Below are positions 1 through 64,000 of a stretch of DNA of 64,000 nt, one piece after another; positions within the stretch are counted from its first letter, which is position 1; the number at the start of each line of letters is the position of its first letter. The notes under the pieces are model-generated. The model ran no database searches and was not told where the DNA came from. It saw nothing but the letters and a program-made list of their open reading frames with translations. The stretch is from Winogradskyella sp. KYW1333. Its GTDB lineage: Bacteria; Bacteroidota; Bacteroidia; Flavobacteriales; Flavobacteriaceae. The stretch is from contig NZ_QPHL01000009.1 of assembly GCF_003335675.1 (NCBI RefSeq), forward strand, positions 1 to 64,000, given 5' to 3'. The translations under genes and the position numbers were made by a program.

Positions 1-1
1 G

Positions 2-103
2 AACAGCATGCCGAGTAGCGATTACTGGTTCACCGTAGAGTACGACGAGCCGATAACAAACCAAAGGAAGGAACTGAAAGCCCATTTTACATTGAAACGA
101 TAA
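2..103 (+). CDS. C-terminal end of a T9SS type B sorting-domain protein (partial)
   Basis: Only the last 33 codons lie in the window. They read NSMPSSDYWFTVEY, then an acidic turn, and end KAHFTLKR before TAA. This is the C-terminus of the type B (gliding-motility-associated, CHU_C-like) sorting domain, which sends secreted proteins through the type IX secretion system of Bacteroidota. The rest of the protein, probably a large secreted or adhesin-like protein, lies upstream of the window, so its own function cannot be read. A hairpin terminator follows after about 25 bases. I am confident of the sorting tail and know nothing of the body. Confidence 0.85.
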   Translation, partial: NSMPSSDYWFTVEYDEPITNQRKELKAHFTLKR

Positions 104-128
104 GATAAGATTTAGTATAAATAAAAAA

Positions 129-153
129 GCCTGAACATATGTTCAGGCTTTTA
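129..153. terminator. Bidirectional intrinsic terminator
   Basis: An 8-bp perfect stem (GCCTGAAC / GTTCAGGC) with an ATAT loop, flanked by A-runs on the left and T-runs on the right. It sits between two converging genes, the type B sorting protein (+) and the porin (-), and can end both. Confidence 0.8.
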
Positions 154-173
154 TTATATAAAATTTTATTCTC

Positions 174-1694
174 CTAAATGTTGAATGCGAATGTAAGAAC
201 CACATCAGTAAAACGTGACTGAATAAGTGCAGAATCTGTTAACCCTGCATTATACAATTGGTAATTTATATCTCTTTCTGATTGACTAAATGCTATATCC
301 GCACTTAAATTGCCAAAGCTATATCCCAGACCTAAGGAATACCCAGTTAAATCCCCAAAAAAAGTATCATCTTGATATGGGCTTTCTTCGAACCTATATC
401 CTCCCCTAAAACTAAATTGTTTGTGACGATATTCGCCTCCAATTCTATACGAAGTTGTTGTGTCTAATGCATCACTTATGTCATTGTTTAATGCAGAGAA
501 GAAAACATCAGATGTTGGCCTAAATTCTGCATTTGCATAATCTTTAATTGAATAGTCAAAGCTTAATAATCCTTGTTTACCAAAAACATATGCTAAACTA
601 CCCGTTATTTTTGAAGGGGTTTGTAATTTATATTCCGGAAATATATTAATAACATTAGGATTAATTACTTGGTTAATATCAGAACCGTTTTCAGATCTTG
701 TTGAAGCTAAATATTGAGATGTTTCTTCATTGATTCTATACCAAGTAGGAGAATTATATGATAGACCAACTCTAAATTCTTCTGTTAGTTTTGCTATACC
801 ACCTAATTGAAATGAGAATCCACTACCTGTAGTTAATAGATTGTTTTCAAAATCCACTTGACTCACATTAGAGGAGATGTTAGAATTTGATTCTCGAAGA
901 AATGTACTTCTTTCGTAATCAATGAAATGTGCATTGAGATTTAATCCAAAAAACAATTTGTCTTCATAACTTGAAGCTAAATTAAAAGCTAATTTGCCAT
1001 TATAACCTCTACTTGCGAAAGAGTATTGTTGATTAAAGTTAGTTCCATTTATATTTCTGATGTATTGCGTATTATCATCAGTGTCTTCAACCGGATCAAT
1101 TATATATCCTTCAAATCCTAAGAAAGCTTGTTGATGACCAAATCCGTAAATGGAACCTATATCATTATAAGCCTCTGAAATTGTCTCACCTGGGAATGCT
1201 GATATTTCATCTAATCTTAATCCTTCTGCATAGGCGTAGAAATATTCACTAATGCTGGTGTTTGGATTTGTTCCAATAGCTAACCAGTCTCTATCGTAAT
1301 TTGCTGATCTATCATAGGCTATACTCATTGTGAATTTACTCCAAGGAGAATTAGGATTCATATTTCTAAAAACAAATGCTGCTCCAAGTTGATTTAAATC
1401 AAAGTTTGAATTAGACGCATTTCTTGTTGAATTGAAATAAGTCACATCACTATTTTCATCAAAGTATCCCAAAGTAAGCGATGCATGGCTATTATTAAAT
1501 ATTGCGGAACCTGCAGGATTTATATTGACGCTAGACATATCTCCACCAAGAGCTCCAAAGGCGCCACTCATTGCTCTAAATCTGGCAGTACCTTGTATTT
1601 CATCCATTGAATATCTCACAGCATCAGTAATATCTTGTGCTAAGATTAAAGACGTGCTTATTAAGCCTATGCTAAGCATAAGAATTTTTTTCAT
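174..1694 (-). CDS. OmpP1/FadL-family outer-membrane transport protein
   Basis: 506 residues with a signal peptide (MKKILMLSIGLISTSLILA, then Gln as is typical in Bacteroidota). The early segment GAFGALGGDMSSVNINPAGS is the conserved N-terminal plug region of the OmpP1/FadL/TodX family. The rest is alternating polar and aromatic residues as in a beta-barrel, ending in a barrel-like strand (FTDVVLTFAFNI). Family members move hydrophobic compounds, classically fatty acids, across the outer membrane; the substrate here cannot be read. It lies 38 bases downstream of the lipoprotein gene on the same strand, so the two are probably co-transcribed. This pair next to proS is a common flavobacterial arrangement. 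Confidence 0.88.
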   Translation of the reverse strand: MKKILMLSIGLISTSLILAQDITDAVRYSMDEIQGTARFRAMSGAFGALGGDMSSVNINPAGSAIFNNSHASLTLGYFDENSDVTYFNSTRNASNSNFDLNQLGAAFVFRNMNPNSPWSKFTMSIAYDRSANYDRDWLAIGTNPNTSISEYFYAYAEGLRLDEISAFPGETISEAYNDIGSIYGFGHQQAFLGFEGYIIDPVEDTDDNTQYIRNINGTNFNQQYSFASRGYNGKLAFNLASSYEDKLFFGLNLNAHFIDYERSTFLRESNSNISSNVSQVDFENNLLTTGSGFSFQLGGIAKLTEEFRVGLSYNSPTWYRINEETSQYLASTRSENGSDINQVINPNVINIFPEYKLQTPSKITGSLAYVFGKQGLLSFDYSIKDYANAEFRPTSDVFFSALNNDISDALDTTTSYRIGGEYRHKQFSFRGGYRFEESPYQDDTFFGDLTGYSLGLGYSFGNLSADIAFSQSERDINYQLYNAGLTDSALIQSRFTDVVLTFAFNI

Positions 1695-1732
1695 AAGTTC
1701 TTAATTATTAAATTCGGTATTAATTATAAATT

Positions 1733-2800
1733 TTAACCTCTGCCACCTCTTCTTGATCCACCAGAAGATCTTATGCTTCCAGAAGATCTCGATGATGAAC
1801 CACTAGATGATCTAACACTACCAGTTGATCTCGAACTTCCTGAAGACCTTACAGTTCCTGATGGCCTTGAACTTCTTGAAGATGTGTTTGATCTTGTGCG
1901 ATTTGAATTAGAATTTCTCACCGTTCTGCTTGGTCTAGTCACTCTAGCACCATTGTTGGATCTTACACCATTACTAGTTCTAACAGCATTGTTAGATCGA
2001 CTTATCGAATTATTAGAAGTTCGTACTCTTCTTGTATTTGTGACAGCATTAGATAACCTACTTGTAGAATAATTTCTACGTGATACAGCAGCATTACTTC
2101 GACCTAAACCATTTAAGTTTCTATTATATAAAGATGAGCCTCGTCTACCCGAATTATAGGCATATCTGTTTGAATTACGATAGTAATTATTGTTCCAGCC
2201 CCAATAATTATATCCAGGACCCCAACCATATCCAGTCCAGCCCCATGCAAAGCCTGCGTTCCAACCCCATCCGACATTCCATCCAGTATTCCAACCGTAT
2301 CCGTAAGGGTATCCCCAGCCCCAGCGATTCCAACCCCATCTGTTTGGGTAACCATAGGCCCAGCTATTCCAGCCCCATCCAGGACCCCATAACCAAGGAT
2401 CATTCCAACCCCAAAAACCATTATCAATTACATTTATAGTCACTGTGCTATTATCTTGTCCCCAACCCCCATAAGGTTGTCCTTGTTCTAAAGAATCTTG
2501 CGCTTTTTCAGTATAATTACTTGAATAAGAGTCTACATCAATAAAAATTTCATCTTCTGACTGATAAGCATCTAATTGTGCTTTATTTTCAGCAAAATAA
2601 TTTTTGTAGTAATTTGAATCGTCAGTTGATGTAGTTGCAACTGTTTGTTCAACAATATTTTCATTGGTTTCATTGGTAGAGTAAATACCATCATTGTCAT
2701 ATCCTGCATATTGGTATGAGCCACATGAAGTTAGCACGGCCATTAAACCGAGAGCAACATAAAACGGCAATTTTTGGCTTGTAATGGGTTTAAATTGCAT
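1733..2800 (-). CDS. Trp/Gly/Asn-rich putative outer-membrane lipoprotein
   Basis: 355 residues. The N-terminus has a lipoprotein signal with lipobox VLTSC near residue 26. Residues of about 115-220 are extraordinarily rich in Trp, Gly, Asn and Tyr (repeats of the kind WGWNxxWGWGYPYG), followed by a Ser/Arg/Asn-rich tail (residues 225-355) ending SRRGGRG. No catalytic motif is visible and the function is unknown. The aromatic-glycine repeat suggests a surface-exposed or adhesive low-complexity segment. It is divergent from proS, sharing the upstream region, and probably heads an operon with the porin. Antisense reading frames across the repeat are an artefact of its composition. Confidence 0.8.
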   Translation of the reverse strand: MQFKPITSQKLPFYVALGLMAVLTSCGSYQYAGYDNDGIYSTNETNENIVEQTVATTSTDDSNYYKNYFAENKAQLDAYQSEDEIFIDVDSYSSNYTEKAQDSLEQGQPYGGWGQDNSTVTINVIDNGFWGWNDPWLWGPGWGWNSWAYGYPNRWGWNRWGWGYPYGYGWNTGWNVGWGWNAGFAWGWTGYGWGPGYNYWGWNNNYYRNSNRYAYNSGRRGSSLYNRNLNGLGRSNAAVSRRNYSTSRLSNAVTNTRRVRTSNNSISRSNNAVRTSNGVRSNNGARVTRPSRTVRNSNSNRTRSNTSSRSSRPSGTVRSSGSSRSTGSVRSSSGSSSRSSGSIRSSGGSRRGGRG

Positions 2801-2818
2801 ATCTCTTTTATTTTATTG

Positions 2819-2846
2819 TTGAACATAGTAAAAATAGTTAGTTTTG
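2819..2846 (+). promoter_or_regulatory. Bacteroidota-type promoter for proS
   Basis: TTG at 2819-2821, a 17-base spacer, then TAGTTTTG (2839-2846), matching TAnnTTTG exactly. The proS ATG follows 54 bases later. Confidence 0.65.
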
Positions 2847-2900
2847 CTGAACTATTTTTTTATTTAACATAAACACAATATCTGTGCCAAAACACTGAAA

Positions 2901-4379
2901 ATGAGTAAAAATCTTACGAGTAGAGCTGAGGATTATTCAAAATGGTATAATGAATTAGTTGTAAAAGCTGATTTGGCTGAGAATTCTGCAGTCAGAGGGT
3001 GTATGGTTATAAAACCATATGGCTATGCTATTTGGGAGAAAATGCAAGCGGAATTAGATAAAATGTTCAAGGAAACAGGACATGTCAATGCTTATTTTCC
3101 ACTTTTTGTACCTAAAAGTTTATTTGAGGCAGAAGAGAAGAATGCAGAAGGATTTGCCAAAGAATGTGCTGTTGTTACTCATTATAGGTTACAAAATGAT
3201 CCAGATAATGAAGGGAAATTAAGAGTTGATCCTGAAGCACGATTAGAAGAGGAGTTAGTTGTACGCCCAACGAGTGAGGCAATTATTTGGAATACTTATA
3301 AGGGATGGATACAGTCTTATCGTGATTTGCCAATACTTGTAAATCAGTGGGCCAATGTTGTGCGATGGGAAATGCGTACAAGATTGTTTTTAAGAACTGC
3401 AGAATTTTTATGGCAGGAGGGCCACACAGCACATGCAACTAAGGAAGAGGCTTGGGAAGAGACTAAACTTATTAATAATGTTTACGCAACATTTGCAGAA
3501 AATTTCATGGCAATTCCTGTAATACAAGGTTTAAAAACGGAAAGTGAAAGATTTGCAGGTGCTGAAGAGACCATGTGCATTGAAGCACTGATGCAAGATG
3601 GTAAGGCGCTTCAAGCAGGTACTTCGCATTTTTTAGGCCAGAACTTTGCAAAAGCATTTGATGTTAAATTCACCAATAAAGAGGGTAAGCAAGATTTCGT
3701 TTGGGCAACATCTTGGGGTGTTTCAACACGCTTAATGGGTGCGTTAATTATGACTCATAGTGATGATAAGGGACTGGTATTACCACCAAACTTGGCACCA
3801 TATCAAGTAGTAATTGTGCCTATTTATAGAAATGAAGAGCAATTTGACAAGATAGCTGAACTATCTGATGAGATTATTGACAATTTAAAGGAGCGTGGAA
3901 TTTCTGTAAAATTTGACAAAAGAGATACGTTGAGACCAGGAGCAAAGTTTGCACAACACGAATTACAAGGCGTACCATTGCGTATAGCTATAGGTCCTAA
4001 GGATTTGGAAGATGAGACCGTAGAAATAGCAAGACGTGACAATTTATCGAAACAAACGGTAATTCTAGATAGGTTGTCCGTTGTGGTTGAAGATTTATTA
4101 AAGGAGATCCAAGAAAACTTGTTTAATAAAGCTTTGGAATTTAGGAATTCTCATATTACGGATGTTGATGATTTTGAAAGTTTCAAAAAAGTTTTAGAAA
4201 ATAAAACAGGTTTTATTTCTGCACATTGGGATGGTTCTGCAGAAACAGAGCAGAAAATTAAAGATCTTACCAAAGCAACAATTAGGTGTATACCAATTGA
4301 CAGTGTAGAGGAGGAAGGCTCTTGTGTTTACAGTGGTAAACCATCTAATAAGCGTGTTCTTTTTGCAAAGGCTTACTAA
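2901..4379 (+). CDS. proS: Prolyl-tRNA synthetase
   Basis: 492 residues. It charges tRNA-Pro with proline in the cytoplasm. Class II synthetase motifs are visible: motif 2 around [20 protein letters not shown] (near residue 150-170) and motif 3 in [18 protein letters not shown] (near residue 275-292). The anticodon-binding domain follows. The length and the C-terminal zinc-binding-like extension ending [11 protein letters not shown] fit the short, archaeal/eukaryote-type ProRS found in Bacteroidota rather than the longer bacterial form with an editing insert. The start is the first ATG after a good promoter. Essential single gene, followed by tRNA-Glu. Confidence 0.97.
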
Positions 4380-4406
4380 AAAAAATCAAAAAAAATTTAT
4401 TAGTAG

Positions 4407-4436
4407 TTGCAACATTTAAAAATAGTTGTATTTTTG
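4407..4436 (+). promoter_or_regulatory. Promoter of tRNA-Glu and rpsT
   Basis: TTG (4407-4409), 19-base spacer, TATTTTTG (4429-4436): a full match to the Bacteroidota sigma consensus. tRNA-Glu begins 50 bases downstream. Confidence 0.75.
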
Positions 4437-4486
4437 CATCCGCAATGGAAACTTTGCAAGTTCATTTAATGATGAAATAACTAAAT

Positions 4487-4558
4487 GGCCCGTTCGTCTA
4501 TCGGCTAGGACGCCAGGTTTTCATCCTGGTAAGAGGGGTTCGATTCCCCTACGGGCTA
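4487..4558 (+). tRNA. tRNA-Glu (anticodon TTC)
   Basis: 72 bases. Acceptor arms GGCCCGT / ACGGGCT pair over 7 bp with one G-T at the end. The anticodon stem is CCAGG / CCTGG with loop TTTTCAT, giving anticodon TTC. The T arm contains GGTTCGATTCC. CCA is not encoded. It shares a transcript with rpsT 23 bases downstream. Confidence 0.97.
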
Positions 4559-4581
4559 CAACTTTTAATAAGAAAAATAAA

Positions 4582-4833
4582 ATGGCAAATCATAAGTCAG
4601 CTTTAAAAAGAATAAGAAGTAACGAAAAAAGAAGAGTGCTTAATAGATATCAGCACAAGACTACACGTAATGCAATTAAGAAATTACGTGAAATAACTGA
4701 TGCTAAAGAAGCTCAAAAAATGTTACCTTCTGTTATTAGTATGATTGATAAATTGGCGAAGAAAAACGTAATCCACTCAAACAAGGCAGGAAACTTAAAA
4801 GCTAATTTAACAAAGCACGTAGCAGCGTTGTAA
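4582..4833 (+). CDS. rpsT: 30S ribosomal protein S20
   Basis: 83 residues starting MANHKSALKRIRSNEKRR, the canonical S20 N-terminus, with the basic helical body that binds 16S rRNA during 30S assembly. An upstream in-frame extension exists but runs through the tRNA-Glu gene. The ATG at 4582 after a short A-rich leader is therefore the real start. A terminator follows directly. Confidence 0.97.
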   Translation: MANHKSALKRIRSNEKRRVLNRYQHKTTRNAIKKLREITDAKEAQKMLPSVISMIDKLAKKNVIHSNKAGNLKANLTKHVAAL

Positions 4834-4854
4834 TCAGACTTAAATAAAAAATTC

Positions 4855-4887
4855 AAAGCCTTTCATTATCTGAAAGGCTTTTTTTTG
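4855..4887 (+). terminator. Intrinsic terminator after rpsT
   Basis: Stem AAAGCCTTTCA / TGAAAGGCTTT followed by a run of T. Confidence 0.85.
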
Positions 4888-4914
4888 CTACTATATATAA
4901 ATCTTTACATAAAT

Positions 4915-4950
4915 AAAAAACCTCAAGAATTTCTTGAGGTTTTGCTTTTT
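4915..4950 (-). terminator. Intrinsic terminator of rho
   Basis: Stem AACCTCAAGA / TCTTGAGGTT with a 3-base loop. Read on the minus strand it is followed by six T, so it ends the rho transcript. It is 14 bases past the rho stop codon. Confidence 0.8.
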
Positions 4951-4963
4951 ATAATTGAATTAC

Positions 4964-6583
4964 CTAACCATTCATTGAAATTAGGAATTCTTCATTATTT
5001 CTAGTTTGTTTGAATCGATCATTAATAAACTCCATTGCTTCAACAGGATTCATATCTGCAAGATATTTTCTCATTACCCACATTCTTTGAATTGTATTAT
5101 CATCTAATAATAGATCATCACGTCTTGTGCTTGAACTAGTCAAGTCGATTGCAGGGAAAATACGTCTATTAGATATCTTTCTATCTAATTGTAACTCCAT
5201 GTTACCCGTACCTTTAAATTCTTCAAAAATAACTTCGTCCATTTTAGATCCAGTTTCCGTAAGTGCCGTAGCAATAATTGTCAATGATCCTCCATTTTCA
5301 ATATTTCTTGCAGCACCGAAAAAACGTTTTGGTTTATGAAGTGCATTAGCATCTACACCACCTGATAAAATTTTTCCAGATGCAGGTTGTACGGTATTAT
5401 AAGCACGTGCCAATCTTGTAATTGAATCTAGTAAAATAACAACATCATGTCCGCATTCTACTAAACGCTTAGCTTTCTCTAAAACAATATTTGCAATTTT
5501 AACATGTTCATGTGCTTCCTTGTCAAACGTTGATGCAATTACTTCTCCACGAACGTTTCTCTGCATATCTGTTACCTCTTCAGGTCGCTCATCAATAAGT
5601 AATATCATTTGATATACTTCAGGGTGATTGGCTGCAATTGCATTTGCAACATCTTTAAGTAACATTGTTTTACCTGTTTTTGGTTGAGAAACAATCATAC
5701 CACGTTGGCCCTTGCCTATAGGAGAGAACAAATCCATAATCCTTGTAGAAATTGTGGATTGACGCTCCGCTATATTAAATTTTTCTTGTGGGAATAATGG
5801 TGTTAAATGTTCAAATGCCACACGGTCTCTTACAACTTGTGGATTTTGACCATTAATTTTACTTACCTTAATTAATGGAAAATATTTTTCGCCTTCTTTG
5901 GGCGGTCTTACATGTCCAAGTACAGTATCACCTGTTTTTAATCCAAACAATCTTATTTGAGATTGTGAAACATAAATATCATCTGGTGAAGTAAGGTAAT
6001 TATAGTCTGATGATCTTAAAAACCCATAACCATCCTGCATTATGTCTAAGACACCTTCACTTTCAATAATTGCGTCAAACTCAAAATCAGGCTCTCGATA
6101 ACGGTTTCTGTTATCCTTATTGCCGTTGTTTTTATTATTGTTGTTTCGGTTTTGATCTTTAGAGCGATGTTGCTGTCTATTATCGTTATTAGATCTTTTT
6201 TTGTCATCATTACGATCTTTAGGCTTATCCTCATTTTTATCCTTACCCTTGTGATCTTGTTGTTTGTTCTGCTTGTTGTCTGGGGTATTTTTTTCCTCCT
6301 GAAGTTTTGGATTGTTGCTGGACTGTTGTTGTTGCCCTTTATTATCCTGAGGTTGACGCTGAACTCTACTACGTTTTTGTCTCTGATTGTTTTGTTTAGA
6401 ATCAGATCGTGGTTTTACGTCAACTTTTTCTTTTACTGCGGCAGGATTTGCTGCTTGGTAATCTAGGATTTGATAAACTAAATCTAGTTTTTTTAAACTT
6501 CTAAATTTGGGTACGTTTAGTTGCTTGGCTATATCCTGCAATTCAGGTAGCTTCTTAGCTTTTAACTGTGAAATTTCAAACAT
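4964..6583 (-). CDS. rho: Transcription termination factor Rho
   Basis: 539 residues. Hexameric RNA helicase that ends transcription. Order: Rho N-terminal helical domain (residues 1-45), a long insertion of Gln/Asn/Lys/Arg/Asp (about 55-165), an RNA-binding cold-shock fold ([14 protein letters not shown], about 178-245) and a RecA-type ATPase. Walker A is SQPKTGKT (about 299-306), Walker B is [16 protein letters not shown], and the R-loop segment contains [12 protein letters not shown]. The disordered N-terminal insertion is usual in Bacteroidota Rho and may phase-separate or add RNA contacts (inference). It stands alone, divergent from the DUF4293 gene. Confidence 0.97.
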
Positions 6584-6772
6584 TCGTATATGTAATATAA
6601 AGTATTATAGTTTCGATATTATTAACTCAAGATTTTCTAAATGAAATAAAAAGAAAAAAAGTGAAATTAATTCGGAAGATTGGAAAGCGACATCTCGTCG
6701 TGTCTTTACTTTCTATTGCAATAATACAATTTTATTTTAAATTAAATTCTATCTTTTTAAAAAATAAACTAC

Positions 6773-6780
6773 TAATTTTG
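6773..6780 (+). promoter_or_regulatory. -7 element for the DUF4293 gene
   Basis: TAATTTTG matches TAnnTTTG and lies 22 bases before the ATG. No clear TTG upstream element. The remainder of the 219-base rho/DUF4293 gap is featureless AT-rich sequence. Confidence 0.5.
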
Positions 6781-6802
6781 CAAAGCTTTTTTAATAAAAG
6801 AT

Positions 6803-7213
6803 ATGATTCAGAGAATACAGACACTATATTTATTTCTGACAGCCATAATATCTGCTGGTCTTATTTTTGTATTTCGTTTATGGACAAATAACGAGGGCGT
6901 AGGAGTATTTGCTTTAGATAATTATTTGTATTTAGCCCTATTTATTGGCTCTGCTTTGTTATCTTTAATATCGGTTTTTAGTTTTAAGAAAAGGAAGACT
7001 CAGTTTGTCTTGGGTCGACTTAATATAATATTAAACTTTATTTTACTAGGAATCTTTGTAACTCAATCTCTAAATTTATCTGGAGAAACTAACGTTTCTG
7101 AGAAAGGTATTGGGATTCTTCTTCCAGTTTTTTCTATTGTGTGTTTAGCCTTGGCTAACAAGGCTATAAAAAAGGACGAAGATCTTGTAAAATCTGTAGA
7201 CAGATTACGATAG
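6803..7213 (+). CDS. DUF4293 family membrane protein
   Basis: 136 residues with four predicted transmembrane helices (near 8-25, 42-60, 73-91 and 105-122) and a charged C-terminus. The opening MIQRIQTLYLFLTAIISAGL is the typical start of DUF4293, a family almost confined to Bacteroidota and usually next to rho, as here. Its function is unknown. No catalytic or binding residues stand out. Confidence 0.88.
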   Translation: MIQRIQTLYLFLTAIISAGLIFVFRLWTNNEGVGVFALDNYLYLALFIGSALLSLISVFSFKKRKTQFVLGRLNIILNFILLGIFVTQSLNLSGETNVSEKGIGILLPVFSIVCLALANKAIKKDEDLVKSVDRLR

Positions 7214-7241
7214 AACCTAAAATCTTAGTAGTATTAGTGCG

Positions 7242-7275
7242 AAAAACCCAGACGCTGTCGTCTGGGTTTTTCATT
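7242..7275. terminator. Bidirectional terminator between converging genes
   Basis: A 13-bp perfect stem AAAAACCCAGACG / CGTCTGGGTTTTT with a CTGT loop. It can serve the DUF4293 gene (+) and the phosphoesterase (-). Confidence 0.9.
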
Positions 7276-7277
7276 TT

Positions 7278-7769
7278 CTATCTTTTGTACTCTATAATTT
7301 CCAAATTGTTTATGCTACTTCCATTGATAGTAAATCTTAACATTGTTCGGGCTTTATGAAAACCATGTTTACCAATTGCTCCAGGGTTTATATGTAATAA
7401 GTTCAACTTTTTATCAGGCATTACTTTTAAAATATGAGAATGGCCACAAATAAAAATATCTGGAGGATTGTTCTTTAATTCTTCACGTATTCTATTATTA
7501 TATTTCGGTGGGTATCCTCCAATATGTGTTATCCAAATGTCTAATTCTTCGCATTTAAACCTGTTATGCAATGGAAATTCTGCTCTTGCTTTTGAATCGT
7601 CTATATTACCGTATACAGCTCTAAGAGGTTTGAGGTTTTTTATTGTGTCAGTTACATCCAAATCACCAATATCACCTGCATGCCATACCTCATCAGCTTG
7701 CTTAACATGTTTAATAATATTATCGTCTATATAACTATGAGTATCTGAGAGAAGGAGGATTTTTTGCAT
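7278..7769 (-). CDS. YfcE-type metallophosphoesterase
   Basis: 163 residues. All metal-binding signatures of the calcineurin-like fold are in order: SDTH (8-11), GDIGD (32-36), GNID (54-57), THIGG (81-85) and GHSH (111-114). YfcE/MJ0936-type enzymes are small divalent-metal phosphodiesterases acting on artificial diesters in vitro; the physiological substrate is unclear. Cytoplasmic, with no signal peptide. It stands alone, divergent from truA. Confidence 0.9.
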   Translation of the reverse strand: MQKILLLSDTHSYIDDNIIKHVKQADEVWHAGDIGDLDVTDTIKNLKPLRAVYGNIDDSKARAEFPLHNRFKCEELDIWITHIGGYPPKYNNRIREELKNNPPDIFICGHSHILKVMPDKKLNLLHINPGAIGKHGFHKARTMLRFTINGSSINNLEIIEYKR

Positions 7770-7779
7770 TAAGATAATA

Positions 7780-7813
7780 TTGTGATTATAACTCTTAAAT
7801 CTGTTTATCTTTG
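7780..7813 (+). promoter_or_regulatory. Promoter of truA
   Basis: TTG (7780-7782), 23-base spacer, TATCTTTG (7806-7813). The last G of the -7 element is the first base of the upstream in-frame GTG. That GTG therefore cannot be the start codon of a transcript from this promoter. Confidence 0.65.
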
Positions 7814-7842
7814 TGAATTATATAGCAAAAATAGGTAATCTT

Positions 7843-8580
7843 TTGAGATATTTTATAGAACTATCGTACAATGGCAAGGCCTATCATGGCTGGCAAAATC
7901 AACCTAATGTAATTACTGTGCAGGAGGTGATAGAGAAAGCATTATCTACTTTGTTAAATGATAAAATTCCAATTGTTGGTGCAGGTAGAACTGATACTGG
8001 TGTGCATGCCTCAAAAATGTTTGCCCATTTTGATTATGAAGGTAAATTAGATTCACTTGAATTAGTTTATAAATTGAACTCTTTCTTACCAAAAGATATA
8101 GCTATATCTGAAATAAAGAAGGTGAAAAATGATGCGCATGCTCGTTTTGATGCAATGAGTAGGACTTATCATTACAGAATCTCAACACATAAAAATGTAT
8201 TTAATTTTGATTTTTCTTATCAATTGCAAAAACCACTGGATGTAAGCAAAATGAATGATGCTTGCAAAATCTTATTTAAGTATAAGGATTTTCAATGCTT
8301 TTCTAAGTCAAATACAGATGTAAAAACGTATAATTGTGATATTAAGGAAGCTCACTGGCAAGAAAAGAACAACGAACTTCTATTTGTGATTTCTGCAGAT
8401 CGATTTTTGAGAAATATGGTAAGAGCAATAGTTGGTACTATGGTGAATATTGGTCTAGGAAAAATGACGCCTAATGAATTGCATAAGATTATTACTTCTA
8501 AAGATAGAAGTGAGGCAGGATATTCGGTGCCAGCACAAGGATTAAGTTTAGTGGATATTAAATATCCTGAAGATATTTAG
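7843..8580 (+). CDS. truA: tRNA pseudouridine(38-40) synthase
   Basis: 245 residues from a TTG start. It converts U38-U40 in the tRNA anticodon arm to pseudouridine. The catalytic Asp lies in GAGRTDTGVHAS, and YNGKAYHGWQNQP and DRFLRNMVRAIVGTM are family motifs. The frame is open back to a GTG at 7813, but that codon overlaps the -7 promoter element. Family proteins begin at the xRYFIELSYNG stretch, which matches TTG at 7843. The ABC exporter follows 31 bases later and is probably co-transcribed. Confidence 0.93.
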   Translation: MRYFIELSYNGKAYHGWQNQPNVITVQEVIEKALSTLLNDKIPIVGAGRTDTGVHASKMFAHFDYEGKLDSLELVYKLNSFLPKDIAISEIKKVKNDAHARFDAMSRTYHYRISTHKNVFNFDFSYQLQKPLDVSKMNDACKILFKYKDFQCFSKSNTDVKTYNCDIKEAHWQEKNNELLFVISADRFLRNMVRAIVGTMVNIGLGKMTPNELHKIITSKDRSEAGYSVPAQGLSLVDIKYPEDI

Positions 8581-8611
8581 AAAAGAGATTCCGGTTTAGT
8601 TTCGGCATAAT

Positions 8612-10381
8612 ATGGCAGAAGAAGGAAAGAAAATATTTGATGTTTCGTTATTTAAGCGATTGTTACAGTACATAAGACCTTATCGTACAGTATTTATTAT
8701 TTCCCTTATTTGTGTTATTGGATTGGCCGTTTTCGGTGCGTTTAGACCTTATGTGTTAAAAGAAGTCATTGATGTAAAAATAGCGAATAAGGAATACGAT
8801 GGATTTGTTTTTTACATGCTAATAATGCTGGTATTATTAATATTTGAGGTTGTCTCTCAATTGCTATTCATATACTATGCAAGTTGGCTAGGTCAGTCTG
8901 TTGTAAGGGATATAAGGGTAAAACTTTTTAAGCACATGCTTAAGTTTAAAATGACCTATTTTGATAAGTCGTCAGTGGGAGTTTTAATTACACGTGCAGT
9001 AACTGATATGGAGCGTATTGCCGATATTTTTGGGCAAGGACTGTTCATGATATTTAGTGATATCTTAAAGATGGCCGTTGTTGCTGGTTTTATGGCCTTC
9101 ATTAATCTAAAATTGAGCCTTATTGTATTTTTAGCAATGCCAATTATAGTGTTTGCTACAAAGATCTTTCAAAAATATATGAAGCGTGCGTTTGAAGATG
9201 TACGTACTGAGGTTTCAAATTTAAATTCCTTCGTACAAGAACGTGTCACAGGAATGAAAATAGTCCAACTATTCACTCGTGAAACAATAGAATACAGAAA
9301 ATTTAAAGCCATAAACGAACGTCATAAAAAAGGATGGTTAAAAACCGTTTGGTACAACTCTATATTTTTCCCGGTTGCAGAATTTGTATCGTCAGTAACT
9401 ATGGCCTTGGTTATTTTGATTGGAGGTTATGGAGTTGTTGCTACATTGCCAGGTACCACACTTGGTGATTTAATAGCATTTACCATGTTTATACCAATGC
9501 TATTTAGACCATTGTATCAAATAGCTAATAAATTTAATACGTTGCAAATGGGTATGGTAGCAGCAGATCGTGTATTTAAAGTATTGGATACAGATTCTAA
9601 TATTGACGATACAGGAACCCAAATTGCGAACCACTTTAAAGGCAATTTAGAATTTGAGAATGTACGATTCTCTTATATTAAAGATGAAGAAGTTTTAAAA
9701 GGTGTTTCCTTTAGTGTCGAAGCTGGAGAAACGGTTGCCATAGTAGGAGCCACAGGTGCAGGAAAGTCAACTATAATAAATCTGCTTAACCGATTTTATG
9801 AGATTGATTCTGGAGTAATTAAAATTGACAGTACTGACATTAAGAATATGACATTGAATTCACTGAGAAATCAGATTGCTGTTGTATTACAAGATGTCTT
9901 TTTATTTGCAGATACCATTTTAAAAAACATTACACTAAACAACGAATACATCACAGAAGAGGATGTTGTAACTGCAGCTAAAGCTATTGGTATACATCAG
10001 TTTATTTCTAGCTTACCTGGTGGTTATCACTATAACGTTAAGGAACGTGGTGTAATGCTCTCTTCTGGTCAGAGGCAGCTAATATCATTTCTTAGGGCTT
10101 ATGTTACAAATCCTAGTATCTTAATTTTAGACGAGGCAACATCTTCAGTTGATTCTTATTCTGAACAATTGATACAGGATGCAACGGATAAAATTACTTC
10201 GGGTAGAACGTCTATAATTATAGCCCATAGACTCGCTACAATTCAACAAGCTGATAAAATCATTGTAATGGATGCTGGTCAAATCGTAGAAATGGGCACT
10301 CATCAATCTTTACTCAAAAAGAAAAATGGCTACTACAAGAATCTTTATGAAGTTCAGTTTTTGAAATCAGAAGTGTTTTAA
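8612..10381 (+). CDS. ABC exporter, fused permease/ATPase (MsbA/MdlB-like)
   Basis: 589 residues: six transmembrane helices (about 25-310), then a nucleotide-binding domain. Walker A GATGAGKST (about 388-396), Q-loop VLQDVFLF, signature LSSGQRQ, Walker B ILILDEATSSVD and the switch His in AHRLATI are all intact. It should work as a homodimer (or with a partner) exporting a lipid or drug-like substrate; the substrate cannot be read. It follows truA closely, and its stop overlaps the end of the DUF3667 gene on the other strand by four bases. Confidence 0.92.
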   Translation: MAEEGKKIFDVSLFKRLLQYIRPYRTVFIISLICVIGLAVFGAFRPYVLKEVIDVKIANKEYDGFVFYMLIMLVLLIFEVVSQLLFIYYASWLGQSVVRDIRVKLFKHMLKFKMTYFDKSSVGVLITRAVTDMERIADIFGQGLFMIFSDILKMAVVAGFMAFINLKLSLIVFLAMPIIVFATKIFQKYMKRAFEDVRTEVSNLNSFVQERVTGMKIVQLFTRETIEYRKFKAINERHKKGWLKTVWYNSIFFPVAEFVSSVTMALVILIGGYGVVATLPGTTLGDLIAFTMFIPMLFRPLYQIANKFNTLQMGMVAADRVFKVLDTDSNIDDTGTQIANHFKGNLEFENVRFSYIKDEEVLKGVSFSVEAGETVAIVGATGAGKSTIINLLNRFYEIDSGVIKIDSTDIKNMTLNSLRNQIAVVLQDVFLFADTILKNITLNNEYITEEDVVTAAKAIGIHQFISSLPGGYHYNVKERGVMLSSGQRQLISFLRAYVTNPSILILDEATSSVDSYSEQLIQDATDKITSGRTSIIIAHRLATIQQADKIIVMDAGQIVEMGTHQSLLKKKNGYYKNLYEVQFLKSEVF

Positions 10382-11184
10382 CCAGAACCTTGAGTGGCTT
10401 CTTTTGTGGCTCTTTGTGCTTCTATCATCTCTTGTACATCACCGTTGAGATACATGAAAATAAAAACAACAACTATAAGTATCACAAATGTTATGGCTAG
10501 CACAACACCAAATAACAAAGTTCTTACAATGATTTCAAAAAAGTTAAATTTATATATTCGTTTTAGAGCATAGGCTGTGTAAATGATCATTAAAATCAAC
10601 ATAAACACACCTACCATGCTGCTTGAATAACCTATTAGGCCAATTGCAATAGTAAGTAAAGCACTGACAATAGAAATCTGTGCTTGTATATACATAAAAA
10701 CTACTAGAAGCTCTGTGTAATTAAATCTTTTTTTGTCAAAGAAAACAAGCCTGGCCATTAAAGCATAAATTGGAACATAGAGCATCATAATGATTGATTG
10801 ATACTCTTGAATAAATTGCATATTCTTGCGTTGCATTTCTTCCTGACCTTCAATTGCTAAATTTGAAAAATCAATCATTTCTGGAAAAAACTTGTTGATA
10901 ATAATCATGTATAATCCAGTAACGGTAAGTGCTAACCCGAATAGACTAATTGGATTTACGTACTTCTTTCTAACACCTTCGATATAACCTACAATTACAT
11001 CCTCTGGTCTTTTGAATAAATCTATAACTGTTCTAAGTAGCTTATTGTCATAATTAAAAAATGTCTCGCTTAAATGCTCAAACAAATTGCGAAATGTAAG
11101 ACGATTTCTAATAACTCGTCCTCCACATGAACTGCAGAAGTCGTCTTGTTTTTGTAGTTCTGTATGACAATTTTTACATTGCAC
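10378..11184 (-). CDS. DUF3667 membrane protein with N-terminal zinc ribbon
   Basis: 268 residues. It opens with a zinc-ribbon (CKNCHTE near residues 3-6 and CSSCGG near 17-20), then a soluble segment, then about five transmembrane helices (residues 75-245). This is the DUF3667 layout found widely in Bacteroidota; the function is unknown. It is the last gene of the folP-lipoprotein-cdaA operon, and its start overlaps the cdaA stop by one base. A link to cyclic-di-AMP is possible only from position (inference). Confidence 0.82.
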   Translation of the reverse strand: MQCKNCHTELQKQDDFCSSCGGRVIRNRLTFRNLFEHLSETFFNYDNKLLRTVIDLFKRPEDVIVGYIEGVRKKYVNPISLFGLALTVTGLYMIIINKFFPEMIDFSNLAIEGQEEMQRKNMQFIQEYQSIIMMLYVPIYALMARLVFFDKKRFNYTELLVVFMYIQAQISIVSALLTIAIGLIGYSSSMVGVFMLILMIIYTAYALKRIYKFNFFEIIVRTLLFGVVLAITFVILIVVVFIFMYLNGDVQEMIEAQRATKEATQGSG

Positions 11185-11966
11185 TAGGCTAAGTCTTTCT
11201 TGATTTTTTCTGTTAGATCGTGTGTGTCCTTGTACATCATAAATTCACCATTTTTTATATAAGAGATTTGGCCAGTTTCTTCACTTACGGCTATAGCAAT
11301 GGCATCTGTTTTTTCAGTTATGCCTATTGCCGCCCTGTGCCTTAATCCAAATCGAGCTGGAATATTCTTTTCATTATTAACAGGGAGTATAACACGTGTT
11401 GCTTTAACTACATTTTTATCTACGATTATTGCTCCATCATGAAGCGGACTATTTTTAAAGAAAATACTTTCTATTATTGGTTGCGATACTAATATATTCA
11501 TTTCATCACCTGTAGTAGTTAAAAAATCTAAGTTGTTGTTTCGCTCAATTACAATCAACGCACCAGTGTTTGAAGCTCCCATTTTGCTGCAAGCATTGAT
11601 AATTGCATCAACATCTGTCGTGGTTTGATCTTCGTTTTTTAGAAACTTAAAATTTTTGAAAATACTTTTTTTACCACCAATATTTGTCGAGCCCACAAGT
11701 AATAGAAATTTTCTAATCTCAGGCTGAAATACCACTATTAGTGCAATTATACCAACCTTCATAAATCCGTCAAAAATGCTATATAGCATATACATTTGAA
11801 GGTAGTCCGTAAGACGCCAAGCGAGGTATATAACCAGTATGCCAATAAATATATTTACTGCAACTGTGCCTTTTACTAGTTTATAAATATAGTAGAGAAG
11901 TATAGCTACGAGGAAGATATCTACAAAATCAATAAATCTAAAATCCCAAAGTTGTAAATCGTCCAA
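11184..11966 (-). CDS. cdaA: Diadenylate cyclase CdaA
   Basis: 260 residues. Makes the second messenger c-di-AMP from two ATP. Three N-terminal transmembrane helices (about 12-85) anchor the DisA_N catalytic domain. The signature LHDGAIIV (about residue 175) and RFGLRHRAAIGI (about 204-215) hold the catalytic Asp-Gly-Ala and Arg-His-Arg motifs. No glmM or cdaR neighbour as in Firmicutes; instead it sits downstream of folP and a small lipoprotein, the usual flavobacterial setting. Confidence 0.94.
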   Translation of the reverse strand: MDDLQLWDFRFIDFVDIFLVAILLYYIYKLVKGTVAVNIFIGILVIYLAWRLTDYLQMYMLYSIFDGFMKVGIIALIVVFQPEIRKFLLLVGSTNIGGKKSIFKNFKFLKNEDQTTTDVDAIINACSKMGASNTGALIVIERNNNLDFLTTTGDEMNILVSQPIIESIFFKNSPLHDGAIIVDKNVVKATRVILPVNNEKNIPARFGLRHRAAIGITEKTDAIAIAVSEETGQISYIKNGEFMMYKDTHDLTEKIKKDLA

Positions 11967-11999
11967 GTTTTGTGCTTTTTGCTAATTTAAGAATTTATG

Positions 12000-12362
12000 T
12001 TAATAAATGAATTCGTTATTTAAGATTCTATTTTCTAAAGGTCTTAATACGTTTTTTAAGCTAATGTAATTTTGAAAACTCAAGTTAGGGTTTAAAACAA
12101 GAAATTTTTTTTCGTCCTTACCACATTCTCGTATTATGGTTTCTAATGATTGTTCTATATTATCTAAGGATAATGTTGTGTTTGGATCTAAAGAAGTAGA
12201 AAATGAAATATCGTTTAGACTTTCATCATAAAATAAATAAGCAGGTGATACATCAAGAACCTCTGATATTTTAGCATTTTCAATTTCTGGAAGCTGTAAT
12301 ACACGTTCATTATTACAACTAAGAGCAAATAATAATATTAAATAATAGAAATGCCTTTTCAT
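12000..12362 (-). CDS. Small putative lipoprotein between folP and cdaA
   Basis: 120 residues. The signal peptide has a lipobox-like end (LLFALSC, Cys16). The mature part is unremarkable, with a predicted helix near SLDNIEQSLETIIREC and a second Cys. I do not recognise a family. It starts immediately after the folP stop, so it is co-translated with folP and followed by cdaA. Function unknown. Confidence 0.75.
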   Translation of the reverse strand: MKRHFYYLILLFALSCNNERVLQLPEIENAKISEVLDVSPAYLFYDESLNDISFSTSLDPNTTLSLDNIEQSLETIIRECGKDEKKFLVLNPNLSFQNYISLKNVLRPLENRILNNEFIY

Positions 12363-13190
12363 TTAGTTAGTGTGTAATTTATTAAACAATGTAACACATT
12401 CCATAGCTTCTTTAACATCATGTACGCGTAGAATTTTAGCTCCTTTTTGAAGTGCCAACATGTTAAGTGCGGTTGTGCCATTTAATGCTTTTTCGCTTGA
12501 TGTATCTAAGGTTTTGTATATCATAGATTTGCGAGACACACCGGCTAAAATAGGTTTGCCAACAATTTGAAGTAATTCGAATTTGTTCAAAAGTTCAAAG
12601 TTTTGTTCTAATGTTTTTGCAAAACCAAATCCTGGATCTATTATAATATCAATAATCTTGTGTTCATGGGCAATGGAAATTCGTTCAGCAAAATAAGAGT
12701 TAACTTCCTTAACCAAATCTTCATATTGTGTTTGGTTTTGCATTGTTTTGGGATTACCACGCATATGCATCATAATATAAGGGACTCCCAATTTTCCAAC
12801 GGTTGACAACATATCGCTATCAAGATGTCCGGCCGAAATGTCGTTTACAATTGAAGCACCTGCTACAATACTTTTTTGTGCAACTTTACTTCTAAAGGTA
12901 TCAATAGAGATTAACGTTTCAGGAAATTTATTTAATATTAATTCAACCACAGGTACAACCCTGCTAATTTCCTCATTAATTTTAATTTCTTTACCGCCTG
13001 GTCTAGAACTGTAGCCACCTACATCTATAATTGTCGCGCCATCATTTAACATGGTCTCTACTTGATTCAAAATTTCAAGCTCATCTTTATATTTACCACC
13101 ATCGTAGAATGAATCTGGTGTAACATTGAGTATTCCCATTACCTTTGGTGAGTTTAAATCAAGCAACCTGCCTTTACAATTTATGGTCAT
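12363..13190 (-). CDS. folP: Dihydropteroate synthase
   Basis: 275 residues. Joins p-aminobenzoate to the pterin diphosphate in folate synthesis; target of sulfonamides. Motifs in order: MGILNVTPDSFYDGG (18-32), GGYSSRPGG, ISIDTFRS, NDISAG, MHMRG, IDPGFGFAKT, GVSRKS and LRVHDV near the C-terminus, covering the TIM-barrel active site. First gene of a four-gene minus-strand operon and divergent from the DUF1599 gene. Confidence 0.96.
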   Translation of the reverse strand: MTINCKGRLLDLNSPKVMGILNVTPDSFYDGGKYKDELEILNQVETMLNDGATIIDVGGYSSRPGGKEIKINEEISRVVPVVELILNKFPETLISIDTFRSKVAQKSIVAGASIVNDISAGHLDSDMLSTVGKLGVPYIMMHMRGNPKTMQNQTQYEDLVKEVNSYFAERISIAHEHKIIDIIIDPGFGFAKTLEQNFELLNKFELLQIVGKPILAGVSRKSMIYKTLDTSSEKALNGTTALNMLALQKGAKILRVHDVKEAMECVTLFNKLHTN

Positions 13191-13284
13191 ATTAAATTTT
13201 AAAACTTAGCTAAAAACTTTAAAGGTCAAACTTTGAACTTCTAATTTATTTATGCGAAATTTACGGAAATTATTATTGAATTAA

Positions 13285-13830
13285 ATGCAAAACACTTTCA
13301 AACAATACGACGCCGTAATTGAACAATGTAGAACCCTTTTTAAGAATAAGATGAGTGATTATGGTAGTGCTTGGCGTATTTTGAGATTACCTTCATTGAC
13401 CGATCAAATTTTTATAAAAGCACAACGTATAAGAAGTCTGCAGCAAAATGCTGTTAGAAAGGTAGATGAGGGAGAGGCGAGTGAGTTTATCGGTATAATT
13501 AATTATTGCATAATGGCACTAATACAACTAGACAAAGGAGTTGTAGAGCAACCGGATATGGAGACGACTGAAGCTGTAGATTTATATGATGAAAAAATAC
13601 GGTTAACCAAGCAACTAATGTTAGATAAAAATCATGATTATGGAGAAGCTTGGAGAGATATGAGAGTGAGTTCCTTAACAGATTTAATATTGCAAAAATT
13701 ATTACGCGTTAAACAGATTGAGGATAATGCAGGTAAAACTATAGTTAGTGAAGGTATTGATGCAAATTATCAGGACATGATTAATTATGCTGTGTTTGCA
13801 ATGATTCATCTAGGAGAATCTAAGTCTTAA
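13285..13830 (+). CDS. DUF1599 domain protein, internally duplicated
   Basis: 181 residues made of two tandem copies of one unit: KMSDYGSAWRILRLPSLTDQ (about 23-42) and NHDYGEAWRDMRVSSLTDL (about 114-132), each followed by QKxxRxKxIxxN-type helices. DUF1599 belongs to the helical nucleotide-modification-associated/MazG-like group; a nucleotide-related role is possible but not shown. First gene of the block leading to the permease and tpiA. Confidence 0.85.
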   Translation: MQNTFKQYDAVIEQCRTLFKNKMSDYGSAWRILRLPSLTDQIFIKAQRIRSLQQNAVRKVDEGEASEFIGIINYCIMALIQLDKGVVEQPDMETTEAVDLYDEKIRLTKQLMLDKNHDYGEAWRDMRVSSLTDLILQKLLRVKQIEDNAGKTIVSEGIDANYQDMINYAVFAMIHLGESKS

Positions 13831-13845
13831 CTTTAAAAAGTATTT

Positions 13846-14940
13846 ATGAAATATCTAGTACATATTAGCAGAATATTTGTTGGCATTTTATTTGTTATCT
13901 CTGGTTTTATAAAACTTAATGATCCTTTAGGTTTTTCGTATAAGCTACAAGAATATTTTGGCGCAGATGTTTTAAACTTGGAGTTTTTAATTCCATATAC
14001 CTTGATATTTTCAGTTTTTATTGTTGTGTTTGAGGTAGTAATTGGTGTTTTTCTTCTTATTGGATATAAACCAAAATTCACTGTTTATAGTTTATTGGCT
14101 ATGATAGTGTTTTTTACATTCCTAACCTTTTACTCGGCCTATTTTGATAAAGTTAAAGATTGCGGTTGTTTTGGAGATGCGTTAAAGTTAACACCATGGG
14201 AGAGTTTCACCAAAGATGTTATACTGCTAGTGTTTATTTTGATTTTAGTATATGGTATAAAACATATTAAACCATTATTTAAATCATTGCCAAATACTGT
14301 TCTTGCAATATTAAGTTTTATTGTTTCACTTTGGTTTGGATATCATGTATTAATGCATTTGCCATCAATTGACTTTAGAGCATACGCCATAGGGAAAAAT
14401 ATCAAAGAACAGATGATTATACCTGAAGATGCACCAAAACCGGATTTAGAATACACATGGACATTTAATGTTAATGGGGAAGAACAGGAGTTTGTGACTA
14501 ATGGTAGTTATCCAACAGTTGATGGAGTATACGTAGGTGTTGAAACTGAAACTGTAGATGAAGGATACATACCGCCAATTCAAGATTTTTCAATAGAATC
14601 AGATGATGAAGACTTAACCTCATATTACTTAGATAAAGAAAAATTGGTGGTTGTTGCCATGTATAATATTTCTTCATCAGAAGAAGATGGGTTAATAAAA
14701 CTAAAAGGCTTTACGGATAGTGCAATAAATGCTGGTTTTACTGTAATAGGTTTAACATCATCTGGAGAAGCTGAAAAACAAAAGGTGAAATCAGATTACA
14801 ATCTTAATTTTAATTTTTACCTCTGTGATGAAAAGGTAATTAAGACTATTGTTCGTGCGAATCCAGGAGTGGTAATTTTAAACAAAGGGACGGTTGTCAA
14901 TAAGGCACATTGGAATGATATTGAAGATATACAACTTTAA
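13846..14940 (+). CDS. DoxX/MauE-type membrane protein with thioredoxin-like tail
   Basis: 364 residues. Four N-terminal transmembrane helices form a DoxX-like unit containing the redox-type motif KDCGCFGDALKLTPWESF (about 105-122). A fifth helix follows near 145-165, then a soluble C-terminal domain whose end (FYLCDEKVIKTIVRANPGVV) resembles a thioredoxin fold but lacks CxxC. This is the BT_3928-like family of Bacteroidota, thought to act in envelope redox chemistry (inference from the Cys pair). It lies 15 bases after the DUF1599 gene and two bases before the permease. Confidence 0.82.
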   Translation: MKYLVHISRIFVGILFVISGFIKLNDPLGFSYKLQEYFGADVLNLEFLIPYTLIFSVFIVVFEVVIGVFLLIGYKPKFTVYSLLAMIVFFTFLTFYSAYFDKVKDCGCFGDALKLTPWESFTKDVILLVFILILVYGIKHIKPLFKSLPNTVLAILSFIVSLWFGYHVLMHLPSIDFRAYAIGKNIKEQMIIPEDAPKPDLEYTWTFNVNGEEQEFVTNGSYPTVDGVYVGVETETVDEGYIPPIQDFSIESDDEDLTSYYLDKEKLVVVAMYNISSSEEDGLIKLKGFTDSAINAGFTVIGLTSSGEAEKQKVKSDYNLNFNFYLCDEKVIKTIVRANPGVVILNKGTVVNKAHWNDIEDIQL

Positions 14941-14942
14941 GT

Positions 14943-16019
14943 TTGATAAAATATCTCTTAAATAAATTACTGTATGCATTTATCACCTTAGTAGGTGTCA
15001 TTACAGTAATTTTCTTTTTGTTTACCATTTTACCTGGTGATCCTGCAAAAATGATGTTAGGACAAAACCAAACAGCCGATCAAGTTGAAGCTGTTAAAAA
15101 AAAGTATGGTTTTGATAAACCTTTGGGAAAGCAATATTTAAATTATCTCAACGATTTATCTCCAATATCTTTTCACTCTAATAATCCTGAGGATTACACA
15201 TTTTTAGGTCCAAATAAATACACCTCCACTGATTTATGGACTATAGGTAAAACAACGACCGTATTAAAGTTTCCTTATTTGAGGGAATCATTCACAAAAC
15301 AAGGAAAAAAGGTAACTCAGGTAATTGGTGAGACTATTCCTAATACATTCGTTTTAGCTTTTTCTGCCATAGTAATTGCAATATTCTTAGGGATTGCCCT
15401 TGGTATTGTTTCTGCTTTGTTTAAGGATAAATGGATAGATAAATTAATTCAGGTATTAAGTACTCTAGGTATGAGTGTGCCTTCATTTTTTAGCGCAATA
15501 TTATTTGCATGGCTATTTGGTTTTGTGCTTCACGACTACACAAATTTAGAGATGACAGGTAGCTTGTATGAGTTGGATGACTTTGGCGAAAAGATGACCA
15601 TTCAATGGAAAAATTTAATTTTACCAGCAATCGTTTTAGGAATTCGGCCATTGGCAGTGGTCATTCAATTAATGAGAAATTCATTACTTGATGTGTTAGG
15701 TCAGGACTTTATTAGAACTGCAAGAGCAAAAGGACTAAGTGAATTCCAAGTTATTAAAAATCATGCAGTAAAAAACGCTTTAAATCCTGTTGTGACTGCA
15801 ATTTCTGGTTGGTTTGCTTCCATGTTGGCCGGAGCGGTATTTGTAGAATACATATTTGGTTGGAATGGTCTGGGTAAAGAAATAGTAAATGCATTAAATA
15901 CACTAGATTTACCAGTCATTATGGGTGCAGTACTTGTTATAGCTATTGTGTTTATTACCATAAATATTCTAGTAGATGTCATATATGCTTGGTTAGATCC
16001 AAGGGTGAAGTTATATTAG
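14943..16019 (+). CDS. DppB/OppB-like ABC transporter permease
   Basis: 358 residues from a TTG two bases after the previous stop. N-terminal helix (about 8-30) ending LPGDPAKMMLG, a periplasmic stretch, and a BPD_transp_1 domain with about five helices. The cytoplasmic EAA loop is ARAKGLSEFQVIKNHAVKNA (about 260-280). It imports peptides or similar compounds with partner subunits. No ATPase, second permease or binding protein gene is adjacent, so its partners are elsewhere. Substrate unknown. Confidence 0.88.
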   Translation: MIKYLLNKLLYAFITLVGVITVIFFLFTILPGDPAKMMLGQNQTADQVEAVKKKYGFDKPLGKQYLNYLNDLSPISFHSNNPEDYTFLGPNKYTSTDLWTIGKTTTVLKFPYLRESFTKQGKKVTQVIGETIPNTFVLAFSAIVIAIFLGIALGIVSALFKDKWIDKLIQVLSTLGMSVPSFFSAILFAWLFGFVLHDYTNLEMTGSLYELDDFGEKMTIQWKNLILPAIVLGIRPLAVVIQLMRNSLLDVLGQDFIRTARAKGLSEFQVIKNHAVKNALNPVVTAISGWFASMLAGAVFVEYIFGWNGLGKEIVNALNTLDLPVIMGAVLVIAIVFITINILVDVIYAWLDPRVKLY

Positions 16020-16063
16020 GCAATTACATGACACATATCAAGGATGTTTCCTCATTAATACCT

Positions 16064-16071
16064 TATTTTTG
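16064..16071 (+). promoter_or_regulatory. -7 element upstream of tpiA
   Basis: TATTTTTG, an exact TAnnTTTG match, 37 bases before the tpiA ATG in an 89-base gap. No TTG at the usual distance (TTT instead). Confidence 0.5.
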
Positions 16072-16108
16072 TAATCTAAATTCAAAATAAAATTCAATTC
16101 ATAATATC

Positions 16109-16858
16109 ATGAGAAGACAAATAGTTGCAGGTAATTGGAAAATGAACAATGGCCTTATACAAACAGAATCGTTAATTGTAGAATTAAAAAAACAATCTAA
16201 AACTTCTAATGCTGAGGTTTTGATTGCACCAACCTTTACGAATTTGTGGCATGCATTTGAAGCTACGAGACAACATGATATTGAAGTTATAGCACAGAAC
16301 ATGCATTTTGCTGAGAATGGTGCATATACTGGTGAAATCAGTGCAGGGATGCTTAAAAGTATAGGTATACAAACAGTGATACTTGGACATAGTGAAAGAC
16401 GCGCTTATTACAACGAAACGGATGAAGCGTTAGCCAAAAAAATTGATGCAGGATTATCTTATGATATGAATATGATTTTTTGTTTTGGTGAAGAGCTTAC
16501 TGATCGTAAAGCTGGAAATGAGGAAGCGGTTGTAGAAAGTCAAATTAAGAATGCATTGTTTCATTTAGATGAGAGTGCATTTAAAAACATCATTTTGGCA
16601 TACGAACCGGTTTGGGCTATTGGTACAGGAGAAACTGCTACACCAGAACAAGCTCAAGATATGCATGCATTTATTCGTAAAACTTTAGAAGGTAAATACG
16701 GGCAAGAGGTTGCCGATTCGGTTTCTATTTTATATGGAGGTAGTGTAAAACCAAATAATGCTAAAGAAATTTTTTCTAAGCCAGATGTTGATGGTGGATT
16801 AATCGGAGGAGCATCTTTAAAAGCAGAAGACTTTTTTGCAATTGTTAATGCTATATAG
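16109..16858 (+). CDS. tpiA: Triosephosphate isomerase
   Basis: 249 residues. Interconverts dihydroxyacetone phosphate and glyceraldehyde 3-phosphate. Catalytic Lys in AGNWKMN (about residue 11), His in ILGHSERR (about 95) and Glu in AYEPVWAIGTG (about 165). The phosphate loop LYGGSVKPNN is intact. prmA follows two bases after the stop. Confidence 0.97.
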   Translation: MRRQIVAGNWKMNNGLIQTESLIVELKKQSKTSNAEVLIAPTFTNLWHAFEATRQHDIEVIAQNMHFAENGAYTGEISAGMLKSIGIQTVILGHSERRAYYNETDEALAKKIDAGLSYDMNMIFCFGEELTDRKAGNEEAVVESQIKNALFHLDESAFKNIILAYEPVWAIGTGETATPEQAQDMHAFIRKTLEGKYGQEVADSVSILYGGSVKPNNAKEIFSKPDVDGGLIGGASLKAEDFFAIVNAI

Positions 16859-16860
16859 CA

Positions 16861-17697
16861 GTGGCGGCTCCCATTTACATAGGGTATGAATTTAAGATGA
16901 ATCCTTTACAGCCGGCAACAGAGATTTTAATTGCAGAATTAGGATATGCTGGTTTTGAAAGTTTTGTTGAAAATAATGAAGGTCTAACCGCTTATATTCA
17001 AAAAGAGGATTGGAATGCATTTATTCTTGATGGTATAAACATCTTGAAATCTTCTCAATTTGCGATTACCTACAGCTTTAATGAAATTGAACAAACAAAT
17101 TGGAATGCTGAGTGGGAAAACAATTTTAAACCCATTGTAGTAGATGATTTGGTTACTATTAGGGCGCCATTTCATGACAAGCCAGATACTAAATATGACT
17201 TAATTATAGAACCAAAAATGAGTTTTGGAACTGGTCATCACGAAACTACACACATGATGATTCAACATATTCTAAAAAACGATTTTAAGGGTAAATCTGT
17301 TTTGGATATGGGCTGTGGTACGGGAGTTCTGGCTATTCTTGCAGAAAAAGTTGGGGCAATCTCACTAGATGCTATCGATATTGACAATTGGTGCTACATA
17401 AACAGTTTAGAGAATGTGGACAGAAATAAATGTGAACATATTTCTGTTTATGAAGGCGATGTATCTCTACTCAAAGATCAAAGTTATGATGTTGTCATTG
17501 CAAATATTAATAGAAATATTCTACTAAGTGATATTCCTGCTTATGCGAGATGTCTGAATAAAGACGGTTTTCTTTTTTTAAGTGGTTTCTATAAAAATGA
17601 TATTCTTTTAATTGAGAAGAAATGCAAAGAGTATATGTTAAAATTGGACGAAATAATTGAAAGAGGTGATTGGATATCGTTAAAATTTATAAATTAG
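16861..17697 (+). CDS. prmA: Ribosomal protein L11 methyltransferase
   Basis: 278 residues starting at a GTG two bases after tpiA. It methylates ribosomal protein L11 with S-adenosylmethionine. The SAM-binding motif VLDMGCGTGVLAILAEKVGA (about 143-162) and the catalytic loop IANINRNIL are present, preceded by the PrmA-specific N-terminal domain and FGTGHHETT. The GTG start gives IYIGYEFKxxPLQPATE, the usual flavobacterial N-terminus. Co-transcribed with tpiA and clpS. Confidence 0.94.
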   Translation: MAAPIYIGYEFKMNPLQPATEILIAELGYAGFESFVENNEGLTAYIQKEDWNAFILDGINILKSSQFAITYSFNEIEQTNWNAEWENNFKPIVVDDLVTIRAPFHDKPDTKYDLIIEPKMSFGTGHHETTHMMIQHILKNDFKGKSVLDMGCGTGVLAILAEKVGAISLDAIDIDNWCYINSLENVDRNKCEHISVYEGDVSLLKDQSYDVVIANINRNILLSDIPAYARCLNKDGFLFLSGFYKNDILLIEKKCKEYMLKLDEIIERGDWISLKFIN

Positions 17698-17704
17698 TAT
17701 TGTT

Positions 17705-17980
17705 ATGAGTCCTAAAGAAAAACAATCCGAAGAATTACTCCTTAAGGAAGAGGTTGTAAAGCAGAACGAAATCATATTATTTAATGACGATGTTAATACT
17801 TTCGACCATGTAATAGATACCTTAATTTATGCTTGTGATCATACACCAGAGCAAGCTGAACAATGTTCTATAATTGTTCATTACAAAGGTAAATGCACTG
17901 TAAAAACAGGTCCTTATGAAGATTTAGAACCTAGGTGTTCAAAGCTCTTAGAGGCAGGCTTAAGTGCAGAAATAGTATAA
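17705..17980 (+). CDS. clpS: ATP-dependent Clp protease adaptor ClpS
   Basis: 91 residues. Delivers N-degron substrates to ClpAP. The ClpS core is clear: ILFNDDVNTFDHVID (about 25-39, substrate-pocket residues) and YKGKCTVKTG (about 60-69). The N-terminal tail needed to regulate ClpA is also present. Last gene of the tpiA-prmA-clpS unit, ended by a hairpin. Confidence 0.94.
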   Translation: MSPKEKQSEELLLKEEVVKQNEIILFNDDVNTFDHVIDTLIYACDHTPEQAEQCSIIVHYKGKCTVKTGPYEDLEPRCSKLLEAGLSAEIV

Positions 17981-18010
17981 AAAACCGCTTTTATGTGGTT
18001 TTTATTTTTT
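17981..18010. terminator. Terminator between clpS and the HMA-domain gene
   Basis: Stem AAAACCGC / GTGGTTTT with a 6-base loop and flanking A and T runs. It overlaps the end of the minus-strand gene and can serve both directions. Confidence 0.65.
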
Positions 18011-18274
18011 CACTCTTCCTACAGCACAGCTAACAAAAGATTTGGCCTTAGTAGGTAATGTATTAGCTTCACCCTCAATTGGATAACCCAAATCTGAAAG
18101 CTTTTTGGTTGCATTTAATATGTCATTGTCAGAATTATAACTAAAACTTACCTCATCTGTATCATTGTTTACAGCAACCTCACTAATACCATCTAATTTA
18201 GACAGTTGTGTTACGATTGTATTCGCACAACCATGACACTTTAAATTTTGAATTTTTATTGTCGTCGCTTCCAT
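18002..18274 (-). CDS. Heavy-metal-associated (HMA) domain protein
   Basis: 90 residues from MEATTIKIQN. The metal/thiol motif KCHGCANTI (about residues 11-19) is the CxxC signature of HMA proteins, followed by the usual beta-alpha-beta sequence. A third Cys lies near the C-terminus (FVSCAVGR). A start eight codons upstream is possible but would overlap the DUF2892 gene, whereas the chosen start leaves two bases between them. In this sulfur operon it may carry copper or persulfide (inference). Confidence 0.82.
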   Translation of the reverse strand: MEATTIKIQNLKCHGCANTIVTQLSKLDGISEVAVNNDTDEVSFSYNSDNDILNATKKLSDLGYPIEGEANTLPTKAKSFVSCAVGRVKK

Positions 18275-18276
18275 AC

Positions 18277-18486
18277 CTATTCGTTTTTTATTTTGCAAGT
18301 ACTTATGCCAAATACTCTATAAAGTGGACAGAAGTTGACTAGACTTGTAATTAAGAAAACAATCGCAACTGCCATTAAAATATAGGCTAAAGTCCCTTCA
18401 ATAACATCCATATAATATAATACTGCAATAACTACAGCAATTAAAGTACGTATGCCCTTATCAGCGTTGCTCATGTTTTTTTTCAT
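18277..18486 (-). CDS. DUF2892 (YgaP-type transmembrane) protein
   Basis: 69 residues. MSNADKGIRTLIAVVIAVLY begins the DUF2892 domain, two closely spaced helices with a C-terminal CPLYRVFGISTC motif. The domain is often fused to or next to rhodaneses, as here, where the rhodanese protein lies 11 bases upstream on the same strand. Probably a membrane partner in sulfide/persulfide handling (inference). Confidence 0.88.
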   Translation of the reverse strand: MKKNMSNADKGIRTLIAVVIAVLYYMDVIEGTLAYILMAVAIVFLITSLVNFCPLYRVFGISTCKIKNE

Positions 18487-18497
18487 AATTTATTGTT

Positions 18498-19904
18498 TTA
18501 CAGTGTAGTTGGGCAAATAAAATCGGTTGTGGGTAAATCAGTTTTCTTAATTGCTCCAAAACCTCCAGCCACATCAATGAGATTGTTAAAACCCCTAGCT
18601 TTTAATATTGAGGCCGCAATTACAGATCTGTATCCACCAGCACAATGTATATAATATGTTTTGTTTTTATCAACTTCATTCATTTGTTGATTAATAAAAT
18701 CTAAAGCAAAATGCTGCGCATTTTCTAGGTGCATAGATTGGTATTCGCCTGGCTTTCTAACATCTAAAATATTTATTTCAGAAGCCTTTGCCTTGTCCGC
18801 AAATTCTATTGCTGAAATTGAATCTAAAGTTTCAACATCTTTGCCAGCATTTTTCCAAGCCTCAATGCCACCTTCTAGATAACCTAATGTATTGTCGTAA
18901 CCTACTCTTGATAATCTTGTTACAGCTTCAGCAGATTTACCTTCAGGAACAACTAGTAAGATAGGTTGTTTTATATCCGTAATTAGCGCTCCTACCCAAG
19001 GTGCAAACTGGCCATGCAATCCAATAAAAATAGAATTTGGAATATGACCTTTAATATATTCTGATTCGCGTCTAACATCTAAAATTAATGCGGATTCATG
19101 ATTCGCCAATGCTTCAAAATCTTCAGGAGACAATGGTGTATCACCAGTTTGTAATATGGTGTCAAAAGTATCATATCCCATTTTGTTCATCATAGCATTT
19201 TTAGCAAAATACTGAGGAGGAGGAGCAATGCCATCTAAAACCTCCTTAACAAATTCTGCTTTTGACATGTCTGCGCGTAAGGCATAATTTGTTTTCTTTT
19301 GTTCGCCTAATACACCTACAGTTTCTTTACTAAGATTTTTCCCACATGCAGAACCTGCTCCATGCGCAGGGTAAACAATAACATCATCTGCTAAGGTCAT
19401 TATTTTGTTTCGCAATGAATCAAACAGCATTGCGGCTAAATCTTCCTTTGTTAAATCTGATTTTATAGCTAAGTCTGGTCTACCAACATCACCTAAAAAT
19501 AAAGTGTCTCCCGAGAAAATTGCATGATCTTTTCCGTTTTCGTCTTTGAGTAAATACGTAACCGATTCTAATGTATGGCCTGGAGTATGTAATACTTTAA
19601 TAGTTAGGTTACCTAATTTTAATTCTTCTCCATCTCTTGCAACATGAATGTCATAATCTGTTTGCGCTGCTGGACCAAAAACAATGGTGGCATTAGTTTT
19701 ATTTGCCAAATCTACATGGCCAGAGACAAAATCCGCATGAAAATGCGTTTCTAGAATATATTTTATTTTGGCGTTGTTTTTCTTTGCTTTTTCAACATAT
19801 TGTTGCGTTTCTCGTAATGGATCAATTATAGCAACCTCACCAGCTGACTCAATATAGTATGCACCTTGTGCTAAACATCCTGTATATAATTGTTCAATTT
19901 TCAT
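18498..19904 (-). CDS. MBL-fold persulfide dioxygenase-like protein with two rhodanese domains
   Basis: 468 residues. The metallo-beta-lactamase part (1-240) has ETHFHADFVSGH (about 52-63), HTPGHT (about 109-114) and SGDTLFLGDVGRPDL. That is the ETHE1/persulfide dioxygenase pattern, oxidising glutathione persulfide or related substrates to sulfite. Two rhodanese domains follow (about 265-360 and 370-465). The second has an active-site Cys in IHCAGGYRS. In the first the equivalent position (VVPEGKSAEA) has no Cys, so it is probably catalytically dead and structural. First gene of an operon with DUF2892 and HMA genes; its promoter carries an Fnr-like palindrome. Confidence 0.9.
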   Translation of the reverse strand: MKIEQLYTGCLAQGAYYIESAGEVAIIDPLRETQQYVEKAKKNNAKIKYILETHFHADFVSGHVDLANKTNATIVFGPAAQTDYDIHVARDGEELKLGNLTIKVLHTPGHTLESVTYLLKDENGKDHAIFSGDTLFLGDVGRPDLAIKSDLTKEDLAAMLFDSLRNKIMTLADDVIVYPAHGAGSACGKNLSKETVGVLGEQKKTNYALRADMSKAEFVKEVLDGIAPPPQYFAKNAMMNKMGYDTFDTILQTGDTPLSPEDFEALANHESALILDVRRESEYIKGHIPNSIFIGLHGQFAPWVGALITDIKQPILLVVPEGKSAEAVTRLSRVGYDNTLGYLEGGIEAWKNAGKDVETLDSISAIEFADKAKASEINILDVRKPGEYQSMHLENAQHFALDFINQQMNEVDKNKTYYIHCAGGYRSVIAASILKARGFNNLIDVAGGFGAIKKTDLPTTDFICPTTL

Positions 19905-19926
19905 AATTAGTTTTTTTCAAGTGATA

Positions 19927-19969
19927 CAAAGTTATGAAACTTAGTTTTTTGTAAAGTGATTTTTATCAC
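19927..19969 (-). promoter_or_regulatory. Promoter with Crp/Fnr-like operator for the MBL-rhodanese operon
   Basis: On the minus strand TAACTTTG (19934-19927) is an exact -7 element 22 bases before the ATG. The palindrome GTGATTTTTATCAC (19956-19969; core TGATTTTTATCA) is centred 32 bases upstream of the -7 centre. That places it close to -41.5, the class II activator position for Crp/Fnr proteins. The regulator gene at 21009-21644 is the obvious candidate. Confidence 0.55.
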
Positions 19970-19975
19970 ATTGGT

Positions 19976-20779
19976 TTAAAATAACTCTTTGTAGATAATA
20001 TAGATGGCCATAAAGAGAGTAAAATAGCCAAATCCCCTTTTTAGTTTTTTACCACTAATAAATTTTGACAACCAAACTCCAATAATTATTCCTACTATTG
20101 AAAGAAAGGTAAAAATTAATAGAAAATTCCAATCTATTTCTAAGTTGGCAATATCGCCAAGAAATCCAATCAAGGATTTTATCGCAATAATTAAAAGTGA
20201 GGTGCCAACGGCAGTTTTCATAGGTAGTTTTGCTAAAATCACAAGAGCGGGAATAATTAAAAACCCTCCACCTGCACCCACGATACCCGTAAGTATACCA
20301 ACTCCGATGCCCTCTAAAGCAATAAGAGGATAATTAAATTGGATATTTTGATGGCTTGATTCTTCAACTTTATCTTTTCTATTTCTAATCATGGAAATAC
20401 TAGCCAGTAACATAATAATGGCAAAAAATACCATAATGAAGATATTATTAGTTACAGTAAACTCACCAACTGAAAATACCTCAGTAGGTATCATTGGAAC
20501 TAGAAAGCGTCTTGTTAGAAAAACGGCTATAAAGGCCGGGATTGAAAATATAATTGCTGTTTTAAAATCTACTCTGCCTTTTTTAATATTCTGAAAGGTA
20601 CCAATGCAAGATGTTACCCCTACAACAAACAACGAGTAAGCAGTTGCAACAATAGGATTTAAACCAATTAAATAAACCAAAATCGGAACCGTTAGAATTG
20701 AACCGCCTCCACCAATTAAACCAAGAACTAATCCAACTATAACAGCACCAAGATAACCTAGTATTTCTGTTACATCCAT
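19976..20779 (-). CDS. TauE/SafE (TSUP) family sulfur-compound exporter
   Basis: 267 residues, about eight transmembrane helices in two homologous halves with the Gly-rich motifs GLIGGGGSILTVPIL (about 20-34) and GIVGAGGGFLIIPALV (about 165-180). TSUP proteins move sulfite, sulfoacetate or similar anions. Beside a persulfide dioxygenase-like enzyme, sulfite export is the simplest role (inference). The YeeE/YedE remnant abuts its start, so the two once formed one transcript. Confidence 0.9.
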   Translation of the reverse strand: MDVTEILGYLGAVIVGLVLGLIGGGGSILTVPILVYLIGLNPIVATAYSLFVVGVTSCIGTFQNIKKGRVDFKTAIIFSIPAFIAVFLTRRFLVPMIPTEVFSVGEFTVTNNIFIMVFFAIIMLLASISMIRNRKDKVEESSHQNIQFNYPLIALEGIGVGILTGIVGAGGGFLIIPALVILAKLPMKTAVGTSLLIIAIKSLIGFLGDIANLEIDWNFLLIFTFLSIVGIIIGVWLSKFISGKKLKRGFGYFTLFMAIYIIYKELF

Positions 20780-20934
20780 TTAATGAGGTAGTTTGTCTTT
20801 AAACACGCCATATGCATATGTTTCTAATAGTGTGCACCTGTAATTACAAAGAGTATAGAGAATACTCCTGTACCAACTAAGATATACATTGCTCCAGGAC
20901 AAACACCACAAAGTGCCCAGCATAGCCCAAAAAT
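20780..20934 (-). pseudogene. Frameshifted C-terminal remnant of a YeeE/YedE (DUF6691-type) protein
   Basis: On the minus strand from 20934 one frame reads IFGLCWALCGVCPGAMYILV, then GTGVFSILFVITGAHY and a stop. Another frame then continues ETYAYGVFKDKLPH and a stop at 20780. Removing one CA from GCACAC (around 20830-20836) joins them as GALLETYAYGVFKDKLPH, the usual end of the YeeE/YedE half-protein in Bacteroidota. The N-terminal part is missing. YeeE/YedE proteins import thiosulfate and commonly sit beside TauE, rhodanese and Crp genes as here. No intact copy lies in the window. Confidence 0.75.
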
Positions 20935-21008
20935 CTAAAATATAACGCATAAATTAATTATTTAGCTAAAATAGAATTCTATTATTTTGTTGATTGCTAT
21001 AAAAGTTA

Positions 21009-21644
21009 CTAAAAGTCTATAACTATAATTTTATTTCTTCCTAATTCAATTTTGTTTTCTTTTTCAAGTTTTTTTAATAGGCGTGAAACAACTACTCTAG
21101 ATGTATGAAGATCTTCAGCGATTTCCTGGTGTGTGATTTGGAGATTTGTATCTGCGGTTAACTTAACCTGATCCGTAAGGTACTTAAAAAGCCTCTCATC
21201 CATTTGCATAAAAGCTAAAGTATCAATAGCTTCTAGCATTTCATTGAACCTAAACTGATAGCTTTGCAATATATAATTTCTCCAGTTTTTATTAGTGTTA
21301 AATAACTCCTCCATGTCCTCTTTTGGAATTGATGCCAAGACAACATCTTGCTCCGCTATAGCTCTTACTTTACTTATATTTTTAGACATACAACACGTTA
21401 ATGACATCGCACATGTATCACCAGATTCTAATAAATATAAAAGTAATTCATGGCCGCGATTATCTTCAGATAAAACTTTAATATTGCCTTCAATAATTAG
21501 AGGTACAAATTCAATATTTTGCCCTAAATCAATAATAATATCACCCTTATTAAATCTATACAAACTAGCCTTCTTTGCTAAAATGTCTATAAGTTCTTTA
21601 TCAAACAGATAATCAAACTTTTCTAAAATATTTTTTTCAATCAT
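21009..21644 (-). CDS. Crp/Fnr family transcriptional regulator
   Basis: 211 residues. A cyclic-nucleotide-binding-type beta-barrel (about 25-115), a long dimer helix (YQFRFNEMLEAIDTLAFMQM, about 128-147) and a winged helix-turn-helix (THQEIAEDLHTSRVVVSRLL, about 171-190). Two adjacent Cys (TCCMSK, near residue 80) lie in the sensor domain; there is no N-terminal Fe-S Cys cluster, so oxygen sensing as in E. coli Fnr is unlikely. The double Cys could instead sense persulfide or thiols (inference). It lies upstream of the sulfur genes it probably controls. Confidence 0.9.
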   Translation of the reverse strand: MIEKNILEKFDYLFDKELIDILAKKASLYRFNKGDIIIDLGQNIEFVPLIIEGNIKVLSEDNRGHELLLYLLESGDTCAMSLTCCMSKNISKVRAIAEQDVVLASIPKEDMEELFNTNKNWRNYILQSYQFRFNEMLEAIDTLAFMQMDERLFKYLTDQVKLTADTNLQITHQEIAEDLHTSRVVVSRLLKKLEKENKIELGRNKIIVIDF

Positions 21645-21687
21645 AAATCAAAAGTAATCATTTTGGTTTTTCAAATAAATAGTTTGG

Positions 21688-21715
21688 TTGATTTTTAAGA
21701 ATTGTATTATATTTG
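21688..21715 (+). promoter_or_regulatory. Promoter of tRNA-Arg
   Basis: TTG (21688-21690), 17-base spacer, TATATTTG (21708-21715); the tRNA begins 15 bases later. Confidence 0.75.
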
Positions 21716-21729
21716 CACCCACTTAAAAA

Positions 21730-21803
21730 GGCCTCGTGGCGCAACTGAATAGCGCATCTGATTACGGCTCAGAAGGTTACAGGTTTGAATCCTGTCGAGG
21801 TCA
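21730..21803 (+). tRNA. tRNA-Arg (anticodon ACG)
   Basis: 74 bases. Acceptor GGCCTCG / CGAGGTC (one G-T), D stem GCGC/GCGC, anticodon stem TCTGA / TCAGA with loop TTACGGC, T arm CAGGTTTGAATCCTG, discriminator A, no encoded CCA. A34 is expected to be edited to inosine. Confidence 0.97.
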
Positions 21804-21811
21804 CAAATGAA

Positions 21812-21845
21812 AAAAAAGCAAGCTAAAAATGGGCTTGCTTTTTTA
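21812..21845 (+). terminator. Terminator of tRNA-Arg (bidirectional)
   Basis: Stem AAAAAGCAAGC / GCTTGCTTTTT with T-run; also 21 bases past the stop of the converging PPOX-fold gene. Confidence 0.85.
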
Positions 21846-21865
21846 CTTATAACAGATTTTCTATT

Positions 21866-22318
21866 TTAAGATCTCATTTTGCCTGTCATCTCATCAATCC
21901 TTATTAAGAATACTATTGGTATGTCCTGATTGTAGATTTTGCTTGAAAAATCACTTATATAATCCATATCCTTATGTTCCTTGCGTAGAATTATACTTTT
22001 GATACCTAATGAAAATTCATGCAGGTAAAGTTTGGCTGTTCCTCCACTAATTTCGTCATATTTACCATGAGCTAAAACAGATTGCCATTTTTTAGCCGCA
22101 AAAATATCTGCCACTGCTAATGAGATGGAAATATTTTTACGCATAGAGTTAATCTTATGTCCTAAGCCGGAATAGAAGATGATATAGTTCTCTTTTTCAT
22201 TAAAGTAATAGGTAATAGGTATTGTATAAGGAGAATTATTGCTTACATATGAAAGATATCCTAGATAATTGTTCTTTAAAATATCTGTACATTGATCTTT
22301 GTCTATACTTTTAATCAT
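21866..22318 (-). CDS. Pyridoxamine 5'-phosphate oxidase-fold (flavin-binding) protein
   Basis: 150 residues. The split beta-barrel pattern is visible: LGYLSYVSNNSPYTIPITYY (about 19-38), then IIFYSGLGHKINSMRKN, typical of small flavin/heme-binding PPOX-like proteins rather than true PdxH. Cytoplasmic. Divergent from the universal stress protein, with an Fnr-like palindrome between them, which suggests redox or low-oxygen control (inference). Confidence 0.78.
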   Translation of the reverse strand: MIKSIDKDQCTDILKNNYLGYLSYVSNNSPYTIPITYYFNEKENYIIFYSGLGHKINSMRKNISISLAVADIFAAKKWQSVLAHGKYDEISGGTAKLYLHEFSLGIKSIILRKEHKDMDYISDFSSKIYNQDIPIVFLIRIDEMTGKMRS

Positions 22319-22366
22319 GACGTAAAAATTATTTGTCTTAAGATACTCACTCTAGATTAAATTTTT

Positions 22367-22382
22367 ACTGACATAAATCAGT
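22367..22382. promoter_or_regulatory. Crp/Fnr-like palindrome between PPOX-fold and universal stress genes
   Basis: ACTGACATAAATCAGT, a palindrome with ACTGA/TCAGT arms and core TGACATAAATCA. The core matches the TGAyNNNNATCA form of the sites at 19957-19968 and 52909-52920. Toward the PPOX-fold gene a weak -7 (TATCTTAA on the minus strand, 22345-22338) is centred 33 bases away. Toward the stress gene there is TACTGTTTG (22406-22414), with a one-base-longer spacer. Confidence 0.5.
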
Positions 22383-22450
22383 TTTAAATATTTTTAAACA
22401 TGAAATACTGTTTGAGTGTTAACGATTTTTAAAAATAAAATAATTTGGGA

Positions 22451-22464
22451 ATGATAATTATCAT
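22451..22464. promoter_or_regulatory. Perfect 14-bp palindrome upstream of the universal stress gene
   Basis: ATGATAATTATCAT, a perfect inverted repeat resembling half of a Fur-type box (GATAAT/ATTATC). It lies 48 bases before the stress-protein ATG. Such a palindrome can arise by chance in AT-rich DNA. Confidence 0.3.
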
Positions 22465-22511
22465 TATAGTATTGAAACAATTTTTATACATTAATAGAAA
22501 ATGAAACTAGG

Positions 22512-23351
22512 ATGAAAAAAATACTTCTACTTACCGATTTTTCAAAGAACTCAATTAACGCCATGAATTATGGATTGCAATTATTTCAAAATGAATATTG
22601 TGACTTTTTTGTACTTAATGTACAGAGTTCTTTGAGTTATGCTACGGACGATTTAATGGCTAGTAGGCCTAGAGAGAGTCTTTATGAAGTTTTGATAGCT
22701 GAAAATAAGCAACGTTTAACATCTATTGTTGAAGGATTGAAACTAAATGCTAACGAGCGATTACACAGATTTAAATCAATTGTTGATTATGATTTATTTA
22801 TAGACGCCATTAAGCAAACTATCAAAAAGGAGAATATTGATTTTGTAGTAATGGGTACTAATGGGGCCTCTAATTTACGAGAAGCCATAATGGGAAGTAA
22901 TGCTTTAAAAGTATTACGTTTTATAAATTGTAATACATTAGTAATTCCAGAAGGCTATCAATACAAAAAGCCTAAGCGATTTTTATTGGCTCTTGATGTT
23001 GATGATTATGCAGATCATAAAACTGTTTTTGATATTACTGAGTTAATTCAAAAGCTCGATGCTAATATTAATGTGGTTAGGATAGTTTCTACTAATGAAA
23101 ATGTCCAATCCAAAATACAACTAGATAAAGACTTGCTTTTAGAATTGATTCATGAAAATAAGTTTACTTATAGGACAGTATCAAACATTCCTTTATCTCA
23201 TATTTTGGTAGATGAAGAACTCGCTCAAGATGCTCATATAATAACCTTAGTTGGTCAATTTAAGGGCTTATTCAATAGATTATTCAGTGATGCCAGTAAA
23301 ACAAATATCAGTAAAAATATGATTTTACCTTTGATGATTTTTCATCATTAG
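22512..23351 (+). CDS. Universal stress protein, tandem UspA domains
   Basis: 279 residues: two UspA-type domains in one chain (about 1-145 and 155-279). The first has ILLLTDFSKNSINAMNYG at its start and the nucleotide-binding loop VVMGTNGASNLREAIMGSNA (about 114-133). The second begins RFLLALDVDDYAD and has lost the Gly-rich loop. Two-domain Usp proteins are common in Bacteroidota and often respond to oxygen limitation, in line with the upstream Fnr-like site. Confidence 0.9.
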   Translation: MKKILLLTDFSKNSINAMNYGLQLFQNEYCDFFVLNVQSSLSYATDDLMASRPRESLYEVLIAENKQRLTSIVEGLKLNANERLHRFKSIVDYDLFIDAIKQTIKKENIDFVVMGTNGASNLREAIMGSNALKVLRFINCNTLVIPEGYQYKKPKRFLLALDVDDYADHKTVFDITELIQKLDANINVVRIVSTNENVQSKIQLDKDLLLELIHENKFTYRTVSNIPLSHILVDEELAQDAHIITLVGQFKGLFNRLFSDASKTNISKNMILPLMIFHH

Positions 23352-23536
23352 AAAAGTGTTTAATTGTAAGCAAATCGTCATCTTAACTAAATTCCTTTGA
23401 TATATGAGATTCTTGATTAAAGTTGATATTCCAAGTCTTTAAAATCTAAGAAATCTCCAAATGAAAAAGTAGAATGAACCTTCATCTCAAAGAAAATCTA
23501 AATTAAATTTATAAATTACCACCTAAAGTTCTTAAG

Positions 23537-24436
23537 ATGAAAAAATTATTACCAGTATTACTTGTTGTCTTAATGTGCTCGTGTAAGGTGCATCATAGAT
23601 CTAACATAGAATCTGAGGAAGAGTTTGTTGTAGTTATGAAAAGAGCGGATACAAGAGGTGGTCTTGCAGAAACTGTTCTTCAAGGAGTGTTTTTTGGCGC
23701 TTCGTATTTAGCAGAAAAAACCTCAGAATCTCTAGTTAGTAAATATTCACAGTCCATATCAATAAATAATTATTATAATACAGATTTGGGGGAGGTTGAG
23801 AAGACCTATAAAGAAATTCATATTAAAAAATATTCAAAACCTAACAGCCCTGAGAAGAAAGCTCAAATAACAACGTTAGTTAAAGATGAAATTAATGCAA
23901 TGCCAAAATCCAGAGGTAATAATATGGCCTTGAATGTTCAGGACGTTATAAGGCTCGAACAAGATGATTTATTGAATTTTTATGCAGTTGTAGAATTAAT
24001 TAGCGATCCACAGAATCCAGGAGTAACAAGATTGAGTTTTAATGAACTTAGAGTGTTCTTTTCTAAAACGAAAGTATATGCTGATGAGAACCTTAATGCA
24101 AGGATTTCAATTGCAATTGAGGGACAATGGAGAGGTGAAGATGGTACACCAAAAAGCGCAACTTTGATAGAGCAGGAATATGATTTTAAAAATCTTAAAT
24201 ATGGTGTTGACAACCTCATTAATACGCCGTTATTATCACCTTGGTATTACGATATTCCAATCACTACTCAATTAGACGATAATGATAATTATGGTGTAGT
24301 TAAAATAAATGTTAGGTTAGAGGAGTATGAGGGTAACAGGAGTAAGTATATTAATAAACTTCCAAGTATGCTGAGTGATAATAAAGACGCGATCATTTCT
24401 GATGGAGCTTCAGCAATTGAGAAAATAACAAACTAA
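23537..24436 (+). CDS. Putative lipoprotein heading the CHASE2/caspase operon
   Basis: 299 residues; no family recognised. The signal peptide ends in a lipobox-like MCSC (Cys14 or Cys16). The mature N-terminus has MKRADTRGGLAE with Thr39-Arg40-Gly41, then a helical stretch, and a second site MPKSRGNN (Ser125-Arg126-Gly127). The rest is mixed alpha/beta with YDFKNLKYGVDNLIN and a polar C-terminus. It starts an operon with CHASE2, FecR-like and caspase genes (gaps of 4, overlap and 5 bases). Two Arg-Gly sites of the kind seen across this cluster make it a candidate substrate of the neighbouring proteases (inference). Confidence 0.75.
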   Translation: MKKLLPVLLVVLMCSCKVHHRSNIESEEEFVVVMKRADTRGGLAETVLQGVFFGASYLAEKTSESLVSKYSQSISINNYYNTDLGEVEKTYKEIHIKKYSKPNSPEKKAQITTLVKDEINAMPKSRGNNMALNVQDVIRLEQDDLLNFYAVVELISDPQNPGVTRLSFNELRVFFSKTKVYADENLNARISIAIEGQWRGEDGTPKSATLIEQEYDFKNLKYGVDNLINTPLLSPWYYDIPITTQLDDNDNYGVVKINVRLEEYEGNRSKYINKLPSMLSDNKDAIISDGASAIEKITN

Positions 24437-24440
24437 TTTA

Positions 24441-25607
24441 ATGAGAATTAAAACAGATAAAATTCTTTTGAGAGATGCATTTTTCTGTACCATATTGACA
24501 TTTATTATAGCTAGTATTTTATATTTTGCATTTGTGAATTTGTCTATTTTAGATCCTTTTGAGAAAGCTTTTAAAGATTTTAAGTTTACGGATATATATT
24601 ATTCTGAACGTATGAATAATGAAGAGAGAAATAATAAAATAGTCTTAGTAAATATAAAACACGCCAATCGTTTTCAAATTGCTCAAGCTATCGATAAAAT
24701 TAACACACAGAGACCAAGTGTTATAGGTTTAGATATCATATTTGAGGATAGAAAATCAGAATTTATAGATTCCCTTTTGAAGTCTTCCCTTGTATCAGCT
24801 AAGTCACTTGTAACAGCTTACTTTCATGAAAATGATTCTGTAGTTAACAATCATGAATATTTTCAGTTTTATGGAGAGACAAAAGGTTACATTAACTTAG
24901 ATTTAGAAGGTCAAAATTCTGTGATTCGGAATTTTCTTGGTGTAAAAGGCCATAATAATGATGAGTATGCATTTGCAACACAACTGGCTTTAAAAGCAGG
25001 ATATTTAAATGAGACTTATGTTAAAAAAGAATTAAAAAATCAGCTTCCAATAAACTATATCGGAAATAAAGATATTTTCTTATGCTTTGATATTGAAGAG
25101 GTCATAAATAAAGAAAAAATTCGGGCCTTCAAAGATGCTGTTGTAATACTAGGCTATTTAGGAGATGGTAATGAAAGTTTTGACATAGAAGACAAACATT
25201 TTACACCATTAAATTCTGAGTGGGTTGGTAGGGCAGTTCCTGATACTTTTGGTGTTATTGTGCATGCGAATATTTTAAACATGTTGTCTAAAGGAAATAT
25301 GATCTATAGGGTTTCAAAATTTTCAACGTATTTATTGTCATTTATAGTTTGCTTTCTTACCATACTTTTAAGTATAAAGCTTTACATAAAAAGTAGTTTT
25401 GTTTTTGATGTCTCAGAAAAATTAATTCAGCTCATACTTTCTATAGTGTTGGTTTATTTGGGATTAGCATTGCTACAAGCCAATATATATCTTAGTGTAG
25501 TGCCTGTTATCTTATTATCTATAATAGGGATTGAAATGATAGATTATTATGAATACTTGGTTAAGTATCTCAATAAAAAGTTTAAATGGGAAAGTCGATT
25601 GTTATAA
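24441..25607 (+). CDS. CHASE2-domain membrane sensor without output domain
   Basis: 388 residues. One transmembrane helix at 14-35, an extracytoplasmic CHASE2 domain (about 40-285; DPFEKAFKDFKFTDIYYSER, RPSVIGLDIIFEDR, DAVVILGYLGDG are typical), and three closing transmembrane helices (about 292-375). CHASE2 usually passes a signal to a kinase, cyclase or phosphatase domain on the same chain; here the protein stops after the membrane helices and a short tail. Output must go through another protein. The following gene overlaps it by 22 bases, pointing to the FecR-like protein and the caspase as partners (inference). Confidence 0.85.
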   Translation: MRIKTDKILLRDAFFCTILTFIIASILYFAFVNLSILDPFEKAFKDFKFTDIYYSERMNNEERNNKIVLVNIKHANRFQIAQAIDKINTQRPSVIGLDIIFEDRKSEFIDSLLKSSLVSAKSLVTAYFHENDSVVNNHEYFQFYGETKGYINLDLEGQNSVIRNFLGVKGHNNDEYAFATQLALKAGYLNETYVKKELKNQLPINYIGNKDIFLCFDIEEVINKEKIRAFKDAVVILGYLGDGNESFDIEDKHFTPLNSEWVGRAVPDTFGVIVHANILNMLSKGNMIYRVSKFSTYLLSFIVCFLTILLSIKLYIKSSFVFDVSEKLIQLILSIVLVYLGLALLQANIYLSVVPVILLSIIGIEMIDYYEYLVKYLNKKFKWESRLL

Positions 25608-26365
25608 TCTTATTAGCCCTGAGTACCGCTCTACTCCATGCCCAAGATAGTCTTTGTGTGTATAAGACTAAACCTGGGATATTATTAAATGATAATGGAA
25701 ATAAGCGACCACTTAGTAAGGGCGATTATATAAGTGCAAAAAGTTCAATTTACATGTCTACATCTTCGGAGGTAATGCTCATAAACTCTCAAGGTGAAGC
25801 ATTTAATATTAAGAATGCAGGGACTTATTCATATAAGAATATCCTAAAGTATAAAGCGCTTGATGATCAAAAGTCATTGACCTCTAAATACTTTAAACTC
25901 ATTTGGGATGAATTATTAAAAAGGAATTCTAATAAAACAATAATTGGTGGTGTTTTTAGAGGTGATGTTTTGATAGAATCACCTATGGATAGTACAAAAA
26001 TTGCGAGCTCTAAAATTACATTTAGATGGAAAACTGAAGCCGATGCTTCAAAATATTTTGTTTTTATTAGAGCCAAAGATTCCGAGACTGTCTATAAATT
26101 CGCTACTAATGGTAACGAATTTATAGTATATAAAGACAATCCTATTTTTTCTGATAATATTGAGTTTGAATGGAGTGTTTCACCCTCAGAATTTCCTAGC
26201 CTAAAGAATATTCCATTTTTTACATTTACATTGATTGATAGATCAGAATATGAAGCCTTAAAATCTAGTTACAGCGACCTAATAAAGGATTTAAAAGCTG
26301 TTGGTCTAACTAGCACAGAGATTGAAGATGCCCTCTGTGAAACTTATGGGATTTGTAAAAACTAA
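25586..26365 (+). CDS. Secreted FecR-like protein of the caspase operon
   Basis: 259 residues with a signal peptide (MGKSIVIILLALSTALLHA, then Gln). The first half (about 25-100) reads as an SH3-like/FecR-type beta unit: ILLNDNGNKRPLSKGDYIS, then EVMLINSQGEAFNIKNAGTY. The second half looks like a beta-sandwich (SKITFRWKTEADASKYFVFI) with an acidic helical tail ending CETYGICKN. FecR-CHASE2 pairs are known near caspase/CHAT genes in cyanobacteria (from memory). Probably binds the CHASE2 sensor or the protease outside the inner membrane (inference). Confidence 0.68.
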   Translation: MGKSIVIILLALSTALLHAQDSLCVYKTKPGILLNDNGNKRPLSKGDYISAKSSIYMSTSSEVMLINSQGEAFNIKNAGTYSYKNILKYKALDDQKSLTSKYFKLIWDELLKRNSNKTIIGGVFRGDVLIESPMDSTKIASSKITFRWKTEADASKYFVFIRAKDSETVYKFATNGNEFIVYKDNPIFSDNIEFEWSVSPSEFPSLKNIPFFTFTLIDRSEYEALKSSYSDLIKDLKAVGLTSTEIEDALCETYGICKN

Positions 26366-26370
26366 ATACC

Positions 26371-29300
26371 ATGTTCAGAACCAATTTTGTAGCATTTATA
26401 CTATTAATACTATGTGTGAAATTAAATGCTCAAAAGACATTTTTAGAAACACAGTATGTTATAAATGATCTTTACTTCAGTTCAACAAATGGTGAGATTG
26501 TTTATGCAAATGATACTAGACTCTATTTTGTGGACTATGAAACTTTAGAACCAAAAGATTCTGTAACGTTAATAACAGATAATTCTAAGTATATAAGCAG
26601 TTTTGAATATTTAAATACTCCACAACCGCTTATTGTAATTAAGACAAAAACAAAGCAAAAATACTATCAGAATTTTTTTGAGTATCCAGAAGATTCCATT
26701 TACTTTCTTAATCGTGCTCAGAAAAAAGTAATTAATAAATTTTCAGGAAATATATACGCTTCATTTAATGAAGAAAACCCTTCTATAGCTGTTGTTGGTT
26801 ATAATGAGTTCTTTGACTTTAAGGATGATTACGGTAATGTTAACAAGTCACCATTAACAGGTAAATTAGAGTCGTTACCAAATCGTATCGCGGTTGCATC
26901 TAGCGGAACAATACGAAAGATTAAAGTCAACAATAGTCGTAATAAGGTTGCTATTATTTATCAAAAATATTTTGGGAAGGATGATCCGCATGATCATATT
27001 TTAGAACTTAGAGATTTACCAAGTTTAGATTCAATTACCTCTAAGAAAATTAAGTATAAAACACATGATATTTATTTTTCTGATGATGATAATTATTTAA
27101 TATTAAAGCAAGACGAAGCTCAGGTTAGTTCCTCGTCCTTATCTCGCAAAGAGTTTTTTAAAATATATGATACTTCAACATTGAGTGACGTTGAGATTCT
27201 TCCTGAAAGTTTAAATGTCAATGGTGTCATTGAAAATAATACGGTATGGAGACATTATGACGCAGAGATCATTCAAGAAAATTTTAATACTAAAAAGACC
27301 CTACAACGAATTTGGTCTAATCTTACACCTTTTTCTGTTATTGATGGTTTTGAAAAAGTGGATGGTAATACAGTTTTAATATATGGGAATAAAGGCTACG
27401 GTTATGGTACTGTTAAAAACGGGATTTATAAATTTCAGTTAAAGGATGAAGCTGTTTATTCTGAAGTGAAAAAGGTAAGTACTATAGATACCTTATTCAA
27501 CCCGTCAGAGGTGCGAATAATGGATAATAAAACAAAGGTGTATGCGGTAGATTATAGTCAAAAAGGTAACAAACTTCTTGTAAAAGAAGAAGTATATAAA
27601 CCGACAAACTTTGAGTTGTGGTCTACTTTAGATAAGAAAAAGTTATACGACATTGAGTTGCCTCAAACGGTAAATCCAATGCTAGATAATAATGGTGAAA
27701 AGGTCTTATTTTTTGAGCAACATCAAGGTAAAGCTTTCGATGAATTTAAATTAAAAGTCCTTGATATTTCAACCGGAATAGTTAAGGTCGCTTTATATGA
27801 AGACTCAGACTTTAATGCATTAAGTGCTAAATGCCATAATCTTAAAACCAAGCCAAATGAATGGGTTTGTAGTGACGGCTTTGCAAAATTCTGGAGGATT
27901 AACACGGATGACCTATCGGTTAATCTAATTAAAGATTTATCTAATGAGTCCTATTATCGGACAGATGTGACTGCTTTTGAAGGTATACCAGATAGCGACA
28001 ATGTTTTGCTTGCTTTAAGAAGTGTAAATGTTGCACCAAATCATAGTATTACAGAATCTAATTTTGAAGGTTTCAAAATTTTCAGTCCTGACAATGGTTT
28101 AACCTCAGACTTACCATCAATACAAGAATATCAATATGCAATTCCTGTTAATGATAGTAGCATAATTCTTAAAGATGAGAGTAGGCTGCAATTATATAAT
28201 GTTGTGTCCAATACATTCACAGATATATCAACGACTCAAGAAAATTCCCTAATTAAAGACGTTTTGGTATTAGGTGATAAAGCAGATATTATTGTAGATA
28301 AAGCCAATAGCTATGGCGATAGCCTCCAAATAACAAGCTATAATTTTAAGGATAATAAAATAGAGGAATCATATAAGATTGATGGTTATAAGAATGGATT
28401 ATTCAAAACTTTTGAAGGTATTAATTATTATGGTTTAGATTCTTTTTATACATATAATAAGACGTTAGATGCAGAAGTTGGATGGAGTAGTCATAAACCA
28501 AATTATACTCAAGAACATGATTTAAATATCAGTAGTAATGGAAAACTTCTTTATGGCGGTCAATGGTTAATTGATTTAAAAAAATTAGAATTAGAACAGC
28601 AACTACCAAGTTTTACTGCAAATACGCTTTTAGAAGATGATGAAATAGTGTCCTTAGATACAGATAGTGATAAATACGGTTCAAAAGATTATAATTTTAG
28701 AATTGTGAGTGCACAAAAAACTGATTCTGTACTATGGAAGAGTAAAACTGTACGCATTGATTTTAACGAAAGACCTAGCTCAAGAGTATGGTCAAAAGAT
28801 AAAAATTATGTGCTTTACTATAATTCATCTCAACTTACAGAAAATCAGACGGTTTATCTCATTGATGTAAAAAATAGACTATTAGTCAGTAAGAAAGTCG
28901 ATTTTAAAATAAAGAAAGCGCGTTTTGCAGATGATGCACTGCAAGTTGTTCTGAACTCTCATTCAGACATTATGCAATTGGACATAAAGACTGTATTTTA
29001 TGATATAAATGGTTTAAAAAAGATTAAAGAGATAACTACGGATTTTGACGATGAGGTAGATGAGAATAGTTACGTATTTACTGACTATGAGTTTTTATTA
29101 CACTATAACAGAAGTGGTGAAACCGTAGAAAAGATAAAGTCCTATTATGCAAGACGCTCCTTAAGTACTTCAGTTTTTATAAAAGAAAAGGATCTACTTG
29201 TTGCAGGTACATATAATGGTGCCTTAGTCTTTTGGGATAAAAACAATAGTTCACCAAAACAAATCGAGCAAATTTCGGATTCTGAAATTATTCGAATGCA

Positions 29301-30759
29301 ACAAATTAAGGATTTGCTTTATATTCTATCTAAAGATTCTGAAATAAGTGTTGTAAATCTCAACACCCTGAAATTAGAAGTCTCATGTAAAATCTTTGAG
29401 AAAGAAGACGAAATAAGTTTAGCATGGATTACACCAGAGGGTTATTTTAAAGCAAACAAAAGCGATATAAGAAAATTTCATTTTGTCAAAGACGGAAGAG
29501 CATTACCATTGATAGATTATGAAATGTTTCTTAATCGTCCTGATATTATCATGAAACGTCTTGGCTTTGCCTCACCTAAGTTTTATGACTTATATAAAAA
29601 TGCCTATTTAAAACGCCTTGTAAGGAATGGGTATCAAGAGAATACGGATATTTTTAATTTAGAAAGGCCAAAATTAAAACTATTAAATCGACAAGAAATA
29701 TCTATTCTTACAGACCAAAGGCAAATAGATTTAAACATAGAAAACACTTCAAAATCTTCAGAGTTAATTGTTTACATCAATGGTGTGCCGACAAATAAAC
29801 GCTTACTTAAAAACGAATCTATTCTAAAGGAAACTATTGAGCTCAATAGCGGTATTAATAGAGTTTCAATAATATCGAAAGATGATTCCGGTACTGAATC
29901 CGAGCCTATTTCTTTTGAAGTAACAAGTACTATAAAAAGATCGCAGTCCAAATTGTATTACATTGGTATTGGTGTGTCAAATTACCAAGATAGCACCATG
30001 AATCTGAAATATGCAGATAAAGATGTTGCCAGAATAAGTGAGGTATTAAATTCAAAATACGAAAACAACATTGTTGTTAAGACGTTACTTAATGATCAAG
30101 TAAATAAAAAGTCTGTGCAAGAGTTGAAAACGCTGTTACGATCTACAGATATAGATGATACAGTTATTGTTTCGTTTTCTGGACATGGTCTAATTGGTAA
30201 GGATAACGAGTTCTTTTTCGCTACCCACAATATAAATTTTGATACTCCAGAAGAACATGGTTTATCTTATTCAGAAATTCAAGATTTATTGACAGATATT
30301 CCTGCAAGGCGCAAGTTGTTATTATTAGATGCATGTCATAGTGGAGAGCTAGATGCCAGTAACAATAGTTCTGGTTTAAACACTAAAGTTGTAAGTCGCA
30401 TACCAGAAGGTGCAAAGGGAAGTAAGGCAAAAAGTAAAACTGCCAAAAATGAAGAATCATTCAACTTAATGCAAACTCTATTTTTCGATATTGATAGAGG
30501 TAATGGTGCATATGTGATTTCAGCGGCTGGTGGGTCTGAATTTGCCTATGAAGATGAAAAATGGGAAAATGGTGTATTTACTTATAGTTTTTTAAGTGCA
30601 CTGAATGATTTAGGTTACGATACTTGGAGAGGAGAACAAGGAATTCCAATTTCAGAATTAAAAGATTACGTCTATAACAAGGTAAAGGAACTCACCAATA
30701 ATAAACAACGACCAACATCTAGAGCGGAAAACTTAGAGTGGGATTGGTTTTTGAATTAA
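26371..30759 (+). CDS. Giant secreted beta-propeller protein with C-terminal caspase domain
   Basis: 1462 residues. Signal peptide (MFRTNFVAFILLILCVKLNA, then Gln). Residues of about 25-1090 are degenerate WD40/propeller-like repeats. A short Ig-like segment follows (about 1110-1185), then a peptidase C14 domain from SKLYYIGIGVSNY (about 1193). The catalytic dyad is complete: His1272 in SFSGHG and Cys1322 in LLLDACHSG. Asp1320 (Asp-x-Cys) is the S1-pocket residue that in metacaspases and paracaspases goes with Arg/Lys at P1. The loop after the Cys is long and basic (VVSRIPEGAKGSKAKSK, from 1340), the place where caspases are cut during activation. Its stop overlaps the converging gene by four bases. 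Confidence 0.9.
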   Translation: MFRTNFVAFILLILCVKLNAQKTFLETQYVINDLYFSSTNGEIVYANDTRLYFVDYETLEPKDSVTLITDNSKYISSFEYLNTPQPLIVIKTKTKQKYYQNFFEYPEDSIYFLNRAQKKVINKFSGNIYASFNEENPSIAVVGYNEFFDFKDDYGNVNKSPLTGKLESLPNRIAVASSGTIRKIKVNNSRNKVAIIYQKYFGKDDPHDHILELRDLPSLDSITSKKIKYKTHDIYFSDDDNYLILKQDEAQVSSSSLSRKEFFKIYDTSTLSDVEILPESLNVNGVIENNTVWRHYDAEIIQENFNTKKTLQRIWSNLTPFSVIDGFEKVDGNTVLIYGNKGYGYGTVKNGIYKFQLKDEAVYSEVKKVSTIDTLFNPSEVRIMDNKTKVYAVDYSQKGNKLLVKEEVYKPTNFELWSTLDKKKLYDIELPQTVNPMLDNNGEKVLFFEQHQGKAFDEFKLKVLDISTGIVKVALYEDSDFNALSAKCHNLKTKPNEWVCSDGFAKFWRINTDDLSVNLIKDLSNESYYRTDVTAFEGIPDSDNVLLALRSVNVAPNHSITESNFEGFKIFSPDNGLTSDLPSIQEYQYAIPVNDSSIILKDESRLQLYNVVSNTFTDISTTQENSLIKDVLVLGDKADIIVDKANSYGDSLQITSYNFKDNKIEESYKIDGYKNGLFKTFEGINYYGLDSFYTYNKTLDAEVGWSSHKPNYTQEHDLNISSNGKLLYGGQWLIDLKKLELEQQLPSFTANTLLEDDEIVSLDTDSDKYGSKDYNFRIVSAQKTDSVLWKSKTVRIDFNERPSSRVWSKDKNYVLYYNSSQLTENQTVYLIDVKNRLLVSKKVDFKIKKARFADDALQVVLNSHSDIMQLDIKTVFYDINGLKKIKEITTDFDDEVDENSYVFTDYEFLLHYNRSGETVEKIKSYYARRSLSTSVFIKEKDLLVAGTYNGALVFWDKNNSSPKQIEQISDSEIIRMQQIKDLLYILSKDSEISVVNLNTLKLEVSCKIFEKEDEISLAWITPEGYFKANKSDIRKFHFVKDGRALPLIDYEMFLNRPDIIMKRLGFASPKFYDLYKNAYLKRLVRNGYQENTDIFNLERPKLKLLNRQEISILTDQRQIDLNIENTSKSSELIVYINGVPTNKRLLKNESILKETIELNSGINRVSIISKDDSGTESEPISFEVTSTIKRSQSKLYYIGIGVSNYQDSTMNLKYADKDVARISEVLNSKYENNIVVKTLLNDQVNKKSVQELKTLLRSTDIDDTVIVSFSGHGLIGKDNEFFFATHNINFDTPEEHGLSYSEIQDLLTDIPARRKLLLLDACHSGELDASNNSSGLNTKVVSRIPEGAKGSKAKSKTAKNEESFNLMQTLFFDIDRGNGAYVISAAGGSEFAYEDEKWENGVFTYSFLSALNDLGYDTWRGEQGIPISELKDYVYNKVKELTNNKQRPTSRAENLEWDWFLN

Positions 30760-33743
30760 TTTAAAATATACGTTTCTATAGTGTTGCTACTATACAATTC
30801 TTTAAGCTTGTTAGACCTAAATAGATTTTGATTCACTTTTCTCCGCATGGCTTCACTTTCAGAAAACTTGCCGTTAAATTTTAGATAAACTGAAGCCAAT
30901 AAGTAATCTGTGGTTTTATCAATTTTAGTCAAATAATTATAATAGTAGTTCGCATTCTCTTTATTGTTCAGGTCAATACTGGCTTTAGTTAAAACACGTA
31001 ATATATCTGCATTGAGCGATTTGGAATTGGCTTTGCTAATACTTGGTAAAGCAACTTTTAATGCTTCTTCAGGATTATTATTTAAGTACAAATGATTAGC
31101 ATAAATAAGAGCTGTATTGCCTTTACTGTCAATGTCGTATGCGAGTTTATAAAGTTTTGTGACTTCTTCTGGCGTGCCAAATTTACTTTTATCTTTCGCT
31201 ACTGTATGTAAAAATTCAACAATTTCTTTTGTTGTATTGCTGTTCGCAGCATTTTGAGAAGCGCTAATTAAATTAGAAGCAGCTTTTTCGGTCTGATTTA
31301 TTTCAACCTGGCTAAAACCTAAACTTTTATTTCCTTTTACAAAAGACTTGTCAATAGTAACTGCCTTTTCAAATGCATCGATAGCCCTATTATAATTCTT
31401 AGTTTTAAAATATGTTTGGCCTAACAAATACCAAAAATCTGGTGCCTTAGAATTGTTCTTAATGGCAGTTTGCAATAGGTCAATTGATTTTTGGACTTCA
31501 CCTTGTTCATTATATAGTCTTACAATAGAAGTGTATGCATTAATAGACTTATCGTTTGTTTCAATGGCTTTTTTATACATTGCTACAGCTTCAACTGTAT
31601 TATTTGACTTTAGTTCTAAATACTGGCCAAATAAGAGAAATGCATTAGCGTCATTGGGATTGGCAGCTAAACATGCTTCTAGAGTATTTTGCGCTTCAAG
31701 TGGTTTTCTCATTTGTGATTTTAACCATGCTTTTCCAGAATATGCTTCAATATTATATGGATTAAGTTTAATTGCTTTGTCATAGAGTGAATCTGCAATT
31801 CTTAACCGAGTTAATCGTTTATATTTTAAACGAATAAAATCTGCATATTCAGAGTAGGCAGTTGAACTTTCTGGGTTATTATCTAAAGCATTAAGCAATA
31901 GTTTTTCAGCCTGTTCATTTTCAATGTTATTTAGTTTGATGTAATTCAATAATCCCATCGATGTTATTGCATCAGAAGAATCAGTCTTTAAGGCTTTTTG
32001 ATACCATTCTATTGCTGCTTTTGCATTTCCTTTTAAGCGTTGTAATTCACTCATTTTTTGTTGCGCCAAAACATTGTTAGGATCTGTTTTTAAAGCTTTT
32101 TGAAAGTATGACTCAGCAAGTTGATAGTTGCCTTGTAACATATTAATTTCGCCTAACTTTAGATTGGCTTCATTTCCGTTTTTACCGAGCGAATTATCAA
32201 GGTAGGCTGTGGCTTCATCGAACTTATATTGATCAACAAAATTATCGCTTATATTCACGTCTGGACTTTGCCATGTTTGGATTAAACTTTTAGCTTTTTT
32301 AAAGTGATAAAACGCACTGTCGTATTTTCTTTGGTTATTGTAAACCAAACCTAAGGCATTATGAATGTAAGCTGCTCTTGGTTCTAATTGAATTGCTGAA
32401 TTAAGTTTCCTTTTAGCCGCTTCAAATCTCACATGATTATTACTTCTAATAATAGCATATGCCTCTAAAAGCATCTGACTCGCTTTAACTCGATTGTACA
32501 GAAAAATATCTTCTCCCATTAACTCTAAACAGATATCGAGATGTTTAGATTGTCGAACAAATTCTTTACTAGGAGGTAAATAGGTAGAACCTTCAATGTA
32601 TAGATTTATTAAAGATTGGGCTTCATTAGATAAAGTTTTTAATAAAATGCTTTGCATTTTACTTTTAATACCCTCAGAAATAGTGTTATCGTTTAAAACA
32701 GATTTGTATATTTCATATGCACTTGATGATTTGCCATAGTAGGAATTACGTTGTATTGCAGCATTAAATCTCGAAATAGTCTCACCGTTTGATTTGTTTT
32801 TTAAATCTGTTTTTGTAATTCCTCTAGCAGCGAGTTGTTTCGTGTTTTCAATTGTAGAAGCAATGTCTTCAAAGTTGATTATTGTAGCATCGTTAGAGAT
32901 AACTTTCATTATAGCTCTATCATTTTTTGTGCGCAGAATTGGTGTTTGTCTCTTATTGTGTTTTTTTACAACGGTAGTATTTACGTTGTCATATAAATAA
33001 TCATCAAGTTCTCTATAAATAATATTTTTGTCTGCATCGTCATCTGCTAAGCCAGATAGTCCTTTGACTAAATAATAGGTAAAATACCCATGTTTTAAAT
33101 CTGCACTTTCATAAGATAATTCATCTGCACCACAACTTAGTATTTTGGTAGAATTCTCAAACATGGCCTGTAAGGTTCCCATATTTTTTTTTGTGCCTTT
33201 TTCAAATACAAAACCAGATCGGCAAGCGTCTAAAATGAGGACTACATTAACACCTTTTAATGTAAGGTTATCAATAGCTTTATTTAGAAGTGCCAAGGGT
33301 ACTACACCACCAGAGTAATATTCTTGATTAGTATTAGCATCTGCTGCAAGTAAAAAGCCTTCCTTTTCACCAAAATCTTCAACTACATCACCATGGCCAG
33401 CAAAATAGATGTATAAAACATCGCCATCTTTTGCAAGATTAAACTGCTTTTTTAATTCTTGTACAATGTTTAGTGCGACCGCGTCCTTATTGATGAGTAG
33501 ACAGATATTGTTATTTTCTAAACCTTCAATATCGGTTAGATAATTTTTAAAAAGCGCAGCATCATTATCGGCAAACTTTAATTTCAAGTCATCGGCATTA
33601 TAATTAGAAACTCCAATGACAATAGCACGCTTTGTACCTTCAGATGTTTTGGTAATAGTATTTGGTTTAGATCCACGTGAACCATCTTGAGCATAACTCA
33701 AAGCGGAAATAACTAATAGAAGATATAGTATTATGTGTTTCAT
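30756..33743 (-). CDS. Secreted caspase-TPR protein
   Basis: 995 residues. Signal peptide cut after Ala18. The mature protein starts QDGSRGSKPN (Ser22-Arg23-Gly24), immediately before the caspase domain (about 38-270). Dyad: His117 in YFAGHGD, Cys174 in LILDACRSG; Asp172 sits two residues before the Cys. From about residue 385 to the end the chain is TPR repeats (for example NYQLAESYFQKALKTDPNNV and NYNRAIDAFEKAVTIDKSF). Last gene of the eight-gene minus-strand operon. The Arg-Gly site at the extreme N-terminus would allow removal of a short pro-piece (inference). Confidence 0.9.
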   Translation of the reverse strand: MKHIILYLLLVISALSYAQDGSRGSKPNTITKTSEGTKRAIVIGVSNYNADDLKLKFADNDAALFKNYLTDIEGLENNNICLLINKDAVALNIVQELKKQFNLAKDGDVLYIYFAGHGDVVEDFGEKEGFLLAADANTNQEYYSGGVVPLALLNKAIDNLTLKGVNVVLILDACRSGFVFEKGTKKNMGTLQAMFENSTKILSCGADELSYESADLKHGYFTYYLVKGLSGLADDDADKNIIYRELDDYLYDNVNTTVVKKHNKRQTPILRTKNDRAIMKVISNDATIINFEDIASTIENTKQLAARGITKTDLKNKSNGETISRFNAAIQRNSYYGKSSSAYEIYKSVLNDNTISEGIKSKMQSILLKTLSNEAQSLINLYIEGSTYLPPSKEFVRQSKHLDICLELMGEDIFLYNRVKASQMLLEAYAIIRSNNHVRFEAAKRKLNSAIQLEPRAAYIHNALGLVYNNQRKYDSAFYHFKKAKSLIQTWQSPDVNISDNFVDQYKFDEATAYLDNSLGKNGNEANLKLGEINMLQGNYQLAESYFQKALKTDPNNVLAQQKMSELQRLKGNAKAAIEWYQKALKTDSSDAITSMGLLNYIKLNNIENEQAEKLLLNALDNNPESSTAYSEYADFIRLKYKRLTRLRIADSLYDKAIKLNPYNIEAYSGKAWLKSQMRKPLEAQNTLEACLAANPNDANAFLLFGQYLELKSNNTVEAVAMYKKAIETNDKSINAYTSIVRLYNEQGEVQKSIDLLQTAIKNNSKAPDFWYLLGQTYFKTKNYNRAIDAFEKAVTIDKSFVKGNKSLGFSQVEINQTEKAASNLISASQNAANSNTTKEIVEFLHTVAKDKSKFGTPEEVTKLYKLAYDIDSKGNTALIYANHLYLNNNPEEALKVALPSISKANSKSLNADILRVLTKASIDLNNKENANYYYNYLTKIDKTTDYLLASVYLKFNGKFSESEAMRRKVNQNLFRSNKLKELYSSNTIETYILN

Positions 33744-33778
33744 AACTTTTCCAAATTACGACTTTTCTATTTCAATTA

Positions 33779-36700
33779 CTAAAACAAAACAAAAGCGGCC
33801 CATTTTTCAGGGTTGTCTTTGTATTTGTCTGACATTTTTAATTGGGTATTTCTAAAGGCTTCTCTAATATTTTGCCCACCTAGCCAATTCCCATAAAATG
33901 AGGTCATAAACTCCGCAGTTTCTTTATCAGGTACTTCCCAAAGGCTCATCATTAACATATCTACACCAGCCATTTTAAAAGCGCGTTGCAAGCCATAAAC
34001 CCCTTCGCTACCTTCGATATCTCCTAGTCCAGTTTCACAAGCGGAAAGCACCACAATATCGGTTTTAGAAAAATCTAAAGTAGATATTTCTTCTGCCGTA
34101 ATGATACCGTTTTCTTTTTCGTTTGGTGGATTACTACCATTTATCCATGCATAGTTTGCACCACTAAATAATAAACCTGTTCTATTTAAGGGGTTGTAAT
34201 CTGTTTTATATTTAATGCTCGTTTTAGATTTTAGTGGTGATGCTTTTTTATCATTGTTTTCAAAGAAAAATCCATGTGTAGCAATATGCAATACTTTAGG
34301 ACTTTTTCCACTTAGCCTTTTAAAATACGTTTCATTAGCATTAGTACCTGTCAACATGTTTTTGTCAACATTTTTATTGAGCAACAACCTATCGATACTT
34401 TCCACTTCACTTAGAGTACCTGGTAAATAATTCCATGTGTTATTTTTTTTCGATCTATTCAGTTCTATTAAATCTAGAGGCTGAGGTTCTCTTGCTTTTT
34501 CACTAATCACTTCTTCTTTTATTTCATAATCGTAAGTGATCCCTCCAACTAATAATACATTGTCTGGTTTAAGAGTGTTGAGATTAGAAGTTATATCGTA
34601 GGTGCTACTTAATTGAATTAGGTTATACTTATTAACTAACCAATTATTATTGTTTCTTAAAGAAGAAAATGAAACATTATGTAATAAGCCAGTTGGTGCA
34701 AAATATACATTTGTTATATGATTTAATTCTAGTTCTAAGGGTTTCCATATCAGTTGATAGAGCTCTGAAGTATTTGATGTCTGATTCGTTGATCTTGCTT
34801 TCGAACCTCTGGTATTATAGAGTTTTTTTGGATTTGAAGAATTTGAAAAGAGTTTTTGCAATGTTGATTCCTCAAAGAGTGAAATAACTTTTGGTTGTTT
34901 GGAATCCTTTTTAATAATGTATGCGACGTAATAGGTGCTGTCCGTTACCTCATGCGTGATATAATTAAATCTCGAAAATTCAATGGCAACCTCGTCTGCT
35001 TTTAATTGGTCTCTAACCTTGGTCCATTTTTTTTTAAAATTAATGGGTTCTTTAAAGCGGTCATTATACAATTGAACTAATTGGATTTCGAGGTGGTCAA
35101 CAGTTTTTTTTAATTCCTCTTTTAGTGTGTCAAACTTCTCATTGTTTTTGTCTTCAACACTTTGTAAAAACTGTTTATTATCTATATAATCATTAATGAG
35201 TTTGTTAATGTCTGGTTCATTAAGTGCTTTTAGTTTTTGGGTAACATTCTTTGCTTGATTTAATAGTAGACCTTTTAATATGTATTTGTTTTCAAGGTTA
35301 ATTGTGGTAAGTTCTTCTTGTGGATTGTCAAAATTGATGGATTCATAAATATTAAATGATGCTTCAATCTCAGCAAGAAATATGCGTTTTAAATCATTAG
35401 TACTAAAACTAAATTGTTTTACAAGTTGCTGCTTCGTTAATTCATTTGCTTGTTTTACATTTATAATGACCTCTCCATATTGTTTTTCGCACTTTTGAGC
35501 AATTATTAAGCTATTAAGCGCATCAATATAATCTGGGTTTTCTTTACCATATAAAGTTTTTATTCTCTTTATGGCTGCATCCAAAAGAGTGGAAGCTTTT
35601 TTACATTGATGATCCATAAGATATACATTGGCTAGATCTATCTGTTTATGCCAATAATTAGGATAATTTTTGTCTTCTTCTCTAAGTGTGCTTTCTATAT
35701 TTTTAATAGCCTGTTTATATTTTTTTTGTTCAACAAGAATTGCACTAAGATTATCTAAACATTCTCTGTAGCTATTGTTTTTTATAGTTAGGTTTAAGGC
35801 CTTTGACTTATTAAATGCTAGCTTTGCAAATTTTTCTGCTTCTTCTATTTTATCCATATTGAGATAACACATACTTAATCTAGATATCAATACTGGGAGT
35901 GTTGGTGCATTGTCTCCTGCAGACGATTTGGTGAGTTGTATTGCAATTTTTAGATATTCCTCAACTTGTTCGTAGTTTTGAAGTTTCCAACTCAGGTTAC
36001 TTAAAATTTCATAGTACTGTATTGAGCTAACTTTTAGATTAGTTTCGTTTAATTCCGTAAGCTCAATTCCCTTACTAGCATAGTAAAATGCTTTTTTATA
36101 GTCTGATGTTTCTGTATAGCAAGCCACCAGAAACATGTAAGTATTACCAAGAGCTTTATCATTTGTAGAGTCATTGAGTTCTTCAAAAATATCTGCAGCC
36201 TCTAATAAGACTTTTTCTGCTTTATTAAAATACCCAAGATTAACATATATACCACCTATACTTGTTAGAATATTGGCGTAATTAGAGTTAAATACGCCAT
36301 AATTTCTTTTAATATAATCAAGGCTTTCTTTTTCAATTTCCAGTGCATCCTCAAGTCTTCCTAAACCTTGATAAATGCTAGGAAGATTATTGTACCTGAG
36401 TTTGTTGTAAGACCCTTTATCAAAATAAGGGTCATTTTTTAAAATATCTAGTCCTTCATTTAAGGTGTTGAGCGCTTTTTTAAAGTTTCCTGTTTCTCTA
36501 TATAATCCAGCTAAATTAGTTAGACCAATACCATACATCATATGGTCTTCACCGTATACAATTTTGAGTAAATCGTTGGATTCTATATATTTTGCCTCAG
36601 CCAGTTTGTAGTCTTTTTTGGCGATATAAATATTAGCTAAAATGGTAAGTGCACCAGCATATTGTTCATTTGTTTCTCCATATAAAGCCTTTAAACCAAT

Positions 36701-36991
36701 GATGGCTTTTTCCATCGGTTCTTGAGCAAGGTCATTCTGTTCAAGTTGTACTAGAATAACAGCATAAGAGTATGCCGTTGACATAAACTCATTAGATACC
36801 ACCTCAAAAATTTCTTCTGCAATATTAAATGCATTATTGAAGGCATTAGCAGCCTTATCTAATTCTTGGTAGTTATAATAATTAGTACCATTTTGAAAGT
36901 AGGTTTGCCAGGCATTATAATCTTCAGAAGGCTGCGAAAATGCCAAAATTGAAAAGCAAATAGCTAGGAAGGTGTGTAATATTTTTTTCAT
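33779..36991 (-). CDS. Secreted TPR-CHAT protease
   Basis: 1070 residues. Signal peptide (LAICFSILAFS, then Gln), then a tetratricopeptide array with kinesin-light-chain-like units (about 30-490), a helical linker and a CHAT domain (about 620-1070). CHAT is the caspase-like fold related to separase. Dyad: His906 in LHIATHGFFF and Cys985 in VVLSACETGLGDIEGSEG. LYNTRGSKARS (Thr727-Arg728-Gly729) is a candidate cleavage site exactly 179 residues before the catalytic His, the same spacing as in the next CHAT protein. Three bases separate the two CHAT genes, which share a 52-base identical 3' segment. Confidence 0.92.
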   Translation of the reverse strand: MKKILHTFLAICFSILAFSQPSEDYNAWQTYFQNGTNYYNYQELDKAANAFNNAFNIAEEIFEVVSNEFMSTAYSYAVILVQLEQNDLAQEPMEKAIIGLKALYGETNEQYAGALTILANIYIAKKDYKLAEAKYIESNDLLKIVYGEDHMMYGIGLTNLAGLYRETGNFKKALNTLNEGLDILKNDPYFDKGSYNKLRYNNLPSIYQGLGRLEDALEIEKESLDYIKRNYGVFNSNYANILTSIGGIYVNLGYFNKAEKVLLEAADIFEELNDSTNDKALGNTYMFLVACYTETSDYKKAFYYASKGIELTELNETNLKVSSIQYYEILSNLSWKLQNYEQVEEYLKIAIQLTKSSAGDNAPTLPVLISRLSMCYLNMDKIEEAEKFAKLAFNKSKALNLTIKNNSYRECLDNLSAILVEQKKYKQAIKNIESTLREEDKNYPNYWHKQIDLANVYLMDHQCKKASTLLDAAIKRIKTLYGKENPDYIDALNSLIIAQKCEKQYGEVIINVKQANELTKQQLVKQFSFSTNDLKRIFLAEIEASFNIYESINFDNPQEELTTINLENKYILKGLLLNQAKNVTQKLKALNEPDINKLINDYIDNKQFLQSVEDKNNEKFDTLKEELKKTVDHLEIQLVQLYNDRFKEPINFKKKWTKVRDQLKADEVAIEFSRFNYITHEVTDSTYYVAYIIKKDSKQPKVISLFEESTLQKLFSNSSNPKKLYNTRGSKARSTNQTSNTSELYQLIWKPLELELNHITNVYFAPTGLLHNVSFSSLRNNNNWLVNKYNLIQLSSTYDITSNLNTLKPDNVLLVGGITYDYEIKEEVISEKAREPQPLDLIELNRSKKNNTWNYLPGTLSEVESIDRLLLNKNVDKNMLTGTNANETYFKRLSGKSPKVLHIATHGFFFENNDKKASPLKSKTSIKYKTDYNPLNRTGLLFSGANYAWINGSNPPNEKENGIITAEEISTLDFSKTDIVVLSACETGLGDIEGSEGVYGLQRAFKMAGVDMLMMSLWEVPDKETAEFMTSFYGNWLGGQNIREAFRNTQLKMSDKYKDNPEKWAAFVLF
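33786..33837 (-). repeat. 52-bp perfect direct repeat, copy 1 (copy 2 at 37005-37056)
   Basis: The 3' ends of the two CHAT genes are identical over 52 bases, encoding the KMSDKYKDNPEKWAAFVL-type C-terminus. Synonymous positions are conserved too, which points to recent duplication or gene conversion rather than protein selection alone. Confidence 0.85.
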
Positions 36992-36994
36992 TTA

Positions 36995-39079
36995 TTATTC
37001 AACTAAAACAAAAGCGGCCCATTTTTCAGGGTTGTCTTTGTATTTGTCTGACATTTCTAATTGAGTATTTCTAAACGCTTCTCTTATGTTTTTTCCACTG
37101 AGCCAATTACTGTAAAACAGTTCCATAAATTCAGCAGTTTCTTTATCTGGTACTTCCCAAAGACTCATCATTATATTTTTTACCCCTGCCATTTTTAGAG
37201 CACGTTGCAAACCATAAACACCTTCGCTACCTTCAATATCTCCAAGCCCAGTTTCACAAGCCGATAATACAACCAAATCCGTCTTAGATAAGTCTAAATT
37301 GGATATTTCTAAAGCTGTTAAAATGCCATCATTGCGCTCATATGGATTGTTACCATTTTGCCATGCATAATTGGCATGAGCAAGCAATAGGCCAGAACGT
37401 AATAATGGATTGTCGGCATTTTTAAATTCGATATCATTGTTGTCTTTAGCTTTATCGTTTTTAAAGAAAAAACCATGCGTTGCAATGTGTATAACATCTG
37501 GACTCTTACCGTTCAAACTCTTAAATTGAGTCTCTGAAGCTTCATCATTATTAAGCGTTGTGGTTTTGGTAGTTTTGGAGGCCAAAATAGTTTCAATATT
37601 TTTAATTTCATCAGCTGTACCTTGAAGATATTGCCAAGATCTATTTAATGCGGTGCTTTCGTCAGAAACAAGATCTAAAAATGACACTTGGCTATTGTAT
37701 AAGATGTTTTTGCCTTCAGTATTAAAATCATAATTTATTCCACCAATTAATAAGACTGAATTCTTTTTGGGTTGTTGTCGTCTTAAGGTAATTACTTTAG
37801 AACTACTTACTTGTTCTAAATCAAACAGCTCTATGAGCCTTTTGTTTGAAGCATCCATTAGCGCTGCAAATGCTACTTGATGAAGCATGCCATCAGCTGA
37901 TATGTAAACCTTTTTGTTGTTCTTTAATTCGGTTTCAATAGGTTTAATGATAAGATTATACAAGTTCTTATCATAGCTTGAAGCATTGACTTGTTTAGCT
38001 TTTGAACCTCTAGATATTTCATTTGAAGTATTAATCCCTTTGCTCAAAATTGCTCTTAGTTCTTTTTCTTCAAATAAGGATAATATCTTTGGATGTTGCC
38101 ATTCTTTTTTAAAGAGTTGAGCCACATAAATAATACTGTCTGTCCAAGTTTGATCAAAATATCTAAAATGACTGAATTCAACTGAAATTTCATCTTCTTT
38201 TAAAGCAGTGCGTCTCCAATTAATAGACCTTTTACGATTGTCATTAATATTCTGATGGTATAAGTACAGTATTTCAGACTCTAAACCACCTAATCTGTCA
38301 TATCTTATTCCAAAATCTGGCACACGTTGTGATTCTGATATACTGAGTTGTTGGGCAATAAATTCCTTTTCATTTACATAGGCATTAATCAAATTTGTAA
38401 TTTCTGGTTTTTCAAGAGCTCTTAGTTTATTAAGTATATCCTTTGATGTGTTCAATAATGCTCCTTTTATTAGTAAAGTATTATCAACCAACAGATTATT
38501 AAAGCTACCATATCTGTATTTAGTTTTAAACCCAAACGATTGAAATAAATGGAAATAAGGAATAATATTTTTGTTTAAAAAAGACTCTTTCTCATCATTA
38601 AGTCTACTACCTAGTACATCGTTGGTGTGGTTGACTAATCTCGTGTTAACGTCGCTAAATGTTGGAACTACCTCTCTTGGGTTTTTTGTAGCCTTATAAA
38701 ACTCAATTAAAGTTTTAAGTGATGTTTTAAAGGATTCACTTTCCAATTCAAGTTCATTCTTGCGCAGTTTTCCTAATTCAATGTTAGTTTTTAACTCATT
38801 TTCCTTGTCTCTCGAAACCCGATAATAAAAGTTCAGTTTAAAGAGAATCATACGTTGATTATCGTAACTATCTTTAAAATTCTTAAAAGCAAAGTCTTTG
38901 GCATCTTCTGCTTCAATAATAGCACTGGTGAGGTTGCCACTTTTGGCTAAACTATCAATTTTAAAAAGTTGAGTCCTAAATTGTTGCTGAAGTTCTTTAT
39001 TGGGTTGGGCAAATAATGAAGCGTAAGAGCAGATAATTATTAAAATGACCAATGATTTAAGTATAAACTGAGATTTCAA
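36995..39079 (-). CDS. Secreted CHAT-domain protease without TPR array
   Basis: 694 residues from a TTG at 39079, giving the signal peptide KSQFILKSLVILIIICSYAS, LFA, then Gln. An ATG at 39127 is in frame but lies inside the tail of the preceding CHAT remnant and would give an implausible N-terminus. The CHAT domain has His535 in IHIATHGFFF and Cys608 in VVLSACETGLGDIEGSEG. EISRGSKAKQ holds Ser356-Arg357-Gly358, 179 residues before the His as in its paralogue. Residues of about 25-300 are helical but not clear TPRs. Probably a duplicated, shortened copy of the TPR-CHAT gene. Confidence 0.85.
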   Translation of the reverse strand: MKSQFILKSLVILIIICSYASLFAQPNKELQQQFRTQLFKIDSLAKSGNLTSAIIEAEDAKDFAFKNFKDSYDNQRMILFKLNFYYRVSRDKENELKTNIELGKLRKNELELESESFKTSLKTLIEFYKATKNPREVVPTFSDVNTRLVNHTNDVLGSRLNDEKESFLNKNIIPYFHLFQSFGFKTKYRYGSFNNLLVDNTLLIKGALLNTSKDILNKLRALEKPEITNLINAYVNEKEFIAQQLSISESQRVPDFGIRYDRLGGLESEILYLYHQNINDNRKRSINWRRTALKEDEISVEFSHFRYFDQTWTDSIIYVAQLFKKEWQHPKILSLFEEKELRAILSKGINTSNEISRGSKAKQVNASSYDKNLYNLIIKPIETELKNNKKVYISADGMLHQVAFAALMDASNKRLIELFDLEQVSSSKVITLRRQQPKKNSVLLIGGINYDFNTEGKNILYNSQVSFLDLVSDESTALNRSWQYLQGTADEIKNIETILASKTTKTTTLNNDEASETQFKSLNGKSPDVIHIATHGFFFKNDKAKDNNDIEFKNADNPLLRSGLLLAHANYAWQNGNNPYERNDGILTALEISNLDLSKTDLVVLSACETGLGDIEGSEGVYGLQRALKMAGVKNIMMSLWEVPDKETAEFMELFYSNWLSGKNIREAFRNTQLEMSDKYKDNPEKWAAFVLVE

Positions 39080-39090
39080 TAGTGTTATTA

Positions 39091-39364
39091 TTAATATGGA
39101 ACACCAAAAATTGAGAATGCAGCCCAAAATTTTGGATTATCATTAATTTCATTCTTGTATTTTAAAATGGCATTTCGAAGTGCTTCGTGAAGCATTAATT
39201 CATTTGAAATTGCCATAAGGTGTAATTTTATTAATTCCTATGGAAATAACATGAATGTTAATGGGATTCTTTTTTCGAACTCCTAGGTTTCCACCATATT
39301 CATAAGTTCTGTCAGAACTAAAAAGAAGAGGAATTGAAAGGATTATAACAATTAAGAATTTCAT
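39091..39364 (-). pseudogene. Remnant of a third secreted CHAT/caspase-type gene
   Basis: ATG at 39364 opens 54 codons: a signal peptide (MKFLIVIILSIPLLFSS) and NIHVISIGINKITPYGNFK, like the first strand of a caspase/CHAT fold, then TGA at 39200. A second frame (39216-39091) reads HEALRNAILKYKNEINDNPK, then FWAAFSIFGVPY and a stop. It aligns residue for residue with the CHAT C-terminus EAFRNTQLEMSDKYKDNPEK plus WAAF. The whole middle of the gene, including the catalytic residues, is missing, and the ends are out of frame. Most simply an internally deleted paralogue; a short two-ORF gene pair is less likely. Confidence 0.7.
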
Positions 39365-39392
39365 GATTTGTATATTTTATTTCTACATTAAA

Positions 39393-41402
39393 TTACCCCT
39401 TACTTTTTACAATCTCATATACAAATTCTGTACTATAACCATCAATTTTGCCTCCGCTTGATCTGCTATTGGCTGTTCTTCCTCTAGTTTGTGTATAGGT
39501 TTCACCCACAAAATCTTCTAAAGGATTATTATCTCCTGCACCGCGAGTATCGGCTTTTTCGCCTCTAGATTGTACGGTTGATTTAAAATTGATTGGTTTG
39601 GGTGTTGCAAATCCTTTAAGAATTAGTGTTTCGTATGGATCACCAAATTGAAAATAACAGTTTTCAAATACCATGGTTTTACCAGGCATAATACGTCTTT
39701 CATTGTCATTTAGTGTGCAATCATCATTTGGCAGAAATGTGGCAATTTCACCTTTAGAATTAATTTCTATAATACTAAAGTAAAGTGGTTTATCACTTTT
39801 ATTAGTGACTTCTAGAAATACCACATCATCTTCTGTATTTACTTTAAATTTGCCCGCTTCATCAATGAATGCGTCTTCTTCTAAAAGTTCTATTTCGTCA
39901 ATTTCGGCATTATATTTTCCAGGTAATAAACGAAACTCAAACTCATAATCATAATTCTTAAGATTGAGGTCCTTTAAATAAGATCCTTGTGCATAATTGA
40001 ATAGGGTAGTTGTAATTTCATCGTAATCATATTTGCCGTCTATTTTAGGTTGACTAAAAATAGACTCATCACTAATAAGTTGGGTGTCTTGACCACTTAC
40101 CGTAAGAATAGAAATAGTACCTTTTTCTTCGGCAATAATCAATTTTGCTTCTGTAGCAGACTCCACAATTTGTCCTATTTTTTTCTCAACTAAAAAGGTT
40201 TCAATAACCTTTTTAGTGGCATTGGATTTTACAGATTCGTCAAAATAAATGTTAAGAGAAATATCTCCATAAGTTGGTTCGTCCACAAACACCCAGAATT
40301 CCTTCTCATTTGTTGTTTTAAGTGGTGTATCTAGTTTTATGATTGACTCATTAAAACGTGCTCTTGTTATTGCGCCTTTTGCAATAATGTCTTTATCCTC
40401 TACTTTGGATGTTCCGGCTGGTAATATATTGACTGTGGTTCCATCGAATAAGCTTTGAAGTTTTCCAGCATTAATTTTTATAATGTCTGCTCTAGATATT
40501 TTAGAAATAGGATAATAAGGTTGTTGCTTTACGTACGCTCCACCAAACAGTTTATAATCTAAATCACCTTCTGCCGTTGGTGTTTGGTTCGGTGAAATGA
40601 CATTCATATTAGCTGATATAGCAGAAAAGAGTTTTCTGTAGGTGACATCAGATCCTAAATCGTTCATAGCTTTTGAAAATGCAAAGCTCAGTGAGCCATA
40701 GCCTTCATATTCGTAATTAAGTTCGTCTGCAGAAGCGCCAGACAGCATTACAAAAGGAGCAGCATTTGGACCAGCCTTTACAGGTTCTAATAATCCACTA
40801 CCGTTGTTATTCTGCTCTGAGTTTGGAGTCCAACCTGGTGGGGCAAAAGTGGCTTCGCCACCACGTGCTTTACCACCACGAGTCGCAGAACCAGAATGGC
40901 AACTATCTAATAACATTAACAGTTGACCCTCATTACCTAAAATATTTCTAAAAGTCGCAATGATATTTCCCAACTCATCATCTCTAATGTGATTTTGGCC
41001 TTCGTATTTGTTCGGAATAAATCGTACTAAAGCATCATAAGGCACAATGGATTCGTCTTTGTCATCAATTTCTTCATTATTGTCATCATAGATTTGTTGT
41101 CCATGTCCCGAGTAGTGAATGACCACAATATCTCCAGGTTTTAATTTGGCTTGAAGTGTTTTAATGGCATTCAAAATTCCTGCTCTAGTAGCCATTTCAT
41201 TTTTAAGAACGGTTATATTTTCTTCTTTAAAATCTTGATTTAACAAGGTTGTTTTAATTAAGGGTACGTCATTAGCAGAACTAATGGATGACCATCCTGT
41301 TTTTACGGGATAATCACCAACGGCAATGATGAGCGCATGTTTTTCTGCCTGAACGCTTATACTGAAAGCTAAAAAGAAAATAAGTAATGTTATTTTTTTC
41401 AT
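39393..41402 (-). CDS. Secreted metacaspase-like protease with C-terminal beta domain
   Basis: 669 residues. Signal peptide cut after Ala19. The peptidase C14 domain (21-290) has His100 in IHYSGHGQQ and Cys168 in LLDSCHSGS, with Asp166 as predicted S1 residue and Asp45 in the SANDV motif. Six residues after the Cys is SATRGGKARGGE (Thr174-Arg175-Gly176), the autoprocessing position in caspases and metacaspases. The rest is beta-rich, with a DUF4384-like segment (about 520-605), and the tail carries Ser612-Arg613-Gly614, Thr619-Arg620-Gly621 and Thr639-Arg640-Gly641. Distinct from the other two caspases, nearer to plant/fungal type I metacaspases in its HYSGHG and DSCHSG boxes. Confidence 0.9.
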   Translation of the reverse strand: MKKITLLIFFLAFSISVQAEKHALIIAVGDYPVKTGWSSISSANDVPLIKTTLLNQDFKEENITVLKNEMATRAGILNAIKTLQAKLKPGDIVVIHYSGHGQQIYDDNNEEIDDKDESIVPYDALVRFIPNKYEGQNHIRDDELGNIIATFRNILGNEGQLLMLLDSCHSGSATRGGKARGGEATFAPPGWTPNSEQNNNGSGLLEPVKAGPNAAPFVMLSGASADELNYEYEGYGSLSFAFSKAMNDLGSDVTYRKLFSAISANMNVISPNQTPTAEGDLDYKLFGGAYVKQQPYYPISKISRADIIKINAGKLQSLFDGTTVNILPAGTSKVEDKDIIAKGAITRARFNESIIKLDTPLKTTNEKEFWVFVDEPTYGDISLNIYFDESVKSNATKKVIETFLVEKKIGQIVESATEAKLIIAEEKGTISILTVSGQDTQLISDESIFSQPKIDGKYDYDEITTTLFNYAQGSYLKDLNLKNYDYEFEFRLLPGKYNAEIDEIELLEEDAFIDEAGKFKVNTEDDVVFLEVTNKSDKPLYFSIIEINSKGEIATFLPNDDCTLNDNERRIMPGKTMVFENCYFQFGDPYETLILKGFATPKPINFKSTVQSRGEKADTRGAGDNNPLEDFVGETYTQTRGRTANSRSSGGKIDGYSTEFVYEIVKSKG

Positions 41403-41414
41403 GGCAGATAAATA

Positions 41415-42845
41415 TTAATTAAGATCAAAAAGGCTAAAAGAAATTCCGAAGTAGTAGCCAAAGTCATAGACATTTTTGGTAAAGTTATCTATACTCGTAA
41501 AGCTTGTGCTATCGCCAACTTCTAATCCGTTAGTTAGGCGTTTAACTGGTCCATAAGCAACACCACCAGAAAGGGCTAATCTACTTTTACTGCCAAAAAA
41601 TAGTGATGGTCCTAACAAGAAGTTAACACCAGAAATACTATTGTCACCGGAAATTGGTATGGATAATCCAAAGCTACCACCAACATTAAAGTTTTCTCCC
41701 ATAAACGGGTAAAAATTAATCATGGTACTTAGGTTAGGAACAAAAAAGTCGTTGTTATCTGCCCCAATAACACCAGACTCATCAATAAAATAATCGTTAG
41801 AATTGCTTCCAAAATTATTGAGAGTCATTGCAACACTCGTGTTTATTTTGAAACCACCTTTCGAAAACATTTTAATATTTCTAGTTTTTAGGATTGTGGC
41901 ATTGTCATCATTATCAATATCATTTGAGAAATCGCTTTGAACAAATTTGAGCTCTATATTCACCTTATCTGCGGATAATTCGTAATCGTAGGTTTGCTCA
42001 AAGTTTGATGCCTCTAGAATCGTATAAAGCGAACGTAGCTCATCTAAATTTTGAAGACTTTTTCCTGTAGAACTATTGAGATTTGTCATTAAGCGTTGTA
42101 GGTCGGCCATGGCAATATTTCGCGACACTAATTCACCTCTAGAAACCACTCCATCTTTTGAGGCACTTGTATTTTCAATCTCTTGAGACAAAACATTAAT
42201 GTTACTTTCAAGTTGAGATTTACTATCATTAATTGATTTTTCAACTTTTGCCAAGTACACGAAAAAATTGTCTTGAGCACTTGGGAGCCGCGCATCTAAT
42301 TCTGCGTCTGCAGTTTTAATTAAATTTTCTATAATAGTTTCCTTATCTAAATTTGGATTTAAAAGGTTAGAAATTAAAGTTGATTTTAAAGCGGCTACAT
42401 TGGTTATTTGATTGTTCAAATCATCTAAACTACTTTGGGCAGAACTACTTCCTCTGGAGCCTCTTTCGGATTTAAACAAATTTGAGTCAGGTAGATTTGA
42501 AGTGTTTAGGTCTATGTTGTCACCAGTAAAGGAATTAATACTTCCTAATAACGAACTAAAATTAAAGCCTTGTCCGGTATTTATAAGATCTTCTTCTTGC
42601 ACATCAGTTTCTACTTGAACAGCAAATGGATTAACATTGGATAATTTTAACTCGATTAGACTATTCCGTTTAATTTTAGGTTTATCCAAAGTGTCAATAA
42701 CCTTGTTGTTTTTATCGACATGTAAGTAGTCAATTTTATCAGTTACATAGTCATAGGTAATTCTATAGCGTTTTTGTGCATAGGATAAACATGAAGACAA
42801 CAGAATGATTAGTATGCTGATTGTTTTGAGGTGCTTAATTTTCAT
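41415..42845 (-). CDS. Secreted coiled-coil/beta-barrel protein of the caspase cluster
   Basis: 476 residues, no family recognised. Signal peptide ending CLSYA, then Gln. A small N-terminal beta region (25-80), a low-complexity stretch with SERGSRGSSSAQ (Ser130-Arg131-Gly132), a helical/coiled-coil segment (about 140-290) containing DGVVSRGELVSRN (Ser235-Arg236-Gly237), then a C-terminal half of alternating strands ending YDFGYYFGISFSLFDLN, as in an outer-membrane barrel. VVSR|G resembles the human paracaspase MALT1 cleavage motif. It is 12 bases downstream of the metacaspase stop-start boundary and likely its substrate or anchor (inference). Confidence 0.72.
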   Translation of the reverse strand: MKIKHLKTISILIILLSSCLSYAQKRYRITYDYVTDKIDYLHVDKNNKVIDTLDKPKIKRNSLIELKLSNVNPFAVQVETDVQEEDLINTGQGFNFSSLLGSINSFTGDNIDLNTSNLPDSNLFKSERGSRGSSSAQSSLDDLNNQITNVAALKSTLISNLLNPNLDKETIIENLIKTADAELDARLPSAQDNFFVYLAKVEKSINDSKSQLESNINVLSQEIENTSASKDGVVSRGELVSRNIAMADLQRLMTNLNSSTGKSLQNLDELRSLYTILEASNFEQTYDYELSADKVNIELKFVQSDFSNDIDNDDNATILKTRNIKMFSKGGFKINTSVAMTLNNFGSNSNDYFIDESGVIGADNNDFFVPNLSTMINFYPFMGENFNVGGSFGLSIPISGDNSISGVNFLLGPSLFFGSKSRLALSGGVAYGPVKRLTNGLEVGDSTSFTSIDNFTKNVYDFGYYFGISFSLFDLN

Positions 42846-42866
42846 AATAACTAATTTAAGTTCTTC

Positions 42867-44288
42867 TTACTGTTTCACTTTCCAGTAAAAAATATTGTTT
42901 TTGAGTTTTATTAAGGATAAACGCTTTCTATCTAGTGCGCGTTGTCCTGATTGTATAATGTCGAATATATCTGAAATTATTGAATTTGTGTCGGCAAAGT
43001 AAGAATGACTTAAAAAACTAGTGTCTATACCAGAGGCGTCAATAGTTTCAACACCATCAACAATAACCATTTTTTCGCCAGCATCTCCAGCTCTGGGATT
43101 ACCATGTAGAAGTTTTGAGGCCTTTAAGGCTAAGTCGTCTGCCGAAACGTATAGTGTAATTGGTTTTTTAGTTTCAGCAACCATTTGCGGTGCAATCTCA
43201 TTTTTAAAAACATCAGCATCAATATCTGGTGCTGCTAGAATGATTTCTTTTATTTTATTACGTAAATCAGGGTGATTTTTCATTACCTGAACGATAGCAT
43301 GGGTTAACCCTCTGTTACCCATGCTATGAGCTACAAGATAGATTTCTTCTGCTTGTGATTTAGATAGGTAATCCTCTAAAAATCGTTGCATATTTGATTG
43401 GGACCAAGCAATATTTTCTTCGTCCTTTCCATATCTGAATGTCGATGCTTGTGATGGCCAACTATAAAATACTGCTTTACCATCAAATTTTAAATCATAA
43501 GAAATTTGAGCTGTGCGCTTCGCGGCTTCACTGAATGATGTATTGTAGCCATGCACAAATAAAAAGGTACTCTTCTTTTCGGATTCTTCAATATCTTTTG
43601 AAAGCTTATCGAAAAATTCATTCTTTTCTAATAGCGAGATCTTTTGAAGCATCATGTGCTTTTTAGGGTCCTCTGTAAATTCGAACTTCCAAATTGCAGG
43701 ACTTTCAATTTCACCAACTCTATGGTCGTGTGGAATGCTGACTTCCACAATGCCATATTTGAGTTTAGAACGTTTAATTCCAAAAGTATCATTTAAATCT
43801 TTTGATTTGATATAGTTTCTGTCCGTACCAAAATAAATTGGTAGTTTAACAAAGTCTGGTGTGTTGGCGCCTCTATCAATAGGATTGGGGTCAACATATG
43901 TAAGACAGATGGAAAATACCTGTTCCATGAGCTTGTTTTTGACCCTGTATGTAATTTTTAGTTCTAGGTCTCCATTGGATTTATAGCTATCATTAGAAAG
44001 TAACCAAAACTTAAAATCAAAAATATTGAACTGTTCGACGCTAGAAAAATATTCACTTTTGTAATTGGCTCCAACTATTATCTGAAGATTTTTCACTAAT
44101 GTAGAATCGTTAACATAGTCCAGCCTAAATTTGCTGTAATCACTTCTGTTGGATAGGCAAGAATCTCCTTTCACTAAAGTTTCGTCTTCAAAAATGAGGT
44201 ACTGATTGTTCTGTGCATTAAGTTGCGATGTACTGACAACCACACAGAGTAAAGTAAAGAATAAAAAGGATGAAATCTTGTTAAACAT
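42867..44288 (-). CDS. Secreted DUF900-type alpha/beta hydrolase
   Basis: 473 residues. Signal peptide ending QLNA, then Gln. N-terminal beta domain (about 27-135), linker IDRGANTPD (Asp138-Arg139-Gly140), then a DUF900/lipase-like hydrolase. FLFVHGYNTS (about 237-246) forms the oxyanion region, LVAHSMGNRG (about 316-325) the Ser nucleophile elbow. AAPDIDADVF holds the acidic residue and FLSHSYFAD the His. Substrate unknown; family members are often found with proteases and membrane systems. The Arg-Gly between the two domains would let a protease free the enzyme from its N-terminal domain (inference). Confidence 0.85.
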   Translation of the reverse strand: MFNKISSFLFFTLLCVVVSTSQLNAQNNQYLIFEDETLVKGDSCLSNRSDYSKFRLDYVNDSTLVKNLQIIVGANYKSEYFSSVEQFNIFDFKFWLLSNDSYKSNGDLELKITYRVKNKLMEQVFSICLTYVDPNPIDRGANTPDFVKLPIYFGTDRNYIKSKDLNDTFGIKRSKLKYGIVEVSIPHDHRVGEIESPAIWKFEFTEDPKKHMMLQKISLLEKNEFFDKLSKDIEESEKKSTFLFVHGYNTSFSEAAKRTAQISYDLKFDGKAVFYSWPSQASTFRYGKDEENIAWSQSNMQRFLEDYLSKSQAEEIYLVAHSMGNRGLTHAIVQVMKNHPDLRNKIKEIILAAPDIDADVFKNEIAPQMVAETKKPITLYVSADDLALKASKLLHGNPRAGDAGEKMVIVDGVETIDASGIDTSFLSHSYFADTNSIISDIFDIIQSGQRALDRKRLSLIKLKNNIFYWKVKQ

Positions 44289-44318
44289 TTTTCAAATGGA
44301 TTCAGAGTTAGTCATTTT

Positions 44319-44612
44319 TTAGAGTCTTCCTTTTCTAGCTTTTTTCAGATATTTTGCCAAACTCTTGTGTCCAGATTTTTTCGCCACTTTTTCTGGCCTT
44401 CTAATCATTACAGCTGTAGCTCTCACAAAATCCTCATAACCCTCAGCATCTTTAACTTCTTTTCTGTCGTCCTTACTTCCAAAAACATCTCTATTTACCT
44501 CACTTTTCGGGGCGGCGAATGGATATTCAATTTCTCTGGATTGCAAATTTTCTTGGGCTTTTAGAGAAATAACAATGCATGCTAATAGAAAAAAAGAATA
44601 ATATTTTTTCAT
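44319..44612 (-). CDS. Small secreted basic protein, first gene of the minus-strand operon
   Basis: 97 residues. Signal peptide MKKYYSFFLLACIVISLKA, then Gln. The mature 78 residues are highly charged, with EVKDAEGYEDFVRATAVMIR in the middle and a Lys/Arg-rich tail ending KARKGRL. No family recognised. 30 bases upstream of the hydrolase gene and with its own leader, so it probably opens the operon running down to 30756. The upstream 80 bases contain only imperfect -7 matches. Confidence 0.7.
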   Translation of the reverse strand: MKKYYSFFLLACIVISLKAQENLQSREIEYPFAAPKSEVNRDVFGSKDDRKEVKDAEGYEDFVRATAVMIRRPEKVAKKSGHKSLAKYLKKARKGRL

Positions 44613-44864
44613 AATTGTGTTAGTTAATAGCGATATAAAGTTATTTAAATTTATAACTTTAACAAATTATAAATCAAATTGATAAACTCCATTTTTTGGA
44701 CTATTAGAAGAGTTTCAATTCTACGGTGATATTAAATTTAATCTATCACAAAATTCATTTAAAAAAAGATTATTGAAATAAAAAAAACTGTAACTGTTAG
44801 GGTTCTAACTTTTAGGCGCGTTGTTGTACTATAATTTTACACCATTAATTTAAAATAACGAGTA

Positions 44865-45348
44865 ATGATTAAAAAAACAGTTTTAGGATTAATGGCATAC
44901 AGTTCTTTTCTGTATCCTGCAGTAGCGACAATGACAATGGAATTCCTTCTACCTCAGAATTGATCTTAAATCTCGATGGATTAGAAGCTTTAGGTACAGA
45001 TCATATATATGAAGGATGGGTAATAGGTGGTTCAGGATTGTGTACAGGAGCGTTTACAGCATTTAATACCGTATTTGAAGTTACGCCATATAGCAGACTA
45101 TCTGCTAGACAACTAGTAGCTTGTGAAAACTTTTTTGAAAATGAACCATAAGGTGAAACATTCCTTTTAGATGTTAGATGTCGTACAGAAGTAATTTCAG
45201 TTGAGCCAGTTCCATAAGATTCTGCTGGACCTTTTGTATTGAAACCACTAGTTGAAATAACTGGTAACGATACAGCGTCAGCAGTTCGTGCATTTGGACA
45301 AAACCTTAGTTCTTTACCTATGGGTTCTGTTACAAGGAATTTAAAATG
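44865..45348 (+). pseudogene. Degraded lipoprotein gene (anti-sigma-factor-like secreted family)
   Basis: ATG at 44865 opens MIKKTVLGLMAYSSF in one frame. The lipobox and mature part follow in another: SVSCSSDNDNGIPSTSELIL, then NLDGLEALGTDHIYEGWVIG. After a stop the similarity continues as FLLDVRCRTEVISVEPVP, a further stop, and DSAGPFVLKPLVEITGNDTA. This order (L-GLE-LG-D-YEGW ... IEPVPD) matches a lipoprotein family of Flavobacteriaceae that I know from memory. One single-base frameshift in the signal peptide and at least two stops make it non-functional. The longest antisense frame here is not a gene. Confidence 0.65.
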
Positions 45349-45400
45349 AATCAATATAAATACCGCGCTATTGCAATTGATCAAATTGAGTTTTTGAAAT

Positions 45401-45426
45401 AGACTACCTTTTGGTGGTCTTTTTTA
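45401..45426 (+). terminator. Intrinsic terminator
   Basis: Stem AGACTACC / GGTGGTCT (one G-T) with TTTT loop, then a T-run. It would have ended the broken lipoprotein transcript. It directly abuts the stop of the converging 49-codon gene. Confidence 0.75.
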
Positions 45427-45576
45427 TTATAATGCATTCTTTGTAATAAAGGCACGCCAAGCTATAATTGCTAATTGAAATTTAGAGGCCTTGCTTAAGT
45501 CCAGTTGTTTTTTGCTGTATGAAGGCAGAATAGATTTATTTAGTTTGGCTAAGGTCTTGAAGAATATTTTTTTCAT
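45427..45576 (-). CDS. Small conserved flavobacterial protein (49 residues)
   Basis: MKKIFFKTLAKLNKSILPSY, then a LDLSKASKFQLAIIAWRAF segment and the end ITKNAL. I recognise this as a small protein seen in many Flavobacteriaceae, sometimes mislabelled SsrA-binding protein; its function is unknown. It is basic and amphipathic, with a conserved KFQLAIxxWRxxxTxxAL end. A TATTTTTG element lies upstream, and a 10-bp inverted repeat separates it from the ATG. Easily missed because of its length. Confidence 0.75.
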   Translation of the reverse strand: MKKIFFKTLAKLNKSILPSYSKKQLDLSKASKFQLAIIAWRAFITKNAL

Positions 45577-45579
45577 GAA

Positions 45580-45626
45580 TTTTAAAGCGAAGATTTAATA
45601 TTGTAATGCGCTTTAAAACAAAAATA
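45580..45626 (-). promoter_or_regulatory. Promoter and leader hairpin of the 49-codon gene
   Basis: On the minus strand TATTTTTG (45626-45619) is an exact -7 element. The arms TTTTAAAGCG / CGCTTTAAAA (45580-45589 and 45609-45618) form a perfect 10-bp inverted repeat with a 19-base loop. It would fold at the very start of the mRNA and end four bases before the ATG. Confidence 0.5.
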
Positions 45627-46168
45627 GTAAAACTTATTCTAGAACTAGGTTTTACTTTTTTTGATTGGTTGACTGGCTGAATTTTAAATTAGATCATTGA
45701 AAAAATAATATCTATGATCAGTTTGGCTAATGTCATCATAATTACTTTGGTTTAGAGGTTAATATTATGTGTTTTTGTTTGATTGAGTTCTCAATATATA
45801 TCCTCGATAAATAATTCTCCAAACAATTTGTTATAAATCTGCGAAGTTGAATTTACTTTTGTAAGTATATTAATTGATATAGTTATAAAATTATGATAAC
45901 TATCTACAAATAAGTTACTATATGTAATATTAAAATATATTTTATGTTTAAAAATGAAATAATTATAGGGGGTTTTTCGAGCTATTTTAAAAATCGTAGA
46001 GGCAATTGGTTTAAAAAAACGCAAAAAATACACATTTCGTTATTTTTTACAAAAGTTGATCTAGTAAATATCATTAAATAATTTACTTAACTTTTCTATT
46101 ACACCATCAAATTAAAAATTTAACATTAGGTCAATTTTATAAGATTATCTTTATAAAAAAATTAAAGA
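45627..46168. other. AT-rich intergenic region without recognisable genes
   Basis: About 540 bases of very AT-rich sequence with no open frame that looks like a protein on either strand and no RNA gene. The only candidate signal is TATCTTTA (46146-46153), an imperfect -7 element for the nuclease gene 16 bases later. Confidence 0.6.
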
Positions 46169-48130
46169 ATGAAAATATTAGTTAGCTCATTATTATTTTT
46201 TGTTTTTTGCACACTGAGTGCTCAAGTATTAGTGATAAATGAACTAGATTCTGATAATCCAAGTACAGATACAGCAGAATTTGTGGAAATAAAATCTCAG
46301 ACACCAAATTTTTCTACAGATGGTTATATTCTAGTTTTTTTTAATGGATCTACTAGTGGTAATGATTCTAGTTATTTAGTTATTGATCTTAATGGTTATA
46401 CAACCGACAACAATGGTTTGTTAGTCATCGGTAGTGCTGGTGTAGGACCATTCCCTCAGCTGTTAATATCAGAGAATCTAATTCAAAATGGTGCAGATGC
46501 CGTGGCTATTTACCAGGATTCACCAACCGCATTTCCAGAAGGTACTATGGCTAATATTACAAACTTGATTGATGTTTTAATTTATGATACTAGTGATCCA
46601 GATGATCTTGGTTTGATTGATATTTTTAATGATGACCCAAATTTTGCTTCTATTACTCAAATAAATGAAGGCTCGAGCGGAAGTGCTAATTCCATTCAAA
46701 GAAATAATGATGGGTCTTATTTTACTGCAACTCCCACACCAAGGAGATTAAATGATGGTTCAGGTAACCCCATTAATCCTATAACTATTTCTGTGAGTGA
46801 TATTCAAATTGATGAAGGTGCTTCCTTGGAGATAACCTTCACAAGTGAAGTTAATGTTACCTCAGACTTAAACTTTGATATAACATTAAATAATTTTGGA
46901 TTTAATACTTCAGATTATGCAGGAAGCACTAGTTTGACTATTGCCAACGGACAGAATTCAATAAGTACTACAATTTTATTAGTTGATGATACAGATGATG
47001 AAGGTGATGAAGTATTAGAAATCAGTTTTATTAATTTAATTGAACCAATTGTTCCATTCAATAATAAAGTAGAGGTTAGGGTAGTGGATAATGATTTTAC
47101 CATGGCGCCTTGGGGAACACCCGTAAATCCGACTTTTGGACAGGTTACAAGTACTCAGCCTACAGGATATTATAACTCTTTAGATGGTTTGTCTGGTGTG
47201 GCCTTACGTCAAGCACTTCAAAATATAATCGCTAATCCTAGTGTAGTGAGAGCCCAAACATATGCAGATGTTTTTGATATTTTGAAGGAGGCAGATCAAA
47301 ATCCAGAAAATAGTAATCAGGTTTGGTTGGTTTATTCAGAAGAAGGAAGGGCAAAATTAGATTTACAAACGACAAGTTCAAATGCAGGTAAATGGAATAG
47401 GGAACATACTTTTCCTAGATCTCTAGGCGGTTTTAATAATATTGAAGATGATGAAATTGCTGATGGCATCAATATTTTTTGGGAGACTAAAGCGGATTCT
47501 TTGCGCCATGCAAATTCTGACGCACATGCATTAAGGGCAGCCGATGCTGCTGAAAACAGTTCTAGAGGGAATCAGCATTATGGACAATATATTGGACCTT
47601 CAGGCACACTTGGTAGTTTCCGTGGTGATGTGGCAAGGGGTGTACTTTATTTAGAGATACGGTATAATGGTTTAGAAGTTGTAAATGGTTTTCCAAGTGC
47701 AGTTGGTCAGATAGGTGATTTAGACACCTTATTAGATTGGCATAGAAATGACCCGCCAGACGATTATGAAATGAATAGAAATAATTTGGTATATAATTGG
47801 CAATACAATAGAAATCCATTTATTGACCAGCCAGAATTGGTTGAGTATATTTGGGGTAATAATGTTGGGGAAAATTGGGATCAAACTTTGTCAATTGAAG
47901 AGATAGTTTCTAATGATTTGACAATCTACCCAAATCCATCAAATGGACACTTTCAAATCAAAGGATTAAATAAAGAGACGCAAATAGATCTTTATACAAT
48001 TGATGGCAAGTTACTTAGTGAATATTATTGTACAGGTAATTATGTCGATCTAAACGTTTCGTCAGGTATTTATATTATTAAATTGAAGCAGGGTAATCGG
48101 ATATATACCAAAAAACTAATAATTAACTAG
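46169..48130 (+). CDS. Secreted endonuclease I with lamin-tail-like domain and T9SS type A tail
   Basis: 653 residues. Signal peptide (CTLSA, then Gln). Residues of about 20-200 resemble an extracellular lamin-tail domain (VINELDSDNPSTDTAEFVEI). A Calx-beta-like stretch follows (about 210-310). The endonuclease I domain (about 320-580) has NREHTFPRSLGG, RHANSDAHALRAADAAENSSRG (DHNMRP-type metal/catalytic region) and GDVARGVLYLEIRYNG. The last 75 residues are a T9SS type A sorting domain (LTIYPNPSNGHFQIKG ... GIYIIKLKQGNRIYTKKLII). An exported DNase for nutrient phosphate or eDNA is likely. Confidence 0.9.
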   Translation: MKILVSSLLFFVFCTLSAQVLVINELDSDNPSTDTAEFVEIKSQTPNFSTDGYILVFFNGSTSGNDSSYLVIDLNGYTTDNNGLLVIGSAGVGPFPQLLISENLIQNGADAVAIYQDSPTAFPEGTMANITNLIDVLIYDTSDPDDLGLIDIFNDDPNFASITQINEGSSGSANSIQRNNDGSYFTATPTPRRLNDGSGNPINPITISVSDIQIDEGASLEITFTSEVNVTSDLNFDITLNNFGFNTSDYAGSTSLTIANGQNSISTTILLVDDTDDEGDEVLEISFINLIEPIVPFNNKVEVRVVDNDFTMAPWGTPVNPTFGQVTSTQPTGYYNSLDGLSGVALRQALQNIIANPSVVRAQTYADVFDILKEADQNPENSNQVWLVYSEEGRAKLDLQTTSSNAGKWNREHTFPRSLGGFNNIEDDEIADGINIFWETKADSLRHANSDAHALRAADAAENSSRGNQHYGQYIGPSGTLGSFRGDVARGVLYLEIRYNGLEVVNGFPSAVGQIGDLDTLLDWHRNDPPDDYEMNRNNLVYNWQYNRNPFIDQPELVEYIWGNNVGENWDQTLSIEEIVSNDLTIYPNPSNGHFQIKGLNKETQIDLYTIDGKLLSEYYCTGNYVDLNVSSGIYIIKLKQGNRIYTKKLIIN

Positions 48131-48137
48131 AATATTT

Positions 48138-48178
48138 AAAAAGCCAATTTCTATAAATTAAGTTTGGCTTTTCCTTTA
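48138..48178 (+). terminator. Intrinsic terminator after the nuclease gene
   Basis: Stem AAAAGCCAA / TTGGCTTTT with a 16-base loop, followed by a T-rich tail. Confidence 0.7.
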
Positions 48179-48294
48179 TTTTATTGATGGTTCTTGTAAT
48201 TTTTTGGCCTTACAATTAGTTTGTTTCCAATAATTCTATATTTAATAGCAACTATCTTTATAAAAACTAATTAATAGTTATTTAACGAAATATT

Positions 48295-48332
48295 TAGTTT
48301 TGTGATAGAATGAATTACAAATGTTATCTTCG
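48295..48332 (+). promoter_or_regulatory. Promoter region of the Na/Ca antiporter gene
   Basis: TAGTTTTG (48295-48302) is an exact -7 match. Alternatively TTG at 48300-48302 pairs with TATCTTCG (48325-48332) over 22 bases. I cannot tell which is used. Confidence 0.45.
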
Positions 48333-48372
48333 CAAATCCATAGAATAGAGGGTTAAATAATTAATGAATTAA

Positions 48373-49323
48373 ATGAGTATTTTCCTTGTTATTGCAGGAC
48401 TTGCGTTGTTGGTTGTAGGTGGAGATTTTTTAGTTAGAGCATCCGTTGGTCTTTCATTTAAACTTAGAATATCAAAACTTGTAATCGGAATGACGGTTGT
48501 TTCGTTTGCGACCTCCGCTCCTGAACTCTTAGTAAGTTTACAGGCTGCCTTTGATGGAATTTCAGATATTTCACTTGGTAATGTGATTGGTTCTAATATT
48601 GCTAATATTGGTCTTGTTTTGGGTATTACTGCGATAATTTCACCATTGTCAGTTGATAGAGATTTCTATCGGTATAATTGGCCCATGATGATGGTAGTGT
48701 CCTTTGCACTCTATTTCTTTTTAAAAGATGATAATGTACTAACTACATTAGAAGGATTATTGTTGTTTGTAGCCTTAATTGTATTCTTGTATATTCTGAT
48801 AAGGAGCTCTACAAAGTCCGCAAATATTGAATTAGAAGAGGTAGATGATGCATTGGCGGAAGTTTCTAATTTTAAAATTATTATTTGGTTGCTTATTGGA
48901 TCTACAGGATTATTTTATGGTTCTGAGTGGCTGGTTAAAGGTGCAATACAGTTGGCGGAAGCAGTTGGTATCAGTGATTATGCTATATCGGTTACTGTAA
49001 TAGCTATTGGTACAAGTGTACCAGAATTGGCAGCCTCTGTTATAGCTGCGCTTAAAAATGAAAAGGCCATATCATTGGGTAATTTAATTGGCTCAAATAT
49101 TTTCAATATAGCATCTGTTTTAGGGCTGACAGCAATTATTAAACCTATAACAGTAAATCCAGATACACCAGAAATACTCTCAACCAATATTTTTTGGATG
49201 ATTGGATTCGCGTTTATTCTGGTTCCACTCATATTAATTCCTGAACGTTATCAAATAGGAAGGCTTAAAGGAATTCTTATCTTTGGTGCTTACCTTCTGT
49301 TTATTTTCTTAGCACTAAAATAA
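48373..49323 (+). CDS. Calcium/sodium antiporter (CaCA family, YrbG-like)
   Basis: 316 residues, about ten transmembrane helices in two inverted halves. Each half carries the alpha-repeat: TSAPELLVSLQAA with GNVIGSNIANIGLVLG (about 45-85), and GTSVPELAASVIAA with GNLIGSNIFNIASVLG (about 215-255). These hold the cation-binding acidic and Asn residues. It exchanges Na+ or H+ for Ca2+ across the inner membrane. Single gene, ended by a hairpin shared with the glutamine synthetase. Confidence 0.93.
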   Translation: MSIFLVIAGLALLVVGGDFLVRASVGLSFKLRISKLVIGMTVVSFATSAPELLVSLQAAFDGISDISLGNVIGSNIANIGLVLGITAIISPLSVDRDFYRYNWPMMMVVSFALYFFLKDDNVLTTLEGLLLFVALIVFLYILIRSSTKSANIELEEVDDALAEVSNFKIIIWLLIGSTGLFYGSEWLVKGAIQLAEAVGISDYAISVTVIAIGTSVPELAASVIAALKNEKAISLGNLIGSNIFNIASVLGLTAIIKPITVNPDTPEILSTNIFWMIGFAFILVPLILIPERYQIGRLKGILIFGAYLLFIFLALK

Positions 49324-49350
49324 AAAAGCCCGCAGTTGCGGACTTTTAAT
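49324..49350. terminator. Terminator between converging antiporter and glutamine synthetase genes
   Basis: Stem AAAAGCCCGCA / TGCGGACTTTT with one mismatch, flanked by A and T runs. Confidence 0.7.
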
Positions 49351-49372
49351 TGTTTGTTGATAGTGTATACAT

Positions 49373-50389
49373 CTATATATCTGCACTTTTTACAGTTTTT
49401 ATAATCCTACCTGCTACTTTGTATGGGTCAGCATTAGAAGCTGGTCTTCTGTCTTCTAACCATCCTTTCCATCCTTTTTCAACAGTAATGATAGGGATAC
49501 GAATTGAAGCACCTCTGTCGGAAACACCAAAACTAAATTCGTCGATAGCTTGAGTTTCGTGTTCACCTGTTAAACGTTGGTCGTTGTCCTCACCGTAAAC
49601 AGCAATATGTTCTTCAACCACCGGTCTAAATGCTTCACATATTTTCTCGTAAGTTTCTTTACTACCGCAAGTTCTTAAAACAGAATTTGAGAAGTTAGCG
49701 TGCATACCAGAACCATTCCAATCCATCTCTTTACCTAATGGTTTTGGATGATATTCAATATACCAACCATATTCTTCAGTTAAACGATCTAACAGATAGC
49801 GAGCAACCCAAATTTCGTCACCAGCTTTTTTTGCTCCTTTAGCAAATAATTGGAATTCCCATTGGCCTAAAGCAACTTCTTGATTTATTCCTTCAAAATT
49901 CAATCCTGCTTCAATACAATAATCAGCATGACGTTCAACTAATTCTCTACCATGAGTATTTCTACCACCTACAGAACAATAGTACATTCCTTGAGGTGCT
50001 GGATAGCCGCCTACAGGGAAACCTATAGGTAACTGTGTTTTGCGATCCATAATAAAGTACTCTTGCTCAAAACCAAACCAGAAATCGTTATCATCATCAT
50101 CAATTGTAGCTCTACCATTTGATTCATGTGGTGTTCCATCTGCATTTAAAACTTCCGTCATTACTAAATAACCATCTTTTCTTTGTGGATCAGGATATAT
50201 AGCAACCGGTTTTAATAAACAATCAGAAGATCCACCTTCCGCTTGTCTTGTTGAAGAACCATCAAATGACCATAAAGGACAATCTTCTAATTTTCCACTA
50301 AAATTTTCTTCAACTTTAGTTTTACTTCTCATGTTTTGAGTTGGACTATAACCATCTAGCCATATGTACTCCAATTTAGATTTACTCAT
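49373..50389 (-). CDS. Type II (eukaryote-like) glutamine synthetase
   Basis: 338 residues from MSKSKLEYIWLDGY. Makes glutamine from glutamate, ammonia and ATP. The beta-grasp domain holds PLWSFDGSSTRQAEGGSSD. The catalytic domain has FGFEQEYF, GINQEVALGQWEFQ, NGSGMHANFS, GEHETQAI and DRGASIRIP, the GSII versions of the metal, Glu-flap and ATP motifs. An upstream TTG in frame lies on the likely -7 region (AATATTTG) and is rejected as the start. There is no adenylylation-loop signature. Divergent from the type III enzyme. Confidence 0.93.
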   Translation of the reverse strand: MSKSKLEYIWLDGYSPTQNMRSKTKVEENFSGKLEDCPLWSFDGSSTRQAEGGSSDCLLKPVAIYPDPQRKDGYLVMTEVLNADGTPHESNGRATIDDDDNDFWFGFEQEYFIMDRKTQLPIGFPVGGYPAPQGMYYCSVGGRNTHGRELVERHADYCIEAGLNFEGINQEVALGQWEFQLFAKGAKKAGDEIWVARYLLDRLTEEYGWYIEYHPKPLGKEMDWNGSGMHANFSNSVLRTCGSKETYEKICEAFRPVVEEHIAVYGEDNDQRLTGEHETQAIDEFSFGVSDRGASIRIPIITVEKGWKGWLEDRRPASNADPYKVAGRIIKTVKSADI

Positions 50390-50490
50390 CATTAAACTAT
50401 TTATAATTTGACGATGCAAATATTATTATTTTTTTTATTTAGTCAAAAAAAATAGGGTGTTTTAGATCAAATATTATTAATAATTGTTGA

Positions 50491-50545
50491 TAACCCTATT
50501 TTTTTAAGGGTTAGTGTGGTAAAAATTATAATATTCTTATTTTTG
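50491..50545. promoter_or_regulatory. Inverted repeat and promoter between the two glutamine synthetase genes
   Basis: TAACCCT / AGGGTTA (50491-50497 and 50507-50513) is a perfect 7-bp inverted repeat with a 9-base A/T spacer. TATTTTTG (50538-50545) is an exact -7 element 18 bases before the type III start. The repeat is about 35 bases upstream of it and may be an operator for nitrogen control (inference). Confidence 0.45.
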
Positions 50546-50563
50546 ACCTAAAATATTATCAAA

Positions 50564-52750
50564 ATGTCAACACTAAGATTTTACGCTTTAAAGGAATCTC
50601 TAAAAAGAACGCCATTAACCATAAATGAAGATTACAGAAGATCTGAAATTTTTGGTTCAAATGTGTTTAATGAAACAGCAATGCGTCAGTATTTAAGTAA
50701 ACATGCATTGAACGGAATATTACAAGCTGTTGAAAAGGGTGCTAAAATAGATAGGGTTACTGCAGAGCATATTTCTACCGGCATGAAAGAATGGGCCATT
50801 TCAAAAGGCGCAACCCATTATACCCATTGGTTCCAGCCATTGACAGGTGCGACTGCTGAAAAGCATGATGCTTTTTTTGAAACAATTGAGGGTGGATTAG
50901 CTATTGAACGATTTGATGGTAGTCAATTAGTGCAGCAAGAACCAGATGCATCAAGTTTCCCTCATGGTGGTATCAGAAATACTTTTGAAGCTAGGGGTTA
51001 TACTGCATGGGATCCAACATCGCCAGCTTTTATCTATGGCACAACTTTATGTATTCCTACGGTGTTTGTTGCATATACAGGTGAAGCCTTAGACTATAAA
51101 ACACCATTGCTAAGGGCGCTACAATCTGTTGATAGTGCTGCAACTGCTGTATGTAAATATTTTGATAAGAATGTAAGAAAGGTTAGTGCTTCATTGGGTT
51201 GGGAGCAAGAATATTTTTTAATTGATAATGCATTGGCAGCATCACGTCCAGATATTGTATTAACCGGTAGAACATTACTTGGGCATTCACCTGCCAAGGG
51301 TCAACAGTTAGATGATCATTATTTTGGTACCATACCAGCACGAGCAATGGCTTTTATGAGAGATTTAGAGCATGAGTGCATGCTATTAGGTATTCCTGCA
51401 AAAACAAGGCATAATGAAGTAGCTCCAAATCAATTTGAATTGGCTCCAATTTACGAGGAAGCAAATTTAGCTGTAGACCACAATTCCTTGTTAATGGATA
51501 TAATGCAAAAAGTGGCAAAGCGCCACAATTTTCTTGTATTAATGCACGAAAAACCTTTTGCAGGAGTAAATGGGTCAGGTAAACATAATAATTGGAGTTT
51601 AAGTACTGATACTGGCGTTAACCTTTTATCTCCAGGAAAAACACCAATGAGTAATCTTCAGTTTTTAACCTTTTTTATTAGTACCATAAAGGCAGTTTTA
51701 GCGTATGAGGAATTGCTTAGGGCTGCTATCGCATCTGCAAGTAACGATCATAGATTAGGTGCTAACGAGGCACCACCAGCAATTATATCTGTTTTTATTG
51801 GTGAACAATTAACAAATGTATTGCAAGAACTTGAGTCAGTGACCAAGGGAAAATTATCTCCAAAAGAAAAGACGGATTTAAAACTGAATGTTGTAGGCAA
51901 AATCCCTGAAATATTATTAGATAATACTGACAGAAATAGAACATCACCCTTCGCTTTTACTGGAAATAAATTTGAGTTTAGGGCTGTGGGCTCTTCTGCA
52001 AATTGTGCTAACCCTATGATAGTTTTAAACTCTATTGTAGCCAAGCAGCTTATTGATTTTAAGATCGAGGTAGATGATTTGATAGATAAAAAGTCTATGA
52101 AAAAGGATGATGCAATATTCAATGTGTTACGAGAATATATCAAGGACTCTAAGACTATTTTGTTTGAAGGGAACGGATATAGTAATGCGTGGGAAAAAGA
52201 GGCCAAAAAAAGAGGTTTGAGTAACAATAAAACAACTCCAGAAGCCTTAAAGATTAAGATTGCAAAATCATCAATAGATCTTTTTGAAAATCTCAGTGTT
52301 ATGAATAAAATAGAATCTGAAGCTCGTTATGAAATAGAAATAGAGGAATACATTTTAAGAATTCAGATTGAAAGTAGAGTTCTTGGTGATATTGCTAGGA
52401 ATCACGTTGTGCCTACCGCTGTTCGTTATCAAAATATATTAATTGAAAATGTTACTGGGCTAAAGAATATTTATGGTGATAAATTTAAAAGTCTTGCTCA
52501 AGAACAATTGACATTAATTGAGGAAATATCAGGTCATATTGAAGCTATAAATTCATTGGTTACTGACATGATTGAAGCTCGTAAATTATATAATAAACAG
52601 ATTGACGTCAATAAAAAAGCCAAAGGGTATTGTGAGAAGGTAAAACCATTCTTTGAAAAAATACGTTACCATAGTGATAAATTAGAGTTGATGATTGACG
52701 ATGAGTTATGGCCTTTAACTAAGTATAGAGAGCTTTTGTTTATAAATTAA
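50564..52750 (+). CDS. glnN: Type III glutamine synthetase
   Basis: 728 residues, the usual size of GSIII, a dodecameric enzyme frequent in Bacteroidota and cyanobacteria. Motifs: THWFQPLTGATAEKHDAFFE (about 86-105), WEQEYFLID (about 213-221), ETRHNEVAPNQFELAPIYEE-like stretch (here KTRHNEVAPNQFELAPIYEE, about 281-300), NGSGKHNNWS, NDHRLGANEAPPA and NRTSPFAFTGNKFEFRA. Long C-terminal helical region. Starts at MSTLRFYALKESL just after its promoter. Confidence 0.96.
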   Translation: MSTLRFYALKESLKRTPLTINEDYRRSEIFGSNVFNETAMRQYLSKHALNGILQAVEKGAKIDRVTAEHISTGMKEWAISKGATHYTHWFQPLTGATAEKHDAFFETIEGGLAIERFDGSQLVQQEPDASSFPHGGIRNTFEARGYTAWDPTSPAFIYGTTLCIPTVFVAYTGEALDYKTPLLRALQSVDSAATAVCKYFDKNVRKVSASLGWEQEYFLIDNALAASRPDIVLTGRTLLGHSPAKGQQLDDHYFGTIPARAMAFMRDLEHECMLLGIPAKTRHNEVAPNQFELAPIYEEANLAVDHNSLLMDIMQKVAKRHNFLVLMHEKPFAGVNGSGKHNNWSLSTDTGVNLLSPGKTPMSNLQFLTFFISTIKAVLAYEELLRAAIASASNDHRLGANEAPPAIISVFIGEQLTNVLQELESVTKGKLSPKEKTDLKLNVVGKIPEILLDNTDRNRTSPFAFTGNKFEFRAVGSSANCANPMIVLNSIVAKQLIDFKIEVDDLIDKKSMKKDDAIFNVLREYIKDSKTILFEGNGYSNAWEKEAKKRGLSNNKTTPEALKIKIAKSSIDLFENLSVMNKIESEARYEIEIEEYILRIQIESRVLGDIARNHVVPTAVRYQNILIENVTGLKNIYGDKFKSLAQEQLTLIEEISGHIEAINSLVTDMIEARKLYNKQIDVNKKAKGYCEKVKPFFEKIRYHSDKLELMIDDELWPLTKYRELLFIN

Positions 52751-52903
52751 TTAATTGTTTTGAACAGAAATAGTCCTGTTTGATTGGGTTTTCACTCTAT
52801 TTTGTAGGTAACTCATCGTATATTTTTGTAATAGTTGTGTCATTTTTATGTCGTTTATCGATTTCAAAGGCTAATAATCGAAAAGGTAGTCATTTATCAA
52901 TAA

Positions 52904-52950
52904 AAAACTGATTCCTATCAGTTTTGACGACAGAATATTTAGTAAGTTTG
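52904..52950 (+). promoter_or_regulatory. Promoter with Fnr-like palindrome for the 45-codon gene
   Basis: AAAACTGAT / ATCAGTTTT (52904-52912 and 52917-52925), a perfect 9-bp inverted repeat with spacer TCCT and core TGATTCCTATCA (52909-52920). It overlaps TTG (52924-52926), and TAAGTTTG (52943-52950) is an exact -7 element. The palindrome centre is 32 bases upstream of the -7 centre, the same distance as at 19927-19969. Confidence 0.6.
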
Positions 52951-52978
52951 TAGTGCTATTAATCAATACTTATTAAAT

Positions 52979-53116
52979 ATGAAGAAGTTATTCTTAAGCG
53001 TAGCTATACTAGTTGGTGCAACCTTAATACTTTCTCAAGATAACTCTGGAGATTTGAATGACATCACAAATGAAGATGTTGTAAATACACAGACTAAGCT
53101 ACAGGCTGAATCTTAA
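52979..53116 (+). CDS. Small secreted peptide (45 residues)
   Basis: MKKLFLSVAILVGATLILSQ is a clean signal peptide; the mature 25 residues (DNSGDLNDITNEDVVNTQTK plus LQAES) are acidic and polar. No family recognised, but short secreted peptides with this layout are frequent in Flavobacteriaceae. Its strong promoter with an Fnr-like palindrome and its own terminator argue that it is a real, regulated gene despite its length. Confidence 0.65.
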   Translation: MKKLFLSVAILVGATLILSQDNSGDLNDITNEDVVNTQTKLQAES

Positions 53117-53158
53117 AAATTTAAAAAGACAATAAAGTTTACTTAGTCTTATTTAGAT

Positions 53159-53197
53159 AAAAAAAGATAAAATCAATACTTGGTTTTATCTTTTTTT
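53159..53197. terminator. Intrinsic terminator after the 45-codon gene
   Basis: 14-bp arms AAAAAAAGATAAAA / TTTTATCTTTTTTT around an 11-base loop. Confidence 0.85.
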
Positions 53198-53303
53198 ATG
53201 CCCTGTGATTAAGAATATTCTGTTAATTTGAAGATTATTTTTCTATATTGCGTCAGTCCTAAGCCTCTCCTTAACCAACAGTATAATTAATCAATGAAGA
53301 ACT

Positions 53304-53981
53304 ATGAATACCAAATTTAGACTACTTTTTTTTAGTATTTTATTTTCTGTATTAAGTATCAATTCCATTTTAGGACAAGAAGACGAAGAACAATCCTCTG
53401 ACGACCAAAAAGAATTCCAAAAATTAGATTTTTACAATTTAAGAGGAACTAATGTCGTTGATGTAGGTATTGGAGGTTCAACGCTTTTTGGTGATTATGA
53501 AGATACTTCTATTGGGTTCTATTATAGAGCTGGCTATAAACGCGCACTTTCACCCTCTATATTTGCAGGAATAACTGCAAATGGATTTAATTTTTCTTAT
53601 AACGATATAGATCAGAGTTTACTTTCTGTGGATTTTAACTTAGAGTATTTATTTATACCAAATGAAATGTTTACGCCTTTAATTTATGGTGGTTTTGGTA
53701 TGAGTATGGATTCCGAAACCGATGTCAGTGCGATGAAAGCTCAAGTTGGATTTGGTTTTGAAGCACTAATTGTTGAAAAATTAGGTTTTAAAATTTTCTA
53801 TGAATATAATTACGGTTTTGATGACGATACAGAGGTATTAGTGTTTGATGGTAAAAATGATAAATTTATGCGTTTGGGTATTGGAGTCAATTATTATTTT
53901 GGTGGTACGAATCAAAAAGAGAAGATTCAAAAAGAGGTGAAAACAATAAAGAATTCAAACCCAATTATACGAGATAATTAA
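53304..53981 (+). CDS. Outer-membrane beta-barrel protein
   Basis: 225 residues with signal peptide (SINSILG, then Gln), a short acidic linker (EDEEQSSDDQKEFQK) and an eight-strand-like barrel: FYNLRGTNVVDVGIGGSTLF, IGFYYRAGYKRAL, and the closing strand FMRLGIGVNYYFGG. A short basic tail follows the barrel (KEKIQKEVKTIKNSN). It resembles curli-associated/OmpW-like barrels of Bacteroidota but I cannot assign a role. Single gene upstream of purM. Confidence 0.75.
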   Translation: MNTKFRLLFFSILFSVLSINSILGQEDEEQSSDDQKEFQKLDFYNLRGTNVVDVGIGGSTLFGDYEDTSIGFYYRAGYKRALSPSIFAGITANGFNFSYNDIDQSLLSVDFNLEYLFIPNEMFTPLIYGGFGMSMDSETDVSAMKAQVGFGFEALIVEKLGFKIFYEYNYGFDDDTEVLVFDGKNDKFMRLGIGVNYYFGGTNQKEKIQKEVKTIKNSNPIIRDN

Positions 53982-53991
53982 TATCTATTAT

Positions 53992-53999
53992 TACTTTTG
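53992..53999 (+). promoter_or_regulatory. -7 element of purM
   Basis: TACTTTTG, exact TAnnTTTG match, 26 bases before the purM ATG; no clear TTG upstream. Confidence 0.55.
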
Positions 54000-54025
54000 C
54001 ATAACCTTAAACTTTTTATTTCTTC

Positions 54026-55204
54026 ATGAGTAATTCGGTTAGTAAAAGATATGCACAAAGAGGTGTTTCGGCATCAAAGGAAGACGTACATAATGCCATA
54101 AAAAATATTGATAAGGGTTTATTTCCAAAGGCTTTTTGTAAGATAGTTCCAGATTACTTAACCAATGATGATAATTATTGTTTAATAATGCATGCAGATG
54201 GCGCAGGAACAAAATCTTCTTTGGCATATTTGTATTGGAAAGAAACTGGAGATATATCAGTATGGAAGGGAATTGCACAGGATGCCCTAATTATGAATAT
54301 TGACGACTTATTGTGCGTTGGTGCTACTGATAATATTATGCTCTCTTCAACAATAGGTAGGAATAAAAATCTAATACCTGGAGAGGTTATTTCTGCAATT
54401 ATAAATGGTACAGAAGAATTAATTGAACATTTAGAGTCTTTTGGAGTGACTATTCATTCAACAGGTGGTGAAACAGCTGATGTAGGTGATTTGGTTAGAA
54501 CTATTATTGTAGATTCTACGGTAACGGCTCGTATGAAAAGAGCAGACGTTATCGATAATGCAAATATTTCAGAAGGAGATGTTATTGTTGGATTAGAATC
54601 TTTTGGGCAAGCCACTTATGAAACAGAATACAATGGTGGAATGGGAAGTAACGGATTGACCTCTGCTAGACATGATGTATTCTCAAAATATTTGGCAGAG
54701 AAATATCCTGAAAGTTTTGATAGTGCAGTTCCAGAAGAATTAATTTATTCTGGTAACACAAAACTTACTGATAACATTGATAATTCACCAATTGATGCAG
54801 GAAAATTAGTATTATCACCAACTAGGACCTATGCGCCAATCGTTAAAAGTATTTTAAACAAATATAGTAGTAAAACTATACATGGTATGATTCATTGCAG
54901 TGGAGGGGCACAAACTAAAATCTTACATTTTATAGACAATCTCCATATCATAAAGGACAATTTATTTAAAGTGCCACCTTTATTTAAATTGATACAAGAA
55001 CAATCCAAAACAGATTGGAAAGAAATGTACCAGGTTTTTAACTGTGGACACAGACTTGAACTTTATATAAAACCTTCAATTGCTGAGGATATTATTGCAA
55101 TTTCCAAATCATTTAACGTTGATGCCAAAATTATAGGAAGAGTGGAGACGTCAAATAAGAAACAACTTACCATACAAAGCGAGTACGGAACCTTTGAGTA
55201 TTAA
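54026..55204 (+). CDS. purM: Phosphoribosylformylglycinamidine cyclo-ligase (AIR synthetase)
   Basis: 392 residues. Closes the imidazole ring in purine synthesis using ATP. MHADGAGTKSSLAYLYW (about 55-71), DALIMNIDDLLCVGA, STGGETADVGDLVRT and the Gly-rich MIHCSGGAQTKI mark the PurM fold. It is the longer Bacteroidota version, with an atypical C-terminal half. First gene of the purM-DUF3078-prfA-pyrF block. Confidence 0.9.
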   Translation: MSNSVSKRYAQRGVSASKEDVHNAIKNIDKGLFPKAFCKIVPDYLTNDDNYCLIMHADGAGTKSSLAYLYWKETGDISVWKGIAQDALIMNIDDLLCVGATDNIMLSSTIGRNKNLIPGEVISAIINGTEELIEHLESFGVTIHSTGGETADVGDLVRTIIVDSTVTARMKRADVIDNANISEGDVIVGLESFGQATYETEYNGGMGSNGLTSARHDVFSKYLAEKYPESFDSAVPEELIYSGNTKLTDNIDNSPIDAGKLVLSPTRTYAPIVKSILNKYSSKTIHGMIHCSGGAQTKILHFIDNLHIIKDNLFKVPPLFKLIQEQSKTDWKEMYQVFNCGHRLELYIKPSIAEDIIAISKSFNVDAKIIGRVETSNKKQLTIQSEYGTFEY

Positions 55205-55208
55205 ACAA

Positions 55209-56210
55209 ATGAAGGACAACAGATATTTAATTTTATTATTTATCCTTAGTATCTCTACCAACTTAATAAATTCTCAACCTGTCTCATTATTTTTAAATCC
55301 CGTTGAAAAGGAAGACCAAGGCTGGACTTTAAATGAGGAAATAGGTTTATATGTCAATCAAGTATCTTTTACTAATTGGAATGCAGGTGGTGCAAATTCA
55401 ATCTCTGCAATTTTCAACGGTAAAGCTGAGGCTAATTTTAAAAATGACAAGTTCTTCTGGAATTCATCTTTGTTGTTGAGGTATGGTATCAATAAACAAG
55501 AAGATGAAGCCTTTAGAAAAACTGATGATGCTATTTCAATAATTTCAAATGTTGGCTTTCAATCAAGACCTGATAGCAACTGGTTTTATTCCATTAGATT
55601 TAGTTTTAATACACAGTTTGCAAATGGATTTAATGATCCAGATGAAGATCCTATTTCACGATTTATGGCACCTGGTTATTTGTTTTTGGGAGCTGGATTT
55701 GAATATGGTAAGGCAATAGAGAAATTGTCACTTTATGTATCTCCATTTACAATGAAAAACACCTTTGTTTTAGATGAAAATTTGGCTAATTCGGGTGCTT
55801 TTGGAGTAAATCCAGCAATTTATGATATGGAGGGTAATCTTTTGAATAAAGGTGATAGAGTAAGGACTGAGTTGGGTATTTTAATAACTAATCAGTATAA
55901 AGAGGAGATTATGGAGAATATTAAGGTTAATAGTTTACTGCGTCTTTATACAGATTACCTTAATAGTTTTGGGAATATTGATTTAGAATGGGAAGTTAAC
56001 TTTGATTTTAAGGTGAACAAATATATAAGTGCAATGTTTGGGTCTCATCTGAGATATGACGATGACATTAAAACAGAAATTGTTCGTAATGAGATTACAA
56101 ATGAGGATATTGTTGTTGAAGGTCCTAGATTACAATGGAAGCAATTACTTGGTATTGGTGTAGTTATTGATTTAGATGAGTTTGTAAGTAATAATAAAAG
56201 TACTAACTGA
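55209..56210 (+). CDS. DUF3078 family secreted/outer-membrane protein
   Basis: 333 residues starting at the ATG five bases after purM; the signal peptide is MKDNRYLILLFILSISTNLI. A TTG start 15 bases upstream would overlap purM. Motifs typical of DUF3078: GLYVNQVSFTNWNAGGANSI (about 44-63) and long amphipathic strands ending in a barrel-like LGIGVVIDLDEF. Probably an outer-membrane protein; function unknown. Its end overlaps the converging ABC ATPase gene by eight bases. Confidence 0.87.
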   Translation: MKDNRYLILLFILSISTNLINSQPVSLFLNPVEKEDQGWTLNEEIGLYVNQVSFTNWNAGGANSISAIFNGKAEANFKNDKFFWNSSLLLRYGINKQEDEAFRKTDDAISIISNVGFQSRPDSNWFYSIRFSFNTQFANGFNDPDEDPISRFMAPGYLFLGAGFEYGKAIEKLSLYVSPFTMKNTFVLDENLANSGAFGVNPAIYDMEGNLLNKGDRVRTELGILITNQYKEEIMENIKVNSLLRLYTDYLNSFGNIDLEWEVNFDFKVNKYISAMFGSHLRYDDDIKTEIVRNEITNEDIVVEGPRLQWKQLLGIGVVIDLDEFVSNNKSTN

Positions 56211-56865
56211 CACTACCTTCATTTAAGTAACTGTAGTCTTCTAAATCAGTTAATTTCTTAATCTGCATTGTTGCACCATTTTTAAGCAGATAGATTGAAT
56301 CAGAAACATCAATGATGTGCTTGTACATATGATCAGTTAGAATGACTATTTTATCTTTTTTCTCCTTATTGATTAACTTTTTTATTCGCTCAACTTGCAA
56401 AGATGACATCTGCGAAAAAGGTTCATCCAATAACACGATTTGGCTTTTAGATTTTAAGATAATATAAGTTTCGATAATACGTCTTTGACCACCGGATAGA
56501 TTATTGATTTTTGAATTTTTTAGAATTTCAAATTCGTCAAAGTTCTTTATGAACTTTTCCCAACTAAGATCATAAGCTTTTAGGACAAAACTAAGTTTCA
56601 TTCCATTCGGAATAAAATTGTATTGCGGTAAAAATTTGGCATATCCAGTTTTGTAAAGTGGTTTCAGTAAAGGCTTACCATTAATCCTTATAAGTTTATA
56701 CTTTGGTTTTAAATCACCAAATGCTATACGCAGTAAACTACTCTTACCGCAGCCATTAGCTCCCAGAATGGTGGTGACCAAACCACTTTCAGCTTTGAGA
56801 TAAATACCACTTAAAATTCGTTTCTTTTTAAAGTAAAGTTCTACATTATCTAATTCAAATTTTAT
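56203..56865 (-). CDS. ABC transporter ATP-binding protein with no standard start codon
   Basis: 220 residues if read from an ATA at 56865. Walker A LGANGCGKSS, Q-loop FLPQYNF, signature NLSGGQRR, Walker B IVLLDEPFSQ and the switch His (TDHMY) are present. The first beta strands (KFELDNVELYFKKKRILSGI) are clearly coding but lie upstream of the first usable codon, a TTG at 56781 that would remove them. The frame is bounded upstream by the stop of the 95-codon gene. ATA initiation, or loss of the original ATG, are both possible. Partner of the membrane protein upstream (inference). Confidence 0.75.
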   Translation of the reverse strand: MKFELDNVELYFKKKRILSGIYLKAESGLVTTILGANGCGKSSLLRIAFGDLKPKYKLIRINGKPLLKPLYKTGYAKFLPQYNFIPNGMKLSFVLKAYDLSWEKFIKNFDEFEILKNSKINNLSGGQRRIIETYIILKSKSQIVLLDEPFSQMSSLQVERIKKLINKEKKDKIVILTDHMYKHIIDVSDSIYLLKNGATMQIKKLTDLEDYSYLNEGSVS

Positions 56866-56871
56866 TTTTAA

Positions 56872-57159
56872 TTAAGTAAACTCACTAAAAACGGTAAGGA
56901 AGATGATGGTTAAGATGCAGTCTACCATAAATACTATAGAAAATAATCGGAATGGTGATATTCCTAAATTTCTAAAAAATATTAGTTTTCTTTTGTTAGG
57001 AGTTTCACTTACATAGTACCATGCAAAAACCGTTAAAAATAATTTAGTAACAATTGCAGGAACCAAATGCGGATTTAAAAATCCGATTAAGGCATTAACT
57101 ACAAAAGACCAAACTACAAACGGTTTGTAAAATGCAAGTATAGCCAGGAAACGATGCAT
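56872..57159 (-). CDS. Small membrane protein paired with the ABC ATPase
   Basis: 95 residues with about three hydrophobic segments (LAILAFYKPFVVWSFVVNAL, LVPAIVTKLFLTVFAWYYV, FSIVFMVDCILTIIFLTVF). No family recognised. It ends six bases before the ATPase reading frame begins, and in the same frame, so the pair looks like a minimal ABC system. Too small for a standard permease; it could be a half-size membrane anchor. Confidence 0.65.
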   Translation of the reverse strand: MHRFLAILAFYKPFVVWSFVVNALIGFLNPHLVPAIVTKLFLTVFAWYYVSETPNKRKLIFFRNLGISPFRLFSIVFMVDCILTIIFLTVFSEFT

Positions 57160-57247
57160 ATAATGATTTAAACGTAAGATTATAGTGTTTTATTTTTTAC
57201 TATTAATATGTCCTTTAATTACAAGGCGAAAAATTCATAAATTATCG

Positions 57248-57255
57248 TATTTTTG
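57248..57255 (+). promoter_or_regulatory. -7 element of prfA
   Basis: TATTTTTG, exact match, 21 bases before the prfA ATG. Confidence 0.55.
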
Positions 57256-57276
57256 AAATTCAATTGTACTAGATAG

Positions 57277-58353
57277 ATGTTAGAGAAAATCCAAATTGTA
57301 AAGCAGCGATTTGATGAGGTAAATGACCTTATAATCCAGCCAGATATTATCGCAGATCAAAAGCGGTATGTCAAGCTTAATAAGGAATACAAAGACTTAA
57401 AAAAAATAGTAGATAAGGGTTTTGTTTATAAAGAGATATTGGGCAATATCTCAGAAGCCGAGGAGATTATTGCTGATGGTTCTGATGAGGAAATGGTAGA
57501 AATGGCTAAAATGCAATTAGAAGAAGCCAAAGAAGCATTACCAGAGATTGAGGAAGAGATAAGATTTTTGCTGATACCAAAGGATCCTGACGATGCTAAA
57601 AATGTAGTTGTTGAGGTAAGGGCTGGTACTGGTGGTGATGAGGCAAGTATTTTTGCAGGAGATTTATTCAGGATGTACTCTAAATACTGCAGTGATAAAG
57701 GTTGGAAAGTTGATGTGGTGAGTCAAAGTGACGGAACATCAGGTGGATTTAAAGAAATTATATTTGAAGTTTCTGGTGAGGATGTTTATGGCACCTTAAA
57801 ATTTGAAGCCGGAGTACATCGTGTGCAGAGGGTTCCTCAAACTGAAACACAAGGACGAGTTCATACTAGTGCAGCGACGGTTATGGTATTACCTGAAGCT
57901 GAGGATATAGATTTTGAATTGGATATGACTGAGGTTAGAATTGAACGTACAACTTCTACTGGACCTGGAGGTCAATCTGTTAATACAACATATTCTGCCA
58001 TAAAGCTTCACCATGAACCTACTGGTATGATTGTAAGTTGCCAAGACCAAAAATCATCACATAAAAACCTCGAAAAAGCATTGAAGGTACTCAGAACTAG
58101 ACTTTATGATTTAGAATTAGAGAAGCAGAGAAAAGCTGATTCAGAAAAACGTAAAAGTATGGTGAGTTCTGGTGATAGGAGTGCTAAAATTAGAACTTAT
58201 AATTATCCACAAGGACGTGTTACTGACCACAGAATTGGGTTAACCTTATATGATCTTTCGAACATTATTAATGGAGATATTCAGAAAATTATAGACGAAT
58301 TAATGCTAGCTGAAAATACTGAGCTATTAAAAGCTAGTGGTGATGTAATTTAA
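57277..58353 (+). CDS. prfA: Peptide chain release factor 1
   Basis: 358 residues. Reads UAA and UAG and releases the chain. The GGQ motif is in [12 protein letters not shown] (about 228-239), with [20 protein letters not shown] and [20 protein letters not shown] upstream; helical N-terminal domain 1-105. Followed by a hairpin and pyrF. Confidence 0.97.
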
Positions 58354-58357
58354 TTTT

Positions 58358-58381
58358 AAGCCTCCGTGAGAGGCTTTTTTA
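58358..58381 (+). terminator. Hairpin between prfA and pyrF
   Basis: Stem AAGCCTC / GAGGCTT with CGTGA loop and T-run. The pyrF ATG begins only five bases later, so it may act as an attenuator or partial terminator. Confidence 0.7.
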
Positions 58382-58385
58382 ATAT

Positions 58386-59201
58386 ATGACAACTACTCAA
58401 TTAATTGAACAAATCCACAAAAAAAGATCTTTCCTATGTATAGGGTTAGACGTGGATTTGAATAAAATTCCAAAGCATTTATTGGCGGAAGATGATCCAA
58501 TATTTGCATTTAATAAAGCTATAATAGATGCGACACATCAGTTGTGTGTTGCCTACAAGCCTAATACGGCATTTTATGAGGCGTATGGTCTAAATGGTTG
58601 GAAAGCTTTAGAAAAGACGATCAATTATTTGAATACTAACTTTCCAGAAATATACACCATTGGTGATGCTAAACGTGGAGATATTGGTAATACGAGTACA
58701 ATGTATGCCAAGGCTTTTTTTGAGGATCTAGGATTTGATAGTGTTACCGTTGCACCTTACATGGGCAAGGATTCTGTCGAACCATTTTTAGCATTTAAAA
58801 ATAAACATACGATTCTACTTGCACTTACTTCTAATAAAGGTGCATTCGATTTTCAAACTGAAATTATGGAAGGAAAAGAATTGTACAAACAAGTTTTGGA
58901 AACTTCAAAAACTTGGACTAATTCTCAAAACTTAATGTATGTAGTTGGAGCAACAAAAACGGAATATTTAGGTGATATACGCAAAATTATTCCAGATAGT
59001 TTTATACTTGTTCCTGGAGTTGGTGCTCAAGGAGGTAATTTACAAGATGTTTGTAAATATGGCATGAATGATCAAGTAGGATTGCTAATTAATTCTTCGC
59101 GAGGTATTATTTATGCGTCCCAGGATCGAGACTTTGCAAAAGCATCAGCAGAAAAAGCAAGTGAATTACAAAGGCAGATGCAAGAAATTTTATCACAATA
59201 A
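58386..59201 (+). CDS. pyrF: Orotidine 5'-phosphate decarboxylase (type 2)
   Basis: 271 residues. Last step of UMP synthesis. The catalytic segment [16 protein letters not shown] (about 96-111) has the Asp-Lys-Asp core. FLCIGLDVD near the start and [11 protein letters not shown] near 215 are the PyrF type 2 hallmarks. The 271-residue length and the [10 protein letters not shown] motif fit the family. Confidence 0.95.
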
Positions 59202-59228
59202 ATTCTTAGTTGATTTTTGAGAAAAAAT

Positions 59229-59259
59229 AAAAAGTCGATACAAACCGTATCGACTTTTT
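59229..59259 (+). terminator. Strong terminator after pyrF
   Basis: 13-bp perfect stem AAAAAGTCGATAC / GTATCGACTTTTT with an AAACC loop. Confidence 0.9.
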
Positions 59260-59402
59260 AGCTAACTATACTAATCTCTAAAAGACTTATCTAACTCATC
59301 TTTTACTGTACAAAGATCTAAAATTTTATTCTTAAGAATGTTATGCAAATATTAGCATATAATTAAATGTAGTTTAATAACTTATAGTAAACTTTATTAA
59401 TC

Positions 59403-59660
59403 ATAAGGAATTTTACATCAATTTTAATTGTTCTGATTACTATTAATTTTCGATTTGGTCGGGGTAAGTCCTGCGCTTGTTGTACCGAAAAACATTCTGA
59501 GTTTGATTTTTGGATAGGAAATTGGGAAGTTACAGGTCCTAATGGTAAAAAGGTTGGAGACAATATACTTGCCAAAGTAGAAGATAATTGCGTATTACAG
59601 GAAAATTTGACTAGCGCTACACCCGGATACACAGGTACAAGTAATAGTTTTTCTATTTAA
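59403..59660 (+). pseudogene. Truncated secreted protein gene (DUF1579-like)
   Basis: Plus-strand frame from an ATA at 59403: FTSILIVLITINFRFGRGKS, CACCTEKHSEFDFWIGNWEV, then TGPNGKKVGDN ... VLQENLTSATPGYTGTSNSF and an early stop. The FDFWIGNWEVxxPNG and LQENxTSATPGYTGTS motifs belong to a secreted DUF1579-like family (recognised from memory) in which the chain continues for roughly 80 residues more. The start codon is lost (ATG to ATA) and the 3' half is missing; it ends against the decayed DUF4197 gene. Confidence 0.7.
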
Positions 59661-60086
59661 GTATTGTGTCGCTGTATTATCTTCTCCAAGTAAAATATTT
59701 TGGCATCATTAAAAAGTTATGTCTTTTACAGCATTGACAAATATTAGTATCACTTCTTTTACAGTATCTTCAGCGACTCTGTTTATAACTTTCAAACCTT
59801 ATCAAGCAAGATTACCAAAGCCAATTGTTCTCAAAGCAGTATCTACTTTATGAAGTTTTTCAGGTAATAATATTTTAATCAAATCATTCCTATAGAAGCC
59901 ATCTTTCAGCGTTAATTTGGTCACTTGTTTATCAATTATATTATTTAATGCTTCTCTTAATCCAGATGCTATATCTGTATTACTTGAGATACCATCAGAT
60001 TGTGGAAGCTGATTCACGACTTCTTGTTATTCTGCACAAGAAACAAGAGTGAAAATAGATAGTAGTAGCATTATTTGCCTTTTCAT
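59661..60086 (-). pseudogene. Decayed DUF4197 lipoprotein gene
   Basis: Minus strand from ATG at 60086: MKRQIMLLLSIFTLVSCAE, a TAA, then EVVNQLPQSD, DIASGLREALNNIIDKQVTK, LTLKDGFYRNDLIKILLPEK, IGFGNLA, two stops, GLKVINRVAEDTVKEVILIF, VNAVKDITF, two stops, and NILLGEDNTATQYL. This follows a DUF4197 protein in order, with stops in place of normal residues, and breaks off near 59660 where the other pseudogene ends. It has no C-terminal half. The short antisense and in-frame fragments here are not functional genes. Confidence 0.8.
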
Positions 60087-60126
60087 GGATTTAGGTTTTA
60101 TATCTTTAACAAAACTTAGATAATAA

Positions 60127-61086
60127 ATGATGAATGTGTTTGCTAGGACTTTAATATGTTGTTTTTTGTTTGTTTTTAATTGTGAAAATGATAAAACCAA
60201 TAATTCAGTCAAAATTAAAGGTAATTCTTTAAATCAATATATTACGGTATTGGGTATTGCTCAAGATGCAGGTTATCCTCAACTAAACTGTTTTAAAAGT
60301 TGCTGTAAGGCGTATTATGATAATGAAGAAACCAAAAAAATGGTTTCTTGTCTGGGTTTAATCGATACAAATAGTAAAAGTAAATGGCTTTTTGATGCGA
60401 CACCAGACATTGTTGAGCAGACTAAAGTGTTGAGAGACCATGTACAAACAGATCGAATTATAGATGGAATCTTTTTAACCCACGCGCACATAGGACATTA
60501 TACCGGCTTAATTCATTTGGGAAGAGAAGCGCTTGGCGGAAAGAACATTCCGGTTTTCGCCATGCCACGAATGAAAACTTATTTAGAAAAAAATGGTCCT
60601 TGGGGTCAATTAGTAAAGTTAAATAATATTAAGATTAACCAACTCGAAAATGATACAACAATTCACCTCGAAAATTCACTCAAAGTCACACCGTTTTTAG
60701 TACCACATAGAGATGAGTATTCTGAAACGGTTGGTTACAAAATTGATGGCAATAATAAATCGGCACTATATATTCCTGATATTGATAAATGGGAAACTTG
60801 GGAAAGATCGATTATTGAGGAAGTAAAAAAAGTAGATTATGCATTTTTAGACGCTTCGTTCTTTAGAGATGGTGAGTTAGAAAGAGATATGAGTAAAATA
60901 CCACATCCATTCACAACACAGACAACCAGTCTTTTTCAAAATGAATCGAGGGAAACAAAAGCAAAAATTTATTTTATTCATTTTAATCATACCAATCCAA
61001 CTATTAAAGATAATCACCCCTTAAAAGATAGTATCCAAAACCTTGGATTTAATTTTGCAAAACAAGGTGACAATTTTGAATTATAG
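60127..61086 (+). CDS. PqqB-like MBL-fold hydrolase, probable lipoprotein
   Basis: 319 residues. N-terminal lipoprotein-like signal (LICCFLFVFNC, Cys19). The body follows PqqB-type metallo-hydrolases: VLGIAQDAGYPQLNC (about 42-56), THAHIGHYTGLIHLGREALGG (about 119-139; metal ligands as in PqqB rather than HxHxDH), and FLVPHRDEYSETVGY. There are no other PQQ synthesis genes, so a role in PQQ is unlikely; a secreted hydrolase of unknown substrate fits better. Confidence 0.82.
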   Translation: MMNVFARTLICCFLFVFNCENDKTNNSVKIKGNSLNQYITVLGIAQDAGYPQLNCFKSCCKAYYDNEETKKMVSCLGLIDTNSKSKWLFDATPDIVEQTKVLRDHVQTDRIIDGIFLTHAHIGHYTGLIHLGREALGGKNIPVFAMPRMKTYLEKNGPWGQLVKLNNIKINQLENDTTIHLENSLKVTPFLVPHRDEYSETVGYKIDGNNKSALYIPDIDKWETWERSIIEEVKKVDYAFLDASFFRDGELERDMSKIPHPFTTQTTSLFQNESRETKAKIYFIHFNHTNPTIKDNHPLKDSIQNLGFNFAKQGDNFEL

Positions 61087-61101
61087 GAAATATTCAGTGA
61101 A

Positions 61102-61956
61102 CTAAGAAAAAATCACTGTTTTATTATTGAATACCATTACTTTTCTATTAGCATGAAGTTTAATTGCATTAGATAATACGATTTTTTCTAAATCTCTACC
61201 TTTAGCAATAAGGTCGTCAATTGAATGTGTGTGAGAAACATGGGTGACATCTTGTTCAATTATTGGGCCAGCATCTAATTCTTCTGTAATGTAATGACTG
61301 GTAGCGCCAATAATTTTCACCCCTCTTTTAAAAGCCGAATGGTAAGGTTTTGCTCCAACAAACGCTGGTAAAAATGAATGGTGAATGTTAATAATTTTAT
61401 TAGGGAATTTGTTGATTAAAAAGTTAGACACAATTTGCATATAACGCGCGAGCACTATAAAATCAATATTGTATTGTTCTAACAATTCTAATTGTTTCTG
61501 TTCAGCAGTATGTTTATTGTCCTTGGTAACAGGTACATGATAATATGGAATATTAAAACTTTCGGCAATTGGTCTTAAATCATCATGATTGCTTAATATA
61601 AATGGAATCTCTAAAAATAATTCACCAGAGTTGTAACGTCCCAGAATATCATATAGACAATGATCATATTTAGAAACAAACAACGCCATTTTAGGTTTGC
61701 GCTCCGCAGAATAGATACGCCATTTAAGATTGAATTTTTCAGCTAACGATTTGCTGAATGAATATTTAAATTCTTCTATCGAAAATGAGTCTGAAATAAA
61801 CTCACATTCTAACCTCATAAAAAATATGTCTTGCTCTCTATCTACATGCTGATCTATATAGACAATATTCCCATCATTTTTCGCCATGAAATTAGTGACT
61901 GACGCAATAATATTGGGTTGATCCTTACAGTGAATTAATAGCGTTATTTTATTCAT
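61102..61956 (-). CDS. purU: Formyltetrahydrofolate deformylase
   Basis: 284 residues from MNKITLLIHCKDQ (a TTG four codons upstream is less likely). Hydrolyses 10-formyl-THF to formate and THF. N-terminal ACT domain (1-80; CKDQPNIIASVTNFMAKNDG). The formyltransferase-like domain has the catalytic NIHHSFLPAFVGAKPYHSAF (about 194-213), then GATSHY and DAGPIIEQD. Single gene, divergent from the CoA mutase. Confidence 0.94.
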   Translation of the reverse strand: MNKITLLIHCKDQPNIIASVTNFMAKNDGNIVYIDQHVDREQDIFFMRLECEFISDSFSIEEFKYSFSKSLAEKFNLKWRIYSAERKPKMALFVSKYDHCLYDILGRYNSGELFLEIPFILSNHDDLRPIAESFNIPYYHVPVTKDNKHTAEQKQLELLEQYNIDFIVLARYMQIVSNFLINKFPNKIINIHHSFLPAFVGAKPYHSAFKRGVKIIGATSHYITEELDAGPIIEQDVTHVSHTHSIDDLIAKGRDLEKIVLSNAIKLHANRKVMVFNNKTVIFS

Positions 61957-62065
61957 AAAATAGTTCAATCTGACGATTCAAAATTAGTTAAAATACAACC
62001 ATAAGAAGATAAATATTCAATTTTAGATTATTGATAATTTTTAATGTATTTTTTTGAATATTCCG

Positions 62066-62073
62066 TAAATTTG
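62066..62073 (+). promoter_or_regulatory. -7 element of the IcmF-like gene
   Basis: TAAATTTG, exact TAnnTTTG match, 27 bases before the ATG. Confidence 0.5.
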
Positions 62074-62100
62074 CTATTCAAATAAGTCATTTTTTTACGA

Positions 62101-64000
62101 ATGGAACAAGTTGCTCCTTATAAGCCAAAAAATAAAGTAAGAATTGTTACTGCGGCATCCCTTTTTGATGGCCATGATGCCTCTATAAATATCATGCGCA
62201 GAATAATCCAGGCAACTGGTGTTGAAGTGATTCATTTAGGCCATGACCGAAGTGTTGAGGAGGTGGTAAATACTGCAATACAAGAAGATGCAAATGCTAT
62301 TGCCATGACATCTTATCAAGGAGGCCACAATGAGTATTTTAAATACATGTATGATCTGTTGCAAGAGAAAGGTGCAGGTCATATTAAAATCTTTGGAGGA
62401 GGAGGTGGGGTAATACTGCCTGAGGAGATTAAAGATTTAATGGCCTATGGTATAACCAGAATATATTCTCCAGATGATGGTAGGGAAATGGGCTTACAAG
62501 GAATGATTAATGATCTTGTTCAAAAGGCTGACTTTGCTATTGGTGATTCTCTAAACGGTGAAGTTAATATATTGCATGAAAAAGACCCAAAGTCAATTGC
62601 TCGTGTGATTTCTTCGGCAGAAAATTTTCCTGATGTTGCAAAGGATGCATTAGAAAGAATTCATAATAAAAATAAAGATTCTAAAACTCCTGTACTTGGT
62701 ATAACAGGAACTGGTGGAGCTGGAAAATCATCTTTAGTTGATGAGCTGGTAAGACGCTTTTTAATTGATTTTCCTAAAAAAACAGTTGGTTTAATTTCTG
62801 TTGACCCTTCTAAACGTAAAACTGGTGGTGCATTATTAGGTGACAGAATTCGTATGAATGCCATAAACTCACCGAGAGTATACATGAGGAGTTTGGCAAC
62901 AAGACAATCTAACTTGGCACTATCTAAATATGTAAATGAGGCTGTTGAAGTTTTAAAAGCGGCCGAGTATGATTTAATAATTTTGGAGACTTCAGGTATC
63001 GGACAATCAGATACTGAGATATTAGAGCACAGTGATGTGTCTTTATATGTAATGACTCCAGAATTTGGTGCTGCTACGCAATTGGAAAAAATAGATATGC
63101 TAGATTTTGCCGACTTAGTAGCTATAAATAAATTCGACAAAAGAGGAGCTTTAGATGCCTTACGAGATGTGAAAAAGCAATATATGCGTAATCATAATCT
63201 ATGGTATGCTGATCCTGATACGATGCCTGTATTTGGTACAATAGCTTCCCAATTCAATGATCCGGGAATGAATACGCTTTACAAAGCGATAATGGATGAG
63301 ATTGTTGAAAAAACTCAGGCAGATTTGAAATCTACTTTTGAGATTTCAAGAGAAATGAGCGAAAAGATTTTTGTTATCCCACCAGCTCGTACTAGATATT
63401 TGTCTGAAATTGCTGAAAATAATAGAGCTTATGATGACAAAGCAAATTCCCAGATAATAGTAGCTCAGAAGCTATACGGTATATTTAAAACCATAGAATC
63501 TGTTACTGATAATGTTCCAAATTTAAACAAATCTGGTTTGGAAATAATTGGTGCATATGATGAGAATGAAGATTTTGTAAAATTATTGGTTGATGAGTTT
63601 GATCGTGTTAAGATGGATTTAGATCCTTATAATTGGGAGATAATAACAGGTTGGGATAAAAAGGTGAACAAATACAAAGTACCAACTTATGCCTTCAAAG
63701 TAAGAGATAAAGAAATTAAAATTGAAACACATACCAAGTCATTGTCTCATACTGATATTCCAAAAGTGGCATTGCCAAAGTATTCAGCCTGGGGTGATAT
63801 ATTAAAATGGAGTTTACAAGAGAATGTTCCAGGTGAATTCCCTTATACTTCTGGTTTGTATCCATTTAAAAGAACAGGTGAAGATCCAACACGTATGTTT
63901 GCTGGAGAAGGTGGACCAGAACGCACCAATAGAAGGTTTCACTACGTAAGCTTAGGAATGCCAGCAAAGCGATTATCTACAGCTTTTGATAGTGTAACAC
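62101..64000 (+). CDS. icmF: IcmF-type fused acyl-CoA mutase (runs off the window)
   Basis: 633 codons are visible and the frame is open at the edge; family proteins are about 1100 residues or more. Order: B12-binding domain (about 1-150) with [15 protein letters not shown], carrying the Asp-x-His ligand motif; a MeaB-like GTPase chaperone (about 190-460) with [33 protein letters not shown] and NKFDKRG; then the start of the mutase barrel ([31 protein letters not shown]). This fusion interconverts isobutyryl- and n-butyryl-CoA (or pivalyl/isovaleryl-CoA) with adenosylcobalamin. Annotation as plain methylmalonyl-CoA mutase would be imprecise. Confidence 0.88.

Follow-up and report, generated by a model that had tools for sequence, protein, structure and literature searches.

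A conserved Arg-Gly signature suggests that one protease of a caspase/CHAT gene cluster cuts itself and its partners

We find an Arg-Gly signature in most proteins of a caspase/CHAT gene cluster of Winogradskyella sp. KYW1333, and it is conserved in their relatives. Its distribution suggests self-cleavage by one protease of the group, which would also cut the partner proteins and so switch them on or free them. In our best reading, which we hold at a probability of roughly 70%, the exported metacaspase processes itself at (S/T)R|G, the bar marking the proposed cut, and cuts the same bond in its partners. The window referred to below is the whole stretch of DNA analysed, 64,000 nucleotides long.

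An excess of Arg-Gly tripeptides in the cluster

A preliminary description of this DNA had counted eleven [ST]RG tripeptides in the cluster proteins and three in the rest of the window, and our recount returned the same numbers: all eleven were located in the ten cluster proteins, where 1.3 are expected, and three in the other called ORFs (12,302 aa), where 4.1 are expected. No per-protein shuffle in 1,000 reached eleven, and when 24,389 position-class tripeptides were ranked by Poisson p, [ST]-R-G came first (1.4e-7, or about 0.004 with Bonferroni correction). Shuffles and ranking thus rule out chance or hindsight as the origin of the excess. Additionally, we identified an extended motif, [ST]RG[SGE]KA (RG-x-KA occurs 4 times versus 0.05 expected), a second pair, R180-G181, adjoining the first metacaspase site, and a Lys-Gly version, AKGSKAKSK, in the linker of the WD-caspase.

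The exported metacaspase and its sites

The proposed protease and its sites are as follows.

39393..41402, minus strand: exported metacaspase, 669 aa, the putative R|G protease; residues 21-279 form the caspase domain with its DxC active site; C-terminal DUF4384-like region (2.8e-5, under the Pfam cut-off)
40875..40883, minus strand: T174-R175-G176, directly behind the catalytic DSCHSG, in the p20/p10 linker
40860..40865, minus strand: second linker site R180-G181, kept in 46/46 metacaspases
39561..39569, minus strand: S612-R613-G614, in the loop between helices 606-612 and 627-636
39540..39548, minus strand: T619-R620-G621, in the same loop
39480..39488, minus strand: T639-R640-G641; R640 in 46/46, residue 641 being G in 37, S in 5 and A in 4

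The protein matches Pfam C14 (8.7e-19) and structure 4f6o (9.9e-14; PDB name Metacaspase-1, which we take to be Yca1), and the best Foldseek matches of its model include metacaspases (AtMC9, 9.1e-14) and MALT1. We aligned 46 metacaspases, including that of the window, down to 28% identity (L087 was omitted by choice from 46 near-complete sequences). Catalytic H100 and C168, which belong to the p20 fold of family C14B, occur in all 46, and the invariant D166, D106, E111, D113, D116 and E117 align to 4f6o, giving the D-x-C and the acidic loop. D-x-C, described earlier for all three caspases of the cluster, is present in all three sequences.

R175 lies seven residues past C168 and is kept in 46/46 sequences (G176 in 44/46), so that the linker following the catalytic Cys, where a zymogen would putatively be cut, retains a basic P1. 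Only 41 of the 669 columns are invariant; R175, R180, G181 and R640 are among them, and all four lie in segments predicted to be disordered (pLDDT <50 across 172-182 and 639-650). Across 50 metacaspases there are 3.5 [ST]RG each versus 0.19 after shuffling, and 42 of the 50 have one at most 14 residues past DxCHSG. R613 and R620 are kept in only 28/46 and 37/46 sequences, which we count against the best reading, as we do the metacaspases with one or two [ST]RG (L131, L132 and L134) or none (L130 and L137).

The linker position agrees with published precedent. Metacaspases take Arg or Lys at P1, and in caspases processing falls about 14 residues beyond beta4 (PMC4357240); the orthocaspase MaOC1 autoprocesses (PMC5756287). 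The former source also reports type I metacaspases and paracaspases as not needing processing, and this too counts against the best reading.

Partner proteins and their relatives

The remaining features, including the remnant beside the hydrolase, are listed below.

23537..24436, plus strand: putative lipoprotein, 299 aa, without Pfam or NCBIfam match
23651..23659, plus strand: lipoprotein site T39-R40-G41; R in 12/12 and [ST]RG in 11/12 sequences
23909..23917, plus strand: lipoprotein site S125-R126-G127; R in 11/12 aligned, the remaining one having TRG shifted by one column
24441..25607, plus strand: CHASE2 membrane protein (Pfam 5.1e-19)
25586..26365, plus strand: exported, presumably FecR-like protein, no Pfam match
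26371..30759, plus strand: WD40-caspase protein, 1462 aa (Pfam C14 3e-15)
30412..30420, plus strand: WD-caspase linker A1348-K1349-G1350, the Lys version
30756..33743, minus strand: caspase-TPR protein, 995 aa (Pfam C14 1.1e-16, and TPR)
33672..33680, minus strand: caspase-TPR site S22-R23-G24, in a short stretch behind the signal peptide
33779..36991, minus strand: TPR-CHAT protein, 1070 aa (Pfam CHAT, PF12770, 1.2e-56)
34805..34813, minus strand: TPR-CHAT site T727-R728-G729
36995..39127, minus strand: CHAT protein, 710 aa with TTG as the called start (PF12770, 8.4e-64)
38006..38014, minus strand: CHAT site S372-R373-G374 (356 in the earlier numbering; the ORF here begins 16 residues earlier, at TTG)
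41415..42845, minus strand: exported barrel protein, 476 aa; modelled as N-terminal beta domain, helices and C-terminal beta-rich part
42450..42458, minus strand: barrel-protein site S130-R131-G132, within a disordered linker of 46 residues (pLDDT <50 in 89-134)
42135..42143, minus strand: barrel-protein site S235-R236-G237, where the loop preceding helix 236-279 ends (model)
42867..44288, minus strand: DUF900 alpha/beta hydrolase, 473 aa (Pfam 1.1e-49)
43869..43877, minus strand: hydrolase D138-R139-G140, ahead of the DUF900 domain
44319..44612, minus strand: trypsin-like/ankyrin protease remnant, 97 aa, its site reading N-R-D

Relatives were sampled around the metacaspase: the best 80 of 122 matches were retained, giving 79 loci, each with a metacaspase by construction, and the patterns of the locus-finding scan contain none of the R-G sites. 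Enrichment was counted in 49 of the 79 loci, one per 75% identity group. [ST]RG exceeds expectation in the lipoprotein (19 versus 0.8), the barrel protein (34 versus 2.0), the trypsin-ankyrin protease (7 versus 1.0), caspase-TPR (9 versus 1.5) and TPR-CHAT (10 versus 2.1), whereas proteins encoded at least four genes away show no enrichment (22 versus 26.1). No clear excess was found in these counts for the WD-caspase (7 versus 4.7), CHAT (2 versus 0.7) or hydrolase (1 versus 0.4), nor any code in the relatives of CHASE2 (n=8; 1 versus 0.7) or in the FecR-like protein and its relatives. Control tripeptides rise in single families (GR[ST] in CHASE2, 5 versus 0.2; [ST]RA in the hydrolase, 3 versus 0.3), and [ST]KG reaches about 2-3 times expectation in several.

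Site by site, the Arg-Gly pair is kept while its surroundings drift. Both barrel-protein sites read R-G in 22/22 sequences with poorly kept flanks, and between G93 and A152 and between N193 and L277 the pairs are the sole invariant residues (19 sequences). The C-terminal part of this protein is probably a barrel, judging from the model; Foldseek returned nothing at E 0.001, its weak matches including outer-membrane barrels. Caspase-TPR proteins have R-G ahead of the caspase domain in 14/19 sequences, that of the window included. The Asp-Arg-Gly reported between the hydrolase domains lies at 138-140, ahead of DUF900 (225-438), and R-G is present in 10/10 sequences, seven having D at P2 and the other three S, T and G. 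CHAT loops at metacaspase loci carry R-G in 26/29 cases (not dereplicated), with S or T before the R in only 14; the loops at L131, L132 and L134 are without R-G, which counts against the best reading. WD-caspase linkers hold an RG or KG motif in 20/20 versus 1.4/20 shuffled, the motif having been defined post hoc from these linkers; 21 of 29 matches had a recognisable DxCHSG and were hence assessable.

The pair extends to proteins that are reduced or missing in the window. Relatives of the trypsin-ankyrin protease show R-G-V/I-F/Y-G in 18/18 aligned sequences and in two further ones; we place its putative maturation bond at R|G by position, because no alignment reaches the N-terminus of the nearest solved relative, glutamyl endopeptidase 1p3c. 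An unrelated exported protein of about 140 aa at relatives' loci has R-G in a linker or propeptide (14/16 members aligned). Its first set, picked by two motifs, was circular and was replaced using an HMM of the globular part alone, although the 12 sequences seeding this HMM belong to the motif-picked set; a 143-aa member of this family found no match in 120 genomes. R-G, sometimes K-G, thus stands in linkers or propeptides of the lipoprotein, caspase-TPR, CHATs, WD-caspase, hydrolase, trypsin-ankyrin protease and 140-aa protein.

These observations refine the code first proposed. The pair is conserved amid drifting flanks in the metacaspase and barrel-protein alignments, and in these two proteins, the ones modelled, the sites fall in disordered or loop segments, both as anticipated. 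The R|G core of the proposed shared code therefore holds up against both checks, with S or T a preference. Many kept R-G sites are without S/T, above all in the CHATs and in the mostly Asp-bearing hydrolase, which rules out strict [ST]RG, and some read K-G, R-A or R-S. Likewise, the code spans most of the cluster but not CHASE2 or the FecR-like protein, and is weak as [ST]RG in the WD-caspase.

It is very improbable that the motifs are a structural or compositional coincidence amplified by common ancestry. Counts in the window are small and orthologues are not independent, but the site recurs in unrelated proteins (clan CD proteases, lipoprotein, barrel, hydrolase, trypsin-like protease and 140-aa protein), is disordered or loop-borne where modelled, and has no control tripeptide with a comparable rise across families. 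That the pairs are uncut recognition or pseudosubstrate motifs, which dock in the Arg pocket, hold a complex together or mark the protein for another modification, we consider improbable, though less so. Short kept motifs in disordered linkers fit docking as well as cleavage, and several sites per protein, with R and a small residue strict and P2 variable, are compatible with it. However, the first metacaspase site is where caspase-fold proteases mature, and the sites just past the caspase-TPR signal peptide and upstream of the trypsin-like domain are typical places of propeptide cleavage.

Which protease would cut

Linkage to the metacaspase was seen across genomes. A strong metacaspase match (E <1e-100) occurs in 6/120 genomes; the lipoprotein is present in 5/6 of these and 0/114 others, and the trypsin-ankyrin gene in 6/6 (that of the window being the remnant) and 0/114. 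In a comparison of 30 loci from CHAT matches, one per genome, [ST]RG occurs in 0/24 CHATs from metacaspase-free genomes, most of them of a loop-less subfamily with only G039 and G345 (79% complete) as close controls, and in 4/5 from metacaspase genomes, one of these on a different contig from the cluster. The comparison omits further CHATs of metacaspase genomes (for example G107:C4, G049:C27 and G070:C4). Genome G015, in which the metacaspase was not found, was grouped as metacaspase-bearing here and in the caspase-linker comparison because a contig end cuts its barrel gene where the metacaspase would come next; the counts above exclude it, and with it the 4/5 becomes 5/6. Against the linkage, a looser linker motif occurs in 4/17 caspases of metacaspase-free genomes. 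In that comparison an adjacent ORF was taken at locus L204, and two metacaspases hold 9 of the 12 cluster-side [ST]RG.

The sites could instead be processed by another Arg-specific enzyme: the trypsin-ankyrin protease, a CHAT, another caspase of the cluster or some envelope protease not linked to it. The trypsin-ankyrin gene shares the six genomes of the metacaspase and stands at 20/79 loci, the preliminary description relates the CHATs to separase, and D-x-C in all three caspases makes the other two candidates. Yet the trypsin-ankyrin protease is a remnant in the window while the other R-G sites persist, and at the 23 loci, most of them from Bacteroidales MAGs, where the 140-aa gene immediately precedes that of the metacaspase, the 5.8 to 22 kb of sequence covered show no relative of the trypsin-ankyrin protease, although one may lie elsewhere. 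The CHATs and other caspases also differ between loci. We therefore regard another cutter as unlikely, if the most plausible of the alternatives. Family C11 (PF03415) is excluded: it is not among the Pfam matches listed for the cluster proteins, at most 25 being given for caspase-TPR, and it is found neither in the whole source genome nor in any of the six metacaspase genomes, 2/120 genomes carrying it. The mutual cleavage first suggested is not required, since one protease would suffice; the metacaspase is likelier as a single cutter.

Under the metacaspase reading, the cluster would be a proteolytic processing network of the envelope, periplasmic or at the surface. Its core enzyme, with an Arg-accepting active site expected from its family, would be made as a single chain and cut itself at (S/T)R|G just past the catalytic Cys, where the two halves of its caspase domain meet, and at further sites in its C-terminal loops. 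Once active, it would cut the same bond in its partners: the lipoprotein would leave its lipid-bearing N-terminus, the barrel protein would be cut on both sides of its helical part, parting this from the N-terminal domain and the barrel, caspase-TPR and, in relatives, the trypsin-ankyrin protease would lose a short N-terminal stretch, and CHAT domains would be nicked in the loop at their start. The partners would thereby be released or activated. A broader version is possible but falls short of even odds: a Bacteroidota extracytoplasmic zymogen cascade, its logic like that of complement or coagulation, in which metacaspase, CHATs, caspases and trypsin-like protease mature via a common (S/T)R|G and swapped-in effectors join by acquiring the bond.

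Little is known of the substrates that bacterial caspase homologues cut in nature, and a 2017 review counts only one biochemically characterised orthocaspase (PMC5756287). The genome studied here points to putative substrates in many genera, down to the individual bond, and specificity, activation and function thus become directly testable. A sequence code also permits finding further network members and, if true, would place caspase-type signalling outside the bacterial cytoplasm. We found no earlier account of the code in open-licence PMC literature. A known anti-phage defence system was rejected as an identity for the cluster: PADLOC, run on eight of the ten proteins (excluding caspase-TPR and TPR-CHAT), returned only the generic caspase model PDLC02987, in two.

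Several known systems share parts of this arrangement. Type I metacaspases and orthocaspases (C14B; Yca1, TbMCA2, MaOC1) have the same caspase fold, His/Cys dyad, D-x-C and metacaspase-type Asp/Glu loop; in known members the bond that is cut follows Arg or Lys, and MaOC1 autoprocesses. Unlike them, the metacaspase here is exported, has an additional C-terminal part and a conserved multi-site S/T-R-G code, and recurs with a partner set bearing the same site. Paracaspase MALT1, whose structures are among its Foldseek matches, is Arg-directed, but is a human signalling protease without a gene-cluster-wide code. Its substrate type, LxSR|G, resembles the site here. The TPR-CHAT of Craspase (Csx29) shares the TPR-CHAT architecture but is CRISPR-associated. 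It is also cytosolic. The Bacteroides fragilis enzyme fragipain (C11, clan CD), likewise an Arg protease with a caspase fold, activates two secreted proteins that are unrelated but have the same R|A bond (PMC8406203), and gingipain R (C25) has a caspase fold and Arg at P1 and self-matures at two Arg (PMC4357240). Both differ from the present enzyme, fragipain in its R|A site and in belonging to C11, missing from all six metacaspase genomes, and gingipain R in belonging to another family. Gingipain R is not known to serve a network of partners that share one site. Metacaspases, MALT1 and fragipain thus supply the parallels; what differs is the exported enzyme, the shared code and the partner set.

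Arg-Gly tripeptides in the window and its relatives

A recount recovered all eleven [ST]RG tripeptides that the preliminary description had placed in proteins of the caspase/CHAT cluster as a candidate cleavage code, and the three it gave for the remainder of the window. Per-protein shuffles predict 1.3 in the cluster (0/1000 reach 11) and 4.1 outside it. Because the motif had been picked after inspection of the sequence, we ranked 24,389 tripeptide classes over the ten cluster proteins, and [ST]-R-G had the lowest p of all (1.4e-7, ~0.004 corrected). This excess, taken from the window alone, is suggestive; it is the relatives, rather than window counts, that decide the case.

Relatives were collected by scanning genome contigs with two peptide patterns from the metacaspase alignment that excluded the sites. 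The scan yielded 79 loci (best 80 of 122 relatives) from Flavobacteriia, Sphingobacterium, Parapedobacter, Bacteroidales, Chitinophagaceae, Saprospiraceae and Balneolaceae, among others; top matches were mainly from Winogradskyella (identity up to 89%). Across 50 metacaspases (one per 75%-identity group plus that of the window, some fragmentary), we found a mean of 3.5 [ST]RG per protein vs 0.19 after shuffling, and 42 have one at most 14 residues past DxCHSG. Several orthologues carry an extra [ST]RG close to window residue 450, and two divergent metacaspases (L130 and L137) have none.

As orthologue counts are not independent, we preferred column conservation as evidence. Among 46 metacaspases (45 near-complete relatives and that of the window), 41 of 669 columns are invariant, including R175, R180, G181 and R640 (window numbering), the last being the sole invariant residue beyond P589. 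Residue 176 is Gly in 44/46 and residue 641 is Gly, Ser or Ala in 46/46; R613 (28/46) and R620 (37/46) are kept more loosely than the other window sites. In the barrel protein, Arg-Gly is aligned in 22/22 sequences at both sites, with flank conservation of ~0.42. The conservation of Arg and Gly expected of orthologues in the preliminary description is borne out in these two families.

Arg-Gly also aligns in the lipoprotein (12/12 and 11/12, the twelfth displaced by one column), the ~510-aa trypsin-ankyrin protease of relatives (18/18, preceded by Ser/Thr in 13 and Pro in 5, and present in two additional relatives) and the hydrolase (10/10, chiefly as D-R-G). It is found in 14/19 caspase-TPR N-terminal stretches, some of the misses being proteins of differing architecture, and in 26/29 CHAT loops, with Ser/Thr before it in 14/29 (sequences not dereplicated). 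The p20/p10 linker of 20 non-redundant WD-caspases with a recognisable active site reads RG or KG, then a small residue, Asp or Val, in 20/20 vs 1.4/20 shuffled, a motif defined post hoc. The code was not seen in CHASE2 or the FecR-like protein (one [ST]RG in eight proteins each). Further features of the window and of relative loci are:

Window 44319-44612 (-): 97-aa ORF, the fused N- and C-terminal ends of the trypsin-like/ankyrin protease after in-frame loss of the segment between them, catalytic motifs included; the ancestral R-G site is now N-R-D, and relatives are intact
L062:8894-10927: tandem second metacaspase, 72% identity, four [ST]RG sites
L060:14126-15850: C14 caspase (domain 333-537) with S-R-G-S-K-A ~20 residues ahead of the caspase domain
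L088:8884-10542: protein grouped with the L060 caspase, with S-R-G-S-K-G

Predicted setting of the sites

Structures were modelled for two cluster proteins. In the metacaspase, modelled with AlphaFold2 at a mean pLDDT of 85.4, segments of at least three residues with pLDDT <50 are 172-182, 198-205, 438-440 and 639-650. T174-R175-G176 and R180-G181 belong to the first of these, T639-R640-G641 to the last. S612-R613-G614 and T619-R620-G621 are predicted, at pLDDT values in the sixties, in a loop behind a helix ending at 612. In the barrel model (pLDDT 76.8, pTM 0.53), S130-R131-G132 would fall within the disordered stretch 89-134 that joins the N-terminal beta domain to the helices; S235-R236-G237 would close loop 226-235, where the next helix starts. 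In both models, the sites fall in predicted disordered or loop segments or at a helix start, consistent with the loop positions that the preliminary description proposed to look for. Invariant residues within predicted disordered loops look like a cleavage or docking motif.

Specificity and co-occurrence

At 49 representative loci, [ST]RG is enriched 5- to 24-fold in the lipoprotein, barrel, trypsin-ankyrin, caspase-TPR and TPR-CHAT families. Strict [ST]RG shows no clear excess in three families, namely WD-caspase (7 vs 4.7 expected), CHAT (2 vs 0.7) and hydrolase (1 vs 0.4). Other proteins at a distance of one to three genes are hardly enriched (19 vs 13.8 expected), and proteins at least four genes distant show no excess (22 vs 26.1). 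None of seven control tripeptides is elevated across the families as [ST]RG is; one-family excesses were GR[ST] in CHASE2 and, in the hydrolase, [ST]RA and [DNE]RG (the latter being its own D-R-G site), and [ST]KG is raised two- to threefold in several families.

In a set of 120 genomes from the family to which the window belongs, counting its own genome, strong metacaspase matches occur in six. The lipoprotein is present in five of these six and the trypsin-ankyrin gene in all six (the window copy being the remnant), and neither in the other 114. The barrel protein is found in the six and in G015, a genome whose contig ends where the metacaspase would be, with two weak partial matches elsewhere. 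CHAT proteins are far commoner than the metacaspase (56/120 at E 1e-15 vs 6/120). Comparing one CHAT per genome, we found [ST]RG in 4/5 from metacaspase-bearing genomes and 0 among 24 proteins (18,892 aa) from metacaspase-free genomes. The [ST]RG-bearing CHAT of genome G107 lies on a different contig from the cluster; the single CHAT without [ST]RG, in G048, has L-R-G in its loop. Loops of close-subfamily controls G039 and G345 (79% complete), where no metacaspase was found, lack R-G; in the metacaspase-bearing G126 the loop reads Y-R-G. Caspases of metacaspase-free genomes hold 2 [ST]RG in 17 proteins vs 12 in 8 of metacaspase clusters, 9 of these 12 belonging to two metacaspases themselves. 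In three metacaspase-free genomes (L205, L206, L208), another caspase type carries A-R-G-A-A-E-E-K in the p20/p10 linker, possibly a separate self-processing site.

An exported ~140-aa protein, gathered with an HMM built solely on the globular domain region, occurs at 30 loci, immediately upstream of the metacaspase in 23 (mostly Bacteroidales MAGs) and immediately downstream in two flavobacteria. Its N-terminal stretch carries at least one [ST]RG in 16/16 non-redundant members and two in 13/16; lost sites read K-G, R-A or R-S-G at the aligned place. No match was found in Pfam (two members scanned) or NCBIfam (one member). The protein, represented by L111:9515-9937 and its relatives at the 29 other loci, has a conserved W/C-containing domain besides its N-terminal [ST]RG sites. 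The barrel (25 loci) and 140-aa proteins share no locus among the 79, as if they substitute for one another.

Proposed processing and known proteases

In each of the ten cluster proteins, a simple heuristic detects a hydrophobic N-terminal stretch resembling a signal peptide or membrane anchor; it also flags 210/453 unrelated proteins of the loci, and thus their export in the cluster is likely rather than proven. We infer that the proposed R|G bonds are cleaved. The metacaspase would mature by cleavage of two bonds, R175|G and R180|G, and would cut R|G in partner proteins. Such cuts would detach the lipoprotein from the N-terminal end that bears the lipid, cleave the barrel protein into parts, trim the N-terminal stretches from caspase-TPR and from the trypsin-like protease, and introduce a nick into the CHAT loop.

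PMC4357240 describes metacaspases accepting Arg or Lys at P1, caspase processing in a linker ~14 residues past beta4, and self-maturation of gingipain R at two Arg; PMC5756287 describes autoprocessing of orthocaspase MaOC1. The window metacaspase sites 7 and 12 residues past its Cys are consistent with processing of this kind. The open-licence literature searched yielded no account of an R|G code common to the proteins of an exported caspase/CHAT cluster. MALT1 is a structural relative of the window metacaspase. The nearest functional precedent known to us is fragipain of Bacteroides fragilis, which activates two unrelated secreted proteins at R|A, as described in PMC8406203; it belongs to another family (C11, with matches in 0/6 metacaspase genomes), and its bond is R|A rather than R|G.
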